A program made the translations under genes and the position numbers. A DNA stretch of 64,000 nucleotides from Euborellia annulipes (Eukaryota > Arthropoda > Insecta > Dermaptera > Anisolabididae): positions 62,001 to 126,000 of the forward strand of contig JAKCPI010010880.1 in the NCBI GenBank assembly GCA_023213315.1, written 5' to 3'. A model generated the notes under the pieces. That model was given only the letters and a program-made list of their open reading frames with translations. It was not told the origin of the DNA and made no database searches. Every line of letters begins with the position of its first letter. The stretch's first letter is position 1. Positions 1-64,000 of this stretch are shown here, piece by piece.

Positions 1-548
1 TTTTTTGGGTGTTATACTGGAGGTAAAAAAAAAAAAAAACATGACCTCTAGACAGATGATAGATAGAGCGTACACTTTAGAAAAGGTAAGATAAAATTTC
101 CAGATACCTATAAAGACACCATCCGAAAAGAAAAAAATCTGAAAACAATATTAATAATTTTTTTTAAGATAATGATACAATTGAGATGATATGCCAATAT
201 AAAAAGTTAAAAATTGGGGTAACATTTATTTTATTTTATTTTATTTTTTTTTTTGCTAATTGCTCTTTCTCGCTTCATCGAGAGACTGAATCGGACTGGA
301 AAACAGTTCAATAACAATCCCAAAATTTCAATAAATAAATAATAATTAATAAATAAAGGAACAAGGAATCAAAGATTTTGTAAATATATATGTATAGTCT
401 ATGGATATGTTGATTTTATGTCTAATATGCTTGAAGGGATTCTTTTTTTTTAAACTAATTAACTTTTTCTTTTTCAAAAATAATTAATATTTTAAAAATA
501 TTTTTAAGACAATTGTAAATATTACATTTACTCCCACTTAGATATAAG
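1..548. other. AT-rich sequence, no gene seen
   Basis: AT-rich sequence with homopolymer runs. It is presumably intron of the plus-strand gene whose last exon lies at 1393-1499. I see no convincing exon in it. Confidence 0.4.
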
Positions 549-852
549 CAGGGGCGGACTGGCCCTGTGGAAAATTTCACATTTCTATTTTATTTAAAAC
601 GGTTTAATTAAAAATAATCTAAAATAGAAACAGAAACGGACAAGTACAATTATATTGATGATCAATCGGAAGTTACGAAGAAGCTTTCTTTGTTGTAGAA
701 AGCGGAGTTGAGAAAATATTCTTAACTCTGCAATAAACTTTTCCGTGACTTACAAATGATCAAAAATAAAAAATTTTTTATATAGGCCTACAGTTAACTT
801 TTTTTATTTATAGAATTTTTCACATCAAAACTTTAGGGTCAGTCCCCCCGTG
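549..852. mobile_element. hAT-type non-autonomous element, 8-bp TSD
   Basis: The element begins CAGGGGCGGACTGG and ends with a degenerate inverse (CAGTCCCCCCGTG). It is flanked by an exact 8-bp duplication, gataataag-like in look but precisely gatataag, at 541-548 and 853-860. Length is 304 bp with no coding capacity. Eight-base duplications with CAG-type ends are typical of the hAT superfamily; the family name is inferred. Confidence 0.75.
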
Positions 853-1070
853 GATATAAGTAATTGTATATATATAATTTCTGAACATTGTGTATTAGAG
901 GATCCAAGCTTTAACTTATCACAAAATTATTATCCTACATGTTTGAAATTATGCACCCCAAAACAATCTGCATGTTTATCTTTTGACTAGAACTTTAAAT
1001 ATTAAATTTTTGAATTTTGGAGAGGCCAAGTCTAAAATATCAAGCACAATACGGAACTTTCAATTACCGA

Positions 1071-1110
1071 GGGTAAGAGAAAGTTGTGTTCTGTACGACT
1101 AGTCCCACCA
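1071..1110 (+). repeat. Fragment of the GTAAGAGAAAGTTGTG repeat
   Basis: This short piece carries the palindromic core GGTAAGAGAAAGTTGTG seen in the larger repeat copies at 23.3, 28.8, 46.6 and 63.5 kb. It is a fragment only. Confidence 0.5.
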
Positions 1111-1392
1111 TATTTATTCAAATAAGTTAGGGAAAAGTCAATTTTAATTTATTATTTGATTTTATAATTCTTATTTTGTAAAAAAATGCTTGGCGGAGGT
1201 ATCTTCCTCAGACTTTTGCCCCCCCCCCACACCAAAACCATTACCCTGACTACCCTAAAGGGCTCCAGGATCATTTTTTGCAAATAAGAATTGAGTTAGT
1301 TAATGGTTCATAATTCAATTTTTCATTAAAAAATATAACATTATAAAATAATTATTAAATTGCTAATTAATGCTTTGCTCTTTTTTTTACAG

Positions 1393-1499
1393 TTTATCCT
1401 CAAAAACAGCAATACGCTTATGCAACGGGATATCCTGCAGCAGCTGCATATCCGGGACCTTATTACCATGGCTCTCAGTATGGGCCATATAATTATTAA
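1393..1499 (+). CDS. Terminal exon of an unidentified gene, Tyr/Gly/Ala/Pro-rich C-terminus
   Basis: A strong acceptor (run of T, then ACAG) ends at 1392. Reading with the first two bases completing a codon from the previous exon gives 34 codons and a TAA at 1497-1499. The peptide begins YPQKQQYAYATGYPAAAAY and ends in YGPYNY. This low-complexity, tyrosine-rich tail resembles those of RNA-binding or prion-like proteins, but I cannot name the gene. A longer reading frame through the same bases (start 1360) uses the wrong frame and runs across the acceptor. Upstream exons lie outside the window or were not recognised. The gene converges on MADD. Confidence 0.65.
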
Positions 1500-2005
1500 C
1501 CAAATAAGTCATTTTTCAAATCCATTATATTTCAATAGTTCATTTTATAATATCGTCAGCTTAATTAAAGGAAAAGGGTTGTAATTCACAAAAAAAAACC
1601 ATTTTCATTTTATTCAAATGGTTAATTTAATTTAAGAATATGATGTAAGGATTAGGTTGATTTTATTAAGGAAAAAAACGTGCGGTTTAAAATTTGTGTA
1701 TACCATATCAAGGTTAACAGTTGTGAAAATTAAATTAGATATAATCACAGCCTTTTGCCTTTAAGGTGGCGATTTATAAATTTAATAAGATTACCAGGCC
1801 TTTTTAAAACAATGGAACATATAAAGCATTTTTAAGACATACCACAAAGAATTTGGAGGGACACCTCTGGGATTTGTCAGAAGGGGTAGAGAAATTACGA
1901 AAGAAAAGAATCAATAGAAATAAAAAAGTTAATAAAATGTAATTCAAAAAGATATAATTAATGAGTGCTTGTTAAAAGTGAACAAAAAAATGAGTATGAA
2001 AAAGA
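1500..2005. other. 3' flank of the plus-strand gene
   Basis: AT-rich sequence after the stop, presumably 3' UTR and intergenic DNA. The first AATAAA-like strings are near 1918-1935. Nothing else is evident. Confidence 0.4.
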
Positions 2006-2425
2006 TAGTAATGCATCAGCTAAAAAATATATATATGGTTTGAAAAGTATCAGGAAGGAAATGGAGGGATCTAAAGAGCTGGAAAATTGGGACGAAAAAA
2101 TGGTTGGAAGAATATTCTAGATGAAAGTAAGTAAAGTCAAAAAGAATTTTTCAAAAGAAAATAAATTAGGAAGCTAATACGTTTGACCAACCTCCCTTAC
2201 ACTAGATAGGAATGCATCAGCTAAAAAATATATATATAGTTTGAAAAGTGTCAGGAAGGAAATGGGAGGTTCTAAAGAGCTGAAAAATTGGGACGAAAAT
2301 AGCTGGAAAACTGGGACGAAAAAATGGTTGGAAGAATATTCTAGGTGATAGTAAGTAAAGTCAAAAAGAATTTCAAAAGAAAATAAATTAGGAAGCTAAT
2401 TCGTTTGACCAACCTCCATTACACC
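2006..2425. repeat. Tandem duplication, unit about 200 bp
   Basis: Two direct copies of an approximately 200-bp unit, 2006-2205 and 2206-2425, both starting around GCATCAGCTAAAAAATATAT and ending with CGTTTGACCAACCTCC. The second copy contains an extra internal repeat of AGCTGGAAAACTGGGACG. No coding frame is maintained. Confidence 0.8.
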
Positions 2426-2429
2426 ATTC

Positions 2430-4381
2430 TCCAATCCGTAAAAAGTTTCGGCACTTGGAAGATATTGTAATAAATTTGATTTTGAAATTGATCTGATTCT
2501 CTAAAACAGTGAATCAAACTGTTTTCCATGAAAGCTTGACAATGAGGCTTTATAAATTTTGGATTGGATTCCGCAGCCAATTTGGAACCTTTCTATTAAT
2601 TTGTTTTCTCCTTAAAATTAAATTGAAGTATTTTTGAAAACAAATAGATATACCTATTTGATTAAAATTATTTTATAAATTGAACAAGACGTAAGTAAAA
2701 AATATTTTTTTGGAATTGAAAATAATTTTAGGATTATTTTATACGGGTATAATTTAAAATTTCTGATGTTAAAACTTTTTTAAAAAGATCTATTATTGAA
2801 AAATAATAATTAAATAAGAACCATCTGAATATTAGAATATATTTTTGAAAATATAAGATTCTTTGGAGAAAAAGAAAAATTAATTAATGTTTATTTTGAA
2901 CTATAATATTATAATTTTTATTTTGTAAATTTAATGGGCATTGTTAATTTAAATTGCATTTGATATTATTTTAAGAAATATCAGAGTAATGGAGAAATTT
3001 TATAATTTTTTTAAGATAATAAATGCTCAAATATTTTATATTCAAAATATATATATATATAACTAAAGGACAAATGCAAAATTTAAGCGTTAATTGTTTT
3101 TAGTCTTGAACTTTAGTTATATATATATATATATGATATTATAATCTTAAATTTTTTTATATTTTAACCATGTGACAAATATGATTCTAAAATAATGTAT
3201 ATAGCAAATATATTACTTAAAATTTTTTTTTATACTTTTGTTAATAGATATATAATATATTAACAATAAAGTTTTAGAAATTAGGATTATTTTCAATTTT
3301 TTTTATATTTTTGTAAATATATAAATTATAATAAAATATTAAGCATCTGAAAATATGATAAGAAATATTTCTAATTTTTAATTTATTTAATAGAAATAGA
3401 CCTTGAAAATTTGTTTAAATGAATTATATTAAAAACTATTTTTTATTTAAGCTTATATATTTTTATTTCCTTGATTCATTATTCCATCATTAACATTAAG
3501 ACCTCTCCGATTTCAATTTATTTTAAACTATTTTGCTAGATAAATAAAATAAATGATGAGAGGAATATGAAAGTAGGTTACCTTTAGTAGGAGTTGGAGA
3601 TGATTTTTCCACAAATGAGAAAAAGGAAGGAGAGGTGAAATAAAAAAACTTTGATATCTTTTTTTCTTCATATATTGATATTAGCACGTTTTAATGAAGC
3701 ATCTGGAAATAAAGAAGAAATAAGTTTTGGCTTCATCAAATTATATTTTTTCATTGATCAAAAAATTTTCAAAAATATATTAATTCATTTAATGGAAATG
3801 AAGGCCACATAACATTTAATTATATAAAAAAATAAGAGAAAGTAATATTTCAAACTAAATTTAATAAAACTATCATAAATAAAACGACATATATGTGTGG
3901 CTATTTGGAAAAAATTAAATTAAAGTGTGTTTGGGTGTGGGATAAAATATACATTCAATTTATAAGATTACCTGTAAAACAGACTCAAAATACTTAAAAA
4001 TTTTAATTTATAGATATATAAAGCAAAATTAAGAAGCACAAATCAATTTTTTTCACTTAAAGAGAAGCTTAACGTTTGTCAATTTATTAAAATTAATTCT
4101 GCCAAGAGTATAAAATAATAATGGATTTCAAAGAATATAGAAACGTGAACAGGGAAATTTGAATAATTCAAATCGCATTTAAAACAATCGGGTTTTATTT
4201 GATGACATGATATGTGAACTACAAATGTTTGAGCAAATAAATTAAAAAACATAAAAGTGAAATAGAAATTGCACAAAATACAAAAATGGCTAATGGCTAA
4301 ATAGTGAATAAATAATTCACAAAAGGAGTGATATACAGTATATGTATATATAGATGGCAATTGAACTATACAGTATACGGG
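2430..4381. other. AT-rich intergenic sequence with a small hairpin
   Basis: Very AT-rich DNA without genes. A hairpin of the form ATATATATAACTAAAG ... CTTTAGTTATATATAT lies at about 3047-3135, flanked by AT microsatellites, and looks like a small foldback MITE. Confidence 0.5.
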
Positions 4382-4616
4382 CGATGTTAAACATGAAGGA
4401 ACCAAGCGCCATTAGCATTTCATTTGCACAATTGTAAACAAAACAAATGGTAATGACTGTTTTTTCTTGTTTTATACAAAAAAAGTGCACAGAGTTATAA
4501 TGTTGTGATTTAAATAAAGAGGTAGATCTTTTTCTCTACAAGATGGCGGTCTTATATCAATTTCAATCATAATGCACAGATTCATAATGGCACTTGGTTC
4601 CTTCATGCATAACATT
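4382..4616. mobile_element. Foldback MITE with about 34-bp inverted ends
   Basis: Inverted arms at 4382-4415 and 4583-4616 share CATGAAGGAACCAAG and a following GCCATTA with few mismatches. There is no coding potential and the superfamily is undetermined. Confidence 0.6.
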
Positions 4617-6180
4617 GTTCATTTTTCACTTGAATCTTTTTTTAAAAGATAGGAAAATAGAACAGAGATTGTTAAAAACAAAACAGAGATTTAATATTTT
4701 AAATAAATAATAGCCAAAATATTTTTCCTAGGTACAAAATCGTTTTTCATATTTTACTCAAGAGACAATATGTGAGTCCTGGAGTCAAATATTAATTTGC
4801 ATAAAAAGATTGAAACTTCATACTTCTTAAGAATGTGATATGAAAAAATAATTTATATTATAATTTACTGACAATTAGAAATTTAATTTTCTAATTTCAA
4901 GGGATATATTCAATTGTCGTAAATTTTTCTCTAATCAAACTCAATGAAGGTAGAACTTTTCATCATTTCAAAGTCATATGAATTCGGCTCCACAAGGAGA
5001 CATTTATATATCTAAAATTTCATTAATTGAGCCTAAAGTATTAAACCTTTCAATGATAATCACTTTTAAAGTCATCTTTATATTATTTAAAGCTTAAATT
5101 TATTTTATTATATAGATTGCATTTATTATCTAATTAAGGTGTATCTTTTTAAGTTCAGTTATTTAGATTACGTGTTGTTTTTTCTAGCTGACAAGTGTTT
5201 TAGTTATGTTTTATACTTTAAAAGTGATTTATTTTATCAGAAATAAAACAAATAAATTTCCTTTCAAATTACTCAAATCAATTTCAACACAAAATATTTT
5301 TAATATCAAAAACCCGTAGTTCTCTAAGCTATATATTTAATTAACTGCAAAAATTTTCATATGAATTAGTAATATATGTATATAATTTATATATATATTA
5401 TTTACAATTTTGTAATAATAAAGGGCTTATGATAACAACTGTTTATCAAAGCTAATCAACACCTAATTAAAAATAAATTTTGTACATATATATATATAAT
5501 ATATATACAATAAGACACCGACATAACTTTTCCTATACAAAAGGTTATATTGCTTCTGTTCTTTGACGATGCCAAAATAAATCATTATAACTACTAAAAG
5601 AAATACTTATGGTCTTGTGTATGTATATATATATATATGTATATATTCGCCTATAAAAAAAATATAACATTTCCTTCCTTTATTGTCAACTCTAAACTGA
5701 CCAATATTAAATATTTCCAACCTATATAAAATTGATCACTTACTTTTATATATATTAATAAATTCTACAAACTTTAAAAATCATTATTAAAAAAATTTCG
5801 ATTAAAGGATGGGGCACATTAAAGCCAGCACGATAGACAAATTTCTGAATTCCACACACTTAACAAACAGAAACTAGCACTTAAGTCTAATATTGTGTGC
5901 TAGTAATAGGAAGAAACAAACGAATATATTTCTAAGTAGTTCGACATTATTTATTGTTTAACAAATGACTAATCTTTGCTGGTAATAGTCTGGATAGGGA
6001 GATTATAAATTTTATTTACCAAGTTCTCATATCCATTGCCTATTCGTGCAGATAAATGTGCGTCATCCTTTAAAATAAATAATTTTTAAAGAAAAAATAA
6101 AATTTCATATTAGTTCTTGCTCTAGTTAAAATTTTGTTATACCTTTATTTTAGAATATTCAATAAGAAAATTTTAAAAAA
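4617..6180. other. AT-rich intergenic sequence
   Basis: Space between the convergent 3' ends of the plus-strand gene and MADD. It contains AT microsatellites (for example 5488-5510 and 5622-5645) and no supported gene. Confidence 0.4.
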
Positions 6181-6204
6181 GTTATTAAATTTCCATCGAT
6201 TTTT

Positions 6205-6210
6205 TTTATT
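6205..6210 (-). terminator. Polyadenylation signal AATAAA for MADD
   Basis: AATAAA on the minus strand, about 90 bases after the MADD stop codon. This is the nearest canonical signal; cleavage would fall just beyond it. Confidence 0.55.
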
Positions 6211-6299
6211 TAGGAAATAAATCTCATAGCCAAGGTAAACATTGCCGCCTCATAGGCGGCGTTTGCTCGGGCTACGTTTGCCTTGGAGGTGGTTGGTGT

Positions 6300-6590
6300 T
6301 TATGTTGAGGAGTGTAGGATTGTTGAGATTGTTGTTGAGGGTATTGGTGTTGTGGCTGGTGCTGAGGATTTTGTTGTTGTGTAAGGTGAACTTGGTGTTG
6401 TTGAAGAATATGTTGTTGCTGTTGTTGTTGGGAATAAGCTTGTGTTTGAGGAGTTTGTTGTTGTGGAACATGTTGTTGTTGTTGTTGTTGATGATTGTTG
6501 TTGTTGTTGCTGTTGAGAGACTTGAGGAGGTTGTCTCCCCGCAGCAACGTAAGAGAAGACACATAAAACTGCATAGCAAATCTGCTCAGA
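6300..6590 (-). CDS. MADD: MADD coding exon 27 (last), conserved end plus Ser/Thr/Gln-rich tail
   Basis: The acceptor TTTTTCGCAG ends at 6591. In phase 0 the exon reads [18 protein letters not shown], the conserved MADD C-terminus, then a Gln run and a long Ser/Thr/Pro-rich tail to a TAA at 6302-6300. Vertebrate MADD ends soon after this block, so the tail, built on a CAA/CAG repeat, is extra. Two other minus-strand frames are also open here (Gln-rich and Asn-rich) and can mislead gene finders; only this frame carries the conserved block. Confidence 0.9.
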   Translation of the reverse strand, partial: SEQICYAVLCVFSYVAAGRQPPQVSQQQQQQQSSTTTTTTCSTTTNSSNTSLFPTTTATTYSSTTPSSPYTTTKSSAPATTPIPSTTISTILHSST

Positions 6591-9500
6591 CTGCGAAAAA
6601 GAGAAATATATATTTTAATTATGTTGATATTTTTTCAAAAATGTGGCGTAGGAATTTAGGGAGTCGGGGAGACATTTGTTTAAATAGAAGGTCATTTATT
6701 AAATTTCTAAATACAAAAAGTTTTACTCTATAAAGGATATTTTAGTCTTTTTGGCATCTTAGGCCCTATAGACTTTAAACCAATGGATCCCAACCAGTGT
6801 GCCCCAGGGCCCGTAAATGGTTGGGGTGCCGCGAGATATTGAGATAAACAAAAAAAAATTACGCTATAATTAAGCCAAAAGTCTTGTAAGGACTTGAAAT
6901 GAAAAAAAAATAAAATTAATTACTCTCATGCACGGCAGATGGTGATCCTCGATTCAGTTATACAAGTATCCGATGTACAGTGAGGGACAAGATTAAGTCC
7001 CACCCATGCGTTTTCTACTTGTGATTATTTCATTGTTTTTATAAAAGAAAAGAAAAATCTTTATTGGAAATTTTCTAGGTTTGAACCATGAAAGTTTCCA
7101 TTAAAAATATATAATATTTTTTTAAAAACAATAAAATAATCACAAGTAGAAAACACATGGGTGGGACTTAATATTGTCCCTCACTGTACTATCTATTGCA
7201 ATAGAATTGAGACTAAAACCCGATAGTTAGGCAGCCCAAATTGCATAAAGCTTTCTTGTCTGTGTAAGAAATACCCTTTTCAAAGCAGACAATAGGCCGA
7301 ACGATACTTTTTGACAAAAGAATAGAAATATTTTATTTTCAAGATATATCTAAATAAAGATTATCTCAATGTTTTAATCAGAAAAAAGTTTAGTGAGCGT
7401 ATGCCATTTGGGCTGCCTAACTACCGGGCTTTAATCCCAATACTATTGCAATTGATGGTATGTTTATGTAACTCAGTGACAGTAGTAAAGTTTACTATAT
7501 TTTGTTGTACGCTACTTATTAAATATTTCAATAAATTTACATATTAAACTTAATTTTTTTTTTAATTCAAGGAAGGGTGCCCCTAGTGTTTAATGTCATT
7601 CCCAACGGTGCCATGGACTTAGAAAGGTTGGAAAACTCATATACACAATATATAAATTACGATACAAATTGACCAGGCACATTTATTTATACCATTTGGT
7701 ATCCAAATGATTTAAATAAATATTCATTGGACTGCCTGGGGCCCAAACCCACTCCTCTTGGCTTTTAGATTTCATTATTAACATTTGTCAACATCTCTGA
7801 TCTCTCAGCCACGGGGGGTGGAAAATATATGAAATATAAAATAAGTTTATTCATCAAATAAAAATTAAAGTAAAAAGCGGAATTAAATAAAATAAATAAA
7901 TAATAAAATAAAATAAAAAAAACAACCTTAAAGAAAAAGTGCTAGGAAGAGACGATCGTCAATAGTTGGGTTACTCGAACAGAGATTACTCGATGCAAGC
8001 TTAGTAACAATTTATCAGCCTAAGGATTGGTGAAAATAACACAACAGTACATAACAAATAAATAAAAATAAAAACATAAAAAACATAATAGAAGAATAAA
8101 TATTTTCTTACCATTGAAGATTTATATCTCCTTTGTATTACTTGGCGGGTTTTTGGATCTGAAAAAAATCATCATCTTATTAGTATTTTTAATAAAATCT
8201 TTAAACATTTAATTCAATTTTAGATTAGTTTTCGTGCAAATAGACCAAAAAAAATTAATATTGATAAAGAATAAATTTAAATGAGAGTGTTGAAATTAAT
8301 TCTTGAGCGTATGAGGATAAGATGGGAGAAAAAATACAGTCAAATTATGAGGTACTATTTTATATGAATTTCCGCACAATAAATTCTTCATAAAGCGGTT
8401 CGTCATAAATTAGGTTTGCTCTCATAATAAAATTATATATATAAATATATATCTATATAAATATTCAAGAGAAATTTTCTCGGGTAAATCTCGTTGTATG
8501 TTCAGAATTACTCGATGTTTCGGTTCTCCCTTTGGAGACATTTTTAAGAGAGAAGGGAGTTAGGAGGTAATCCCCGTAAACAACCCTCCTCCGGGTCCTT
8601 GGGCCTTGGTGTAAGGGTGCTGGCCATGGGCGTAGCCAGACATCTTGTTGGGGGGGGGGCAACCCCCGTTAGAGCGAGAGGGGGTTTGCAATTAATATAT
8701 ACATAGATTATTAATTATTTATTTAAATAAAAAAAAAAATTAAATTAATGTAGTGGATTGCGGCGTTAAAAAAAAATTCCCAATGGGAAATATATATATA
8801 TATTTGTTTTTTTTTTAATTTTTAGGGCAAGCCAGGGGGGGCAAAGGCCCCTCCCTGCCTTCCCCTGGCTACGCCCATGGTGCTGGCCCTTTATACCAAG
8901 GGTCGCGGGTTTGCATCCCGTCTCATGCTACAATTTATTTCAATTGGATTGGATACCACTCAATTGAAATAAATAGGGAGGGGGTCTAAATGGCCTTCCA
9001 TGCCGAAAAAGACCTTTAATGAAATTTAAAAAAAAAAAAAAACCCTCCCCTCCATCATTACCACCTAACTCCCTTCACTCATGAAAATGGCTCCAAAAGG
9101 AGAGCTGAAACGTCGAGTAAATCCCAAGCGGCATAACCCGAGAAAACTTATCTTTGCATACATCCGGTTGAAAAATATAAATACTGTACAACGTTTCGAC
9201 TCACTCGAGTCGGAGCAAGTGCACAATACTTGAGAACGGCTGCAAAATAAGAAGTCGATACGTTGTACAGTATTTATATTTTTAATAAAATTATATATAT
9301 ATATATATATGGCCTATGTAAATATTTAATATATAAAATATTTCTAGATAATTTCTAACAGAGATTAATTTTATTTGAAAATATATTTTCCTATTATATT
9401 TTTTAGGATAAGATCTTGGGAATGAGAGGTTTTCCTCCCCCTTCCCCTTAGTGCAGGGGCACTCCAGAAATTTATTTTATTTTTTGTGTTTTTAACAAAT

Positions 9501-12500
9501 AAGTGAATACTTACTAAATTCCTCTAATACGAAAACGCCTCCTTTTTGTGTAAAACATTTTCTTATATGATCAAGTCGAACAAAGAACTGAAACCAAACA
9601 TAGAATATTTCAGTAAAGTTGTTAAATAAAATTTTAATTAAAAAAAAAAAAATCAAATATACGAATGTATTTATAAATATAGCATTATATAATTTGGATA
9701 TATTAAAATTACATACCTTGTTTATCTATGGGAAATATATTATAATGGATTTATATAGTAATCGGGCTTTCGTGTCTTAAATATTAAGAAAGGCTTCTCA
9801 AAATTATAAATAAAGAGAACAATTTTATAAATTTATGTTGTTTAAATTTTTTTATTAAAATTTTAAGAATGCCTTTCGAATTAAATATGAATGACAATTG
9901 ACATGTGATAAGGAAAGCGAGCAAGCGCTAAAACATGCACATGTGCGAAAGCAAAGCCATATCTCAAGAAAAGCAACAACAAAGCTCACAAAAATTAATC
10001 TAAAAAAAAAGAAGCATTTTGCTTATTAATAGAAAAGAAGAAAGTAAGATAGAGGATTAAGAAATAGAGATAGAGAAAGAACCAAAAGAAAAGAAGAGGA
10101 AGAAAGGTAGAATTTAAGATTTGATCTACATTAAAAAAAATAAATAAATAAATTTTCGCCAAACAACGATTCACTACAAAAATTTTTTTTTTTTCTTAAC
10201 TACAATGGTTGCGTCGGAACTTTGAGAGATGGCCAAATTCTAATAATAAATAAGGATAAATGGAGTGCAAATTTTGTTTAAAATAAAAAAAAAACCTCGC
10301 TAAAGAGATTTTAGTTTTGGTGATCTTATCTTTAAGATTAACATGCTATTTAACTTTTTTTTTCATTTGGTTAATAAAAGTGTGTAGCTGTATGTGGTAA
10401 TTTTAGTAATTAAAAGCTAAGAAAAACCGATAAAGTCAAGAATGTTCAAACCAATTACCAAAACACTACTAAAATGGGCAAAAAGAACTACTAAGTCCTT
10501 TGAATATAAGCATGAAAATGTATCAAAAGAAGTGTATCAAAAGCATGGAGGAGGGGAATGAGGGAATCATACAACTATGTAGCTTTAATCTTAAGTGATG
10601 CTTAAAATAATGTGTGTCTCATAATATGTTTGTGTGTGTATATAAAAACGTGTCTTTTGGCAATTAATACTCATGTGGGGAAGGGAAGAAAATTTCGTAA
10701 AAAATATTTAGGTTTAGATTATTATGATTTTTTTTTAAATACCTCAAAATCCTGAATTCCCCGCGGGCAAATAGGTTGTAGCGTGTAATCGATGCACGAA
10801 CAGAAACACAAGTAAGAATTAGTCAACCGATTTCAACAAATAAATAAATATATGTATATATAATCACTAGAAAAAAATTTTTATCACGTATTATATATAA
10901 ATATATTTATTGTTCAAATTCAAAAAATATATACACTGGTTTTGCAAATGTTCAAAACTTATATTTTTTTTTTTTTTGCAATTCCAAGGACCATCTCAAA
11001 AAATTCCACGCGAGACAAAAAAAAATGGGTTTCTTTAGCCGATCATATATAAATATTAAAAAATGACCGTCTAAAAATAACCCAGAGAAAGATAGAGAGA
11101 GTGAAATAGAGAAAGTTAATGATCTTATATATATGTATATATATATTTATATAAATATATATTAATACGTATATAATATAAAAAATGATAAAGAGAAAGA
11201 AAGATAGATAGAGAAAGAAAGAAATCAGAAAAAAAAATTTTTAAATTTAATTAATATTATTATTAATATTTTCCCACGGAGAAAACATGCCATGTTTATT
11301 ATAATTATAAAATCGAAAAATAATATTAATAAATTTTTTTATGTGAAACATTAATAAGTAATTTAAAATATATATATATATATCTATAAATTGGGATTCA
11401 GGTGTGTTATGTGTTTTTTTTTTTTTATGAAATATTTAAAACATTAAATCTAGAACGTCATTTTAGGGTGAATTTATACATATATATATTTATATAGAAG
11501 AAATATGTATATATGTATCAAGTTAGGATTAAATAATTTAGTATTTATTTTTATATATATAAATCTAACTACATTAGGATTATTTAGAGCCTTTTATTTG
11601 AACCCTTGTCTAAAGGTGAAATAAGTGTATTTAAATAAAATTAAGTGGCTACCTTTTTAGAATGTATATCTTCCAAGAACGAGCCATTTACTATCAAAAA
11701 CAAACACTAAATATAAATTCGAGTTAAGAGAAAGTTAAAGAGAAAGAATATAATAGTTAGAGAAAGAGAAAAGATTATCATGTATTTAGATGCATTAAAT
11801 TTGCATCTATATACACATTTAATATATAATATATATTAGGGAAAAAAAAATTTATGAAAGAAATATATTTCATTAAAATATATGACAATTTTTGAGAGGT
11901 CCTTGCTTATTAAAAACGATAATAAAAAAAAAATAACATTCAATTAAGAAATAGAATAAATACACAACAAACAAACAACATTTGAAATATTGGCCAAGGC
12001 AAAGGAAGGAGAAAAATTCCCTTCTCTGCCTAAAAAGAGAGAAAAAAAAACAGATTTATATTGAATAAAAAGAAATGTGTTGTTCATATAAAAATTACCT
12101 GATATGAAGGATTTTATTTATTTATTTTTATGACAAGAAACGAAATTTTTTTTTCAGCGTGCTTTTAGAAAAGAAAATAATGCGCTTTTTAAGTTTAAGA
12201 AATTTATTATTATTATTTTATTAATTAGTCCCCACTTAGTAGTATAATTATAATCTATATCAGGGTTTCTCAAATTATTTATAGCTGCGACACACTTTTA
12301 GTAAGTGTAAAATTTCACGAAAACCAAAAGTACGAATAGCACTGTATAGTAATAGCACTTTATAGTATAGTACTATAGTTTACAAATGCAATATTACTGG
12401 TATATCTGGAAACAGCAAAAAATAATATAATTTTTATTTGTTTTAAGTAAGTTTAATAATCTGTATATGTACAGTGAGGGACAATATTAAGTCCCACCCA

Positions 12501-15500
12501 TGCGTTTTCTACTTGTGATTATTTCCTTGTTTTTATAAAAAAAAATGAAAATCTTTTTTTGGAAATTTTCTAGGTTTGAACCATTAAAGTTTCCATTAAT
12601 GAATATATAGTATTTTTTTAAAAACAATGAAATAATCACACGTAGAAAACGCATGGGTGGGACTTAATATTGACCCTCACTGTACATTGAGGGACAATAT
12701 TAAGTCCCATCCATGCGTTTTCTACTTGTGATTATTTTGTTGTTTTTAAAAAATATATATTTTTGAATTAAAACTTACATGGGTCAAACCTTTTCTTTTA
12801 TAAAAACAATGAAATAATCACATGTAGAAAACGCACGGGTGGGACTTTTTTTTAATAGCTTTAACTCCCCTACACCAAGCTCGAGAGCCTTTTTTAAAGG
12901 GTGGGACTTAAAATATCTCTCACTGTACATAACAAAATTATAATTTTTAAAGAAAAATATACATTTTTAATGCGATGGGTGGGACTGTTGTAGAGAAAAA
13001 GTTTTTTATACGGGGCGTCTGAATTTAAAATCGTTTTTTTTTTTTTTTTTTAAATAAAATACAATTTATTATGAGACAATTATAACAGAATATTTCTGCG
13101 ACAAAACTGAAGCTTGATCGCGACACACTAATGTGCACAAAGTTTGAGAAACACTGATCTATATTATTATGAGAGTCCTTCATATCACCTACTTATACTT
13201 ATTTTCCCAAAGTTCCAGATATAATGTCTTAAAAAAATATATTTAAGACCACCAGTTTTTTATTTAATTTATTATAATTTAAAAAATTTAAAGGAATTTT
13301 ATATTATTAAAGTGTTTGTTAATTAAATTTTTTTTAGGGTATATTTTTAAAATTAAATTATTTATTTTGATTAGGTAAGATTATTTTTTATAATACATAT
13401 ATCAAAAAAAAAAAAAAAATAATAAATAAATAATTAAAAAAGCTCTGGGCCTTAGGAGAAGCCTCGATTTCAAGGGTCAAAAATTCTGTGCGAATAAAAT
13501 TTATTCAAATTATTTGGTATCCAATATAATTTGAATAAATAAGAATTGGGTCTAAATGGCTTCAATTAGCGAAAAAAAAAACCTTAAAAATATGATTTAC
13601 GATAAAAAGCGCATAATCTTCTTTAAAATAAACAACATATAATAGTTTTTGTAGCTAATTGAAATTTTGTAAAAGAAATGTATAATTTTTTTTTTTTTTT
13701 TAAATAAATGTTTTATTGTTTAATTCGAATAATGACATATTCTAGATAATGTTTGATTCAATCCTTAGGAGAAATCTGAGCGAAAAATAGCAAGTGAATA
13801 TATAGATATATTCTTCTCCAATATTTTTATTTTATTTCAATATATTTTCTTATCCCCCCCCCCCCCCCAATCGTCAAAAAAGATGACCCTGGTTCGAAAA
13901 GTGACCTTTCTGGGGCTATCTATGACTCTAAAAATTTGTTAAGTTTCTAAAGAGATATTATATATGTATTTTTTTTTATGAGAATTTATTAGGAAGTTAG
14001 ACCTGATATAAGGCCTTTTTAAAAACATGTTTGGGAATGAATAATATTAATAAATAATTTCTATATAAACCAACTGATGGGTATCTTTTTACGAGTAAAG
14101 TTAGAGATCAAGTTCAGATCAAATGTTTATAATTTTTAGAAATCTTCATCATTCAGAAGGTCTATCGTTGATTTTCAGAGAAATGCTTTTCAGTACTTTG
14201 ATTTACAATAAAAAATATAAGTATTCATAAGAAATAAAGTTAAAGATTTTTACATTATTTATTTAATCAACACAGCTGACGATTCGGTTCCGTGTTTGAA
14301 CCATCTTCAGATCAAAAGTATAAAATCCACTGTGACACTTTCAAAATGAATTTCGCCAGCTCTGAAGATTGTTCAAACACGGAACCGAAACGTCAGCTGT
14401 GTGGATTAAATAAATAGTGAATGCGTCTCTCATTTTTCTACCTCTTATGAACATAACATCACAGATATAAATTATGTTTTTTAAAAAATATAAAATTAAG
14501 GGGGATGAAACCGAGCACAGTGATTCAATCCTTGTATACTCGATCTTGATGGATTCGGGCACCTTTGGTGCAAGTTAATTTGAGAGGCTGCGCACCGTTA
14601 ATTCATGTCAAACAATTTTGTTATTTTTGATCTAATATTTAATATTTAGGGTTTATTATTTTGCATGTCAAGCCTACCAAAAAAAAAACAGACTAGCAGC
14701 TAAATTTTTTTCTTTAAATATTTTATTGGGCCTACCTTTCGGGCTCGATAGAGGCCATTTTCAGGACCTAATAAGTGTCAATAAAGTATATATATATATA
14801 TTTTGGATTAAGCAGCTATGTGTAATTATGGTCATCAGGTGAGAGATCTTGCAATGAGTCCACCATTACAGATAGCTGCTTAATGCAAAACACATACTTT
14901 TTTTGATACTTATTGGACCCCGAAAATGATCGAAACGTCGGCCCAATAAAATATTTAAAGAAAAAAATTTGGCTGCCAGCCTCTGCTTTTGCAACCCTCC
15001 CTTGATACAACTCAACAGCCACAATATTTTATTTTTTAATAAAATAGAAAAGATAATATTGGAGATGATCTATATCTATATATATATTTTAAATGTAAAA
15101 GTTTTACAAAAAAATAGTTACCTTCAGTCATTGTTAATAGTTTTCTATGAATGTTCGAAGTTCGTGTCGTTAGGTCTTGAAAAATAGTTTAAAAACGTCG
15201 AATAAAGAAATATGAACTGAAGGATATATGCCTACCTTGCTGTTGGCGAATAAGAGTCCTACGCCTTCCAGGCAAACTTGGAGAAGTCCTCCTTCGCCTG
15301 TTCTCATGTCTTGTACAGGAAATTCTCCTCCGAGTTCAACGCCGGGTGTAGCTGCTGATCCACGGGCAGCCGCCCTTTCCATAGCCTCTTTTATACAATA
15401 ATATAATTCTTTACACTGAAATAACAAAAAAATATCAATTAATTAAAACAGACAAAAAAAGTATATTATTAGGCCTCATATTTATAATTTGTGTTTATAA

Positions 15501-18500
15501 ACTATATATTTCTTATTGAATTAAAAGAAGAAAATTAAAAATATTTATTTCCTTCAAATAATATAAATATAGCCTAGAAAATTTTTTGATAAAATCACCG
15601 AAATTTTTTAAAATTTTAATTTTATTAAAATTGTGATTTTATTTAAAATTTTTAAAGCTTTATAGTAGATTTGTTTTTGTTTTATACTATTTGAACATAT
15701 TAAATTAATTTTCTAAAAAACTTTTTTTTGCTCCCCCCCCCCCCTGATTCAAATTCGTTCCGGCGGGGGGGGGGGGGGGGGGGGGGGGGGGCCCTGAATT
15801 TGGACGGGGCATTCGATGCCGAAAGACCTTAATTAAAAAAAAAAAAACTTGGAATTAACCAGACTATTTTAAAGAGTTACTTATTAAAGAGAAAATAAAA
15901 TATTTATAATAATTTGAGAAAGTTAGGGTTTGAATTTGCTTTATGACCCCTGGACATTAACATTCTTGGTCCGGTTCTTTAGGCGACCTTGGAAAGGTAG
16001 AGGTCCAAAATCGGAAAGTTCTGGTCCGAGTCCATGAGGATCAAAAATGCTCAATTACAATAAAAAGATATTTAATCATTTAAACCCTTGGGCTCTATTT
16101 TAAATTAAAAGTTTTAATTACCAGACCCTTAAATGTCCAGACGTTTCCAGTATTTTATTTTCACTTAAAACAAATAAACAATTTACTTGCCTTTTTTGTA
16201 TAATATTTATGTAGTTGTGTTTGTCCTCCGTTTCGTCTCCAAAGACATAAAACACGATTCTTTGGACTATATGTCATATTAACTAATCTTTCGAACCACC
16301 ATCTTTCAACGATTGTTCCATTCACAGAGCGTAATACGAGGCCATCTTCTCGAACCTCTAGGAATAATAAATCGCCACTATGATCAACACCCGCATGTAC
16401 TGTGAACGATTGTCGGTGCATTTGTCGTGACCCAAGGGGTTTTAAATCGATATCATTGCCGTGAAGATTATTCAACTAGAACAAATAAATAAATTATGAG
16501 ATATATTATAATTCCATTAATTTAAATAACATTTTACTTTACCTGGTCTAGAAGTTCGTTAACTTCTTGGCTATATACAAGACCGATATGGCTCTTACCC
16601 AATAATCTTCTTACTTTACGTTTTATTTCTAATTTATTTACATTCATCATAACCATAATTGCAACAAGATTATATAACATAGTAGATAATAGTCGATCCT
16701 CATCATGTTCAAGGCGTTTTCTTTCTGTTTCACTTAAAGAATTATATCTGAAAATATGAATTTTATAATAATTTTTTTTTTTCTAGTAAAAAATTTAATA
16801 TTCAAATGAAGAAAAAGATTTTATTCCGTGTTATTTTTGACCAACGTTTTAGTCCCAGGGTATCATTTTTGAAACCGATTTGAACCACTCTCAGCTAACA
16901 GAAATGGCACCCCAATCTTAAACTTTCTTCCTTCAAATATCAACGCATCCCCTTTAAGTAAAATATTTGTATAACAAGACTGCCTTCTCTAACAAAAGAA
17001 TCATAAACCTACTTGATTTCAATTAATTTCTTAACCAAAATCATTGGAAATTTTTAATTATAAAAAAACCGTTTAGTTTAGTTTTTGAACGAAATTTTTA
17101 AGTTTATTTAAAGAGTTTTTGAAAATTAGTATAAAATCTTATTTCTCGCGTTTCACAAAATTTAGCTATGCAAAAAATGAAATTTTAAATATTAATTCCA
17201 CTCACAACATAAAAATACTATCAAAGATGTTGATAAGAGAAGTGGCTGTTCAGAGATTAAAATGATGAAGGGAGAGAGGATGTCAGCCAAAAAGGAGCCT
17301 CTATCGAATAAAAATCTCCACTAAGAAGACGTTTCGGGTTTAATTATTATTATTGCTCATTTCAGCTCTAAAGAACTGATGATGGATTTATCTAATTAAA
17401 CCCGAAACGTCTTCTTAGTGGAGATTTTTATTCGATAGAGGCTCCTTTTTGGCTGACATTCTCTCTCCCTTCATCATTTTAAAATACTATCAATTTTATT
17501 ATAAGGACATCGGCCAAAAATAAATACTTTTGCGTATTATCCGTTTATTTGTAAATATTTCTGAAATAATAATATTTAATGGCTGGACATATATTGAGGA
17601 AGGATGTGTAAATGTAGGCAGCCAGAAATAAAAGACGCTCTCAATTCCCTTTGAATGTCCAGACGTTTCGGGCAAAATTTATTCGCCCATCCTCAGTGAA
17701 CTATTCTAGTGGGAGAGAGTTAAGTCTCCTTTGGTATACATAGTGGTTGTTAGATTCTACTATGTATTCTATTTAATGTGACAATATGATGATAAATGAG
17801 TTCTTTGTTATTAGAACTTTTTGCTATTTTCATAGTCAAGATACAATCAAGTAACAACCACTATGTATTAGGGTTTGGACACCGGTGGAAACCGAAACCG
17901 GTATACCGGTTTTTTGGCTAATTTTCAAAAACCGAGAAACCGAGTTTTTCGCAAAAAACCGAATTCGGTTTTTTTTTTATTTTTTTATTTTTTCTTCAAT
18001 AATACTTGTATTCAAATTTATAAATTAGCCCGTGATCCATGGCTCAGAGAGAAGATATTACAATAGCTTCTAGTAGCTTGGGGTTTCGGGTTCGCTTCCC
18101 GTTCCAAGCGAGAAAAATTTATTTCATTTGAATTGACTATCAATCATTTGAAATAAATAGGGATGGGGTTTAAATGGCCTTAGATGCCGAAAAAGACCTT
18201 GGACAAATAAAAAAAAAATTTATAGATTATTTATATGTTTTGTCCTTTTTTCTAATACTTAAATAATCTATATATAATAATAGCGGAGTGTCGGTCTATC
18301 TGTCCGTCTGTCTCGCTCTGTTTGCCCAACTTTTCGTTGGAATTTTGAAACAGAAATTTTGCAGTCTTATAGAGGACGTTATGGAGAGTTCAGGAAAAAT
18401 ACTCGGGTCCCGAAATTCCTACAATTTTTTGAGTTATTAATTCATAAAGTTACGATTTCTCCCATAGGAAATGTATAGAGAAATTTATGTATTTTTTGTA

Positions 18501-18557
18501 TTCTATGAATGTAAACAAATCCTCAAGCAGGCACTGGATCAGAATAGTAGTAATAAT

Positions 18558-18611
<54 letters not shown>

Positions 18612-21600
18612 CCCCGAGTTTGGCGTAGTAAGTAGCGTGCCTACCTCCTATACCAAACGTCGCGGGTTCGGACTCAGGCAGTCCGATGATTTTATTTAAG
18701 CCATTTGGATACCAGATGGCTTAAATAGAAATGCCTGAGGGTTCATTGCTTCCCAGTATTTATCATATAATAACTGTATTTGATAATTAAATTTTATATA
18801 CATTTGAGACTTGGCCGTGTTGACTAATGAGCATCATACAACTAATATGCAAATTTTGTATTTTTTATATAATTTTGTATATGTTTATATATAACAACTC
18901 TATCTGCATCTCAATGGTGTGCATCTTGAGTTTGCCAATAATGTAAGATCTGATGTTTTTATTATTTAAAAAATATTTTATGTTGTTGTATTACAATTAT
19001 TATTTTTGCTCATTTCAGCTCTAAAGAACTGATGATGGATTTATCTAATTAAACCCGAAACGTCTTCTGAGTGGAGATTTTTATTCGATAGAGGCTCCTT
19101 TTTGGCTGACATCCTCTCTTCCTTCATCATTTTAAAATGACTATCAATTTTATTATAAGGACATCGGCCAAAAATAAATACTTTTGCGTATTATCCGTTT
19201 ATTTGTAAATGGGAGTTTCTGAAATAATAATATTTAATGGCTGGACATATGAGGGATTGAGGAAGGATGTGTAAATGTAGGCAGCCAAAAATAAAAAACG
19301 CTCTCAATTCCCTTTGAATGTCCAGACGTTTCGGGCAAAATTTATTCGCCCATCCTCAGTGAACTATTCTAGTGGGAGAGAGTTAAAGTCTCCTTTGGTA
19401 TACATAGTGGTTGTTAGATTCTACTATGTATTCTATTTAATGTGACAATATGATGATAAATGAGTTCTTTGTTATTAGAACTTTTTGCTATTTTCATAGT
19501 CAAGATACAATCAAGTAACAACCACTATGTATGTATACCAAAGGAGACTTAACTCTCTCCCACTAGAATACTTTGCCCGAAACGTCTGGACATTCAAAGG
19601 GAATTGAGAGCGTATTTTATTTCTGGCTGCCTGCATTTACACATCCTTCCTCAATATTTCTGAAAGTTTATGAAAGTTGCATTCATGGAATGCTCAGCTA
19701 TGGGAGGAATTAACGATTTGCAAAACATCTGTTGATTGTACTGAGGATGATTCTATATCACTGGAAACGAAATATTTACAAATAAACGGATAATACGCAA
19801 AAGTAGTTATTTTTGGCCGATGTCCTTATAATAAAATTGATCATCCTTACGGCCATCTACAACCAATAAAAATACTATGCTCCTCTAATGTAACAATCAA
19901 AATCAATTCACTAAACTCTCTTTACCTTTCCATCATTTCATTAGGTCCTTGGTCCATTCCAGCCATGTCTCTTTCCTGAGATACGGCATCCAAAAACGCA
20001 TCTTCCCAAAATTGCATTTGGTCCCAAAGAGCACTTCTCTCTTTACCAACAAGGCCCTCAAAAAGATAAGTACGTCCGGCATCAGGTGATGGTGTTGGAG
20101 AAGTATTAACAATGTTCCCTCCATGATAACGAAAACCAGTGCTTAGTGATGATTTCGAAGACCAGACGCTCGGAGTCCTTTGTTTTACAGGTCGAGGTTG
20201 CTGAAGAAAACGCAATTATTAAAAATCATAAAAATAATTAAAAAAGCTTAAATAAAGGATTTTTAAAATTTGTGAGAATTCTTAAAAGTAATGTAATTAT
20301 TATCATTTCTTTATTTAAAAGGGAAATATAATATGAAAAATTAATAAAGATGAGACACTTATGGGATTGCATGCAGGCAAACATGTGTAGCATAACTAAC
20401 TAAAAAGCCAGTCCTGAAAAGCATCTCCAAGAATTTATAAATAAACTGGAAATTATTTCAAATTATTAAAGTGGAATAGTTTCTAAATTTCCTTTTTTTT
20501 TTTTTTTTTTTTTTAAATAATGAAATTTTAAAATGGATAAGAATTATAAATTTTGGATTTTCAAAATAATTAAAGATCAAAAATCATTTTATTTTTTTGT
20601 TGTTATTTTATAATTCTAATCTAAAAAATACTTTCTTTCTCTCTATATATTTCATATATAGGGTAAGAGAAAGTTAATTAAAATGACTAGTCTAAAAAAA
20701 AATATTTGTAAAAGGTTCGGTGCATGCAGTATAAAAGCATTAGAAAAAAGTTAAGAAAAAAATAATTAAAAATTATAGAATTAGAATATAGAATAGCAAA
20801 ATAGAAGAGCTAATAAGGAAGAACTTCAGCCAATACTTGTGTATTATTTTATTTAGTGTATTTTGTTCCCAGTAATATCCCATGGATCCAGATCCGAAAA
20901 AAATTTTGTAGACATACCAGAGGTTCTGGGGTCAGTAGAGTGTGTGCCAATATCAGTACGAAACATATGTTCAGTAAAACCTATTCTATTCATTATTTTT
21001 TAAAGACGTAGTTTGTAAATTTTTAATGAAATAAGAAAATATGAAAACTAATACTTATAATGGCTAAAGTCCTTCCTCATCCTTTTAAAAAATGATTAAT
21101 CAATAATTTCTATAATTTACATTAAAGTTTATTAATACAGATTTTACATATGGTACATAACTACAGTGGTTAAAAGAGAAAGAAAGTTCGGAAGAAAACA
21201 TGTTAAGAAATAACCAAATTAAGTTTTTTTTAACATTATAATAGCCCTAAAATGCTTTAGTACAGGTTTGACAGCTGAGTAGGGTAACCCTAATTGGTAA
21301 TCAAAATAAAGATCTGAAACGATAAAATCTAATAAGAATATCCCCCCTCCCCTCATCACCAAAATTACTTCAGCTAATATGAGATATTTGATAATATTAA
21401 TTAAATCCATTTTCCATTCTGATCTAGCCTGATCAGAAAAAACTTTTCTTTTAATCTTTTTTTTTTATTTTGAAAATCCAAATTTGCTTTAGAAATATCT
21501 ATAAAATGACTGAATATTTCCTAAAATGTTTATATACGAGGTGTTTGTAAAACGCGGATAATTCTGGGGATGGTTATATTGGTTAAATTGAAGAAAAATG

Positions 21601-24600
21601 TGGCTATAAACACAGACCTAGAAACAAATTCCTCTGCATGTACAGTGAGGGGCAATATTAAGTCCCACCCATGCGTTTTCTACTTGTGATTATTTCATTG
21701 TTTTTATAAAAGAAAATGAAAATCTTTATTGGAAATTTTCTAGGTTTGGACCATGAAGGTTTCCATTAAAAAATATATAATATTTTTTTTTAAAACAATG
21801 AAATAATCACAAGAAGAAAACGCATGGGTGGGACTTAATTATGTCCCTCACTGAACATATCCTGAGCCACCATCAGAGTTAATGCAGTAAATCTTAAGAA
21901 AAATAGTTTCCCCCCCCCCCCCACCCTTCAAGAAAAAGTTGGTATAACACCAATGGAACTGCTTGGCCAATTAAGTTGAAATTTCATGTAACTAATAAAT
22001 TGATGTTTTTTGGCTGTGGAGATTTACTCAGGATTCGCAGGGACTTTGCAGCCAGGAGATTAATAAAAAAACTTTTATTTAATTTTTATTTGCCGACGCT
22101 TCGGTCGCCAATCACGACCTTCATCAGGGCAAATATTGTCAATTATACACGATCAGGTCGTGATTGGCGACCGAAGCGTCGGCAAATAAAAATTAAATAA
22201 AAGTTTTTTTATTTAATCTCCTGGCTGCAAAGTCCCTGCGAATCCTGAGCATGTAACTAATGTAGTCGTAGTTTGAGTTCAACTCAATTGGTCAAACCGA
22301 TCAAGAGATATAAATTATTTAGAGGAAAAAAAAAACACAATGATCGATATCTGGGAGAAGAAGCGTTTCCTGACATAAATTTTTCTTAATTTTGACCAAT
22401 ATAACCCCCCCCCCCCCCTCTACTGAATTATTTCGGCACATTACAGAAACACTTTGTGTAGATTCACAAAAAGAAAAAAGTAATAATTTAAATTAAAGTT
22501 TATTATAATAAAGTTCTCAAGGGAATATAATCAGTCCTCTCTCAATTCATGATAATCTCTCAATTAAAGATAAAATAATACCGGGGAGATTATTCATTTT
22601 CAAGTTTAACATTTTAAATCAATTAATTTTGTTTGAAATTTGATATAGTCCCCATGGAAAGACCTGGTGGGGACGTCGTATGGTATTATGGAGGCTAATT
22701 CACATTTCAAACAAAGATAATGGGTTAAATGATAAAATAAGATAATCAAACCGAGTCACAAGGAGAATGAATATATCTGAAACATAGGGTCAAAAGTGTC
22801 TCGGGTTATATTTTCTTTAAAAAGTGAAATAAATTAGAATTTTCTTCATAAATTTAAGTTTTAAGAAGACTTTTTATGGATAAATTGAGATTATTTTTAC
22901 GAAATTAGATCCTAATTATGATATTTGATTTAGAGCTTTTAATTTGTGACTCACAAGGCCGGCATGATCGAGTTCCGAATCACTGACAGCTGAGCGACAA
23001 GTGCCGCCGCTGGTTATTCCACCGGGGCGGGTTCGCACCAGTGCAGGGTTAGTCACGATGCTCCCCGATTCAGAGGGTGCACTGCCGACTCCGCCGTCAC
23101 CCGCCTGTAGGCGCCACGGGGACACAGCATGCAGGCAAGCATCCCGTTATAATTCATCACAAACAATCAAAAACCAAAGTACGAATACGAGAGGGGAGAT
23201 GCAAATTTTACTAGAGCGTAATCGTCAATGAGCAGGGAAAGATACAAAGGAAAAGAACAAATAGGTTATCTAATCAAATGCTTATGCATTTTTGAATTCA
23301 TGTTTTAATATCACATAATAGGTACTTGAAAAAAATTTATAAAACCAATGAAAAAAATCTGGTATGACAGACGCACCAGATTATTTGTGTCGAGATATAT
23401 TTAGTTTCCCATAGCCCCTTATAAGTGATCAAGTTTGAAACTATAGTTTAAAAAATGATCACTTGCATTTCTTAAGTAAAAATATGGTGTGACTGGTCGC
23501 ACAGCCCACAACTTTCTTTTACGCTCGGTAATCGAAAGTTGTGTTCTGTGCTTGTCACGCCAGATTTTTCGTGTCGACATTTAGTTTCCGATATATTAGA
23601 ATCAAGATGTAAAATTTATAAATATGGGAAAATTTTTATATTTTGTTATCATGTCAACCATTTCTCCTATCCTTCCTATGAAGTACACGAGTAAAGTGGT
23701 CTTCAGAATATTTTAATGGTAAAATGAGAATATACATTTTAAACAACATCTAAAAAATAATTGATTTTTGAATTTTAATCAAAATTCTCCTCAAGTGGTG
23801 TTGCTGAAGTTGGTTTATTAAAGAGAAAAAACGCTATGTTTTCAGCAATTGTTTTTAATTCGTTAGCAAGGCAATATTTCCAGATATTGCCTTGCTAACG
23901 AATTAAACAATTGCTGAAAACATAGCGTTTTTTTCTCTTTAATTTAATCAAAATTGTTGGAGCGAATTTTGAGAAAATCGAAAAAAACTGAAAAACTACA
24001 TCAGAAAAGTTCTAGTACTTTTTGGTTGATTTTGATCAAAAGTTTTGTACCACGCCCCAGGAGGGTACCTAACTTATATTTAAAATTTCAACCTCTAGCT
24101 CTTTTCGTTCTTGAGATATTTTGTTCACAGACTGACAGACCCAGACAGATCATGTTAGGAAAATTACTTTTTTGAGATCTCAAAATATGTTCCATCAAAA
24201 TCTCCGACATCGAATTTTTGACATGATAGTAATACTTCGACTCTATAGATCTATATTGCATATATAGGTAAGAGAAAGTAAAATTAATTGTATTAAGATA
24301 GAAACTCTTTTGGCTGGCATAATGTGATACTTTAAGTTATTTCATTTCTCCAAATTAAAAATATTAATTTTTAAGAATTTAGATGAAAATTATTATAATT
24401 AAAAATTAAAGTGCAGATTTTTTTAAACTCCCTATGTGTTCATGATTGTATTGCAATATTTTAAATTTGATATATCAAAATTATTTTAAAAGATTTCTTT
24501 TTTTTTTCTTTAGTTACCAGGGTATGTGTTCATCTAGCTAAATATAAAATATTGAGTTTTATTTAATGTGCACAATGAGACTCAGCATAGTTATGCGCTA

Positions 24601-27600
24601 GTCCTGGCTGAGCTGTCTGAGGCACAATGAGCGCCAGGCCTTAAAATAAAATATGTGAAAAGCAAAATTTCAAAAATTTTTCAAATATAAATATAATATC
24701 GTTCAAATAAATTTTAATTTAACTAATTAAATGTGAGATGTATAATAATTGTGAACCAGACGTTCGGTCCCAGAGAATCGAACACGGGTTCTCGATGTGC
24801 TTTCCATACTTGGCACACCATCATTATAAATCTCACAAGTTAAAATGTAAATTCTGACTATTCGAGACTTTATATCTCGAAATTGAAATGATATTGATAA
24901 TTAAAATAATGTGTATAAGCAAAGTGGAAGTAAAAAGTGAGCTCTCATAAATCTAACTACATGAAATGTTAATTAATAGAGATATGAAATAGTTGTAATT
25001 TCTAAAATTAATTATAACGGGATTTAATGTGTTTTGTCTATTTCATCTCATGCTTTTTACTTTTTAATGATTTAATTATGTTAATGTAAGTAGTGTCTTA
25101 AATGTTCAAAAAATTAAAAGGATATGGTTTGAGTTGTATTTGGCACAGAGAAAGCATGGGATAACACTAGGAAAACACAACATTAAAAAAATAAAATTTT
25201 CAGTTTTAAAATACTTACCTCAGAATCAACTGAAGTAAGTTTACTCAAAAGAAGATTTCTCTTTTGATTTAATAAATCTCGAAGCATATCAGCAGCTCCT
25301 GAACCCATATCGTGATGTTGTTCACCCCCAATTGAACTTTTTCTTGAGATTTCAGGAGGTCCTGTGGGACTTTGAGGCGATCCAAGATTTTCACGACTTC
25401 CGTAAGGAGATGAGGACTAAAATAAAAAAATCAAATTTAGTTGATACATTTCAGTCTATATTAGGAGGCAACAGTCTTGGATAGGAATATACACTGATGA
25501 TTGTGTCTAACTTCATGGGAATAAGTGTAGATGGCGCTTAAATTTTTGTCTAACTTAATAGAAATGACTGTAGATAGCGCTGACATCAATATATATAAAA
25601 TACACATAACGGTCCCTTAGAGGTTAGTTCCCTTGAGTCGGAGCAAGTGCACAGTACTTGAAAACGACTCCAGAATAAGCAGTCGAAACGATGTACAGTA
25701 TTTATATTTTTAATAAATAATTAATACAAAATGTGGTCTATGATTAAAAACTCCCATAAACATGATATACACTCTATTTGAGAATTGTTTTAAACTGTAA
25801 AATTTTTTATATAAAAAAATCAGGAGAATTCAAGATATTTCATTGACTACCAAAAGATTTAAGACATGTCTTAAAGAAGGTCTGACTGAATATAAGAAAT
25901 TTTATTTAATAAAAATAAAAATCAGTTGATTTCCCAACCAAAAAATCTAATGAAATTTAATTGTTATGTAGAAGCTATGATTCCAAATAATAATTTGTTT
26001 TCTATAGAGATTTATAAAAAATAGTATCTATTAACCTGAGAGAGTCCGGCTACAGCTGCTGGATCGTTTAATTCTTTGGTCCAATAATGAGTATGAGCGA
26101 TTTCAAGTACTTGAAAAGCAGATGCCATCCCTCCAAGACCAAAATTGGTGTATGTCACTTCAAGTCCATGAACAACTACTTGAAGGGCTTTTAGCATTCC
26201 TTTCCAAACAGCTCGTGAGACACACTAAAAAAATATAAATCTCTATATAATAAGAAAAGAAAAATTTAATAAGCTTTAAAAAATATTAACAAAATTAACT
26301 TACAACATCATCAATATGATCATCAGGTGAAATTTTTCGATCTAAAGTTCGATTGAGTTTGCTCACAACTAAATTGCGATAACTTTCATCCTCCATTAAC
26401 TTTTTAAGGCGATTTAATTTGAGCCAACCAATACCTTCCCCCTCCAGAACCTGATTCACTACCTGGAAATATAAATTCATTTTTTAGAGACATGAGAATT
26501 GCTTAGAGTATTTAGCAGAAAAATTAAGAAAAAAGTGTATATTGTAATGAATATTATATTAATACATTTGCAATCATGTATAAAAAGATTCACGACCACT
26601 GAACTAGTTTATTCATTTGTGTAATTCTTACATCTTTTAGGAAAGCTTGATTTTCAGTATTACTCGAAGATCGTTCAGCATGTTGTTGTCTTTGCAATTC
26701 TTCTTGACGTGTTTTTGATGTCGTATGACGAATTAAAGAAGATTTTTCAACAAGGCCTTTTCGACCTGAATAAAAAAGAGAGATCAATAAAGTAAAATCA
26801 TAAATAAATACGTATAGTGTAAAATAAGAATAAGATAAGAGCCATTTAAAAACTAATAGGATTTAGTTAATTTTTGAAATTTAGCGCAAAATCAGATTTA
26901 TTCTCTAAAAACAGACTTTAAAATTTAATATCATAAATTAGGTGTTAAAAAGTAAAGTAAGAACATCAGCGTTAAAAAATCTCTTTCTTTAAACAAAGTT
27001 TTAACAGCGACGTTAACATGTTGCTTTTATCTCAAAGTTGTCAAAATCATAAGCTTATTTTTTAGGTTAAGGACGCCATTTTTATGCATTAAATACGGCG
27101 TTAAAATATTAAAGGCACCCTCTAGACATGGCACTGATTTTTAACACTATTGACTAAAATGTAAACGCTTTGGCGTTAAAGTTTTTGCTTACAGAATAGC
27201 AATTTGAGGTAAAGAGGTATTAAAATGAATTAACACCGATTTCAGATGTTAAAAATTAACGTTTTTGCTTAGAGAATAGACCTGAATATTGGGTGTTCTG
27301 AGAAAGTCAGTCGTTTACAATCTTTGAGGGAATAATTAAAGTAACAAGTAACAAGTTTAGTTTTAAATGGCTCAAATACAAATCTTTATAATTAACATTA
27401 ATCTATATATTAATATAAAATACAAAAAAATACAGTGTTTAAAATTGAATATACAGTGTTAGAGATGGATGCTTTCAAAAGAATAATATCTTATTTGGGT
27501 TTGATGTTTTCAAAATAAAGTTTAAATAAATATATATTAAAAATAATATTATAACTATAACAAAATACCAACATAAGTGTTTAATAATATTAAAAATAAT

Positions 27601-30600
27601 ATAAAATAATTATTTTATATAAAATCAGAAAGAAACTACAAATTAAAGAAAGAAAAATAAATGGATGAAATGGTAAAAAGAATAGATAGTTAATATGTTT
27701 GTGTGTGTGTCTGTTAGTGTATAAGGGTGTTTACCTTTGGGAAAAGGTCCGAAAGGTTGAACTTTTTCTTTCGCTCTTCCTAATACAGAAGATGCAGAAG
27801 ACCCACTTATATTTGTATTTCCACTAGATGAAGCCGCTTGAGGACTTTTGGATGAAGAACTCTTGGAGCCTGTAAAAGGGGGTGATGTTTGTGTGCGTGT
27901 GGAAAAGAAAGTGAAAGTGAAATGCATATAGAGCGAAAGAGAAGAAGGGCTCATTATGATGAGAAAGGGGATATTTATATTAATTATTATTAATAGAATA
28001 ACACTGAGTTTGGAAGGGGACAATAGAAAGTGGGTCATTTGTTCATCTAATAATGGTCTAAATTCTTAGAGGAATACATCGTCCGTCCAGTACAAGACCT
28101 AACTCAAAAAAAGCGATTTTTCAGGAGAGCCGATTAAAGTTTCTGCTTTTCCTTTCCGTACATAACCGTTGCCTGCGTTATCCTAATGCTGAAATTTTGC
28201 ACTAATCATAGAACTCTCCTATACATTTTTACCATTATTATTTTTTTTCTGTAATTTATGGGAAAAACTCCAAGATGATCCTTTCTTGCACGAAATATTT
28301 AGTGTTTTTAAAGAGATGATTCACTCTTGCACGATCCCACAAATCGAAGATGGCTCACTTAGCAGCGCTGAATTTAGGGGTGATCCAGTGTTTAAGAAAT
28401 GGACTTGCACCAAGATAGTAGAGGCGAGGCAATTTGAAGATAATTTGTGCAAAAAACTCAAAATTGCATGTTTTGAGTTAGACCGGTCTTGAACTGGACC
28501 GATATTTAAATAATGTCGCGTGTTAAGTTTAGTATATTGCCCCATTAGTCAATCTTTCCATACGTGAAATCATCATGTACACTCAAGGTTAAGCAACCCC
28601 CAAGCGTTTTCTCATGAGAATATTTGTTTTTATTAAAGAAGATGGAATTCTTTATTGGAATCCTCTTTTAGGTTCGAATCATAAAAGTTTTCATTAAAAA
28701 TTTTTCATATTTTTTTTAAAACAATGAAATAATTACATAAGTAAACGCATATGGGTGCTTTTAATATTGACACTCATGTATTCTCTTAAAAAAATATGAA
28801 GATATCAAAAATATCTCAAGAACGAAAAGAGCTATGAGGTTGAAATTTTATATTTAAATAAAGTACCCCCCCTGGGACGTGGCACGAAGCTTTTGAACAA
28901 AAACGGTGAAAGAGTACTAGTTCTTTACTGATGCACTTTTTCAGTTTTTTTTTTTTTTTTTTTTTTTTTCGATTTTTTCAAAATTCGCTCCAACGATTTT
29001 TTAGATACTCTTTAAAATGTATGTTCTCATTTTGCCATTGATATCTTCTAAAGACCACTTTACTCTTGTACTTCGTAGGAAAGATAGGAGAAATGGTTGC
29101 CATGGTAACAAAATATAATTATTTTCCCACACTTATAAATTTTACATCTCGCAATTCGAATCTTACTGTCGGAAACTAAATATATGTCCACACAAAAAAC
29201 CTGGTGTGACAAGACAGACACAACTTTCTCTTGCCGAAGGGTAAGAGAAAGTTGTGTGCTGTGCGACCAGTAACACCAGATTTTTTAAATATTAATCCAT
29301 GTAAAATTAAATAATATTACATACCGAAAATCCCGCTAAACATACTGGATGTTTGAGCTGCTATTCCATTCAATTCATGGCTCATATTACTAAGGAAATC
29401 TCGACCACCAGCGCCTAAGGTTCTACTCATATCAGTGGCATGAACAAGAGATGTACTTGAGCCTGGGGGAGGTGCAGCTGAATGTGATGTTCCTGATGCT
29501 GGAGATGGAGATGGAGGCGAGTCAGAATCACGACTATCTCCAAGAGCCTTGAAATAAAATTAATAAATTAATAAATTATTGTCAATCTATTTAATTTAAA
29601 ATATAGTATTTTAAGCTAATATTACAAAGGTTCTATAATGATGAGTATTCACAGTCAGGTGGGGACTTAATTGTGGCGCTCACTGTACTTCCTAGAAAAG
29701 ATAGGGGGAATGGTTGCCATGGTATGGGAATGGTGGCTGCGAATACCTATCTATTCAGAGCTCTAATTATTACATACCTTTAAAAGGCCCTTTTTAGTAG
29801 CAACTTCTTTGGCACTTTTGGTTAAATCATCTAAAGTACTTTTTCCAACATATGTAAGATCATCAAGGGTGTTTTTTGAAACACCCGCAGCTGTTTTACT
29901 TGCTTCAAAAGCAGTTTTACTGGCTTCATGCATTGATTTAGAAGCTTCCTCTGCTGCCTTTTTCGCTTGAATGGTCAACTAAAAAAAATATATATAAATA
30001 AATTATTAATATTAAATAAAAAAAATGCCAATAACTAATTTTCACAAACATTTGTAAAAAAGCAAAATAAAATTATTATAAACGTCATCCGAAGAAAAAT
30101 ATATTTCTATAAACTAAATAAAATAAGAGAAAGTAAAACTAAAATGCATTAGGAGAGGAGTAAAATTTCTAATAAAAAATTTATTCAGGCAGCACCTGCT
30201 CGAGTGGCGCAAAAAGGCGGCCTTCATCTTGACCTGCTGCCTCCGAGATTCTCTCCTTGGCTTGTAATTTCAACTGTCAAAGGAACAAAGTGAATTGCTA
30301 TATAACTGATTTATTTATTTTATTTGTGATCTATATAAATTCTACTTTGTATATAAAAACAGGACTTGAAAAAATATTTAGAAAAAAACTTTCTTGGAGA
30401 AATTACAGTATACCATATAATTTATTGGATATAGCAGCCAAGGTAATTCAATAAAAAAGCAAACTTGTGGGGTCATGGACCCCCGCCAGGAACGAAGTTC
30501 CTCATGCCTTTTCTTCAACTCCGAATATAATTTAATATAAATATTATTTAAAAAAGAAAAGCATATTATTTAAAAAGAAAATAATTATTTATTTTTAAAA

Positions 30601-33600
30601 CAAGCATGTCCAAAACTTTTATTTATATTCTTGGAAACGATGTAACACCTGTTTTATAGCTTGAATCTAAAAATCTCTGTGTAGTTTATTTCAGGTATAT
30701 ATATGGTGATGTACGGCGGAAACTAAAGGAATTTGTCAGAAGAAAAAATCAAACCACCAATTCATAGCAAAGACAATTTATTGGTTGACGAGGATGCATC
30801 CTGTTGTTTCGGCCAAAAGTAGGCCTTCATCAAAACCATATGTGTCTGAAATTCAAGACAATATGAGGTGTAAGTAGTGGCTGTGTGTGTTGATTAAAGG
30901 AGTATGGAAGCAGAGGCAGCTAAAAAATAAAATTCTCTGAATGCTTAACCAATCAGCCGGAGACGTTTCGGTCTATTTAATATAAACCATCTTCAGTCCA
31001 TTAATTGATATAACTCTGAGCATAAATATACCAATTAATGGACTGAACATGGTTTATAATAAATAGACCGAAACGTCTCCGGCTGATTGGTTAAGCATTT
31101 AGAGAATTTTATTTTTTGGCTGCCTCTGCTTCCATATCTTCTTTATTCAAGACAATATATTATATTTACAATTTTCTATTATCATCATTTTAGTTATAAT
31201 AGAAAATTTCAGTCAGACAAATATGGTTCTGATGAAGACCTACTTTTGGGGGAAACGTCAGGTTGCATCCTCATCAAGCAATAAATTGTACCTGCTATGA
31301 ATTGGTTTTTTGATTTTTTTCTTCCGACAATTCTTTTAGATTCCGCCGTAAATCAGCATATATACCTGAAAGAAACTACACAGAAATTTTTAGTTTCAGA
31401 CTTTTATTTAATTATTAATCGTCGACATTTCGGTCGCTAATCACGACCTTCATTCGGCATTTTAACAATTAATCGTCCTGATTAAGGTCGTGATTAGTGA
31501 CCGAAACGTCGACGATTAATAATTAAATAAAATATTTTTATTTAATTACCTGGGCTGCTTTTCCTCGTCATATAATTTATTTTTTTACTGAAATGTTTTA
31601 ATCAATTTTTACAAATGGAGATAATGAAGAGGCCTTGTATTAATGATTATGCATTTTGGAGAAATTGTATCAAATTAATAATTTAATCTGTCTGTTTGTT
31701 TTTTTTAATTAAATCTGTCAACCAAAAGAAAGATAGCTTTAAGCCCAAACATCCCCTCCTCTTTCCCTAGAATCAACCAGTACTAAACAGGGAAGCTTTA
31801 ATAAAGTTTTTTCATTTTTTCACGTCACAAGATTTTAAATGTTTCTTGCCCACCCCTCACCTAAATGAAAATATGTTGAGTGATTTGGATTAAAATGGCC
31901 TTAGATTAATGTCTGCAATTCTGCTAAATTGATTAAAATATCTTTATTTATGAAAAATAGTTGAAAATAAATTTTTTCAAGCCCTCTAAATTGTTTGGTC
32001 AAATTATTATTATTTTTTTTTTTTTTTGTTTAACAACTAGCTGAATCAAAATTTCTACAAAGCATTTTAAAACTTAATACGCTTGATCTACTTGTGCAAA
32101 TTTGGGCATTGAAGTGATGTCACAAATAATTATTTCTGTATTTATTGATTTTACTAATTAGTATTCTTTGTGCAAGTTGTCGGAGTGAAATATCTAATAT
32201 TTTTTTATTATAAAAGAAAAAAATCTCATTTGAATAAGTAGCTTTTTCAAATCGTGTAAATGTTTTGGTGCCCAAATTTGATTCTACTCCCCCTTCGAAT
32301 TCATTTCAAAATAAAGCCATGCCGAAAAATTAAATAAGGTTTACATGTCTTGGTCTACGAGAGTCTGATCTTTCAGAAATCTGTGAAGAGATAAAAAGAA
32401 TATAAAATAAAAAATTGGAAAAATATATTTAAAAAAAAAATTAAAAGGATAGTACTAAATAAAATAGAAAATTTTAAAAATATTAAAGTAAGCTAGTAAT
32501 AAACCTATTTAATTTAATTAATTTAAAATTTGTATTTAGATATAATTTTAATAATTATTTTTAAAAAATCAGAGTAATGATATTTAAATACGAGAGGGTA
32601 TCAAACTTAAACCGACATTAATTATTTTATTTCAACATTAATTAATAATTGTTTCAGCTTTTTTCTAAAGGGCTACGAGCAACAAAAAATGCACATTGCC
32701 GGGAATGTTTGGCAAAACATTGTCCGACAATATTCCTGGGCAATGTGTAGCCCAATATTTCTCGGCAATGTTTTGACAACTGTGTTGCCCGGCAATAGTG
32801 CCTTAATAAAGAAGGCGTCTGTAGCTATTTGTGAACGTGGAGTTTATTGTCGACACTTCTTTATGATCTTCCACGACTTTGTGATTTCCACTTAAATGTT
32901 CAATTAAAAATAGTCGAATAGGAGTAATAAAGAATGACCATGATAAAAATACTTTTGTTCTTCTGGTATCATTCAAGTATTATAAAATGGACTCTTTTAG
33001 ACAACCTTCCCCCTTGCCAGCAACAAATCGTTAACTCCACCTTCTTACTTAGGTAAACAAATGAAGGGCTCGGCTGCATATAGTGCTAACCCACAATTAT
33101 GACAAACCCGACTTTTCAAGACCAACAATTGAGCAAAAGTCTATACTAGTTGTTTGTTCCTCAGCCTGATATTGCCATTAGAGTGCTTTAACAGTAGCAG
33201 CATTGTCTTACTTCTAGCTGATAGTTTAGACTTTTAGATGCAAAACAGTACTATCCCCTGGTGGCAAGTTTCATAAACTTTGTAAAGATGACTTCTTTGT
33301 CGGAATATAGATGGTCAGGAGATGTGGACTATAACATTATTAAAAATTCTTATTATTCTTTGACAGATGATGTCCCTAAATGTGATGATCAGTGCAGAAC
33401 ACTTTCCCGCTAGGTTGCTTACGTAATTCTTAAAAGGCCTGTTTGCTATAACCTTCCTGTTCCAAAGACAAAGAATTTTCCAAAAAAAAATGATGTTGAA
33501 ATAAAGAATTAAAATTTTAGGTCGGTTAAATTTGATCTAATTATCTTTCGTATTTTAAATAATTTAATAAAAATAAATAAACCAAATAAATTTGATGAAA

Positions 33601-36600
33601 AATAAATTTAATACTATTTAGTTTAATTATAACATAATTAAAAATAATAAATGAATGAAAGCTATTGGTTAAAAAGAATAGATTTCATTATTTTCATTTG
33701 ACATGTAAAAAATAGTCATCTATTTTTTAAAAATAAGAAAAATATATGACTATAAATTTAAACAAAACTCAACCAAAAAATAATTTTAAAAAATTATTAT
33801 TAAGTTCGGAGTTTATATAGATTTAATTATAAAATGATAAAATATTTTGTTTTTTAGTTCTCACCTTATCCATGTGCGCAAGGATGCCATCTTGAGAGCT
33901 TTGACGAGTTGTCTCTCGAACAAGTTCTTTTGCAGAGACGGCAAGTTGTTCTAGAAGAGAAGTTTGGCTGCCCTGACGTTGCACGCCTCCTCCAAAACTT
34001 CCGCTGCTCCCCCCACTTCCAACACTTCCAGCTCTTGCTAATACTTGGCCCATTGGAGGGGTTGATACTCGTTTTGGAACTTCAGAAAGAGATGGTGTCG
34101 CTGAAACTGTTGTCTTTGGGGTAGTTGACGCTGAATTAGATGATTCACCACCAGGTTCATCTTTATCCTAAAATTAATTAAATATTAGTGTTTTGATGGA
34201 GGGAATGTTTGGGGCTATTTCAATTGAGAAAAAGAAAGATCAGTCAAATTGCAATATATTTGGCTGGCAATCTAATTAAAATAAAAATTATAATTTTGGG
34301 GAGTAAAAAATGGAACGTAAGCAATGAATCAGTCTATTCTCTAAAAACAGACGTTAAAATATACGTAACATCATAAATTGTTAGAACGGATACAAGGGGT
34401 AATTGGAATCTCCTCCCCCCCCCCCCCCCGAGAAAAAATATTTTTTTGGGAATTAAATTTTATTTTTAATATATTTAAAATATGGTACCATTTAAAAATG
34501 GTAAACAAGTACCGAATGCATCTTTATATTACCAAAAGTAAGAAAAAATGTTGTGCGACTAGTCACAACAGATTACCTCCCCTCCCCCCTGAAAAACTCT
34601 GGATCCGTTCTTGTAAAAAGCAAAGTAATAAGATCAGCGTTAAAAAATGCTATTTTCTAAACCAAGTTTTGTTACTTTGGCGTTAAAATATTAAAGGTAT
34701 CACCTAGACATGACATTAATTTTTAACACTATTGACTAAATGTTAACGCTTCGGCGTTAAAAATTTTGCTTACAGAATAGCAAGGTGTTAAAATGAATTA
34801 ACGCAGATTACAGATGTTAAAAATTAACGTTTTTGCTTAGAGAATAGACCTGAATATAAGTTAATGATGGAAAAAAATTTGGATAAAATTTGATACAATA
34901 TTAATTAATATCATCTGAAGATTCTTGCTGTGTAGACATATTATGAATTGATCGAAGGGGAGTATATATATATATCAACAAGAGTGGCTGTGCCATCCTG
35001 ATTCCTTCGATCAATTAATAATTAATTAATATCAATATTTAAATAGCCTCAGGTAAGTGTATTATTTACCAATGCATCCGTCCTTATTGGTAATAGTTCT
35101 GATGGATCCCGGGCAAAACTCGGTGATGAAAGATCACTTCGACTAGATGATGTTGATTCCCCTCCAGCGGCGCCAGCCGTTTCATCTAAAGCTTCGTCAT
35201 CTACAGGTGCAACAAGACCTCCAGGTAAATGAAGTCCTGTTGGCGGCTTATATACTGTCTTATGATCTAGTCCTGAGCTTAAACTGTGCTCACTTCCTCG
35301 GTCTTGATAAGGTGTCGCCGCCTACAAAAAATCATTAATACATATTAAATAAATATATTATACCAGTGGTTTCCAAACTTATGTTACCACCCCTCCCTTA
35401 AAAATATTGACTTTAACTCAGGATATCTGAAATTTGTTTATTTTTAAATTAGTTTCAATTAAAAAGATATCTAACTTACATGAAAACTTGGAGAGAGATC
35501 AGATGAAACCATCTCAGAAACAAAATCACTTAGAGATGAATAGGAAGAGGAGGTGCTATCAGCTGCTTCACTATCAGAGCCGCTCTCATCAGTGGGTTGT
35601 AATTCATGATGGGCGAGAGCTCGTAATGCACCACTTAATGATGATGATTCGTCCCAAACCGAAAAACGAATTGGTTCTAAAGTATGTGAATACCATCGGG
35701 GTTTATCACCCACCTGATAAGAGAAAAAGTTATTATTTATTTTTATAAAAAAAAATAAAGAAATAAAATGCATACGAAATATGAAAATTACCTGAGCCGG
35801 GTCAAAAACTCCAGTCTGTACACGTAAGAAGGCAACATTTGTTGGTGTTAATGACCATTCAGCTAAAAATTCAACGGCTTGAGTTCTTGCAAATCGATTT
35901 AAAAAATGGGAAGTTCGTGGTCGTGACCGTAGAAAACTATTGATTTGAAATGCCACAACTGGCCTTGGATATAATCGTAGTGTTCGTGTATGTTCACTAA
36001 AGTTGGCCAGAAGATTTTGAGAATTAAAAAACCTCACCTGAAATTACAAAAAGAGAAGATATAGGCCAGTGCTTTTTAAGGCCCTTCAGGAGGCAAGCTG
36101 TTCGCATGTTTTTGCCGATAAGATGGCGTTAGGGGTCTTAAAAATTTAGCTAAAAAGTCCAATTATTACGAAAATTTGCCAAGAGATGGCAGGCCTATAT
36201 TTAATCTCATGTATATGTTTGATTTTCGTTGATCTTTTTTAATAATGAATAGTTTATAAATATTATTATATATTATATATCATTTATAACAGCATAAAAA
36301 TATATAAATATATTATTATTATTAGTAATATATAAAATGTTAAAATTTCCCTTTCTCTATTGTAAGATGTTTAGTGAAGAGTTAAATTGGCTCTGGAGAC
36401 GGCAGTTCATTGTGGCAGTTCAAGTGTAACTTGCGCAGACTCGTCAGCAAGATGTCCAAAAGAATGTTCTGATATATAAAACCATAATTTTTTTAGAAAA
36501 TTTGTTTTATTTATTTTTCAATTATCATCTTGAAGTGGCCAAGAAACAAAACTACTGATTTAGTTATATACTGGTCTACACTAAAAACTTTTAAAAATAA

Positions 36601-39600
36601 ATATAGGCTTATAAATGATCTGATAATGCCGGCTGGTAGACTAGCCTGACATCTTTTGCAAAAGTGCTTAACTATTTGGCCGTTAATTTTTAAATAAATA
36701 CGAAATTTATTTTTGACTTGGTCACCACTTTGCCTCAGTAGTTTAGGACTAAAGATTCAATGTGTCCTTCTGAAGCCCCTTACACTGTGGGTTTCTCCCA
36801 AGAGGGCTGTAGAAAATTTTTAATTTGAATTGCCATAGATATGAAGTGAACCCTGGAGTGGGGTTTTTGACTTAATATTTATAAATTGTATTTTTTCTAA
36901 CCATTGCAACTCGAGTTGCGACATCCACTGAGTCCACATCATTGCCATAAATAAAAGGATTAAATCCTGCAGCTGGAGGTGGTTGTGGATGAGGTTGAAT
37001 GTGCATTCCATGACTTGCCATTCCACCACCACTTCCAACACTAGTGGCTGACATCATTGAATCTCGTCGCGATGGAAGTGGGGAAGAACGATGAGAAACA
37101 CTATCTCGTCTTGGAGGAACTGGAGGAGGAGGAGCTGCCGCTGCAGCAGCAGCAGACATGCTGGCTAATGCCTAATTAATAAAGAAAAAAATACATACCA
37201 ATTAATTAAATTTAAAAATATTTCATTTTGAAAATATGAAGCATTCATAAACAGGCCTAATCATGAAAAATGAAAATATGAAAACTAAAGTCAATTTTTT
37301 AACAAAGATTTTATTTAATATTTTCAAAATAAAATTATTTTTTATTTTTTTTTCTAAATACCGATAGTGAAACAAAATGTAAGGAGAAGAAAAATACCTA
37401 CTTTTTGATACTTTAAAAAATAAACTGAAATATTCAATCAAAATAATTACTTAAACATAAAACCATGCATAAAGAGCGCATCGAAATTTGCCGAATGGTT
37501 TTGGCTTTAACAAATTCAATTAAAATTTTAATGAATATATAAAAATTCGTTTTAAATTAAAATATTATCTTTAATTGAATTTTGGTAATATAATTTTCCG
37601 AGTGCTATCATAATAAAATTGAAAATTGTTTTCATTTTTTTAAATTCTCTCCTTAACCATGTGAATAATTTATAAATTTTTGTAATTATTACATTTTTTG
37701 AGTAAATGAAATGAAGGCGGCCAAACTATACGGCATATTGTGCAAAAAAGAGAGTGAAAAGAAGATTATGTGAAGACAAGTTGTGATGTTGAAAATAACA
37801 GCGGCTTTAGTGGGGGTGAAGTGGAGGATGAGGTGTCAGACAAAGAAGAGCTGCCACATGAAAAATGCAACAAAATTATTGATTATTATATTACAACCAA
37901 TACATACTATAAATATGCTAAAGAAATATGTGAATTGGCAACAAACAACATTTCTGACTGGAAATGAGTTATAAAACTTGGAAAAGTTTGTCACCTTACA
38001 AGTCTAAATAAATTCAATAAAAATATTCTTTTGTATATGGGGTTGCATATTACGTAACGCGTTAGGGGGTGGGGAGGGGTGGACAAAACCTACCTAATTG
38101 TGACATGGGGGGCCTGGGGGTTTCTCAAAGTGTGACAATTAGTTGAATTTATAAAATTTTTTGAATAAAAAAAAGGTCAAATGATAAAATGAAATGAATT
38201 TTGTATAAGAAATTTTATTCGGGGAGGGGGGGGGGGTAGTTCTATGTTGTGACATAATATTTGTAGGGGGGTTTGTTTGTTTGTGATTAACTGTGACATG
38301 GGGGAGGGGACTAGAAAAAATAAACGTTATGTAATATGTCAACGACCCCTATATGAGTATGTATTAGTTTTAAAAAAGAGGCTGTACATGAATCAGAATA
38401 TTAGATTCCGTAAGGCCGGCCCTCGCTCAAAATGAAGCCAGAATTTCTATGATTATATTTTTTAATTATTCCTTTTTTTTCATTTAAGGTCTTTTTCGGC
38501 ATCGAGGGCCATTTAGACCCTGTCCCAATTTATTTAATTATTCTTAATTCTCGTGGCTTTTATATTTTCGATTATAGGAACTTGATTTATTAATTTAGCA
38601 TTAAAAGTCCCTGCCAAAAAAGCTCGAAAGATATTCATGAAATAAATGCGGCTTAGCATTTTGCTCATGTATTGACTCATGAGCCATATAGCTATATACT
38701 AAGATAAAGTTAAGAAAAAACTACAATAGGTTTCTATAATATTTGCATTCTATATTACACAAAACACACGGTTGCGGGGCGTTGTATGGGGTCCAAAAAA
38801 TCGAAACCTCTGCAGGTCGGCCCTATAACTTATAGGAGATATTTAGAGGTTTAGTTACACATAGAATATAACCCAATAACAAAACACATTCTGATCACTC
38901 TCTCAAAAAAATTTCAGGGCGATATTCATAATATAATTTTTTTTTCTTATAATAGTAATTTGAGATCAAGTATATTAGGAAAATAATAAAAAATTTATTA
39001 GAAAATTTATAATTAATTTTTAATTATATATTTTCTATTTTTTTTTATTCTTTATTTGTAAGCTAAATATCGCCCCGAGGTGCATAAGCAATTCCATCAG
39101 AGAAAACGATGTCCAAAGAAAATATAGAAACAGCGTAAAAAGGAAATAGAAATAAAAGATAGTTACTGCCGGTCCGACTTGATCCATTAGATGCATGGCC
39201 TAAGTGAGGGAAAAAGGAGGTAAAGATAAGATGAGAAGTAAAGTTAAAATAAATGATGAATTCTAAATGAAAAATGATCAAAATTAGTCTTGAAAATTTC
39301 TAATCAATTTTAAAAATACTGTATATATTTAGAGAAAAATTTAAAGCGAATTATTCATGTCAAAAATAAAACAAGAATAAAATGGAAAGGTACAGTGAGG
39401 GGCAATATTAAGTCCCACCCATGCGTTTTCTACTTATGATTATTTGATTGTTTTTAAAAATATATTATATATTTTTTAATGGAAACTTTCATGGTTAAAA
39501 CCTAGAAAATTTCCAATAAAGATTTTCATTTTCTTTTATAAAAACAATGAAATAATCACAAGTAGAAAACGCATGGGTGGGACTTAATATTGCCCCTCAC

Positions 39601-42600
39601 TGTACATTATTTTTTTGTTTTTTAATATTATTATTTTTATTGTGATTTTTAATTATTATGTTATTAATAATTTCAAGAAATTGTCCAACCTCCTTCCTCA
39701 AAACGTCGTAGGAAAGTAATATTAATTAATTAGAAGACGTCGGACTGGTGAATATTAATTTTTTAAAAACCTATGTTTTTTTTACTCAGTCTGGTTGACT
39801 TGTTTTTAGGTCCAAAATAATAAATTTTTAAAAAATTCATTGTAAGAGTATTTATTTTGATTGATGGGAATGGCCAAATTTTTTATTTTTTTATTTATTT
39901 AAGGTCTTTTTTGGCAACGGAGGCTATTTAGTGTTCTATTTATTTAATTTATTGGTATTTAATGGAAGCCAATTAAATTGAAATAAATTAAAACGAGAAC
40001 CCGCGACCCTTGGTACAGGAGGCCAGCCCGCTAACCCCTACACCAAGGCCCGTGGGCAAAATAAATACCTCTTTAAGGGGGAAATGTGTGGAGGAAAAGT
40101 ATAATTAGTTTGTTCTGGTGTGAAGGGGAAAAATAGGTTGAAATATGAAATGGTGATCTATGTCAGAAAAAAGTTATATAGGAAAATATTATCATTTGAA
40201 TTGTAAAATCATGAATAAATAGGAATTAAATAAAAAGATAAAATAAATATAAATAATAAAATAAATAAAATTATTATAAATAATAAAATTATAAAATATA
40301 TTTGTTGGAAGGTTATATAATTAGATTAATTAATTAGAATGTTTCTATTATTAAATTTAATTTAAAATATAAGAATTTTTATTATTATAATAATTATTAT
40401 TATTAATTATTTATAATAATTTTATCTGAATATGAAAACATACTAAAAAAAATTCTAAAATGATTAAAGAATGTCAAAAGAGAATAGTGTGTTGGTCTTG
40501 AGATAATCTCAAGTCTTCTCAGAAAATTGTATGTGAATTTGGGGAAATCTGAGTTGAGGAGACAATGAATTTTTTTATTATTTATTATTTTTGACCTAAA
40601 AACAAGTCAAAAATATAATAAACTGAGTAAGAAAACATGGTTTTTAAAAAATTAAAAAGTAATATTAATAATTATATTTGTGTTTAAGATGAATATCTTT
40701 AAAGCCTCGGGAAGGTTTTTGACAAATGTATTGATAATATGTGTTCAATCAAAATTCCTTACGTGGATCCAGTCTCGAGTATTACGGATACTGTATTTAT
40801 TGCAATGATAAATTTAGTTCTGGATATTAAAAATAATTTTACATAAAAATCTTGTAATTATTTTAAGATTTCTAGTCCATATCAACCCAAAGTTAAAGTG
40901 AAGTAAAAAATAATCAACAAAATAAGAACCGGAACCTTTTTTAAAGACTAATTTTGTCAAAACTTGAAAGGAAAATGATTAGAGTTGTTTTTTAGCTACC
41001 TGTTTAAGATGATTTTTAAGTACAGTTCCTTCTGGTTCAGGTAATGGAGGCAATTCTTCTGCATTTCCCGAGGGCGGTGTAATTTTATTGGAGTCAAGAT
41101 CAACAAGCCAAATATCATCTGGAAGTCTAAATCAATTTTGGTTAGATGTTGAATTTCAAATCTATATATAAAATAAAATTATTTATCAAATATAGTCAAT
41201 TCTCAGTTATCAATTCTAAAATACAAACAAATTTATAAAATACCTGTGTCGTGAATAAATGTCTCTTCAAGGTGTTTTAATATCTGATGATATTGTTTTT
41301 AGTAAAAACCACATTTGTTAAATATTATAGATTTAATTTATGTATATAAGAGAAAAATAGTGTAATTAATACTTTTAAAATATCATAAATGATGAACAAA
41401 CACCATATTTATAATAGAAATAATTGAAAAGAGAAATTAATGAATAAAATCAATCTTGTGATATTAATAAATAATAATGGCGTCGATTTAATGTCATTTA
41501 GCGCCAATTTTAATTTATAAGATGACTTTGACTCTGCCTCTGACAAATTTCAAGTCCGGTATTGAAGGCCATATAATCTTTTAAAGATATTTAAACCAAA
41601 TGGAATAAATATGGCTGGAAAAAAATAATAATCATTTATGCAAAGTATATTTGCCTTCTGATTCCTACATGGAGGCCCGTAGATATGGGGTTTCAATCTA
41701 CCCAAGACACATGGGCGTAACTAGGAGGGTGCCGGGGGGGCCTGGCCCCCCTCCAGAAGGCTCGTGCCCCCCCCCCCCACCCCAGAAAGCTCCTTGCCCC
41801 AAGAAAAATTGAGAAAATATGGGGCTTTCCAGGCCCACGGGAGGATAGCTGGTCCCATGGCCTCTCCCAGCGAGGATGGCTGGTCCCATGGCCCACCCCA
41901 GGAAAATTCTCTAGTTACGCCCATGCCAAGACATTTCAAAAAATAAATAAAAATATATAGATGAGGGAAATCTAAGTTACAATTTTAAAAGTCATTAAGA
42001 ACTTAAAAAAAAGTTATATTATTTAAAATTTATACTTTTAGGGAGAGAGGAGACAATTCCCCGGATTTTCCAACCCTCACCCTCAAAAAAATTCTGGCTA
42101 CGATAGATACAACTTATATATTCATTAAGTTAATTAATACATTTTCGAGATAAGCTGGAATACTAAAAATTCATCGATTCATCACATTGACCTTATATGT
42201 TTCAATAATCATGTAGCCTTTTTAATTTTATTTAGGGTTTTTTTCGGCATCGGAGGCCATTAGACCCCGTCCTATTTATTTCAATTGATGAAATAAATTT
42301 TGTCGCCTGGGACGGGATGCGAACCCTTGACCTTTGGTACCAAAAACCAATGTTCTACCTCTGAGCCATAGGTCAAGTCCTCAAGATGCCTTATCTAAAT
42401 GACAAAAAGTAATAATGAAATATCAATGCCACTGGCTAAAGAGGCAGTATAAACCCTTTCCCCCTACTACCGTGACTGGGAGGTTATAGATATGTATATA
42501 AATGTCAATAGTGACAACCCCAAAAGACAAGGGATTTGGACTCCAGCCAGTCCGATGAAAATTTATTTAAAACATTTGGATACCAAATGGTGTAAATAAA

Positions 42601-45600
42601 TGTCCCTTAATATATACAGTGTATATGGGGTATCGATTAAAGTCTATATGGTCCAAGATGCAGAAAAGACTAAATAAAAAAGTACCTCCCCTCTCCTGTA
42701 GCCGAGTTGAAAATAGTGACAAATGTCAATATTTATAACTTTATAAGCCAAGGGATGTGAGTCCGACATCCCACAACATCGATTACATTTGGATGGTATG
42801 AATAAATGTGCCTATAGGTGCTGCCAACAAAGATTTCTAAAAAAAGTCGGAGATTTCAATAAAATTCATATATATTATGAGGATGTGGCATAAGGGCAGC
42901 CAAGGCAAAAAATAAAATAAAAATCTATTTTTTGTCCATATTTTATATATATATTATTTTACATTTTTTTTTTTAGTATTCGAATCTCGTTTCTGGCTTT
43001 TTATCGTAATTTTTCTTCGGATTTGTGATATGAAATGAATTTATTATGAAATTTCTAAAAAAAAGCCGGAGATTTTGGAGGATTTAGGAGAGCCGGAATA
43101 AAGCCGGAGGGCTGGCAGCATTGGTGTCTACCATGTTATAAGGCCTAAGACTATTTAAAAAAAACAACTGAAATAGAAACTTTTCTAAGTTGATGAAAGA
43201 AGGGTGGAGGCAGGAATTGAGCCTCTAGTAAAAAAATTATTTTTCGGGACCGTTCGACATGCTTTAGTAACGTCCCGATTATTAGAGGCTCAGTTCCTGA
43301 CTACATTCTCCTTTTATCAATAACTCTCAGAAGCAGAGTGTTATTGGTATAAAAAATAATTTCAGCACATATTTTAAACAGTTGGAATTTGGTTTTAAAA
43401 CAAGAAAAAAAATACTCAAATTAGAAAATAAGTTGATAAAGGAATTGACTATATTTTTCCTCATTATTATAAAATAAATACCTGAAATTCTTCTTATAGA
43501 GTAAGAAGCTTGCAGGGCAACCAATAACAAATGGCGTTGGCGCAAGAAGTAATTGTTCAGCACACGCCATACAAGTAGGCAACAATGGTATCACCGGAAA
43601 CATATATTCAAGTGGGTAAATGAGTGTTACTAACGCCATTACACTCATACTGAGTGCATTATAGTCTCTAGATTGAAGAACCAACTTATTCTCCAATAAA
43701 ATTAAAGTTAAAACACGAATACAACTTTCCACTCCAAGGAGTTCCAATGGTAAATGAAGTGGAAAATCTACAAGGGAAAATCGTGTGTGGTCTGGTAAGG
43801 CAAAAACCATTGGTGGATGAGTTGCACTTGAAAGTAATTCCACCTGGAAAGAAAAATAGACTTTGTAAACAAATTATATTTTGAAAACATAGTAAAAAAT
43901 TCAGCTTTTGAATTTCTCGAAACAAATTAAGTCTCGAAGGGAGTGCAATTCGGTTAGTTAAGGCGCTTCAGGAGGCAAGATGTTCCCATGTTTTTGCCGA
44001 TAAGATGGCGTTAGGGGTCTTAAAAATTTAGCCAAAAAGTCCAACTATTACGAAAATTTGCCAACAGATGGCAGGATGGTAGGACTATATTTTATCTCAT
44101 GTATTTGCTTGATTTTTGTTCATCTTTTAATAATAAGTAGTTTATAAATATTAGTATATATCATAGCATTTATAACAGTATCAAAATATATAAATATAGG
44201 CTTAAAAGTGATCTGATAATGCCGGCTGTTATAAGAGTACTGAACTGTTTGGCCGTTAATTTTTAAATAAATACAAAATTTATTTATGACTTGGTCACCA
44301 CTTTTTTAATTATTATAGGTTGATTGTTAATGATTTTTACATTTTAGATTTAAAAAAAATTATAATTTTCATAAAAGAGTTTTTTTGCATTTTCTATAAA
44401 TATAAAAAAAAATATTTTTGAATTAATCGTAATTAAAAAAAAGCAAAATGCTCACGAATTCAAATCATTTAAAAATAAACCACATAAAAAAATATTTTAA
44501 AATGCCTCAGTAGTTTCGGACTAATGATTCAATGTGCCCTCCTGAAGCCAGTGGCGTCATTTGGAGGTGGGGAGGGGGGCAGATGCCCTGAATTTAAAAA
44601 AATCTTTTATTATTCTAAATAAAATACTTCAAAATACATTTACGAGTATATAAACTGTACAAAATTAAACAATTAATTAATTTAAATATCTTTTGGCCAA
44701 ATTTGTGTAACTATTTGTAAGTAAATAAAAAAAAAGTTTGCCCCCCCCCCCCCCCCCCAAGAAAAAGATGAAATCACGCCTCTGCCTGAAGTCCCTTAAG
44801 TCAATTAATTTTTTATTATCCAAACCCTCTATTATTTATGTTAATTAAAAATACTCACTTCCACTCGCGTTTGACCAGGGACAGGAACCGGGGCACTGAG
44901 AAGACGTAATATCCAAGTTTCAATTTCTCGGACATCATGAAGAACAATTGAAGGAGTCGCATCGTGTGCTTTTCCTGTTAAAACTGACCACACAGTATCC
45001 CTGAAAATAATTTTAAATAATGTTAAGATGTCTTAGAGATTATTTAAATAAAATTGAACTTTTAAAAAATTTAATTATTCCATACCTTACTAATTGTCGG
45101 GAAGCTCCTACTCGTTTAGGGGAAGTAGTTTCGTTGCAGGCATCGATGAGTTTTTTTAATACAAAAAGGCTTTCACGAAAAAGGGAAAAAAACGGATGAT
45201 GAGAAAGAAGACATAGAGATGTCAATGAATGGCTTCGAACTCTCTAAAAATGATCAGAAAAAATATTAAATTTTAAATTATTTAAATAAATAAATTTATA
45301 TATATCCTACTTGTCTTCTACGAGTAGCTCTTGGCGAAGGGCTATGAGAGCCTCCAGATTCACTATCGCCACCAGCACAACCAACCATTAGACGTGGTCC
45401 AACAAGAGCATCCGAATCTCGTCTAGGACCACTTTCGCGTTCAGAATCGGAAGGTGCCACATTGCTGCTCCTGTAGTCGCTAACAGACATTGAGAAACAT
45501 TAAATATTTAAGTAGAAATAATTATAAAACGATTGAATTCAGCCACTACCTGCTGAAGGCGCTATCACTTGATTTTTCCATTGACTTTCGCCAAGATTCA

Positions 45601-47435
45601 CGACGAAATGTAGATGATCGTCGATCATTTCGTCTGTTTCCTGTAGGGCCAGTGCCGGATATCCCTGGCCCTCGTTCAACTGGCCGATAAAAATTAACAC
45701 AAATTCCATAACGCGTTTTGCCTAAAACAAAAAAAATTCCTTAGATTAAAAAACCATAGTATGACTATTTTTCAGATTTTGATTATTATTAATATTAATT
45801 AATAATAAAATACAAATAAAAAAATTGAGCTATACAATATATCGCACTTTAAAACACTTAAGACTAAAATTTGTTTCCAGAATAGCGTCTCAAACTGAGG
45901 TCGCTTCCTAGTTTCTGAGAGGGTAAGGTTATCGCACATGATTCTTTCTATACCTTCCTAGAATTCCAAAAAGGGTCACAATATATTGATATAATAATTA
46001 ACATCTCTCATTATACAACAAAATTTTTATAGTTGGATGGTGTGGTCTGGTACTACTATATATATATAAAATTCAACAGGTTTTACTCACTTGTCAGATT
46101 AAAAAATTCAAATCTCTTGAATTATATATATGTAACAAAATTATTCATTGAGATGAAGTTGAATTAAAAAGGTTATTGAGAAAATACACCAGTGGTTGCT
46201 TTCCACATTAAAATAATTTATTTGGCAAATATTTCGCAATCAAATTATCATCAAATTATATATATGTGGAGCGTGTTACAAATGATTAAGATTTTTTGCT
46301 TTGAGAAGCCATTCTATAAATTAGAGAGTCGTTTTTATTGTGCAAGCCTCTGGGGGAAAAATTATATCTGTAAGTATCTGATATATTTGGTTACAATGCC
46401 TTTCATAAAAAATAATTTTTCACAGTGACCCGCTTGAGGAGCGCAAGTTCTATTACTCTTGGTAATTAAGTGAAAAATTATTTTTTGTGAAAGGCATTTT
46501 AACCAAATATATCAGATACTTACAGATGTAATTTTTTCCCCAGTGGCTTGCACAATAAAAACGTCCTCTCTAATTTATAGAATGGGTTCTCAAAGCAAAA
46601 AGGTGTGACTGGCGCACAGCACACAACTTTCTCTTCCCTTCGGTAAGAGAAAGTTGTGCACCGTGCTGGTCACACCAGATTTTTTGTGTCGAGATATATT
46701 TAGTTTCCGATAGCACCTTAGTTTCAAACTTGCATTTTAAATGTTGACTGCTTGAAATAAACTATGGTTATTTTTCAAAATTTTAATCTCATATTTGGAC
46801 ATTTTATACACAATATAGAATCGTAAATAAATACAAAATTTCATAAGAATTGGAAAAAAAAATTTTAAATGCGTAAAAAGTTCCAAAGGGGACCCCTTTT
46901 GAATCGAAATTAACATACAAATCCCCATAGGAAATTAACATTAGGCCTATGAGAGAAGGCGGAGAGACAGGCGATAATGTTTGCAAGTGAGAGAGAGAGA
47001 GATATATATGTTTTCTCCTAAGCAATTAAAGACACAAATAAAATAAAATAAATGGGAATTTAAATAATAATTGATTTTTAATCTAATAAAAAGAAAAAGA
47101 TTTAAATTCCGTTACCATGGCAACCAGTTCTATCTTTCCTATGAAGAACAAGAGTAAAGTGGTCTTCAGAAGATTTCAACGGCAAAATGAGAATATACAT
47201 TTTAAAGAGCATCTAAAAAATATTTGATTTATGAATTTAAAAAAAAATCCTTGGAGGGAATTTTGAGAAAATCGAAAAAAACTAAAAAAGTACATCAGTA
47301 AAGTACTAGTACTTGTTGGCCGATTTTGTTCAAAAGCTTATTTTGAGATTCTTCAAAGGTACCTAAGTTAAATATAAAATTTCAATCCGGTAGCTCAATT
47401 CCTTCATGCTAAAAATCTGTCCACACATACAGACG

Positions 47436-47478
<43 letters not shown>

Positions 47479-48991
47479 CAATTTGCGGGACCCACTTTTT
47501 TGGACTCAGGGGACCTCAAAACATGTATATCCATCAAAATCTCGACATCGAATTTTTGACATGATCGCAATACTTTCTCTCTCTATATATTTCATATATA
47601 GGGTACGAGAAAGTAAAAATTTTTATCATTTCTAACACGCTCCACATATGTATAATTTGATGATTTGATGATAATTTGATTGGGTAGGCAATCCGAAATA
47701 TTTGCCAAATAAATTATTTTAATGTGGAAAGCAACCCCTGGTGTATTTTCTCCGTAACCTTTACGATTTGTCCCAGGATACTTGACTTCTACTAGAAGTT
47801 AAATTAAATTCCATATCAAGGAAGGGTTGCAAAAGCAGAGACAGGTAGCCAAAATTTTTTCTTTAAATATTTTATTGGGCCGATGTTTATACAAAGTAAA
47901 ATAGAGGCCCTCTTCAAGGCACAATAAGTGTCAAGATACTATTTTACTCTAGAAATTCTTATAAAAACAAAATTTTTAATTAAAATCCAACAAAACATAT
48001 CTATATATCTATTCCCCTTTATGCTTCTCCTTTTGTTTTTATTTTCTTCCTGGCTGCATGTGACTATTGATCATTATAGGTCTTCGGACCTTATGCACCC
48101 ATTCCAAAAAAAAAAAAAAAAATATTATGTTGATTTGTCCCTCAAAATGAAAATCGACATATTTTTTTTTTTTTTAATTTTATTTAAATTGTATTAAAAG
48201 GATTTGTATTTGTGTTAAATTTACTTTGAAATGTTGAAACAAAATGTTACGTTTTTTTGACGCACAGAGTATATTTTGCATTAGACAACTATGTATAAAG
48301 ATGCTCATCAGGTGATCTTGCAATGTTAAAGGGCCCTGAAGATTGCCTCTATCGAGACCGAAACGTTGGCCCATTAAAATAATTAAAGAAAAAAATGTTG
48401 GCTGATAGTCTCTGCTTTTCAACCCTTTCTTGATACAACTCAACAGCCACAACTAGAATATTAAATTAAATTCCATTGTTTCATGCGATTTTACATAATC
48501 AAGATTATGAAATGAATTAATTGTATTATGTGAATTAAATATAGAAACCGGTAAAATATCTTAATTCTTCAAAAAATTTTAAAATCTAGACTTGTTTTGT
48601 TTTTCATTTTTATCCTCTCTATTTAAAAAACATAGGGATATATTTTTAAGGCCTTTCATAAGTAGCATTAATAATAATGACTTATTTTTTATGAACTATA
48701 AAACCAATTATTAATAATTCATTTACCCGAATCCTTTTCAGTTAATGTAAAGACGAAAGATGCAGCTTCTCGTAAAGCTGTTCTTTTAGGACCCACGCTT
48801 ACACAGCCTTCAGGTTGACAAAAATAAACCATATCAAGTGGTAGAGGAAAGTCTTTATGATCATCAGGTGGATAGCGACAGAGTAATTCAGGATTTTGGA
48901 CGCCACCTCCACCACTCGATTGGCGCACTCCGACAATGGCTAGATAGTCGACTAGCCGTGGACATAATGATTTCTTCTGTATATCACACAT
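6300..48991 (-). CDS. MADD: MADD / Rab3-GEF, DENN-domain Rab exchange factor (whole spliced gene)
   Basis: MADD/Rab3-GEP activates Rab3 and Rab27 GTPases on synaptic and secretory vesicles; vertebrate MADD also binds TNFR1. Twenty-seven coding exons, each listed separately, join in phase to 5,445 bases (1,814 residues), near the size known for animal orthologues. Roughly: uDENN residues 1-255, cDENN 256-460, dDENN 540-640, a long Ser/Pro-rich linker, a conserved segment 1085-1250, a death-domain-like stretch 1450-1525 and a PH-like region 1530-1680. Diagnostic blocks include [78 protein letters not shown] and [13 protein letters not shown]. The final exon adds an unusual Ser/Thr/Gln-rich tail. 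The introns hold many transposons. Two candidate extra exons (39167-39199 and 30196-30273) would keep the frame. Confidence 0.96.
6782..7640. mobile_element. Degenerate hAT-like element holding nested MITEs
   Basis: GGATCCCAACCAGTGTGCC at the left and an inverse GGTTGGAAAAC at the right resemble the CAGTGGTTCCCAACC ends of hAT elements. Inside are a mariner MITE (6978-7186) and a separate foldback at about 7195-7457 with 50-bp arms. No clear target-site duplication was found. Confidence 0.35.
6978..7186. mobile_element. Tc1/mariner-type palindromic MITE
   Basis: Begins CAGTGAGGGACAAGATTAAG and ends with its inverse CTTAATATTGTCCCTCACTG, flanked by TA at 6976-6977 and 7187-7188. It is an almost complete palindrome of about 209 bp. 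The TA duplication and inverted ends indicate Tc1/mariner mobilisation. Confidence 0.85.
7672..7760 (-). repeat. SINE tail fragment, second tail type
   Basis: This holds the tail motif in which CCATTTGGTATCCAAATG lies between short TTTATTTA stretches. The same tail follows tRNA-like heads at 18.6 kb and 42.5 kb. Confidence 0.5.
8112..8158 (-). CDS. MADD: MADD coding exon 26 (47 bp)
   Basis: Acceptor TTTTTTTCAG before 8158 and donor ATG|GTAAGA at 8112. The first two bases complete a codon, then [15 protein letters not shown], matching the conserved region before the final MADD exon. It is too short to appear as an ORF and was found by splice sites plus homology. Confidence 0.88.
8514..8546 (-). 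ncRNA. Degenerate hammerhead-like motif
   Basis: On the minus strand it ends GAACCGAAACATCGAGT after a stem of GTCTCC/GGGAGAAC type; the CTGANGA segment is lost. It forms an inverted pair with the motif at 9080-9114, separated by a SINE and a hAT insertion. Confidence 0.4.
8590..9043 (+). mobile_element. tRNA-derived SINE, interrupted by a hAT element
   Basis: Head with GGGTTTGCATCCCGTC (B-box like), then the tail TTTATTTCAATTGGATTGG, its inverse, a TCTAAATGGCC...GCCGAAAAAGACC block and an A-run. The head is split by the element at 8625-8879. Confidence 0.7.
8625..8879. mobile_element. hAT-type non-autonomous element (CATGGGCGTAG ends)
   Basis: Ends are CATGGGCGTAGCCAG and its inverse CTGGCTACGCCCATG. 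An exact 8-bp duplication, GTGCTGGC, lies at 8617-8624 and 8880-8887. Length is 255 bp, non-coding, inserted in a SINE. The same family occurs at 41710-41925. Confidence 0.85.
9080..9114 (+). ncRNA. Hammerhead-like motif, partly degenerate
   Basis: ATGAAAATGG, a GGCTCC...GGAGAGCT hairpin and TGAAACGTC in order. The leading CTG is changed to CAT. It is the plus partner of 8514-8546. Confidence 0.45.
9183..9285. mobile_element. Short foldback with degenerate hammerhead-like ends
   Basis: Inverted arms AATACTGTACAACGTTTCGA and TCGATACGTTGTACAGTATT face each other. The plus half has the order TTGAGAA, C, GGCT...AGTC, GATACGTTG. A related plus half lies at 25657-25693. The ribozyme reading is weak here. 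Confidence 0.45.
9515..9587 (-). CDS. MADD: MADD coding exon 25 (73 bp)
   Basis: The acceptor TTGGTTTCAG ends at 9588 and the donor GTAAGT follows 9515. It translates in phase 0 to [19 protein letters not shown] then VLEEF, matching the conserved HIKKC...GVFVLEEF block of MADD, and leaves one base for the next exon. Confidence 0.92.
9590..12252. other. MADD intron sequence, no gene seen
   Basis: AT-rich intron DNA with AT and A microsatellites and many GAGAAAG runs. I found no exon or well-bounded transposon here. Confidence 0.4.
12472..12682. mobile_element. Tc1/mariner-type palindromic MITE, nested
   Basis: CAGTGAGGGACAATATTAAG to its inverse, flanked by TA. It is inserted in the hAT element 12261-13156 and adjoins another copy. 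Confidence 0.85.
12685..12925. mobile_element. Tc1/mariner-type MITE, adjacent copy
   Basis: Begins CATTGAGGGACAATATTAAG (one end base changed) and ends TCTCTCACTG before TA. It shares the TA at 12683-12684 with the previous copy. A CT-rich stretch of about 60 bases interrupts the right arm. Confidence 0.75.
13157..14273. other. MADD intron sequence with a SINE fragment
   Basis: AT-rich intron. At about 13441-13587 there is a worn SINE fragment with the TTATTCAAATTATTTGG tail palindrome and the TCTAAATGGC block. A C-run lies at 13853-13868. Confidence 0.45.
14278..14310 (-). ncRNA. Hammerhead-like ribozyme motif
   Basis: On the minus strand: CTGAAGA, one U, stem II GGTTC/GAACC, then GAATCGTC. 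It forms an inverted pair with 14362-14394. The core has A to U in GAAAC, so activity is doubtful. Confidence 0.55.
14362..14394 (+). ncRNA. Hammerhead-like ribozyme motif
   Basis: CTGAAGA, one U, stem II GTTC/GAAC, GAAACGTC. The five bases before it (CAGCT) pair with AGCTG after the predicted cleavage site, giving stem I. The core is intact by the hammerhead consensus CUGANGA...GAAA...UH. Stem III is only the self-complementary ACGT, so it would act as a dimer. Confidence 0.65.
14700..15035. mobile_element. Foldback element with degenerate hammerhead-like pair
   Basis: Inverted arms contain TTCTTTAAATATTTTATTGG and its inverse. The minus motif at 14733-14764 reads CTGAAAA, U, GGCC...GCCC, GAAAGGTA. 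The plus motif at 14920-14939 has lost stem II. A related copy lies at 47.82-48.45 kb. Confidence 0.6.
15236..15415 (-). CDS. MADD: MADD coding exon 24, end of PH-like region
   Basis: Acceptor TTATTTCAG and donor AAG|GTAGGC; 60 codons in phase 0. It reads [19 protein letters not shown] and includes [19 protein letters not shown], near-identical to the MADD block. The preceding intron starts with GC rather than GT. Confidence 0.96.
15416..16190 (-). other. MADD GC-AG intron with long C and G runs
   Basis: The donor is AAG|GCAAGT and the acceptor TTTCAG. The intron holds a C-run at 15733-15744 and an uninterrupted run of 27 G at 15765-15791, next to SINE-tail sequence (GATGCCGAAAGACC). Confidence 0.75.
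16191..16475 (-). CDS. MADD: MADD coding exon 23, PH-like region
   Basis: 95 codons in phase 0, from acceptor TTGTTCTAG. It contains [20 protein letters not shown] and [20 protein letters not shown], the PH-like fold region of MADD. It ends YYTKK at a GC donor. The join with CKELYYC in the next exon restores the conserved YTKKCRELYYC-type block. Confidence 0.96.
16543..16747 (-). CDS. MADD: MADD coding exon 22, death-domain-like segment
   Basis: The first base completes an Arg codon, followed by 68 codons to donor CAG|GTAAAG. It contains [18 protein letters not shown] and [20 protein letters not shown], matching the putative death domain of MADD. It lacks an initiator Met and so shows in no conventional ORF. 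Confidence 0.96.
17225..17480. mobile_element. Hammerhead-containing foldback element, 13-bp TSD
   Basis: Long inverted arms (GATGAAGGGAGAGAGGATGT outermost) enclose a plus hammerhead-like motif at 17376-17411 and a truncated minus copy near 17332-17350. The duplication AAAATACTATCAA lies at 17212-17224 and 17481-17493. The long TSD suggests target-primed insertion, as for Penelope-like elements. No protein is encoded. Confidence 0.75.
17376..17411 (+). ncRNA. Hammerhead-like ribozyme motif
   Basis: CTGATGA, one U, a weak stem II (GG...CC with an A/T-rich interior) and GAAACGTC. Upstream AAGAA pairs with downstream TTCTT as stem I. The core residues are intact. Confidence 0.6.
17662..17696 (-). 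ncRNA. Hammerhead-like ribozyme motif
   Basis: Minus strand: CTGAGGA, one U, stem II GGGC/GCCC, GAAACGTC. Stem I pairs GTTCA with TGGAC. It is duplicated at 19325-19359. Confidence 0.65.
17875..17975. repeat. Cluster of ACCGGT / CCGAAAACC repeats
   Basis: Several ACCGGT and CGGTTTTT units in both orientations, resembling the subterminal repeats of some hAT elements. No ends were identified. Confidence 0.35.
18030..18221 (+). mobile_element. tRNA-derived SINE
   Basis: The head has TGGCTCAGAGAG (A-box like) and GGGTTCGCTTCCCG (B-box like). The tail has TTATTTCATTTGAATTG, its inverse, GGCCTTAGATGCCGAAAAAG and an A-run. Confidence 0.7.
18560..18609 (+). repeat. Run of 50 T
   Basis: An uninterrupted T run directly before a tRNA-like SINE head. 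It may be the tail of a second element in reverse orientation. Confidence 0.8.
18610..18765 (+). mobile_element. tRNA-derived SINE, second tail type
   Basis: The head TTTGGCGTAGTAAGTAGCG and CGGGTTCGGACTCAGG resemble A and B boxes. It is followed by CCATTTGGATACCAGATGG within TTTATTTA-like flanks. The tail recurs at 7.7 and 42.5-42.8 kb. Confidence 0.6.
19029..19064 (+). ncRNA. Hammerhead-like ribozyme motif (duplicate copy)
   Basis: Same as 17376-17411; the base changed after GTCTTCT lies in the stem I flank. The core is intact. Confidence 0.55.
19325..19359 (-). ncRNA. Hammerhead-like ribozyme motif (duplicate copy)
   Basis: Same as 17662-17696. Its inverted partner at 19572-19586 keeps only GCCCGAAACGTC and has lost CTGAGGA and half of stem II. 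Confidence 0.6.
19541..19850 (-). repeat. Inverted partner of 19.15-19.54 kb
   Basis: Carries the reverse complement of the flanking block (CATCCTTCCTCAAT, GGCCGATGTCCTTATAATAA), so that 19.15-19.85 kb can fold back on itself. Confidence 0.65.
19926..20200 (-). CDS. MADD: MADD coding exon 21
   Basis: Acceptor TTTTCTTCAG and donor AG|GTAAAG; 91 codons plus two bases. It ends with [20 protein letters not shown] and [14 protein letters not shown], the block preceding the death-domain-like segment. The first half, starting [13 protein letters not shown], is less conserved. Confidence 0.95.
20201..21642. other. MADD intron sequence
   Basis: AT-rich intron with poly-T near 20490-20514 and a short fragment of the GGTAAGAGAAAGTT repeat at about 20655-20690. 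No exon recognised. Confidence 0.4.
21643..21853. mobile_element. Tc1/mariner-type palindromic MITE
   Basis: CAGTGAGGGGCAATATTAAG to its inverse. TA lies on the left; the right flank is mutated to AA. Confidence 0.8.
21997..22249. mobile_element. Hammerhead-containing foldback element, 12-bp TSD
   Basis: A perfect duplication, CATGTAACTAAT, lies at 21985-21996 and 22250-22261. Arms of about 90 bases are close to identical inverses. Minus motif 22095-22127 is complete; plus motif 22151-22180 has lost CTGATGA. It is non-coding. The long TSD and ribozyme suggest a Penelope-like origin. Confidence 0.8.
22095..22127 (-). ncRNA. Hammerhead-like ribozyme motif
   Basis: CTGATGA, one A, stem II GGTCG/CGACC, GAAGCGTC. 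Stem I has six pairs: TTTGCC before and GGCAAA after. The base after GAA is G rather than A, which may weaken cleavage. Confidence 0.65.
22955..23104 (-). CDS. MADD: MADD coding exon 20, GC-rich
   Basis: Acceptor GGCGCCTACAG, donor CTT|GTGAGT and 50 codons in phase 0. It reads [15 protein letters not shown] and later [13 protein letters not shown]. Vertebrate MADD has a similar AGDG...LSDSE stretch at the same place, between the Ser-rich linker and the block before [11 protein letters not shown]. It is much more GC-rich than the neighbouring exons. A plus-strand ORF over the same bases is a shadow. Confidence 0.8.
23330..24285 (+). repeat. Dispersed repeat, about 1 kb, GTAAGAGAAAGTTGTG family
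   Basis: Contains a short palindromic head (ACAACTTTCTTTTACGCTCG and inverse), a CCTATGAAGTACACGAGTAA block, a TTTTGAGAAAATCGAAAAAA block, TTCTTGAGATATTTTGTTCA and an end with GGTAAGAGAAAGTA. Other copies lie at 28.8-29.28 (reverse), 46.6-47.6, 52.2-52.5 (reverse) and 63.55-64.0 kb. No coding frame is seen. Confidence 0.7.
23787..23942. mobile_element. Near-perfect hairpin insertion with 13-bp TSD
   Basis: Arms of about 60 bases (23818-23877 and 23884-23943) pair with almost no mismatch around a 6-base loop. TTTAATCAAAATT flanks it at 23774-23786 and 23943-23955. It interrupts the dispersed repeat, whose other copies lack it, so the empty site is visible. Confidence 0.75.
24720..24840 (-). 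repeat. Possible tRNA-like SINE fragment
   Basis: On the minus strand GTGTTCGATTCTC resembles a B box and GGTGTGCCAAGTATGG a weak A box. It does not fold as a proper tRNA, so it is listed only as a SINE-like relic. Confidence 0.3.
25219..25416 (-). CDS. MADD: MADD coding exon 19
   Basis: Acceptor TTATTTTAG, donor GAG|GTAAGT and 66 codons in phase 0. It is Ser/Pro-rich at first ([18 protein letters not shown]), then a likely helical [20 protein letters not shown]. It lies in the poorly conserved linker and is supported by splice sites and phase. Confidence 0.88.
25657..25693 (+). ncRNA. Weak hammerhead-like motif
   Basis: TTGAAAA, C, GACT...AGTC, GAAACGAT in the same order as the others, with a degenerate core. 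It is related to 9183-9285. Confidence 0.3.
26036..26224 (-). CDS. MADD: MADD coding exon 18
   Basis: 63 codons in phase 0 between a TTTTTTAG acceptor and donor CAG|GTTAAT. It contains [20 protein letters not shown], the conserved AGLGGMAS-FGLLEIAQTHY block of MADD. The exon begins [10 protein letters not shown]. Confidence 0.97.
26304..26462 (-). CDS. MADD: MADD coding exon 17
   Basis: 53 codons in phase 0 between TTTCCAG and GTT|GTAAGT. It contains [19 protein letters not shown] and [13 protein letters not shown], matching the VLDGQGVGWL block. Confidence 0.97.
26632..26765 (-). CDS. MADD: MADD coding exon 16
   Basis: Two bases complete a Gly, then [18 protein letters not shown] to [13 protein letters not shown], ending at donor GAT|GTAAGA. 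It corresponds to the SSNSSENQQFLKE block. Confidence 0.96.
26895..27279. mobile_element. TIR element with TATTCTCTAA ends
   Basis: The left end TTATTCTCTAAAAACAGAC and right end TTTTTGCTTAGAGAATAGAC are imperfect inverses. The interior carries repeated GGCGTTAAA and GCTTACAGAATAGC motifs. Related copies lie at 34331-34847 and 58040-58217. Confidence 0.65.
27735..27869 (-). CDS. MADD: MADD coding exon 15
   Basis: Acceptor CCCTTTTACAG and donor AAAG|GTAAAC, with 44 codons plus split codons at both ends. It is Ser-rich, ending [17 protein letters not shown], equivalent to the ATPFPSLKG region of MADD. Confidence 0.93.
28090..28560. other. Intron sequence, unidentified
   Basis: Less AT-rich than its surroundings, with open frames on both strands (about 28286-28545) but no splice sites or recognisable protein. 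It is probably a decayed repeat. Confidence 0.3.
28580..28778. mobile_element. Degenerate Tc1/mariner-type MITE
   Basis: CACTCAAGG to GACACTCATG between TA dinucleotides, with the usual CGTTTTCTCATGAG and AAATTTTTCATA arms. It is an old copy of the family at 6978. Confidence 0.55.
28795..29285 (-). repeat. Dispersed GTAAGAGAAAGTTGTG-family repeat, reverse copy
   Basis: Reverse orientation of the repeat at 23330-24285: ATCTCAAGAACGAAAAGAGC first and ACAACTTTCTCTTGCCGAAG at the end. Confidence 0.7.
29325..29547 (-). CDS. MADD: MADD coding exon 14
   Basis: Acceptor TTTCAAG, donor TTCG|GTATGT and 74 codons plus one base. It starts [19 protein letters not shown] and ends [13 protein letters not shown]. 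Ser/Pro-rich linker, supported by phase and splice sites. Confidence 0.92.
29778..29978 (-). CDS. MADD: MADD coding exon 13, amphipathic Ala/Lys/Ser repeats
   Basis: 67 codons in phase 0 from a TTTTTTTAG acceptor to AAG|GTATGT. The peptide is a chain of 7- and 11-residue repeats ([20 protein letters not shown], then [20 protein letters not shown]). It should form a long amphipathic helix suited to membrane or protein binding. Confidence 0.93.
30196..30273 (-). CDS. MADD: Candidate alternative MADD exon
   Basis: Acceptor TTCCTTTGACAG, then 26 codons in phase 0 ([20 protein letters not shown] and FAPLEQ), then donor CAG|GTGCTG. The start LKLQAK resembles LTIQAK, which opens the next exon, so it may be a duplicated, alternatively used exon start. 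It is GC-rich compared with flanking intron. The donor is weak. Including or skipping it keeps the frame. Confidence 0.5.
30962..30996 (-). ncRNA. Hammerhead-like ribozyme motif
   Basis: CTGAAGA, one U, GGT...ACC stem II with an A/T interior, GAAACGTC. Stem I pairs TGGA with TCCG (one wobble). Core intact. Confidence 0.65.
31043..31077 (+). ncRNA. Hammerhead-like ribozyme motif, core change
   Basis: Inverted partner of 30962-30996. CTGAACA replaces CTGAAGA; G to C at an invariant core position should abolish cleavage. The rest is conserved. Confidence 0.55.
31229..31259 (+). ncRNA. Hammerhead-like ribozyme motif
   Basis: CTGATGA, one A, GACC...GGGG imperfect stem II, GAAACGTC. Its partner at 30803-30833 reads TTGATGA, GGCC/GGCC, GAAACAAC. 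The better stem II is in one copy and the better core in the other. Confidence 0.55.
31395..31560. mobile_element. Hammerhead-containing foldback
   Basis: Minus motif 31424-31456 (CGAATGA, A, GGTCG..CGACC, GAAATGTC) and plus motif 31478-31510 (CTGATTA, A, GGTC..GACC, GAAACGTC), with arms TTTTATTTAATTATTAATCG. It is closely related to 21997-22249, but the core is damaged in both copies. Confidence 0.7.
32000..33860. other. MADD intron sequence with a decayed repeat
   Basis: Contains a cluster of imperfect CGGCAATGTT-type repeats at about 32695-32800. A less AT-rich stretch, about 32800-33480, looks like an old transposon with broken frames. No exon was recognised. Confidence 0.35.
33865..34167 (-). 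CDS. MADD: MADD coding exon 12
   Basis: 101 codons in phase 0 between ATTTTAG and AAG|GTGAGA. It starts [16 protein letters not shown] and ends [17 protein letters not shown]. Gly/Ser-rich, part of the linker after dDENN. Confidence 0.94.
34331..34847. mobile_element. TIR element with TATTCTCTAA ends and a nested insertion
   Basis: TCTATTCTCTAAAAACAGAC on the left and GCTTAGAGAATAGA on the right. At about 34383-34614 it holds another element with AGAACGGATAC and GGATCCGTTCT ends. Confidence 0.65.
35070..35321 (-). CDS. MADD: MADD coding exon 11
   Basis: 84 codons in phase 0, acceptor TTTTTTGTAG, donor TTG|GTAAAT. It starts [17 protein letters not shown] and includes [18 protein letters not shown]. 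Acidic and Ser-rich linker. Confidence 0.94.
35480..35713 (-). CDS. MADD: MADD coding exon 10
   Basis: 78 codons in phase 0 between CTTATCAG and CAT|GTAAGT. It starts [17 protein letters not shown] and contains [19 protein letters not shown] then SDFVSEM, matching the MADD region after dDENN. Confidence 0.97.
35792..36037 (-). CDS. MADD: MADD coding exon 9, dDENN
   Basis: 82 codons in phase 0 between AATTTCAG and CAG|GTAATT. It contains [30 protein letters not shown] and [13 protein letters not shown], part of the dDENN region. Confidence 0.98.
36080..36779. mobile_element. TTAA-flanked (piggyBac-like) element
   Basis: Starts GGCCCTTCAGGAGGCAAG after TTAA (36076-36079) and ends TTCTGAAGCCCC before TTAC. 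Shared interior (GATAAGATGGCGTTAGGGG) with 43962-44795. No transposase. Confidence 0.65.
36902..37171 (-). CDS. MADD: MADD coding exon 8
   Basis: 90 codons in phase 0 from acceptor TTAATTAG to ATG|GTTAGA. It begins [18 protein letters not shown], the conserved QALASMS join, and ends [18 protein letters not shown], the dDENN entry. The middle is an Ala/Pro/Ser-rich insertion. Confidence 0.97.
37713..37970 (+). pseudogene. Broken ORF of unknown origin
   Basis: [18 protein letters not shown] opens at 37713 and stops. A shifted frame continues to 37967 with [19 protein letters not shown] and [14 protein letters not shown]. It may be a frameshifted fragment of a transposase-like protein. No family is recognised. 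Confidence 0.3.
38030..38345. other. G-rich intron stretch with foldback character
   Basis: GGGGTTGCATATTACGTAAC at the left and a GTTATGTAATATGTCAACG-type right end with G-rich blocks (GGGGAGGGGTGG) suggest a degenerate TIR element. Confidence 0.4.
38481..38545 (-). repeat. SINE tail fragment
   Basis: Carries AAGGTCTTTTTCGGCATCGA and the TAGACCCTGTCCC block of the SINE tail, in reverse. Confidence 0.55.
39167..39199 (-). CDS. MADD: Candidate 33-bp MADD microexon
   Basis: Acceptor TTTTTCCCTCACTTAG, the best pyrimidine tract in the region, then [11 protein letters not shown] in phase 0 and donor GCA|GTAACT. It lies between exons ending LKQ and starting ALASMS, both phase 0, so inclusion keeps the frame. 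The vertebrate protein has no counterpart. If the donor is ignored, the frame stays open to about 39020. Confidence 0.4.
39393..39602. mobile_element. Tc1/mariner-type palindromic MITE
   Basis: CAGTGAGGGGCAATATTAAG to its inverse between TA dinucleotides; about 210 bp. Confidence 0.85.
39885..40055 (-). mobile_element. tRNA-derived SINE, reverse
   Basis: Tail AAGGTCTTTTTTGGCAACGG, the TTTATTTAATTTATTGG palindrome, then the head with GAACCCGCGACCCTTGG and GCTAACCCCTACACCAAG in reverse. Confidence 0.65.
40060..40995. other. MADD intron sequence
   Basis: AT-rich intron. Complementary stretches with GACCTAAAAACAAGTC at about 40591 and GACTTGTTTTTAGGTC at about 39797 imply an old foldback enclosing the SINE. 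Confidence 0.4.
41000..41126 (-). CDS. MADD: MADD coding exon 7, end of cDENN
   Basis: One base completes Arg, then [18 protein letters not shown] and [14 protein letters not shown] to donor CAG|GTAGCT. It matches [13 protein letters not shown]. Confidence 0.97.
41710..41925. mobile_element. hAT-type element (CATGGGCGTAA ends), exact 8-bp TSD
   Basis: CATGGGCGTAACTAG and its inverse, flanked by CCAAGACA at 41702-41709 and 41926-41933. GC-rich 216-bp interior; the several ORFs over it are meaningless. Confidence 0.85.
42226..42376 (-). mobile_element. tRNA-derived SINE, best-preserved head
   Basis: On the minus strand the head reads ATGGCTCAGAGGTAGAACA (A box) and AAGGGTTCGCATCCCGTC (B box), then TTTATTTCATCAATTGAAAT, GGCCTCCGATGCCGAAAAA and the end. 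Internal pol III promoter boxes in tRNA spacing identify a tRNA-derived SINE. Confidence 0.8.
42540..42812 (+). repeat. SINE fragments, second tail type
   Basis: Two fragments, near 42540-42620 and 42745-42812, carry GGACTCCAGCCAGTCC-like or GAGTCCGACATCCC heads and the CATTTGGATACCAAATGG tail. Confidence 0.5.
42830..43330. other. MADD intron with foldback pieces
   Basis: Contains inverted copies of AGTCGGAGATTTCAATAAAA-like sequence near 42846 and 43071. A hairpin with GGAATTGAGCCTCTAGTAA and TTAGAGGCTCAGTTCCTG lies at 43210-43300. Confidence 0.4.
43482..43843 (-). CDS. MADD: MADD coding exon 6, cDENN core
   Basis: 120 codons plus two bases, acceptor TTTCTTTCCAG, donor TTCAG|GTATTT. It holds [55 protein letters not shown] and [19 protein letters not shown]. 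This is the most conserved part of the GEF module and identifies the gene. Confidence 0.99.
43962..44795. mobile_element. TTAA-flanked (piggyBac-like) element with nested hAT
   Basis: TTAA at 43958-43961 and 44796-44799. Ends are GGCGCTTCAGGAGGCAAG and, split by the nested element, GTGCCCTCCTGAAG...TCCC. It shares its interior with 36080-36779. Confidence 0.75.
44549..44784. mobile_element. hAT-type element (CAGTGGCGTCATTT ends), nested
   Basis: CAGTGGCGTCATTTGG on the left and GAAATCACGCCTCTG on the right. TSD CCTGAAGC / CCTGAAGT (7 of 8). Interior resembles 49817-50062. Confidence 0.8.
44859..45000 (-). CDS. MADD: MADD coding exon 5, start of cDENN
   Basis: One base completes Arg, then [36 protein letters not shown] and QTRVE to donor GAA|GTGAGT. 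It matches REIEAWIYRLLRSPVPV. Confidence 0.97.
45086..45243 (-). CDS. MADD: MADD coding exon 4, uDENN
   Basis: 52 codons plus two bases from acceptor TTTTTAG. It contains [20 protein letters not shown] and [10 protein letters not shown], matching the uDENN block. Confidence 0.97.
45311..45479 (-). CDS. MADD: MADD coding exon 3
   Basis: One base plus 56 codons; acceptor CTGTTAG, donor CAA|GTAGGA. It starts [20 protein letters not shown]. Hydrophilic insertion in uDENN, variable between species. Confidence 0.92.
45550..45721 (-). CDS. MADD: MADD coding exon 2, uDENN
   Basis: Two bases, 56 codons, two bases; acceptor TTGTTTTAG, donor AGCAG|GTAGTG. It opens [19 protein letters not shown], matching the YGICVNFYR block of uDENN. 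Confidence 0.96.
46150..47770. mobile_element. Large nested foldback
   Basis: Outer arms at about 46160-46290 and 47630-47765 (AAAATAATTTATTTGGCAAA and inverse, CACGCTCCACATATG). An inner hairpin at about 46312-46605 (GTAAGTATCTGATATATTTG and inverse) is followed by a dispersed repeat at 46606-47615. No ORF. Confidence 0.65.
46606..47615 (+). repeat. Dispersed GTAAGAGAAAGTTGTG-family repeat, near-full copy
   Basis: Same order of blocks as 23330-24285, with a CA microsatellite at about 47438-47474 and the end GGGTACGAGAAAGTA. Confidence 0.7.
47820..48455. mobile_element. Foldback with hammerhead-like motif
   Basis: Arms AAGGAAGGGTTGCAAAAGCA and its inverse; related to 14700-15035. Plus motif 48336-48367 (CTGAAGA, U, stem, GACC, GAAACGTT). 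The minus copy near 47881-47920 is degenerate. Confidence 0.65.
48336..48367 (+). ncRNA. Hammerhead-like ribozyme motif
   Basis: CTGAAGA, one U, GCCTC...GAGAC-type stem II, GAAACGTT. Cleavage triplet would be GTT rather than GTC. GGGCC before and GGCCC after pair as stem I. Confidence 0.5.
48727..48991 (-). CDS. MADD: MADD coding exon 1, start codon and uDENN
   Basis: The ATG at 48991-48989 starts [20 protein letters not shown], aligning with the vertebrate MVQKKKFCPRLLDYLVIVG. An in-frame GTG 36 bases upstream is not an initiator, and a stop lies upstream in frame. Donor TCGG|GTAAAT. It ends [11 protein letters not shown]. Confidence 0.96.
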
Positions 48992-49055
48992 TATGATTTT
49001 AGAGTTGTCACCGGAGGTGGTGTCCACATGAATGTGACGACATCCTCTTGGCTAA
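48992..49055 (-). other. MADD: MADD 5' UTR part of exon 2
   Basis: Untranslated part of the start-codon exon. The acceptor is TTTTTTAG at 49057-49056; a second AG four bases on is possible. One out-of-frame ATG with a short frame lies in it. Confidence 0.6.
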
Positions 49056-49123
49056 CTAAAAAAATAAATAAATTACATATTAGATATTTATTTTGGTAAA
49101 ATTTATTACATAATAGAAATTGC

Positions 49124-49364
49124 CAGGGGCGTATTTTTGAAGAGGTGGACTAGGCGCCGGCCTGGGAAGGATATTTGTAATTTATATACTAATTAATTTA
49201 GTACAAACCCTCTAACTGAAAAGTATTTGATGTTGAAAGGATATAGGTAATGAGACGTCTACCGGCGTGTTAGGGTGTTTCTCAGTGTTGGGGCGTTTGA
49301 AGGGGAGGAGGGGGGCGGCAAGAGCCCACTGCCTAGGGACTGAAAATGCCTAAATCCGCCCCTG
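49124..49364. mobile_element. hAT-type element (CAGGGGCGTATTT ends)
   Basis: CAGGGGCGTATTTTTG on the left, AAATCCGCCCCTG on the right. The possible TSD GAAATTGC / AAAATTTC matches at six of eight bases. Confidence 0.65.
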
Positions 49365-49369
49365 AAAAT

Positions 49370-49808
49370 TTCATTTGATTTTTGCTGATGACTCACAAAT
49401 GTTTTTTTTTTTGTTGGATTAGCGCAATTATAATTACTATTTGAAGCGTAGGAAGATTTATTGCGGTTTTTTAACCAAGGTGTTATGGTTCAAGAAAAAC
49501 AATAAAAAAATAATGGTTTATTGTTGTCTGCTTTAGTTCAGGTCTGGCACAAATGTTTGTTTTTTTTTATTTTTCCAAAAAATATAGCTATATAACTACA
49601 TAATAATTAAATAATAGATAGGTATATCGGAGGTCAATGTCAGTGTAGTAAGTAAAAAGAAGTAGATAAGAAAAAATATCGGCTAGAAAAATGTTGTTTA
49701 GATTAACTATATTTTTTGAAAGATGTACAAGATAGTTTAGTTTAGGGCGTTGTGTAAAACAAAAGCGGTTGCAGAAGAATGTCGAGGTAATGTGGTTGGA
49801 GGAAGGTA
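49370..49808. other. MADD first coding intron, no gene seen
   Basis: Intron sequence without recognisable elements, between two hAT elements. Confidence 0.35.
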
Positions 49809-49816
49809 GATAAATA

Positions 49817-50062
49817 CAGTGGCGTCATTTAGGGGGGGGGGGGGGCAGGGGGAGCACTTGTCCCTCCCCCCAAGAGCTCCGATTTTTATAAAATTTTATA
49901 TTATTCTAAATAAAATACTCCAAAATACATCTACGAGTATAAAAACTGTACAAAATTAAATAAATAAATTAAATATGTTTTGGCCAAATTTGAGTACCTA
50001 TACCCCCACCACGAAAAAGATTTGCTCCCCTCCCTAAAGAAAAAGTTGAAATGACGCCACTG
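49817..50062. mobile_element. hAT-type element (CAGTGGCGTCATTT ends), exact 8-bp TSD
   Basis: CAGTGGCGTCATTTAGG and AAATGACGCCACTG; GATAAATA at 49809-49816 and 50063-50070. 246 bp, same family as 44549-44784. Confidence 0.88.
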
Positions 50063-50070
50063 GATAAATA

Positions 50071-51505
50071 TATAGTAGAGTCTTGGTCGGGACTAAATGG
50101 GGCCGGCCCTACGCCGGATTCTGAAAATGCCGGATTACTCGAAAAATTTGAGATAAAAAAATCTGTAATCACACTTTGTTTGCTATTTTGCTGCAATGTC
50201 AAGAAGAAGTGGCATTTAAAAAAATTTTAAAAAATTATTTATTAAAGTGAAATTTTAGTTTTTTTTTTTTCTAATAATAACATGAATGCATTAAATACAG
50301 TAGTATCGTCAGTTGTCAAAGCCACTATTATTCAATAATAGTGAAAAACTTCGCTAAAATCACAATAAAATTAAAGTCAAATATCTAAAAAAAAAAAAAA
50401 TGGATGACGAAATAGTTAGAGTAGGGGGCGGTCAAATTTTTCAGTAAGCAGGCCAAATTTCAGAAATAAGTATCTAATTTTTGTCCAATGATGTAACTTT
50501 TTTTTTTTGAGAAATATAAAAGTTAACATTTTTGTCCATTTGACCTAGCTCCGCGAGTCGCAACATGACTCCCGGCGAGCTGCATGCGGCCCGTATCCTG
50601 TCCACCCTTGATTTAGAGGATTAAAATATTTGTTTTATTTATTTAAATTTGAATTTAATAATTCTAATCTCGGAAAGGTGGTTCGGAGGAACAAACCTAA
50701 TACCTGGTCGTCGAATAATGAATTGGGTTCATTTTATTATCTGACTCAAATTGAAAAGATAAAGGTATTCTTATTTTTTTTAATTTAAATTTTTAAATAA
50801 ATTCCAAATATTTTTTCTTATATATAACCCTTCCAAGGTTAAATACATTTTCTTCCGATTACACAATAGTATATTTGAGAATGTAATTTGTAAAAAAAAA
50901 AAAGTGGAAACTAATCCTACCTTCAGGAAATATCCGGATCACAAATAGAAATAAACTTGATTCAATTTTTTAATGGAATATTTCTTTAGTGTGTGAACTC
51001 TTAATGATTCTGACCGACTCCACGAAATGGATGAAATGGATCGACCTAGGAGGAGTCCACTGCGCACTCGCAGTAACCGGAAATCCTCCTCATCAGTCAT
51101 TAGAATCAAATATCGATGAATATCGGAGAAAAGGGCTCCTCTTAAAGAACACTCCATTTAAAGTCATCAAGATTTATTAGATTTTTTTAATGTAATAATC
51201 AATAGAGAACATTCTTTTTAAATATTTGAGTTGCTGCTCTTAATACAAACAAGGTCAAAATTAGAGACAAATCCATAAAACAATTTAATTCGTCCTTTTT
51301 TTAGGGGCGTCTGTGTTTAAAGGGCGATTGCCTTTTTCACCTCCCCCCCCATCACTGCTGGCTCAATGTCTCTGTTTCGTCACCTTAAGAAATCCGAAAA
51401 AAGGCGAGACAAAATTTTGATATGATTACACAGTTAAATCATATCTATGAAAATAATAATAATAAACTTAATACAATAACAATTATCGAGTTTTTGCACT
51501 TTGTA
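50071..51505. other. MADD intron, unidentified repeats
   Basis: Mixed AT-rich sequence. A plus-strand open frame at about 50989-51180 and its minus counterpart have no splice or homology support. Confidence 0.35.
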
Positions 51506-51511
51506 ATAGTA

Positions 51512-51698
51512 CAGTGAGGGACAATATTAAATTTCTACTTGTGATTATTTCATTGTTTTTATAAAAGAAAATGAAAATCTTTATTGGAAATTTTCTAGGT
51601 TTGAACCATGAAAGTTTAAATTAAAAAATATATATATTTTTTAAAAACAATGAAATAATCACAAGTAGAAAACTCAAGGGTGGGGTTGTCCCTCACTG
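51512..51698. mobile_element. Tc1/mariner-type palindromic MITE
   Basis: CAGTGAGGGACAATATTAAA to GTTGTCCCTCACTG between TA dinucleotides, with short deletions near both ends. Confidence 0.8.
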
Positions 51699-51965
51699 TA
51701 CATTATTGGGAAACTTTTACCTATCTCTGACGATTAGGGCCAGACGATAACTAATATAATATTATATATAAAAAGTTGAAATGACACCACTGGTATAGAG
51801 AATCTTTCATGGTGCAGAAGAGTTTAAATTTAGTGTAGGGCCTAGCCAACTAATATTTTAGAGGTCCTTCAAAATTAAAAAAAAAAATCAATGGTATTTT
51901 ATATTTTTTTAATTATTTCATATATTTATTAATGAAATTTACGAAATAAGTCGGAATCAATATAA

Positions 51966-52624
51966 ATCTTGGAAGGATTATATAAATTTTATTTATGCAG
52001 GTTGTTCGTTGCAGGACGATTGCATTGGAAATACGATTCTCGTAATTCGAATTTTTCGATGACTGGAAATCTTTTTCGTAACAGGAGGGAGAGAGAACGT
52101 TTTATAATTCGAACTAGGCCACTTACCCGAAAAAAATATTTTACAAACTCATTTGCACAGAAATCCCAAGGGGGCAGTTTTGATGATAGATGGGCCTATA
52201 CACGTTTTGAGTTCCCCTGAGTCCAAAAAAGTGGTTTTCGCATCATGACCTGTCTGTGTATGTCTGTCTGTTTGTGAACAAAATATCTCAAGAACGAAAA
52301 GAGCTAGGATGTTGAAATTTTATATTTAAGTTTGGTACCTCCCTGGCTCGTGACAACAAAGCTTTTGATCAAAATCGACCAAAAAGTACTAGTTACTGAT
52401 GTACTTTTGAGTTTTTTTTTTTTTTTTCGATTTTCTCAAAATTCGCTCTAACGATTTTGTATAAAATTCAAAAATCAATTATTTTTTAGATGCTCTTTAA
52501 AATGTATATTCTCAATTTGCTCTCAATTTAATTGACCGAAACTATTTCCAGTGAAGTGATCTACTGAATAAATCCTGTTCTTGCGACAAACAACCTGCAA
52601 AATCAAGTAATTCTTCCAAGATAT
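51966..52624. mobile_element. Foldback enclosing a dispersed-repeat copy
   Basis: Ends TCTTGGAAGGATTA plus GCAGGTTGTTCGTTGCAGG, inverted at 52580-52624. Inside, 52230-52520 is a reverse partial copy of the GTAAGAGAAAGTTGTG repeat. Confidence 0.55.
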
Positions 52625-53201
52625 GTATTTATAGAAGCTTTGAGCATTAGAAAATTCACTTATTATTTCAGAATAAAATACGCGCTATCTAGTAATTAAA
52701 GCTAGTCATCCACTATATGTTTTCCAACTTATTGAGTTGACAAATTGCGGCCCCAAATATTTCGAGCTCGGGCTTCCCTCCTCCCCCTCCACTGATGGAC
52801 TCCGTTGCTTGGTTATATCCAAAATATCGGCTTACAATTTTTTAGTTTAAGTTGGGCTGAATAGATTGAATTTAAAATGAGCTTTAAAGGCTCAAGGAAG
52901 AGAGGGAATGTGGATGACAATTAAGAGGTGACCGGACTAAGACTGATATTCTAAAAAAATTGAAAAAAAAAAATCTCAAAACTAGGTTTTTAATAATCAA
53001 AATTTTAAAAATGCATATCTTCCAAACAAAAAATGATAAAAAAAATACTGGCTTGCTCAACAGGATGTGTTCTGTACAAAACACATAAAAACTCAATTTT
53101 GACTCCGGTGAAGATTTGGTATCTTTTCATGTAGACAGATGAATGAGAAATAAAAATGCTGGAGGTACTTTCAGGCCAAATTTTAATACCACTATACAGC
53201 C

Positions 53202-53236
53202 GACGTTTCGGGGGACTCAACGCCTCCCTTCATCAG
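53202..53236 (-). ncRNA. Hammerhead-like ribozyme motif
   Basis: CTGATGA, one A, stem II GGGA/TCCC, GAAACGTC. Stem I: TAGTC pairs with GGCTG (one wobble). Core intact. Confidence 0.65.
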
Positions 53237-53300
53237 GACTAATGTGGTCTTAAACAATGAACCCTCAACGGTTTAGTCATAAGAAAATGAGTCAATAGTC

Positions 53301-53332
53301 CTGAAGGGAGGCGTTGAGTCCCCCGAAACGTC
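53301..53332 (+). ncRNA. Hammerhead-like motif with 3-base core deletion
   Basis: Inverted partner of 53202-53236, but CTGATGAAGGG has become CTGAAGGG. Everything else matches. The deletion removes essential core bases. Confidence 0.55.
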
Positions 53333-53449
53333 GGCTGTATAGTGGTATTAAAATTTGGCCTGAAAGTACCTCCAGCATTTTTATTTCTCATTCATCTGTC
53401 TGCGCCAGGCTTTCCCAATCCCAATCATCAATTTTCATCTAGACGGTCA

Positions 53450-54118
53450 CAATTAGATATGATCTACCTATTTTGACTTTAATTAAAATGGGGTATGTTT
53501 AAAAAATTTTGTTTAATAAAGATATTTCAATTATTTTGAAGTAATAATCATTTTGAGAATATTAAAATTTAATAAATTTTTATTACAGGCCTTAATTTTA
53601 TTCAATTAATGGTTTGACCTAAATTTGTTATAATTTTTATTTTATTTCTCTTTTGATAGAGTTTTTATTTATATGTAGTCTTACATATAAGTCAAATAAT
53701 TTCAATTGTTTTCTAAGACTAATTTTGTAATAATGATATTTCTAAATTCATAAGAATGGGAAATATTTATTTAAATTTATAAATTACTAGTTTGGGTAAA
53801 ATTCTTGAGTTGTTTTCTTTAGTGATATTAAAAGAAATTAATCTATCATATAGAAATTTCCTTGTCCTTGTCAGCAGTGATAATAATACAATTCATACAC
53901 ACGCGCACACACACTTCTCTCTAATTATCTACATAGATTTTACGTGTGTTTGCATTAGAAAATAGGTATTGTGAATTTTAAATTAAATTTAAAAAAATAT
54001 TCATGATTATTCTATTCTAAATAATTTTTTTTTTTAACACTTGAGGAAAATTATAATTGTGTAATAATTATTACAATAGTGTAATATAAAATTTAATTTT
54101 CTACAAAGTTTTTAAAAT
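53450..54118. other. MADD intron 1, no element recognised
   Basis: AT-rich intron sequence with a short CA microsatellite near 53898-53912. Confidence 0.35.
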
Positions 54119-54262
54119 AATCAAGTGTCGAATGGAGTGAGGTATTTGGACCATAAGCGGGCATCGATCGTGGACCCCACCCACAAGAGGGCTTCTGACG
54201 TCAGCAAAGGGAGCTATCGATTGCCCTGGTTGGACCTTTTCGGCCCTTTGTCCACCCTAATG
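54119..54262. promoter_or_regulatory. GC-rich block with a perfect CRE palindrome in MADD intron 1
   Basis: An island of balanced composition in AT-rich DNA, 250-400 bases downstream of the proposed first exon. TGACGTCA, the cAMP-response element, is at 54196-54203. It may be an intronic enhancer or an unrecognised exon. Confidence 0.35.
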
Positions 54263-54341
54263 CATAACAATTTCATTCAGATTATCTTCATTTACTTGTC
54301 ATAAGAATGAAGCTGATAGAATAATAATGTAATATTTGGTT

Positions 54342-54372
<31 letters not shown>

Positions 54373-54518
54373 AGAAAAAAAAGTTATAAATTTAAAAATT
54401 AAATTAAAAAATAAATTAAAATAAATTTAGAAAAATAATAATATATAATATTTGTCAATTAAAAATAAAGTAATAAAAGCAATACTATTGTTATAGAATG
54501 TGAAATAGTTAAACTTAC

Positions 54519-54650
54519 GAGTTAACGAGGAGGTCTCGTCGTCGTGTTGGCTCGGGAGTTCAACTTGCACTAACTCGCACTTGCTCAAAAAAGCGAATCC
54601 GCGAATGAACAGACCGAACGACCGGAGCGCTTATCAGTCTGCGTGGAAAA
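54519..54650 (-). other. MADD: Probable untranslated first exon and promoter region of MADD
   Basis: GC-rich minus-strand block ending in the strong donor CTC|GTAAGT at 54519. It has no ATG. TTCATTC at about 54607 fits the arthropod initiator (TCAKTY). No TATA box is evident. The 5' limit is approximate. Splicing to 49055 would put the start codon in exon 2. Confidence 0.5.
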
Positions 54651-55167
54651 CAGGAGTAAGAGAGAGGAAGAGGTAAAAAAAGGCAACTCAAATATCAATA
54701 CAATACGAATGAATAGATTTAAATAGGAAAAAAATTTTTACGAGCTATTTAAATTAAAATGTTTAATAATTAGTAGTAACAATACATGGCCAGTGGAGTA
54801 GTTAGAGTTTAAACCCACCCTAATACTGTACATTAAGTTTGTTACCCTTCCCAAAAAAAATCATCAAATTAATGTTATTTTTCTTAATTAAAAAATTTGG
54901 ATAAATATGAAAACAGTTATCGTATATAAACAGAGTTGGGTAGTATCCAGTTACAAGTATCTAGATACCCAAAATCAGTGTATCAGTATCTTGTATTTAG
55001 ATACTAGGTTTTAAAAAAAGTATCTAGTATTTTGTCTTTGGATACTTAAAAATTGAGTATCTTCGACTTCAAAAAAGTACTTTCATAATTGATTTTGGAG
55101 TCCCTGCCCCCAACCCTTCCGACTTTGGCCTATAAAATTGTTTTTTATTATAAACTTTGGAATATGA

Positions 55168-55471
55168 TTTATTTAATGTAGAAAGTGGCTGTGTAGAATT
55201 GAAGAAAGGTTGAAGAGGAAAGCAGCCAGGCAGGAGCCTCTAATAAATTAAACTCCTTTTATGCAAAATGTTTCGGCCGATTTAATTATGCCATCTTCAG
55301 CTGCAACGGAGTTTTTTAGTAATTAGAGTTGTCAACAATCTGATCATAAGCTTGTTGATTTTATAATAGCCTATAAGATGGCATGATTAAATCGGCCGAA
55401 ACATTTTGCATAAAAGGAGTTTAATTTATTAGAGGCTCCTGCCTGGCTGCTTTCCTCTTCAAACTTTCTTC
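55168..55471. mobile_element. Hammerhead-containing foldback, perfect 12-bp TSD
   Basis: TTTGGAATATGA at 55156-55167 and 55472-55483. Arms include GGCAGGAGCCTCTAATAA-like sequence and its inverse. Minus motif 55267-55300; degenerate plus motif 55371-55405. Confidence 0.82.
55267..55300 (-). ncRNA. Hammerhead-like ribozyme motif
   Basis: CTGAAGA, one U, GGC...GCC stem II, GAAACATT. Stem I pairs TGCAG with TTGCA. Cleavage triplet ATT is allowed by the UH rule. Confidence 0.6.
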
Positions 55472-56130
55472 TTTGGAATATGAGTTTAATTTCAATGCTG
55501 AAGAAATATTTTTGAAGATTTTGACGTTTTCTATGTCAAAACGAAAAACAAATATTTTCCGAAAAATATCTAAAAAAAAAAAGTATATTTTGTGAGTCGA
55601 GATACCCAAAAATTCATTGTATCTTGTATTTAGATACATAAAATCAAAGTATCTTGTATATATATATATACTTTTTTTTAGTATCTTGCCCAACTCTGTA
55701 TATAAATATATAGTCAAACAAAAAACAATTTTACTAACTCCCATTTTTTAAAATAATTAATCTTTAGGATATTAATTGGGTTTTAGGGTAAATTTTAAAA
55801 TAAAATGCAAAAAAAACAAAAAGGAAAAAAAAACATCAAAACCAATTATTATTATGTTATCAAAAAATATGTTTATTATCAAATAATTATAAAGAGAAAA
55901 ATAAAATTATTAGTGGAAATAAAAATTTAAAAAACCCTTAAGATCAATTATTTTATTCCTGCAGGTTTCCGCAATAATTCGGTTGTATTCTCTAGTACCT
56001 TTCGTGGAGAATCTGAAAATAAATAATAATTTTCTTTTCACAAAAGTATAAAAAAAAAAGTTTTTCAACTCGAATGAATTATTACAGAAGATTAAAGAAA
56101 ATGAAAATATTTTAAGGAATTGTTTTAAGA

Positions 56131-56900
56131 CAGCGGTTCCCAACCTTTTTTTAATGTGCGGCCCACTTTTTCCGTAAAAAAAATGCTGAGGCCCACAGAA
56201 TACAGGGTTTCAAAAAGGACTTTACTACTTTTAAAATTCATATAAATTTATACAGAGAACCTAGAGTGGTGATTGTAGTGTCAATTGTAGAGAAACGCAT
56301 CAAGTTTTGACTCACCTAGAACTAGCGGCAGTTGTGCTGTCTTCACTGTACGCGAGAGTACTAGCTCTATGTTTTGGTTTGAAATGTCAGTCATATAAAT
56401 GTATTCAAAGAAGCTACAGAGCTGGTTTTAGTGTTGTTTAAAGAGAAACACATCAAGTTTTTTTTTTACCTCAAACTAAAGATGTTTTTCCTTTGATTAT
56501 CCTGCACATCCCATCGGTAGTCAATTTCTTCCCATACTCTAGTTTGAGGTAAAAAAAAAACTTGATGTATTTCTCTTTAAACAACACTAAAACCGGCTGT
56601 GAGGCTTCTTTAGATAAATTAATATCACTGATATTTCAAACCAAAACTCATAGCTCGGGTGTGAAGACAGCCATCTGCCGCTAGTGCTCGTGATAGTGCG
56701 ATTCGGCACTAGCGAACTAGGTGAGTCAAAACTTGAGGTGTTTCTCTACAATTGACACTACAATCACCTCTCTAGGTTCTCTGTATAAATTTATATGAAT
56801 TTTCAAATTTGGAAAGTCCTTTTTGAAACACCCTTTATATGTATATATATAATTTTAATCTTTCCTTAAACGTCCGCGGCCCACAGGTTGGGAACCGCTG
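56131..56900. mobile_element. hAT element, fully palindromic interior
   Basis: CAGCGGTTCCCAACC and GGTTGGGAACCGCTG, flanked by TTTTAAGA / GTTTAAGA (7 of 8). Nested inner arms (CATCAAGTTTTGACTCACCT; GAGGTAAAAAAAAAACTTGA) make the whole a hairpin. No transposase. Confidence 0.82.
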
Positions 56901-57410
56901 GTTTAAGATATTAGTAAGAAAGAAAGAATACTATTAGAGCTAGCTATACAAGTTAAATTACCTTAAAGAAGTTAAAAAATTTTATTATTTTCAGATTTCT
57001 GAACTTTTTTTTTTATAGAAATTTAAAAAAAAATTCATCTATCAAGAGTTTATACCGGAATTAGGATATATAAATACATAGAAAAGTAATTAAATATATT
57101 TTATTTAAGTCATCAAAGTACTAGGTAGTCCCTTAGGTTAATACTAGTTTTAGTAAATAAAAGAATAATAAGAAAAATGCTGCAAAAAAATTAAAAAAAT
57201 ATATCTACAAAAAAAATTTTATTAGAAAAAAAACTAATCCTACATTTCTAATAATAAATAAAATAAAAATAAATAATAATAATATTAATAAATGGGTGTG
57301 TTGTGTGCTATAATATATCAGAAAACCAACAAAAATCTTCAAAAAATAATACATAAAGTTTGGAGGGAAAGTGGTGTAGGTTTTAAGTGAAACATATTTA
57401 TAAATGAAAT

Positions 57411-57536
57411 TATTTAATATGGGAGGTTTCACTGGGTTGTAAAGAAATATTTGGTTAATAACCAGAAATATATCTTGTTAGAAATTCAAATATTTCTTTC
57501 CACCGAGTGAAACCTCACATATATTAAATAATTTTA
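57411..57536. mobile_element. Small foldback MITE
   Basis: ATATGGGAGGTTTCACTGGG and its inverse ACCGAGTGAAACCTCACATA, followed inward by AAAGAAATATTTG arms. Confidence 0.6.
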
Positions 57537-57539
57537 TTT

Positions 57540-58400
57540 AGTATAAATTTAAAAATAATTTAACTACTGTAAAAAGAGTTTCACTTTAATATCATATTCG
57601 TTGCATTTGACTTTTTGGAAAGGGTATTGCTTAAATGAGTTTTTTTAATGAAGTCATTGTTTTAATACGATAACCGTTATCCAATCATATTCATTCAAAT
57701 TAATTAGTATTATGTTCAATTAAAAATTTGATATAATAAATTATAAATTGACTAGTATTGTAGTTGTGGCTGTTGAGTTTTATCAAGGAGGGGTTGAAAA
57801 AAGAGAGGGGGGGCTTTTTTTTAATATTTTTTTTTTTTTTATATTTTTAAAAATAATTAGGTTTTTTTTTTTTAAAAAGAGAAATTTAAATTTCATAATA
57901 ATATTTTTGTTTTAAAAGTAAAAAAAAAAAACCCAAATTAAAAAATTTTTTTTCAAAAAAAAAATTTTAAAAAAGAAATTAAAAATATTTTTTTTTTATC
58001 AAATAAAAAAAATTTAATTTTTTATGTTGATGCATAAAATACTTTAAAATATTAAAGGCATCCACTAGACATGACATTAATCAACACTATTGACTAAATG
58101 TTGACGCTTTGGCGTTAAAGTTTTTGCTTACAGAATAGCAATTTGAGACAAGGAGGTGTTAAATGAATTAACGATGATTTCAGTTGTTAAAAGTTAACGT
58201 TTTTGCTTAGAGAATATATCCGATTGTGTGCTTTTGCAAATCTTGATTTATTTAATCAAATAACCTTATAGATTCTCAAGAATTTTATATATAAATATGC
58301 TTTATGGCTAACCAAAAAAATACTTTCAATATTACAAAGTCCATTATGGCCAGTTAGGATTGTGAGTTGCAATAAAACATTCAAATATATTTATATTATA
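57540..58400. other. AT-rich intergenic sequence with a TIR-element fragment
   Basis: Poly-A/T blocks around 57800-58020, then a fragment (58040-58217) of the TATTCTCTAA element seen at 26.9 and 34.3 kb. Confidence 0.45.
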
Positions 58401-58419
58401 TAGATACCTTGATATCCAT

Positions 58420-58640
58420 TTGGATTGTTGTAAAACGAAGGAAAATCATGGGGCCAGGTGAGTGATGAAGGTATTTAAATTAATCGCGTACCCATGAAAT
58501 AAAGACAAAAAATAAAAGATGTCTTGAGAAAAAACAAAACTCCGTTTTCTTGCTTCCTCATCAGCCATGTTATGGAGGGAAAGAAGAAATGAGCCGAGTC
58601 ACTGTCACGTGACTATTGTCAACGCCATCTATTTCCTTTT
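58420..58640 (-). promoter_or_regulatory. Possible promoter and first coding exon of an unknown minus-strand gene
   Basis: GTCACGTGAC (E-box palindrome) at 58604-58613 lies about 40 bases upstream of an ATG at 58568-58566 in good context (ATAACATGG). The frame opens MADEEARKRSF and runs to about 58440. GTACGC at about 58494 might be a donor. No further exon is identified. Confidence 0.3.
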
Positions 58641-59079
58641 TTTAAAATAATCAACAATGACTTGGGAAAATTTTAAAATTCCAATAATATATTATCATTA
58701 TAAAAATATTTGAAAAACATGTATTGAAATAAATTTGTATTTTTTTTTTAATTAAAAATAATTTAATTAAAAACAATTTAAATAAATTTCGACTGGTAAC
58801 GATTATCGTTAATATAACTATCGACTCCAATTTCGAAAATTGAGTTGAATCATTAATCACAAAATATTTGAGGTATTATATCTTCTTTCATTCATTCCGC
58901 GGTGTGGGGTCGGCACAAATATTATTTTTAATAATTAGAGCTTTTTATCTGACCTAATGTTTTTTATATTCTGTTTAAATATCTTATTGATACATAAAAA
59001 AAATTATAAAAAAAAAAATTGCTTAGATTGTGATTAGTGTCTTTTATGAGATACTGGTTTATGGACATTAGCGTGACTA

Positions 59080-59743
59080 ACAAGGGGATCCTACGTCTAG
59101 TGGGTCACCGATTTTTTTGCACTCGGGATTTGAAGATGGGTATCTATACAGTGAGGGACAATATTAAGTCCCATCCATGCGTTTTCTACTCGTGATTATT
59201 TCATTGTTTTTAAAAAAATATTATAAATTTTTTAATGGAAACTTTCATGGTTCAAATCTAGAAAATTTCCAATGAATATTTTCATTTTCTTTTATAAAAA
59301 CAATGAACTAATCACAAGCAGAAAAAGCATGGGTGGGACTTGATATTGCCCCTCAATGTACATCAATTCCCTAAAGCAGTAAGATGCGGTTCTCAAAAAC
59401 ATACGAGAAAATCAACTTTGAAGATTTCCTAGTTCTATAAGTTCGGATAATTTAGACACATTTTCACAACTGCTCGTTATCTTATTGTAAAATAAGACGA
59501 GTCTTTTCATATATCAGATTGCATGTGCATCGACACGTTAGCCACTTTTAGAAACGTGTTACAAAATAAGAAAAGGTGTCCAAATTATCCGAACTTATAA
59601 AACACAGAAATCTTCAAAATCGATTTTCTCCAGTGTTTTTGAGAAGCCCATCGTAGTGCTTTAGGAAATTGAAGTCCAGACACGCAAAATTGAAGTCCAC
59701 ACACACAAAAATCGGTGATCCACTAGACGTAGGGTCCCCTTGT
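59080..59743. mobile_element. Long foldback element with nested mariner MITE
   Basis: Ends ACAAGGGGATCCTACGTCTA and its inverse TAGACGTAGGGTCCCCTTGT. A second inverted block (CCTAAAGCAGTAAGATGCGG type) lies inside. The mariner copy at 59149-59358 is inserted in the left arm. Confidence 0.7.
59149..59358. mobile_element. Tc1/mariner-type palindromic MITE, nested
   Basis: CAGTGAGGGACAATATTAAG to ATTGCCCCTCAATG between TA dinucleotides. Confidence 0.8.
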
Positions 59744-59744
59744 A

Positions 59745-59932
59745 AAATTAATGACATCAATTGTCAAACCACACTAAAATGCCCTTTTGTTGAGGACCGC
59801 ATTGAGATAGAAATATTCTTTTATGGAGATAAAGATGCAAATTTTTCTGAAAAGTATCTAAAAGAAATAAATGATCTTTGGGGTCCTCATGCAACAGCAT
59901 ATCGGTATACGCCTTTGTATATGCAATATTAA
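59745..59932 (+). pseudogene. ORF fragment of unknown protein beside a foldback
   Basis: Open frame with TLKCPFVEDRIEIEIFFYGD and INDLWGPHATAYRYTPLYM to a TAA at 59930-59932. Composition looks protein-coding, but its upstream end runs into the foldback. It could be a terminal exon (possible acceptor TTTTGTTGAG near 59794) or a truncated gene. Family not recognised. Confidence 0.3.
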
Positions 59933-59999
59933 ATATTTAAAATAGGATGTTGAACTTCAGAGAGAAGAGGATGAATATTCTCTGTTGATTCTTCTCCGA

Positions 60000-60740
60000 C
60001 GTTTGAGAGTTCTGCTGTAAGAGACACTGAATGAAAGTGGTAGATTTTAATAATTTATAAAACCAACCAAAAAAGTTAAATTATATTGTATTATATTTTC
60101 TACATTTTTGTTAATTTAATGTTAGTTGATAAGAAAAAGAAAAGTAAAGAATTAGAAGAAAGTAATACTTGTTTTAATAAAATAAAAATAGGAAAGAATT
60201 GAGAAACATAAAAATATAGTTATTGATGTAGATCGGGCGATCCGCATGCATATTCAAATTAACTAGAGCCAATTGACACGAATATTTGTAGTACAGAACG
60301 AAACGAATATTTTCCATTAGAATAAAAGATACTATGCGTACCAAAAATACGTAAACATACTTTATCTATCGTTAAAAGGACTTTTAAACATGATATGTTT
60401 AACTTAGACAGAAGCGATTTAGACTGCGTCGAATTAAAAAAATTATCTTTGAACCGCTTACCACATATTCTTATGGATTAACCTTTTTGCGAAAGTCATT
60501 TTAGAATATATGGTATAGTAGGGATAAATTAATTTTTGATCGCCCGATCTTCTTCAGTGTGTTTCTAACTTTAATCTTTAAACATTATATGCCTAGTTCA
60601 CACGGGATTAGTAATATCACAAGTACTAAAACTATATATAATATGTCGGTTAAAATTTAAGTATTAGTTTTAAGCATTAGTAGAAAAGCGAGAGTAAGTG
60701 AATAGAAATTGGCTCTATTTTCTCTTAATGTGATGTCACC
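60000..60740. other. Intergenic sequence
   Basis: No gene seen. GATCGGGCGATC near 60233 and GATCGCCCGATC near 60539 mark a possible small inverted repeat. Confidence 0.35.
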
Positions 60741-60746
60741 TGCAAG

Positions 60747-61109
60747 CAAGGTTGGGCAAAATCCTTTAAAAAGGATTAGCGATCCGATCTGCAAATGCGG
60801 GCATTTCGGACGATCCGATCCGCGATTCGAAAATCCGATCTGGACTTGATTTTTAAGAGTTTGATGAATCAAAAGAATATACCGGTACATATTTATTAAA
60901 AAGTAAAAAATCTTAAAGAAATGGCAATCCTTTGGAAAGGATCGCAAAAATCCAGGATTGTTACTTGATTTGTTAAAGGAGAAAAGGATTAGCGAACCTA
61001 CCCTAGATTCCAGATCCAAGATCACTCCCAAATTAAGGGTTCGATCCAGATTCAAAGATGGATCGGATTGGATTTAAATCCAAAAGGATCGCGATCTTGC
61101 CCAATCCTG
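60747..61109. mobile_element. hAT element, 8-bp TSD
   Basis: CAAGGTTGGGCAAAATCC and GATCTTGCCCAATCCTG, flanked by CCTGCAAG / CCTGCAGG (7 of 8). The interior is rich in GATCCGATC repeats. The minus-strand ORF over it is not a gene. Confidence 0.8.
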
Positions 61110-61289
61110 CCTGCAGGTCACCCTTCTCAGATTCATACATTCGGTGGGAATACCAAATTGCAGATAATTGGAACTCAAAAACTACAAATTATCCGGGAAT
61201 TTATATAAGGTTTATATAAAAGAGAGCTTTACAAGTCGGCCTTCTACTATAATAGCAGAATGTCTACAAATACACAGTTGCAATGCACA

Positions 61290-61935
61290 CGACTACCAAC
61301 TAGTGTGAGCAGTTTTGTCACTTTTTTTTCGGAGAGAAATGTAATACCCGGTAAAAGTGGCCCACCTACATGGACATTACAGATATATATTTTTTTTTCA
61401 AATCGGACAACATCTTCTGTGAGAATTTTACCTCAAAGTTTCGAAATTTCGACTGAAAATCCCAAAATTGTCATTTGGTTTATATTAATTTGGGTTATAA
61501 AGCGACCATATTTTTGGATAACGAGATGTCACTTGCGATGAAACTTACATTCTAGCCTCAAAATGCCAGTTATATGCCCTTGTATGAGCCAGAGATGCCT
61601 GGGGCCGAAAACGGGGCAAATTCAGTAGCGTCCAGAGGAAGAATCTCTGGCGCTTCCAGGGGCATATAACTGGCATTTTGAGGCTAGAATATGTTTCCAT
61701 CACAAGTGACATCTTGTTATATGGTCGCTTTATACCCAACTAAACTTAATGACAATTTTGGGATTTCCAGTCGAAATTTCGAAACTTTAAGGTAAAAATT
61801 CTCACGGAAGATATTGTCCGATTTGAAAAAAAATTTATATCTGTAATGTCCATGTAGGTGGGCCACTTTTGCCGAGTATTACATTTCGCAGCGAAAAAAC
61901 GACCCACCCTAACGACTACTACGTGTGGACTTGGA
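61290..61935. mobile_element. Foldback element with arms of about 300 bp
   Basis: ATGTAATACCCGGTAAAAGT, GGCCCACCTACATGGACATT and TGCCAGTTATATGCCC all recur inverted in the right half, with the centre at about 61620. Arms differ by a modest number of changes. No ORF that respects the symmetry. Confidence 0.7.
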
Positions 61936-61939
61936 CTTA

Positions 61940-63260
61940 GCACTATGTTGTAACTAATGATTAGTGCTAAACCCCGTGTAAACTAGGCTTTAATAAATAA
62001 AATAGAAAAGGTTTAAAAATAATAATTATTATATAATAAAACAAATTAAAATAATTTTTTTCTGAAAAAAAAGGGAAATTAATTGTTAGTCGATTAATGT
62101 ATATTATACTTGTTACCGGTACTAAAATTTTTTCTGAAACAAAAAAGGTTTGTTTTTTTAATTTTCTCGACAATTATAATATACATTAATATTTTTATAC
62201 AAATAAAATGTGTTTATGTTATAAGAAAAAGAGGAAATTAAGAGAGATTAAAGGACAGGACATATTTATGTAAAATAGTTTGACTATTTTTTTTATCTTT
62301 TCAATATTCAATTGTAACTTTATTTTAACAAACACGTTTATAGATTACATTTGGACAACTTGAAGGAAGCACAGCATCCTTCAGAGTTATATTTTTGTAG
62401 AAATAACTAATCTATAGAAAATATTAACCAGAGAAAATTGCTTAGTTCTCTTAGGTTATTTATATCTTGCACTAAACAGAAGATAATTCACCTCATGTTA
62501 TGTTATTAATAGTTATGTTTTTTTGTTTTCTTTATGAAGAAATTTCTTTTTTTCAGACGATAATATTTAATAAATTGGTGGCCTTTGTTTGCTTTTTTAG
62601 TTTTGTTTATTCTACAGTAACTAATTCCAGATAAAAACACACTTTATTTTAAGGCAGGTTTGGACTGTTAAAGCACAGTTTTCATAATAAAAAAACAATG
62701 TGCGTTTTTTTTAAGGTTGATCTGGAGAGGCCATTTAGGATATATCCCATAATTTATATAATTTTTTTTACTTTATTTAAAATTTAGAAAAATTTCTTTT
62801 AAAGAAAAATTAAAAAAAAAAAAAATATTAAAATTAATATAGTCTTTGAGCGTTGCATGTATACGAATTATTTTCAGTCATTAAAAGAAATAAAAATTAC
62901 TATTTCTGATGATTTAAGAAATACCAACTCTAATAATTTAATTACTCTGAGTAATTATGGTAAAAAAATTAAATAGTATACATTGGTAACAAATTTTTTT
63001 TTGCTCTAGTTTTAAAATAAAAATATATAGAATAAGCATTTTAGGAAAATATATTATCATAAAAAAAATGTGACACAAAAAAAAAAAGTTTCGGGACTCT
63101 TACTTGATGAGAATTTGGCAAATAAATAATTATGGTAAAGATCCTTAGTTATGAAAAAAAAAAATATTTGAAATATTCTAAAATATTATGTTATTAAGGA
63201 ATGAATAAATAAAATGAGAATGGGTAAATTGGGTAGAAATAGAGAAAAAGTTAGGATAAG
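61940..63260. other. AT-rich intergenic sequence
   Basis: 3' flank of the minus-strand gene ending at 63266 and further intergenic DNA. No well-placed AATAAA stands out among many A/T runs. Confidence 0.35.
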
Positions 63261-63265
63261 TGAAT

Positions 63266-63475
63266 TCAGTGTGCACGTTTTGTCCCACCACGTGATTTAT
63301 GTCTTCCTCCACCATGCGTACCATTTTTTTCGAAGAGAGCTGAACTTGATGAAGATGAGATTGTTCCTTGTCCTGTTATCTTTGGAGTTATTCGAAATAG
63401 TTGAATTTTGAAATAATCACAAATTTCGTGACAAATTTGCCAATTATATCGCATTAAATCAAATGTCGCCCATGC
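63266..63475 (-). CDS. Terminal exon of an unidentified gene
   Basis: Acceptor TTTTATTCCAG, then 69 codons in phase 0 to TGA at 63268-63266. It opens AWATFDLMRYNWQICHEICD and YFKIQLFRITPKI, a conserved-looking stretch. It is followed by a Ser run and a basic, Gly-rich tail (GGGRHKSRGGTKRAH). I do not recognise the family. Upstream exons lie beyond the window. The basic tail could bind nucleic acid or serve as a localisation signal. Confidence 0.65.
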   Translation of the reverse strand, partial: AWATFDLMRYNWQICHEICDYFKIQLFRITPKITGQGTISSSSSSALFEKNGTHGGGRHKSRGGTKRAH

Positions 63476-63550
63476 CTGGAATAAAAGAAATTTAAACATA
63501 CATTAGTATTCGGTTTCAACAGAAATAAAAAATTTTAATTAAACAAAAAA

Positions 63551-64000
63551 AATCTGGTGTGACTGGTCGCACAGCACACAACTTTCTCTTACCTTCGGTA
63601 ATCGAAAGTTGTGTTCTGTGCTTGTAAAACCAGATTTTATGTGTCGACATATATTTAGTTTCCGCCGGTATTTTAGAATTCAATATGTAAAATTTATAAA
63701 CATGGGAAAATATTTATATTTTGCCGGGGGGCCCCCCCCATTACCATGGCTCTCTTTCCTATGAAGTACAAAAATAAAAAGTGTGCTTCAAACAATTTGG
63801 AGGACAAAATAAGAATATACATTTGAAAGAGCATCTAAAAAATAATTGATTTTTGAATTTTAATCAAAATCGTTTGAGCGAATTTTGAGTAAATCGGAAA
63901 AAAAACTGAAAAAGTACATCAGTAAAGTCTCTTTGGCCGATTTTGTTCAAAAGCTTCGTGTCACGTGCCAGGGGGGTACCTAACTTAAATAATAAAATTT
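63551..64000 (+). repeat. Dispersed GTAAGAGAAAGTTGTG-family repeat, cut by the window end
   Basis: Starts CTGGTGTGACTGGTCGCACA, has the ACAACTTTCTCTTACC palindrome, then the same block order as at 23330-24285. It lies in the intron upstream of the exon 63266-63475. Confidence 0.7.

Follow-up and report, generated by a model that had tools for sequence, protein, structure and literature searches.

Hammerhead-like motifs recur through much of the window (the whole 64,000-nucleotide stretch of Euborellia annulipes DNA analyzed here), and they belong to about 13 short insertions that we interpret, with a probability of about 0.82, as Penelope-derived head-to-head insertions. A preliminary description of the same DNA had called them non-autonomous Penelope-type foldbacks, a reading now supported by the minimal hammerhead, co-varying stems, inverted arms, one-sided tail, and flanking duplications. 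Elements of this kind are known; those of the window stand out for the clarity of their insertion marks. Of the window's 88 open reading frames (ORFs) of at least 70 aa, 30 were scanned, and these contained neither a reverse transcriptase (telomerase-like in Penelope elements) nor a GIY-YIG endonuclease domain; a missing reverse transcriptase is expected for a non-autonomous copy.

Recurrent motifs and their predicted fold

The motifs had been estimated at about two dozen, and a covariance model finds 26 copies at E <0.03, spanning 8.49-55.43 kb, with two further matches at E 0.8-0.9. The model was trained on 11 of the window's own motifs; the 26 copies comprise these 11, 2 near-identical duplicates of them, and 13 others, which are not independent of the training rows because they are mostly their inverted partners. 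In the shuffle comparison by which the preliminary description had proposed to judge the motifs, exact CTGANGA-N6-30-GAAACGTC matched 8 times in the window and 0 times in 100 dinucleotide shuffles. A scored scan (at most two core mismatches, with stems I and II pairing) likewise gave 11 hits, namely 10 motif copies and one unrelated match (at 21564), whereas 12 shuffles averaged 0.58. The minus copy lies on the left and the plus copy on the right, as originally noticed, in all 11 pairs for which the two motifs were detected (J, C, D, A, E1, F, G, E2, D2, H, and I), an inverted pair allowing only this layout or its reverse.

The motifs contain the type I core CUGANGA ... GAAA, with core substitutions in some copies (J, E2, and one copy of F), and are predicted to be minimal hammerhead ribozymes in which stems I and II are present and helix III is reduced to the palindrome ACGT. 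The A15.1-U16.1 pair that closes helix III before H17 is absent; only ACGT (or a variant) stands between GAA and position 17, and this palindrome could pair only between two copies. The claim that stems I and II differ between families yet still pair was borne out by co-variation. Stem I forms 51 of 55 of its own pairs (0 of 20,000 permutations were as good) and stem II 36 of 44 (2 of 20,000), and 87.9% of cells are paired, compared with 24-47% when slid. Two-sided changes occupy 32 cells (shuffled mean, 10.5), and neither this count nor the covariation score was reached in any of 500 shuffles; the tally of pairs showing a two-sided change at all (7/9), in contrast, was reached in 151 of 500.

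The extra A or T before stem II, singled out previously as deserving study, is a real unpaired base: with it, 36 of 44 stem II positions pair, and without it, 19 of 44. It is, however, not peculiar to the window's elements. An unpaired T between CTGANGA and stem II is also found in three-stem hammerheads of 14 IMG/VR viral contigs (L003-L016; 10 distinct motifs), which we take to be phage. Their core is identical to that of the window motifs, but, unlike these, they have a helix III, and their stem I is closed. These contigs emerged from a search for related Penelope copies, which yielded no foldback in viral contigs but three-stem motifs and unrelated matches instead; 3 of the 17 extra-base contigs (L001, L002, and L017) did not form stems III and I and were taken as chance. 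An unpaired base after A9 thus seems compatible with a complete hammerhead. The Rfam hammerhead models, which had been proposed as a check, gave no match at gathering in the window, nor between 8 and 57 kb when E values up to 10 were allowed. They likewise reported no hammerhead in 8 viral loci whose motifs have three stems and the extra T, and the null result in the window therefore says little; it seems that Rfam searches under-report the extra-base form. Rfam microRNA matches to the foldbacks (mir-2513, MIR2593, MIR6136, and others, among 27 matches) were all below gathering scores and are taken as an effect of shape, several of them matching both strands of a palindrome.

The insertions and their host gene

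Pfam and the ORF list place a MADD/Rab3-GEF-like gene at 6253-49051 on the minus strand, with exons for uDENN (48722-49051), DENN (43424-43873), and PH_MADD (15173-15442) by Pfam. Exon-like ORFs go on to ca. 6.3 kb, the gene's reach to 9.5 and 6.3 kb being judged by eye against MADD sequence. One search of the DENN exon against solved structures gave no match. The placement of the motifs in introns of one gene, as originally described, may not hold for the 53- and 55-kb pairs, because these lie upstream of the exon holding the protein start.

The leftmost insertion, J (8467-9154), has arms at 8467-8571 and 9057-9154, decayed motifs at 8494-8567(-) and 9061-9134(+), and a 485-nt spacer containing other repeats; it has no convincing flanking duplication. 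A duplication was also sought, and none found, around C (14253-14419; arms 14253-14311 and 14361-14419; motifs 14258-14330(-) and 14342-14414(+)). D (14684-14990; arms 14684-14835 and 14854-14990; motifs 14713-14784(-) and 14900-14959(+)) carries a tail-like sequence with CAGCC after its right arm and no convincing duplication. By eye it forms one family with D2 (47799-48476, plus strand), which has a 16-bp duplication TTAAATTAAATTCCAT, a tail on the right, arms at 47814-47888 and 48361-48435, and motifs at 47862-47937(-) and 48316-48387(+), with a 472-nt spacer.

Some of the insertions are nested. K (17211-19878, plus strand; outer arms 17489-17561 and 19769-19841; tail 19842-19867; decayed motif 19721-19796(+)) is flanked by an 11-bp duplication, AAAAATACTAT, at 17211-17221 and 19868-19878, which was found by searching for it specifically, with no chance control, and it encloses A and B. 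A (17212-17493, minus strand) has its tail on the left, arms at 17257-17346 and 17393-17482, motifs at 17308-17385(-, truncated) and 17356-17431(+), and a 13-bp duplication at 17212-17224 and 17481-17493. B (19216-19665, minus strand) has arms at 19256-19416 and 19516-19655, a motif at 19305-19379(-), and a 9-bp duplication, TTTCTGAAA, at 19216 and 19657; its right motif copy (19577) has lost ca. 24 nt from the core and from stem II, and a second left half lies at 17591-17716. Similarly, F (30851-31158, minus strand; 14-bp duplication ATTCAAGACAATAT; tail left; motifs 30942-31016(-) and 31023-31097(+)) is located within the spacer of G (30615-31410; outer arms 30662-30849 and 31213-31398; motifs 30783-30853(-) and 31209-31279(+); possible 11-bp duplication ACTTTTATTTA). 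The neighboring E2 (31402-31532; motifs 31404-31475(-) and 31458-31530(+)) has indistinct ends that, judged by eye, were perhaps disrupted by G. Its motifs are of the family of E1 (21985-22261, minus strand), which shows a 12-bp duplication, CATGTAACTAAT, a tail on the left, arms at 22027-22120 and 22155-22249, and motifs at 22075-22147(-) and 22135-22200(+, truncated).

Finally, H (53124-53444, plus strand) has a 13-bp duplication with one mismatch, a tail on the right, arms at 53133-53244 and 53293-53401, and motifs at 53182-53256(-) and 53281-53352(+, with a 3-nt deletion in the core), and I (55155-55483, minus strand) has a 13-bp duplication, CTTTGGAATATGA, a tail on the left, arms at 55201-55297 and 55375-55471, and motifs at 55247-55320(-) and 55359-55425(+, truncated).

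Ends, tails, and possible routes of insertion

Flanking duplications of 9-16 bp are thus present in eight elements (A, E1, F, D2, H, I, B, and K), six of them exact and 11-16 bp long (A, E1, F, D2, I, and K). When duplications were scored at 400 random placements, no more than 3 attained the score of any of the exact 12- to 16-bp ones (A, E1, F, D2, and I); those of B (9 bp; 66 of 400), H (13 bp with a mismatch; 25), and G (11 bp; 11) are weak on their own, and the best match for E2 falls inside its own arm, with none convincing. A duplication is not decisive either way, because some published Penelope insertions lack one (excerpts of PMC3846280).

A tail of ca. 25-34 nt stands on exactly one end in all 8 elements whose two ends were read (A, E1, F, D2, H, and I by script; B and K by visual inspection of the sequence). 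Five of the scripted elements retain the word GGCTG (A, E1, F, D2, and I; 2 of its 10 occurrences are AGCTG or GGCTA), and in these the end lies 57-64 nt from the word where there is a tail and 26-36 nt from it where there is none; the tail of H has no CAGCC word. A start-site hairpin formed by GGCTG of the arm with CAGCC of the tail stays a suggestion, although the words recur: the stem TGGCTG/CAGCCA was not significant in 7 of 8 elements (shuffled tails were equal in 192 to 732 of 2000), and swapping tails between families had no effect on it (126 versus a mean of 124.4). In K, shuffled tails were as good in 43 of 2000, and the stem shows the double change GGCCG/CGGCC.

In all 10 elements measured, the sequence common to the two arms starts on the 5' side of the predicted cut, by 6-91 nt, which means that the RNA that was copied had not been cleaved at that site; in the decayed K it starts only ca. 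3 nt 5' of the would-be cut. Excerpts of PMC11167929 name uncut RNA as the main substrate in vitro and describe cleavage and extension of both target strands, with internal start sites explaining the tail. The idea that the motifs act as dimers is inapplicable within one foldback transcript, because the two copies are mutually antisense and six elements, when folded, are long hairpins.

We favor a route in which ORF-less pseudo-LTR pieces of Penelope-like retroelements would be inserted as head-to-head inverted pairs. The element enzyme, presumably of the Penelope family and supplied from elsewhere, would nick both strands of AT-rich DNA ca. 9-16 bp apart, and reverse transcription would begin inside the RNA, ca. 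57-64 nt past the GGCTG word on one strand, giving the tail, and ca. 26-36 nt past it on the other. Both cDNAs would extend toward the 5' end of the uncut RNA and may then be joined there, one usually passing the hammerhead and the other halting in or near it. For two-ended priming taken alone, we consider the odds to be even. The end positions and the arms reaching past the cut site bear on Penelope insertion itself, in that the RNA copied is uncut and the two ends would start from different sites.

The main rival to this mechanism, itself compatible with Penelope identity, is self-priming, in which a single cDNA would turn back on itself at the hammerhead region and serve as its own template. 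In Adineta vaga, head-to-head pairs joined by palindromic junctions have been read in this way, on an antisense template (excerpts of PMC3846280), and the arms of A, E1, and H are near identical, as self-copying predicts. Arm identity discriminates weakly, however, since two cDNAs from one RNA species would also be identical, and a self-copied second arm should carry the tail, whereas the second end stops short of it in 8/8 elements. We regard self-priming as plausible but somewhat improbable.

Other origins fare much worse. Retrozymes are non-autonomous, carry type I hammerheads, and spread as circular RNA; those of animals are short and low in GC content (excerpts of PMC7229834), but they are tandem and mostly have helix III (weak in amphibians), whereas here helix III is absent and the pairs are inverted, unlike the units of 150-450 bp, repeated in tandem and bearing type I hammerheads, that define non-LTR retrozymes. 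This makes a retrozyme origin very improbable. Remnants of palindromic DNA transposons (MITEs) with chance hammerhead-like ends would account for the palindromic shape, and the window does contain palindromes of a MITE-like family whose ends approximate TACAGTGAGGGACAATATTAAGT; this origin is nevertheless strongly disfavored by the variable duplication length (9 to 16 bp), the tail at one end only, and stems that co-vary across unrelated arms, and the five listed members of that family contain no covariance-model match. Chance occurrence in AT-rich sequence, which has only the core's low information content in its favor, is refuted by the shuffle controls (8 versus 0 in 100; 11 versus a mean of 0.58 in 12) and by stem covariation.

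A bolder version of the Penelope reading, which we think unlikely as a whole, is that these are SINE-like Penelope passengers: ORF-less head-to-head pseudo-LTR pairs arising in one step from two starts of reverse transcription, one on each target strand and obligatorily different, with the hammerhead serving as a cDNA stop or joining point and not as a cutter, and forming a subclass whose unpaired base after A9 is shared with complete three-stem ribozymes of viral contigs and missed by the current Rfam models.

Comparison with known systems

The primary paper on Penelope hammerheads, which are of minimal type I and dispersed in animal genomes, is that of Cervera and de la Pena in 2014. As far as the excerpts of PMC3846280 go, Penelope-like elements have inverted pLTRs, an optional 31-bp tail on one of them, and duplications of 8-10 bp. 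Head-to-head inverted pseudo-LTRs, a one-sided tail of ca. 30 nt, and flanking duplications are thus common to the window's elements and the GIY-YIG Penelope-like elements (the Pen families of Adineta vaga and PAc of Anolis), and PAc also shares the hammerhead and AT-rich targets. Unlike these published elements as excerpted, those of the window have no ORF between the arms, and their duplications are 9-16 bp instead of 8-10 bp. The nearest published case in the same excerpts has solo pseudo-LTRs, with duplications, on either side of a captured sequence that is unrelated (PMC3846280).

Minimal hammerheads without helix III are a known ribozyme of Penelope-like elements, according to excerpts of the review PMC7761336, and the dispersed minimal type I hammerheads covered there resemble ours in having no helix III nucleotides beyond the core and many non-coding copies. 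The difference is that in the window the surrounding element is delimited by inverted arms, a tail, and duplications, and the traceability of the motifs to such delimited insertions provides a simple sequence test for other motifs of this kind.

Recurrence and pairing of the motif

The hammerhead-like motif is real and stands well above chance. Its exact form, CTGANGA-N6-30-GAAACGTC, occurs 8 times in the window and not once in 100 dinucleotide-preserving shuffles, and a scan that tolerated core mismatches and scored both stems gave 11 matches, including 1 unrelated sequence, where 12 shuffles averaged 0.58; shuffled sequence thus does not yield as many matches. For pair counting, 11 motifs were aligned by reference, although the rows are not all independent, since elements E1 and E2 are related. 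In this alignment, 87.9% of cells were paired, compared with 24-47% when the partner was slid by 1-3 columns, and 32 cells were changed on both sides, where shuffles averaged 10.5. None of 500 shuffles reached either this count or the covariation score. Two-sided change was seen in 5/5 stem I pairs and 2/4 stem II pairs, but the coarse count of such pairs (7) was equaled in 151 of 500 shuffles. Separate within-motif tests found 51/55 positions paired in stem I (0/20,000 permutations as good) and 36/44 in stem II (2/20,000). The preliminary description had stems I and II differing yet still pairing, and an extra base, an unpaired A or T, before stem II. Both points are borne out, the latter by the fall in stem II pairing from 36/44 to 19/44 when the extra base is left out.

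A covariance model built from the 11 aligned motifs recovered 26 copies in the window at E below 0.03, comprising the 11 training rows, 2 near-identical duplicates, and 13 others that are mostly inverted partners of training rows. Run on 20 of 64 viral loci (184,666 bases), the model gave 12 matches (E up to 1, 16-26 bits), 11 of which overlap the very sites used to select the loci.

The extra base and the Rfam search

We also found that the extra base is not unique to the window elements. A scan of IMG/VR for the core plus an extra A or T returned 17 contigs. Fourteen of these (L003-L016, taken to be phage), all with T and representing 10 distinct motif sequences, also form stem III and stem I, a combination matched by 0-8 of 500 shuffles of the downstream sequence; L001, L002, and L017 do not form it. 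The same pattern lacking the extra base returned 46 contigs, many of which do not form the other stems, and an extra G or C returned 5, 4 of them also among the 46. The excerpted text of PMC3088659 does not mention an inserted base here.

The Rfam hammerhead families gave no match in the window at gathering scores and none over 8-57 kb at E up to 10. This null is weakened as a refutation, because Rfam is also silent on viral three-stem motifs with the extra T. As a positive control, viral loci chosen by DNA pattern were scanned. Seven with extra-T, three-stem motifs gave none at gathering. In an overlapping set of seven scanned at E up to 1, no hammerhead came from the five extra-T loci, and the only hammerhead matches were two subthreshold HH9 hits in L033, a locus without the extra base. 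Together the two scans (Rfam 15) covered 8 loci from L003-L016, none with a hammerhead.

Elements and their host gene

The window is AT-rich (25-33% GC) and of eukaryotic origin. Its minus strand carries exons of a MADD/Rab3-GEF-like gene, with Pfam matches to uDENN (48722-49051), DENN (43424-43873), dDENN (35474-36043, under the Pfam cut-off), and the MADD C-terminal PH-like domain (15173-15442), and with further exon-like ORFs, picked by eye from the ORF list, down to about 9.5 and 6.3 kb. Most motifs are therefore intronic in this gene, as had been proposed for all of them; the pairs at 53 and 55 kb, however, lie upstream of the exon with the protein start.

About 13 short elements contain the motifs; their inverted arms were found by aligning each region to its own reverse complement. 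Arms range from about 50 to 190 nt and the gaps between them from 14 to 485 nt, except in element K, where nested insertions account for a gap of about 2.2 kb. Elements A and B lie inside K, and the spacer of G holds F. As first described for most pairs, the left motif is minus and the right motif plus, in 11/11 pairs with both motifs detected, and the units are therefore head-to-head. Exact direct repeats flank A (13 bp), E1 (12 bp), F (14 bp), D2 (16 bp), and I (13 bp), each matched or bettered by no more than 3 in 400 random placements. A directed search found 11 bp for K. Weaker when taken alone are those of H (13 bp with one mismatch, 25/400), G (11 bp, 11/400), and B (9 bp, 66/400); none was trusted for C, D, or J, and the best repeat of E2 falls within its own arm. 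The stretch 17342-17868, which takes in half of A and half of B, recurs at 18995-19532 (521/527 aligned bases identical) and is a later duplication.

Other repeats are also present. Within the spacer of J (8571-9057), CCATGGGCGTAGCCAG marks an inverted pair that looks like a further repeat insertion. The window also has a distinct MITE-like family of palindromes, whose ends are close to TACAGTGAGGGACAATATTAAGT (6975-7189, 12467-12687, 21638-21858, 51504-51705, and 59147-59360); none of the five listed members has the hammerhead motif. Further large palindromes at 46293-46601, 56207-56829, and 61324-61899 have neither the motif nor clear flanking duplications.

Template state and comparison with Penelope-like elements

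What the window contributes is a check on the state of the template during insertion. Had the hammerhead cut the RNA before copying, arms would be expected to start directly after GTC. Instead, shared arm sequence starts 6-91 nt 5' of the predicted cut in 10/10 elements measured (A, B, C, D2, E1, E2, F, H, I, and J), and the arms of D and G likewise extend upstream; only in K, whose core has decayed, is the start within about 3 nt of it. The copied RNA was therefore uncut at this site. Most pairs combine a complete motif with one that is truncated, substituted, or carries a deletion within CTGANGA or stem II; such damage suggests that the second cDNA may have ended or joined within the folded hammerhead.

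Once inserted, the motifs are probably silent. With both strands folded alone, A, C, E1, F, H, and I (lengths 167-271) are each predicted to form one long hairpin (-87 to -211 kcal/mol, 112-244 bases paired across the center), in which both motifs would be largely buried. Moreover, building helix III from ACGT requires a sense-sense dimer, which a single foldback cannot form because one of its copies is antisense to the other.

A tail of about 25-34 nt separates the arm from the duplication at a single end in all eight elements whose two ends were read (by script in A, E1, F, D2, H, and I, by eye in B and K). Five of the scripted elements keep the word GGCTG, if AGCTG or GGCTA is allowed in a single arm of F and of D2. 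Counting onward from this word, the tail-side end is reached after 57-64 nt and the opposite end after 26-36 nt. By our own arithmetic, one of each end type in 8/8 has a chance of at most 0.004 under free choice between two sites. CAGCC occurs in 7/8 tails, counting CGGCC in K, and is absent from H; a hairpin between this word and the arm is a suggestion only.

As had been proposed, the insertions are best read as nonautonomous, here ORF-less, Penelope-like foldbacks. Their anatomy of inverted arms, one-sided tail, and duplications is that of published Penelope-like elements, as far as the excerpts of PMC3846280 and PMC11167929 describe it. According to the former, in a typical Adineta vaga copy an inverted pseudo-LTR lies next to the pseudo-LTRs, one of the inverted copies may bear a 31-bp tail, and the head-to-head junctions have palindromes; the named cases show 8-10 bp duplications (some copies lack one), and in a few cases unrelated sequence was captured between solo pseudo-LTRs. 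According to the latter, purified Anolis protein prefers AT-rich DNA, cuts the two target strands and extends each of them, and begins internally at two neighboring sites, which accounts for the tail; the hammerhead, located at the ORF start, showed no cleavage without protein and is dispensable for insertion in vitro. Minimal hammerheads without helix III are reported, in the parts seen of PMC6155905 and PMC7761336 (also PMC7229834), from Penelope pseudo-LTRs and also as thousands of dispersed copies, with role unknown. The kind of element is already known, and the window insertions are further members, useful for their clear marks and their bearing on how Penelope-like elements insert.
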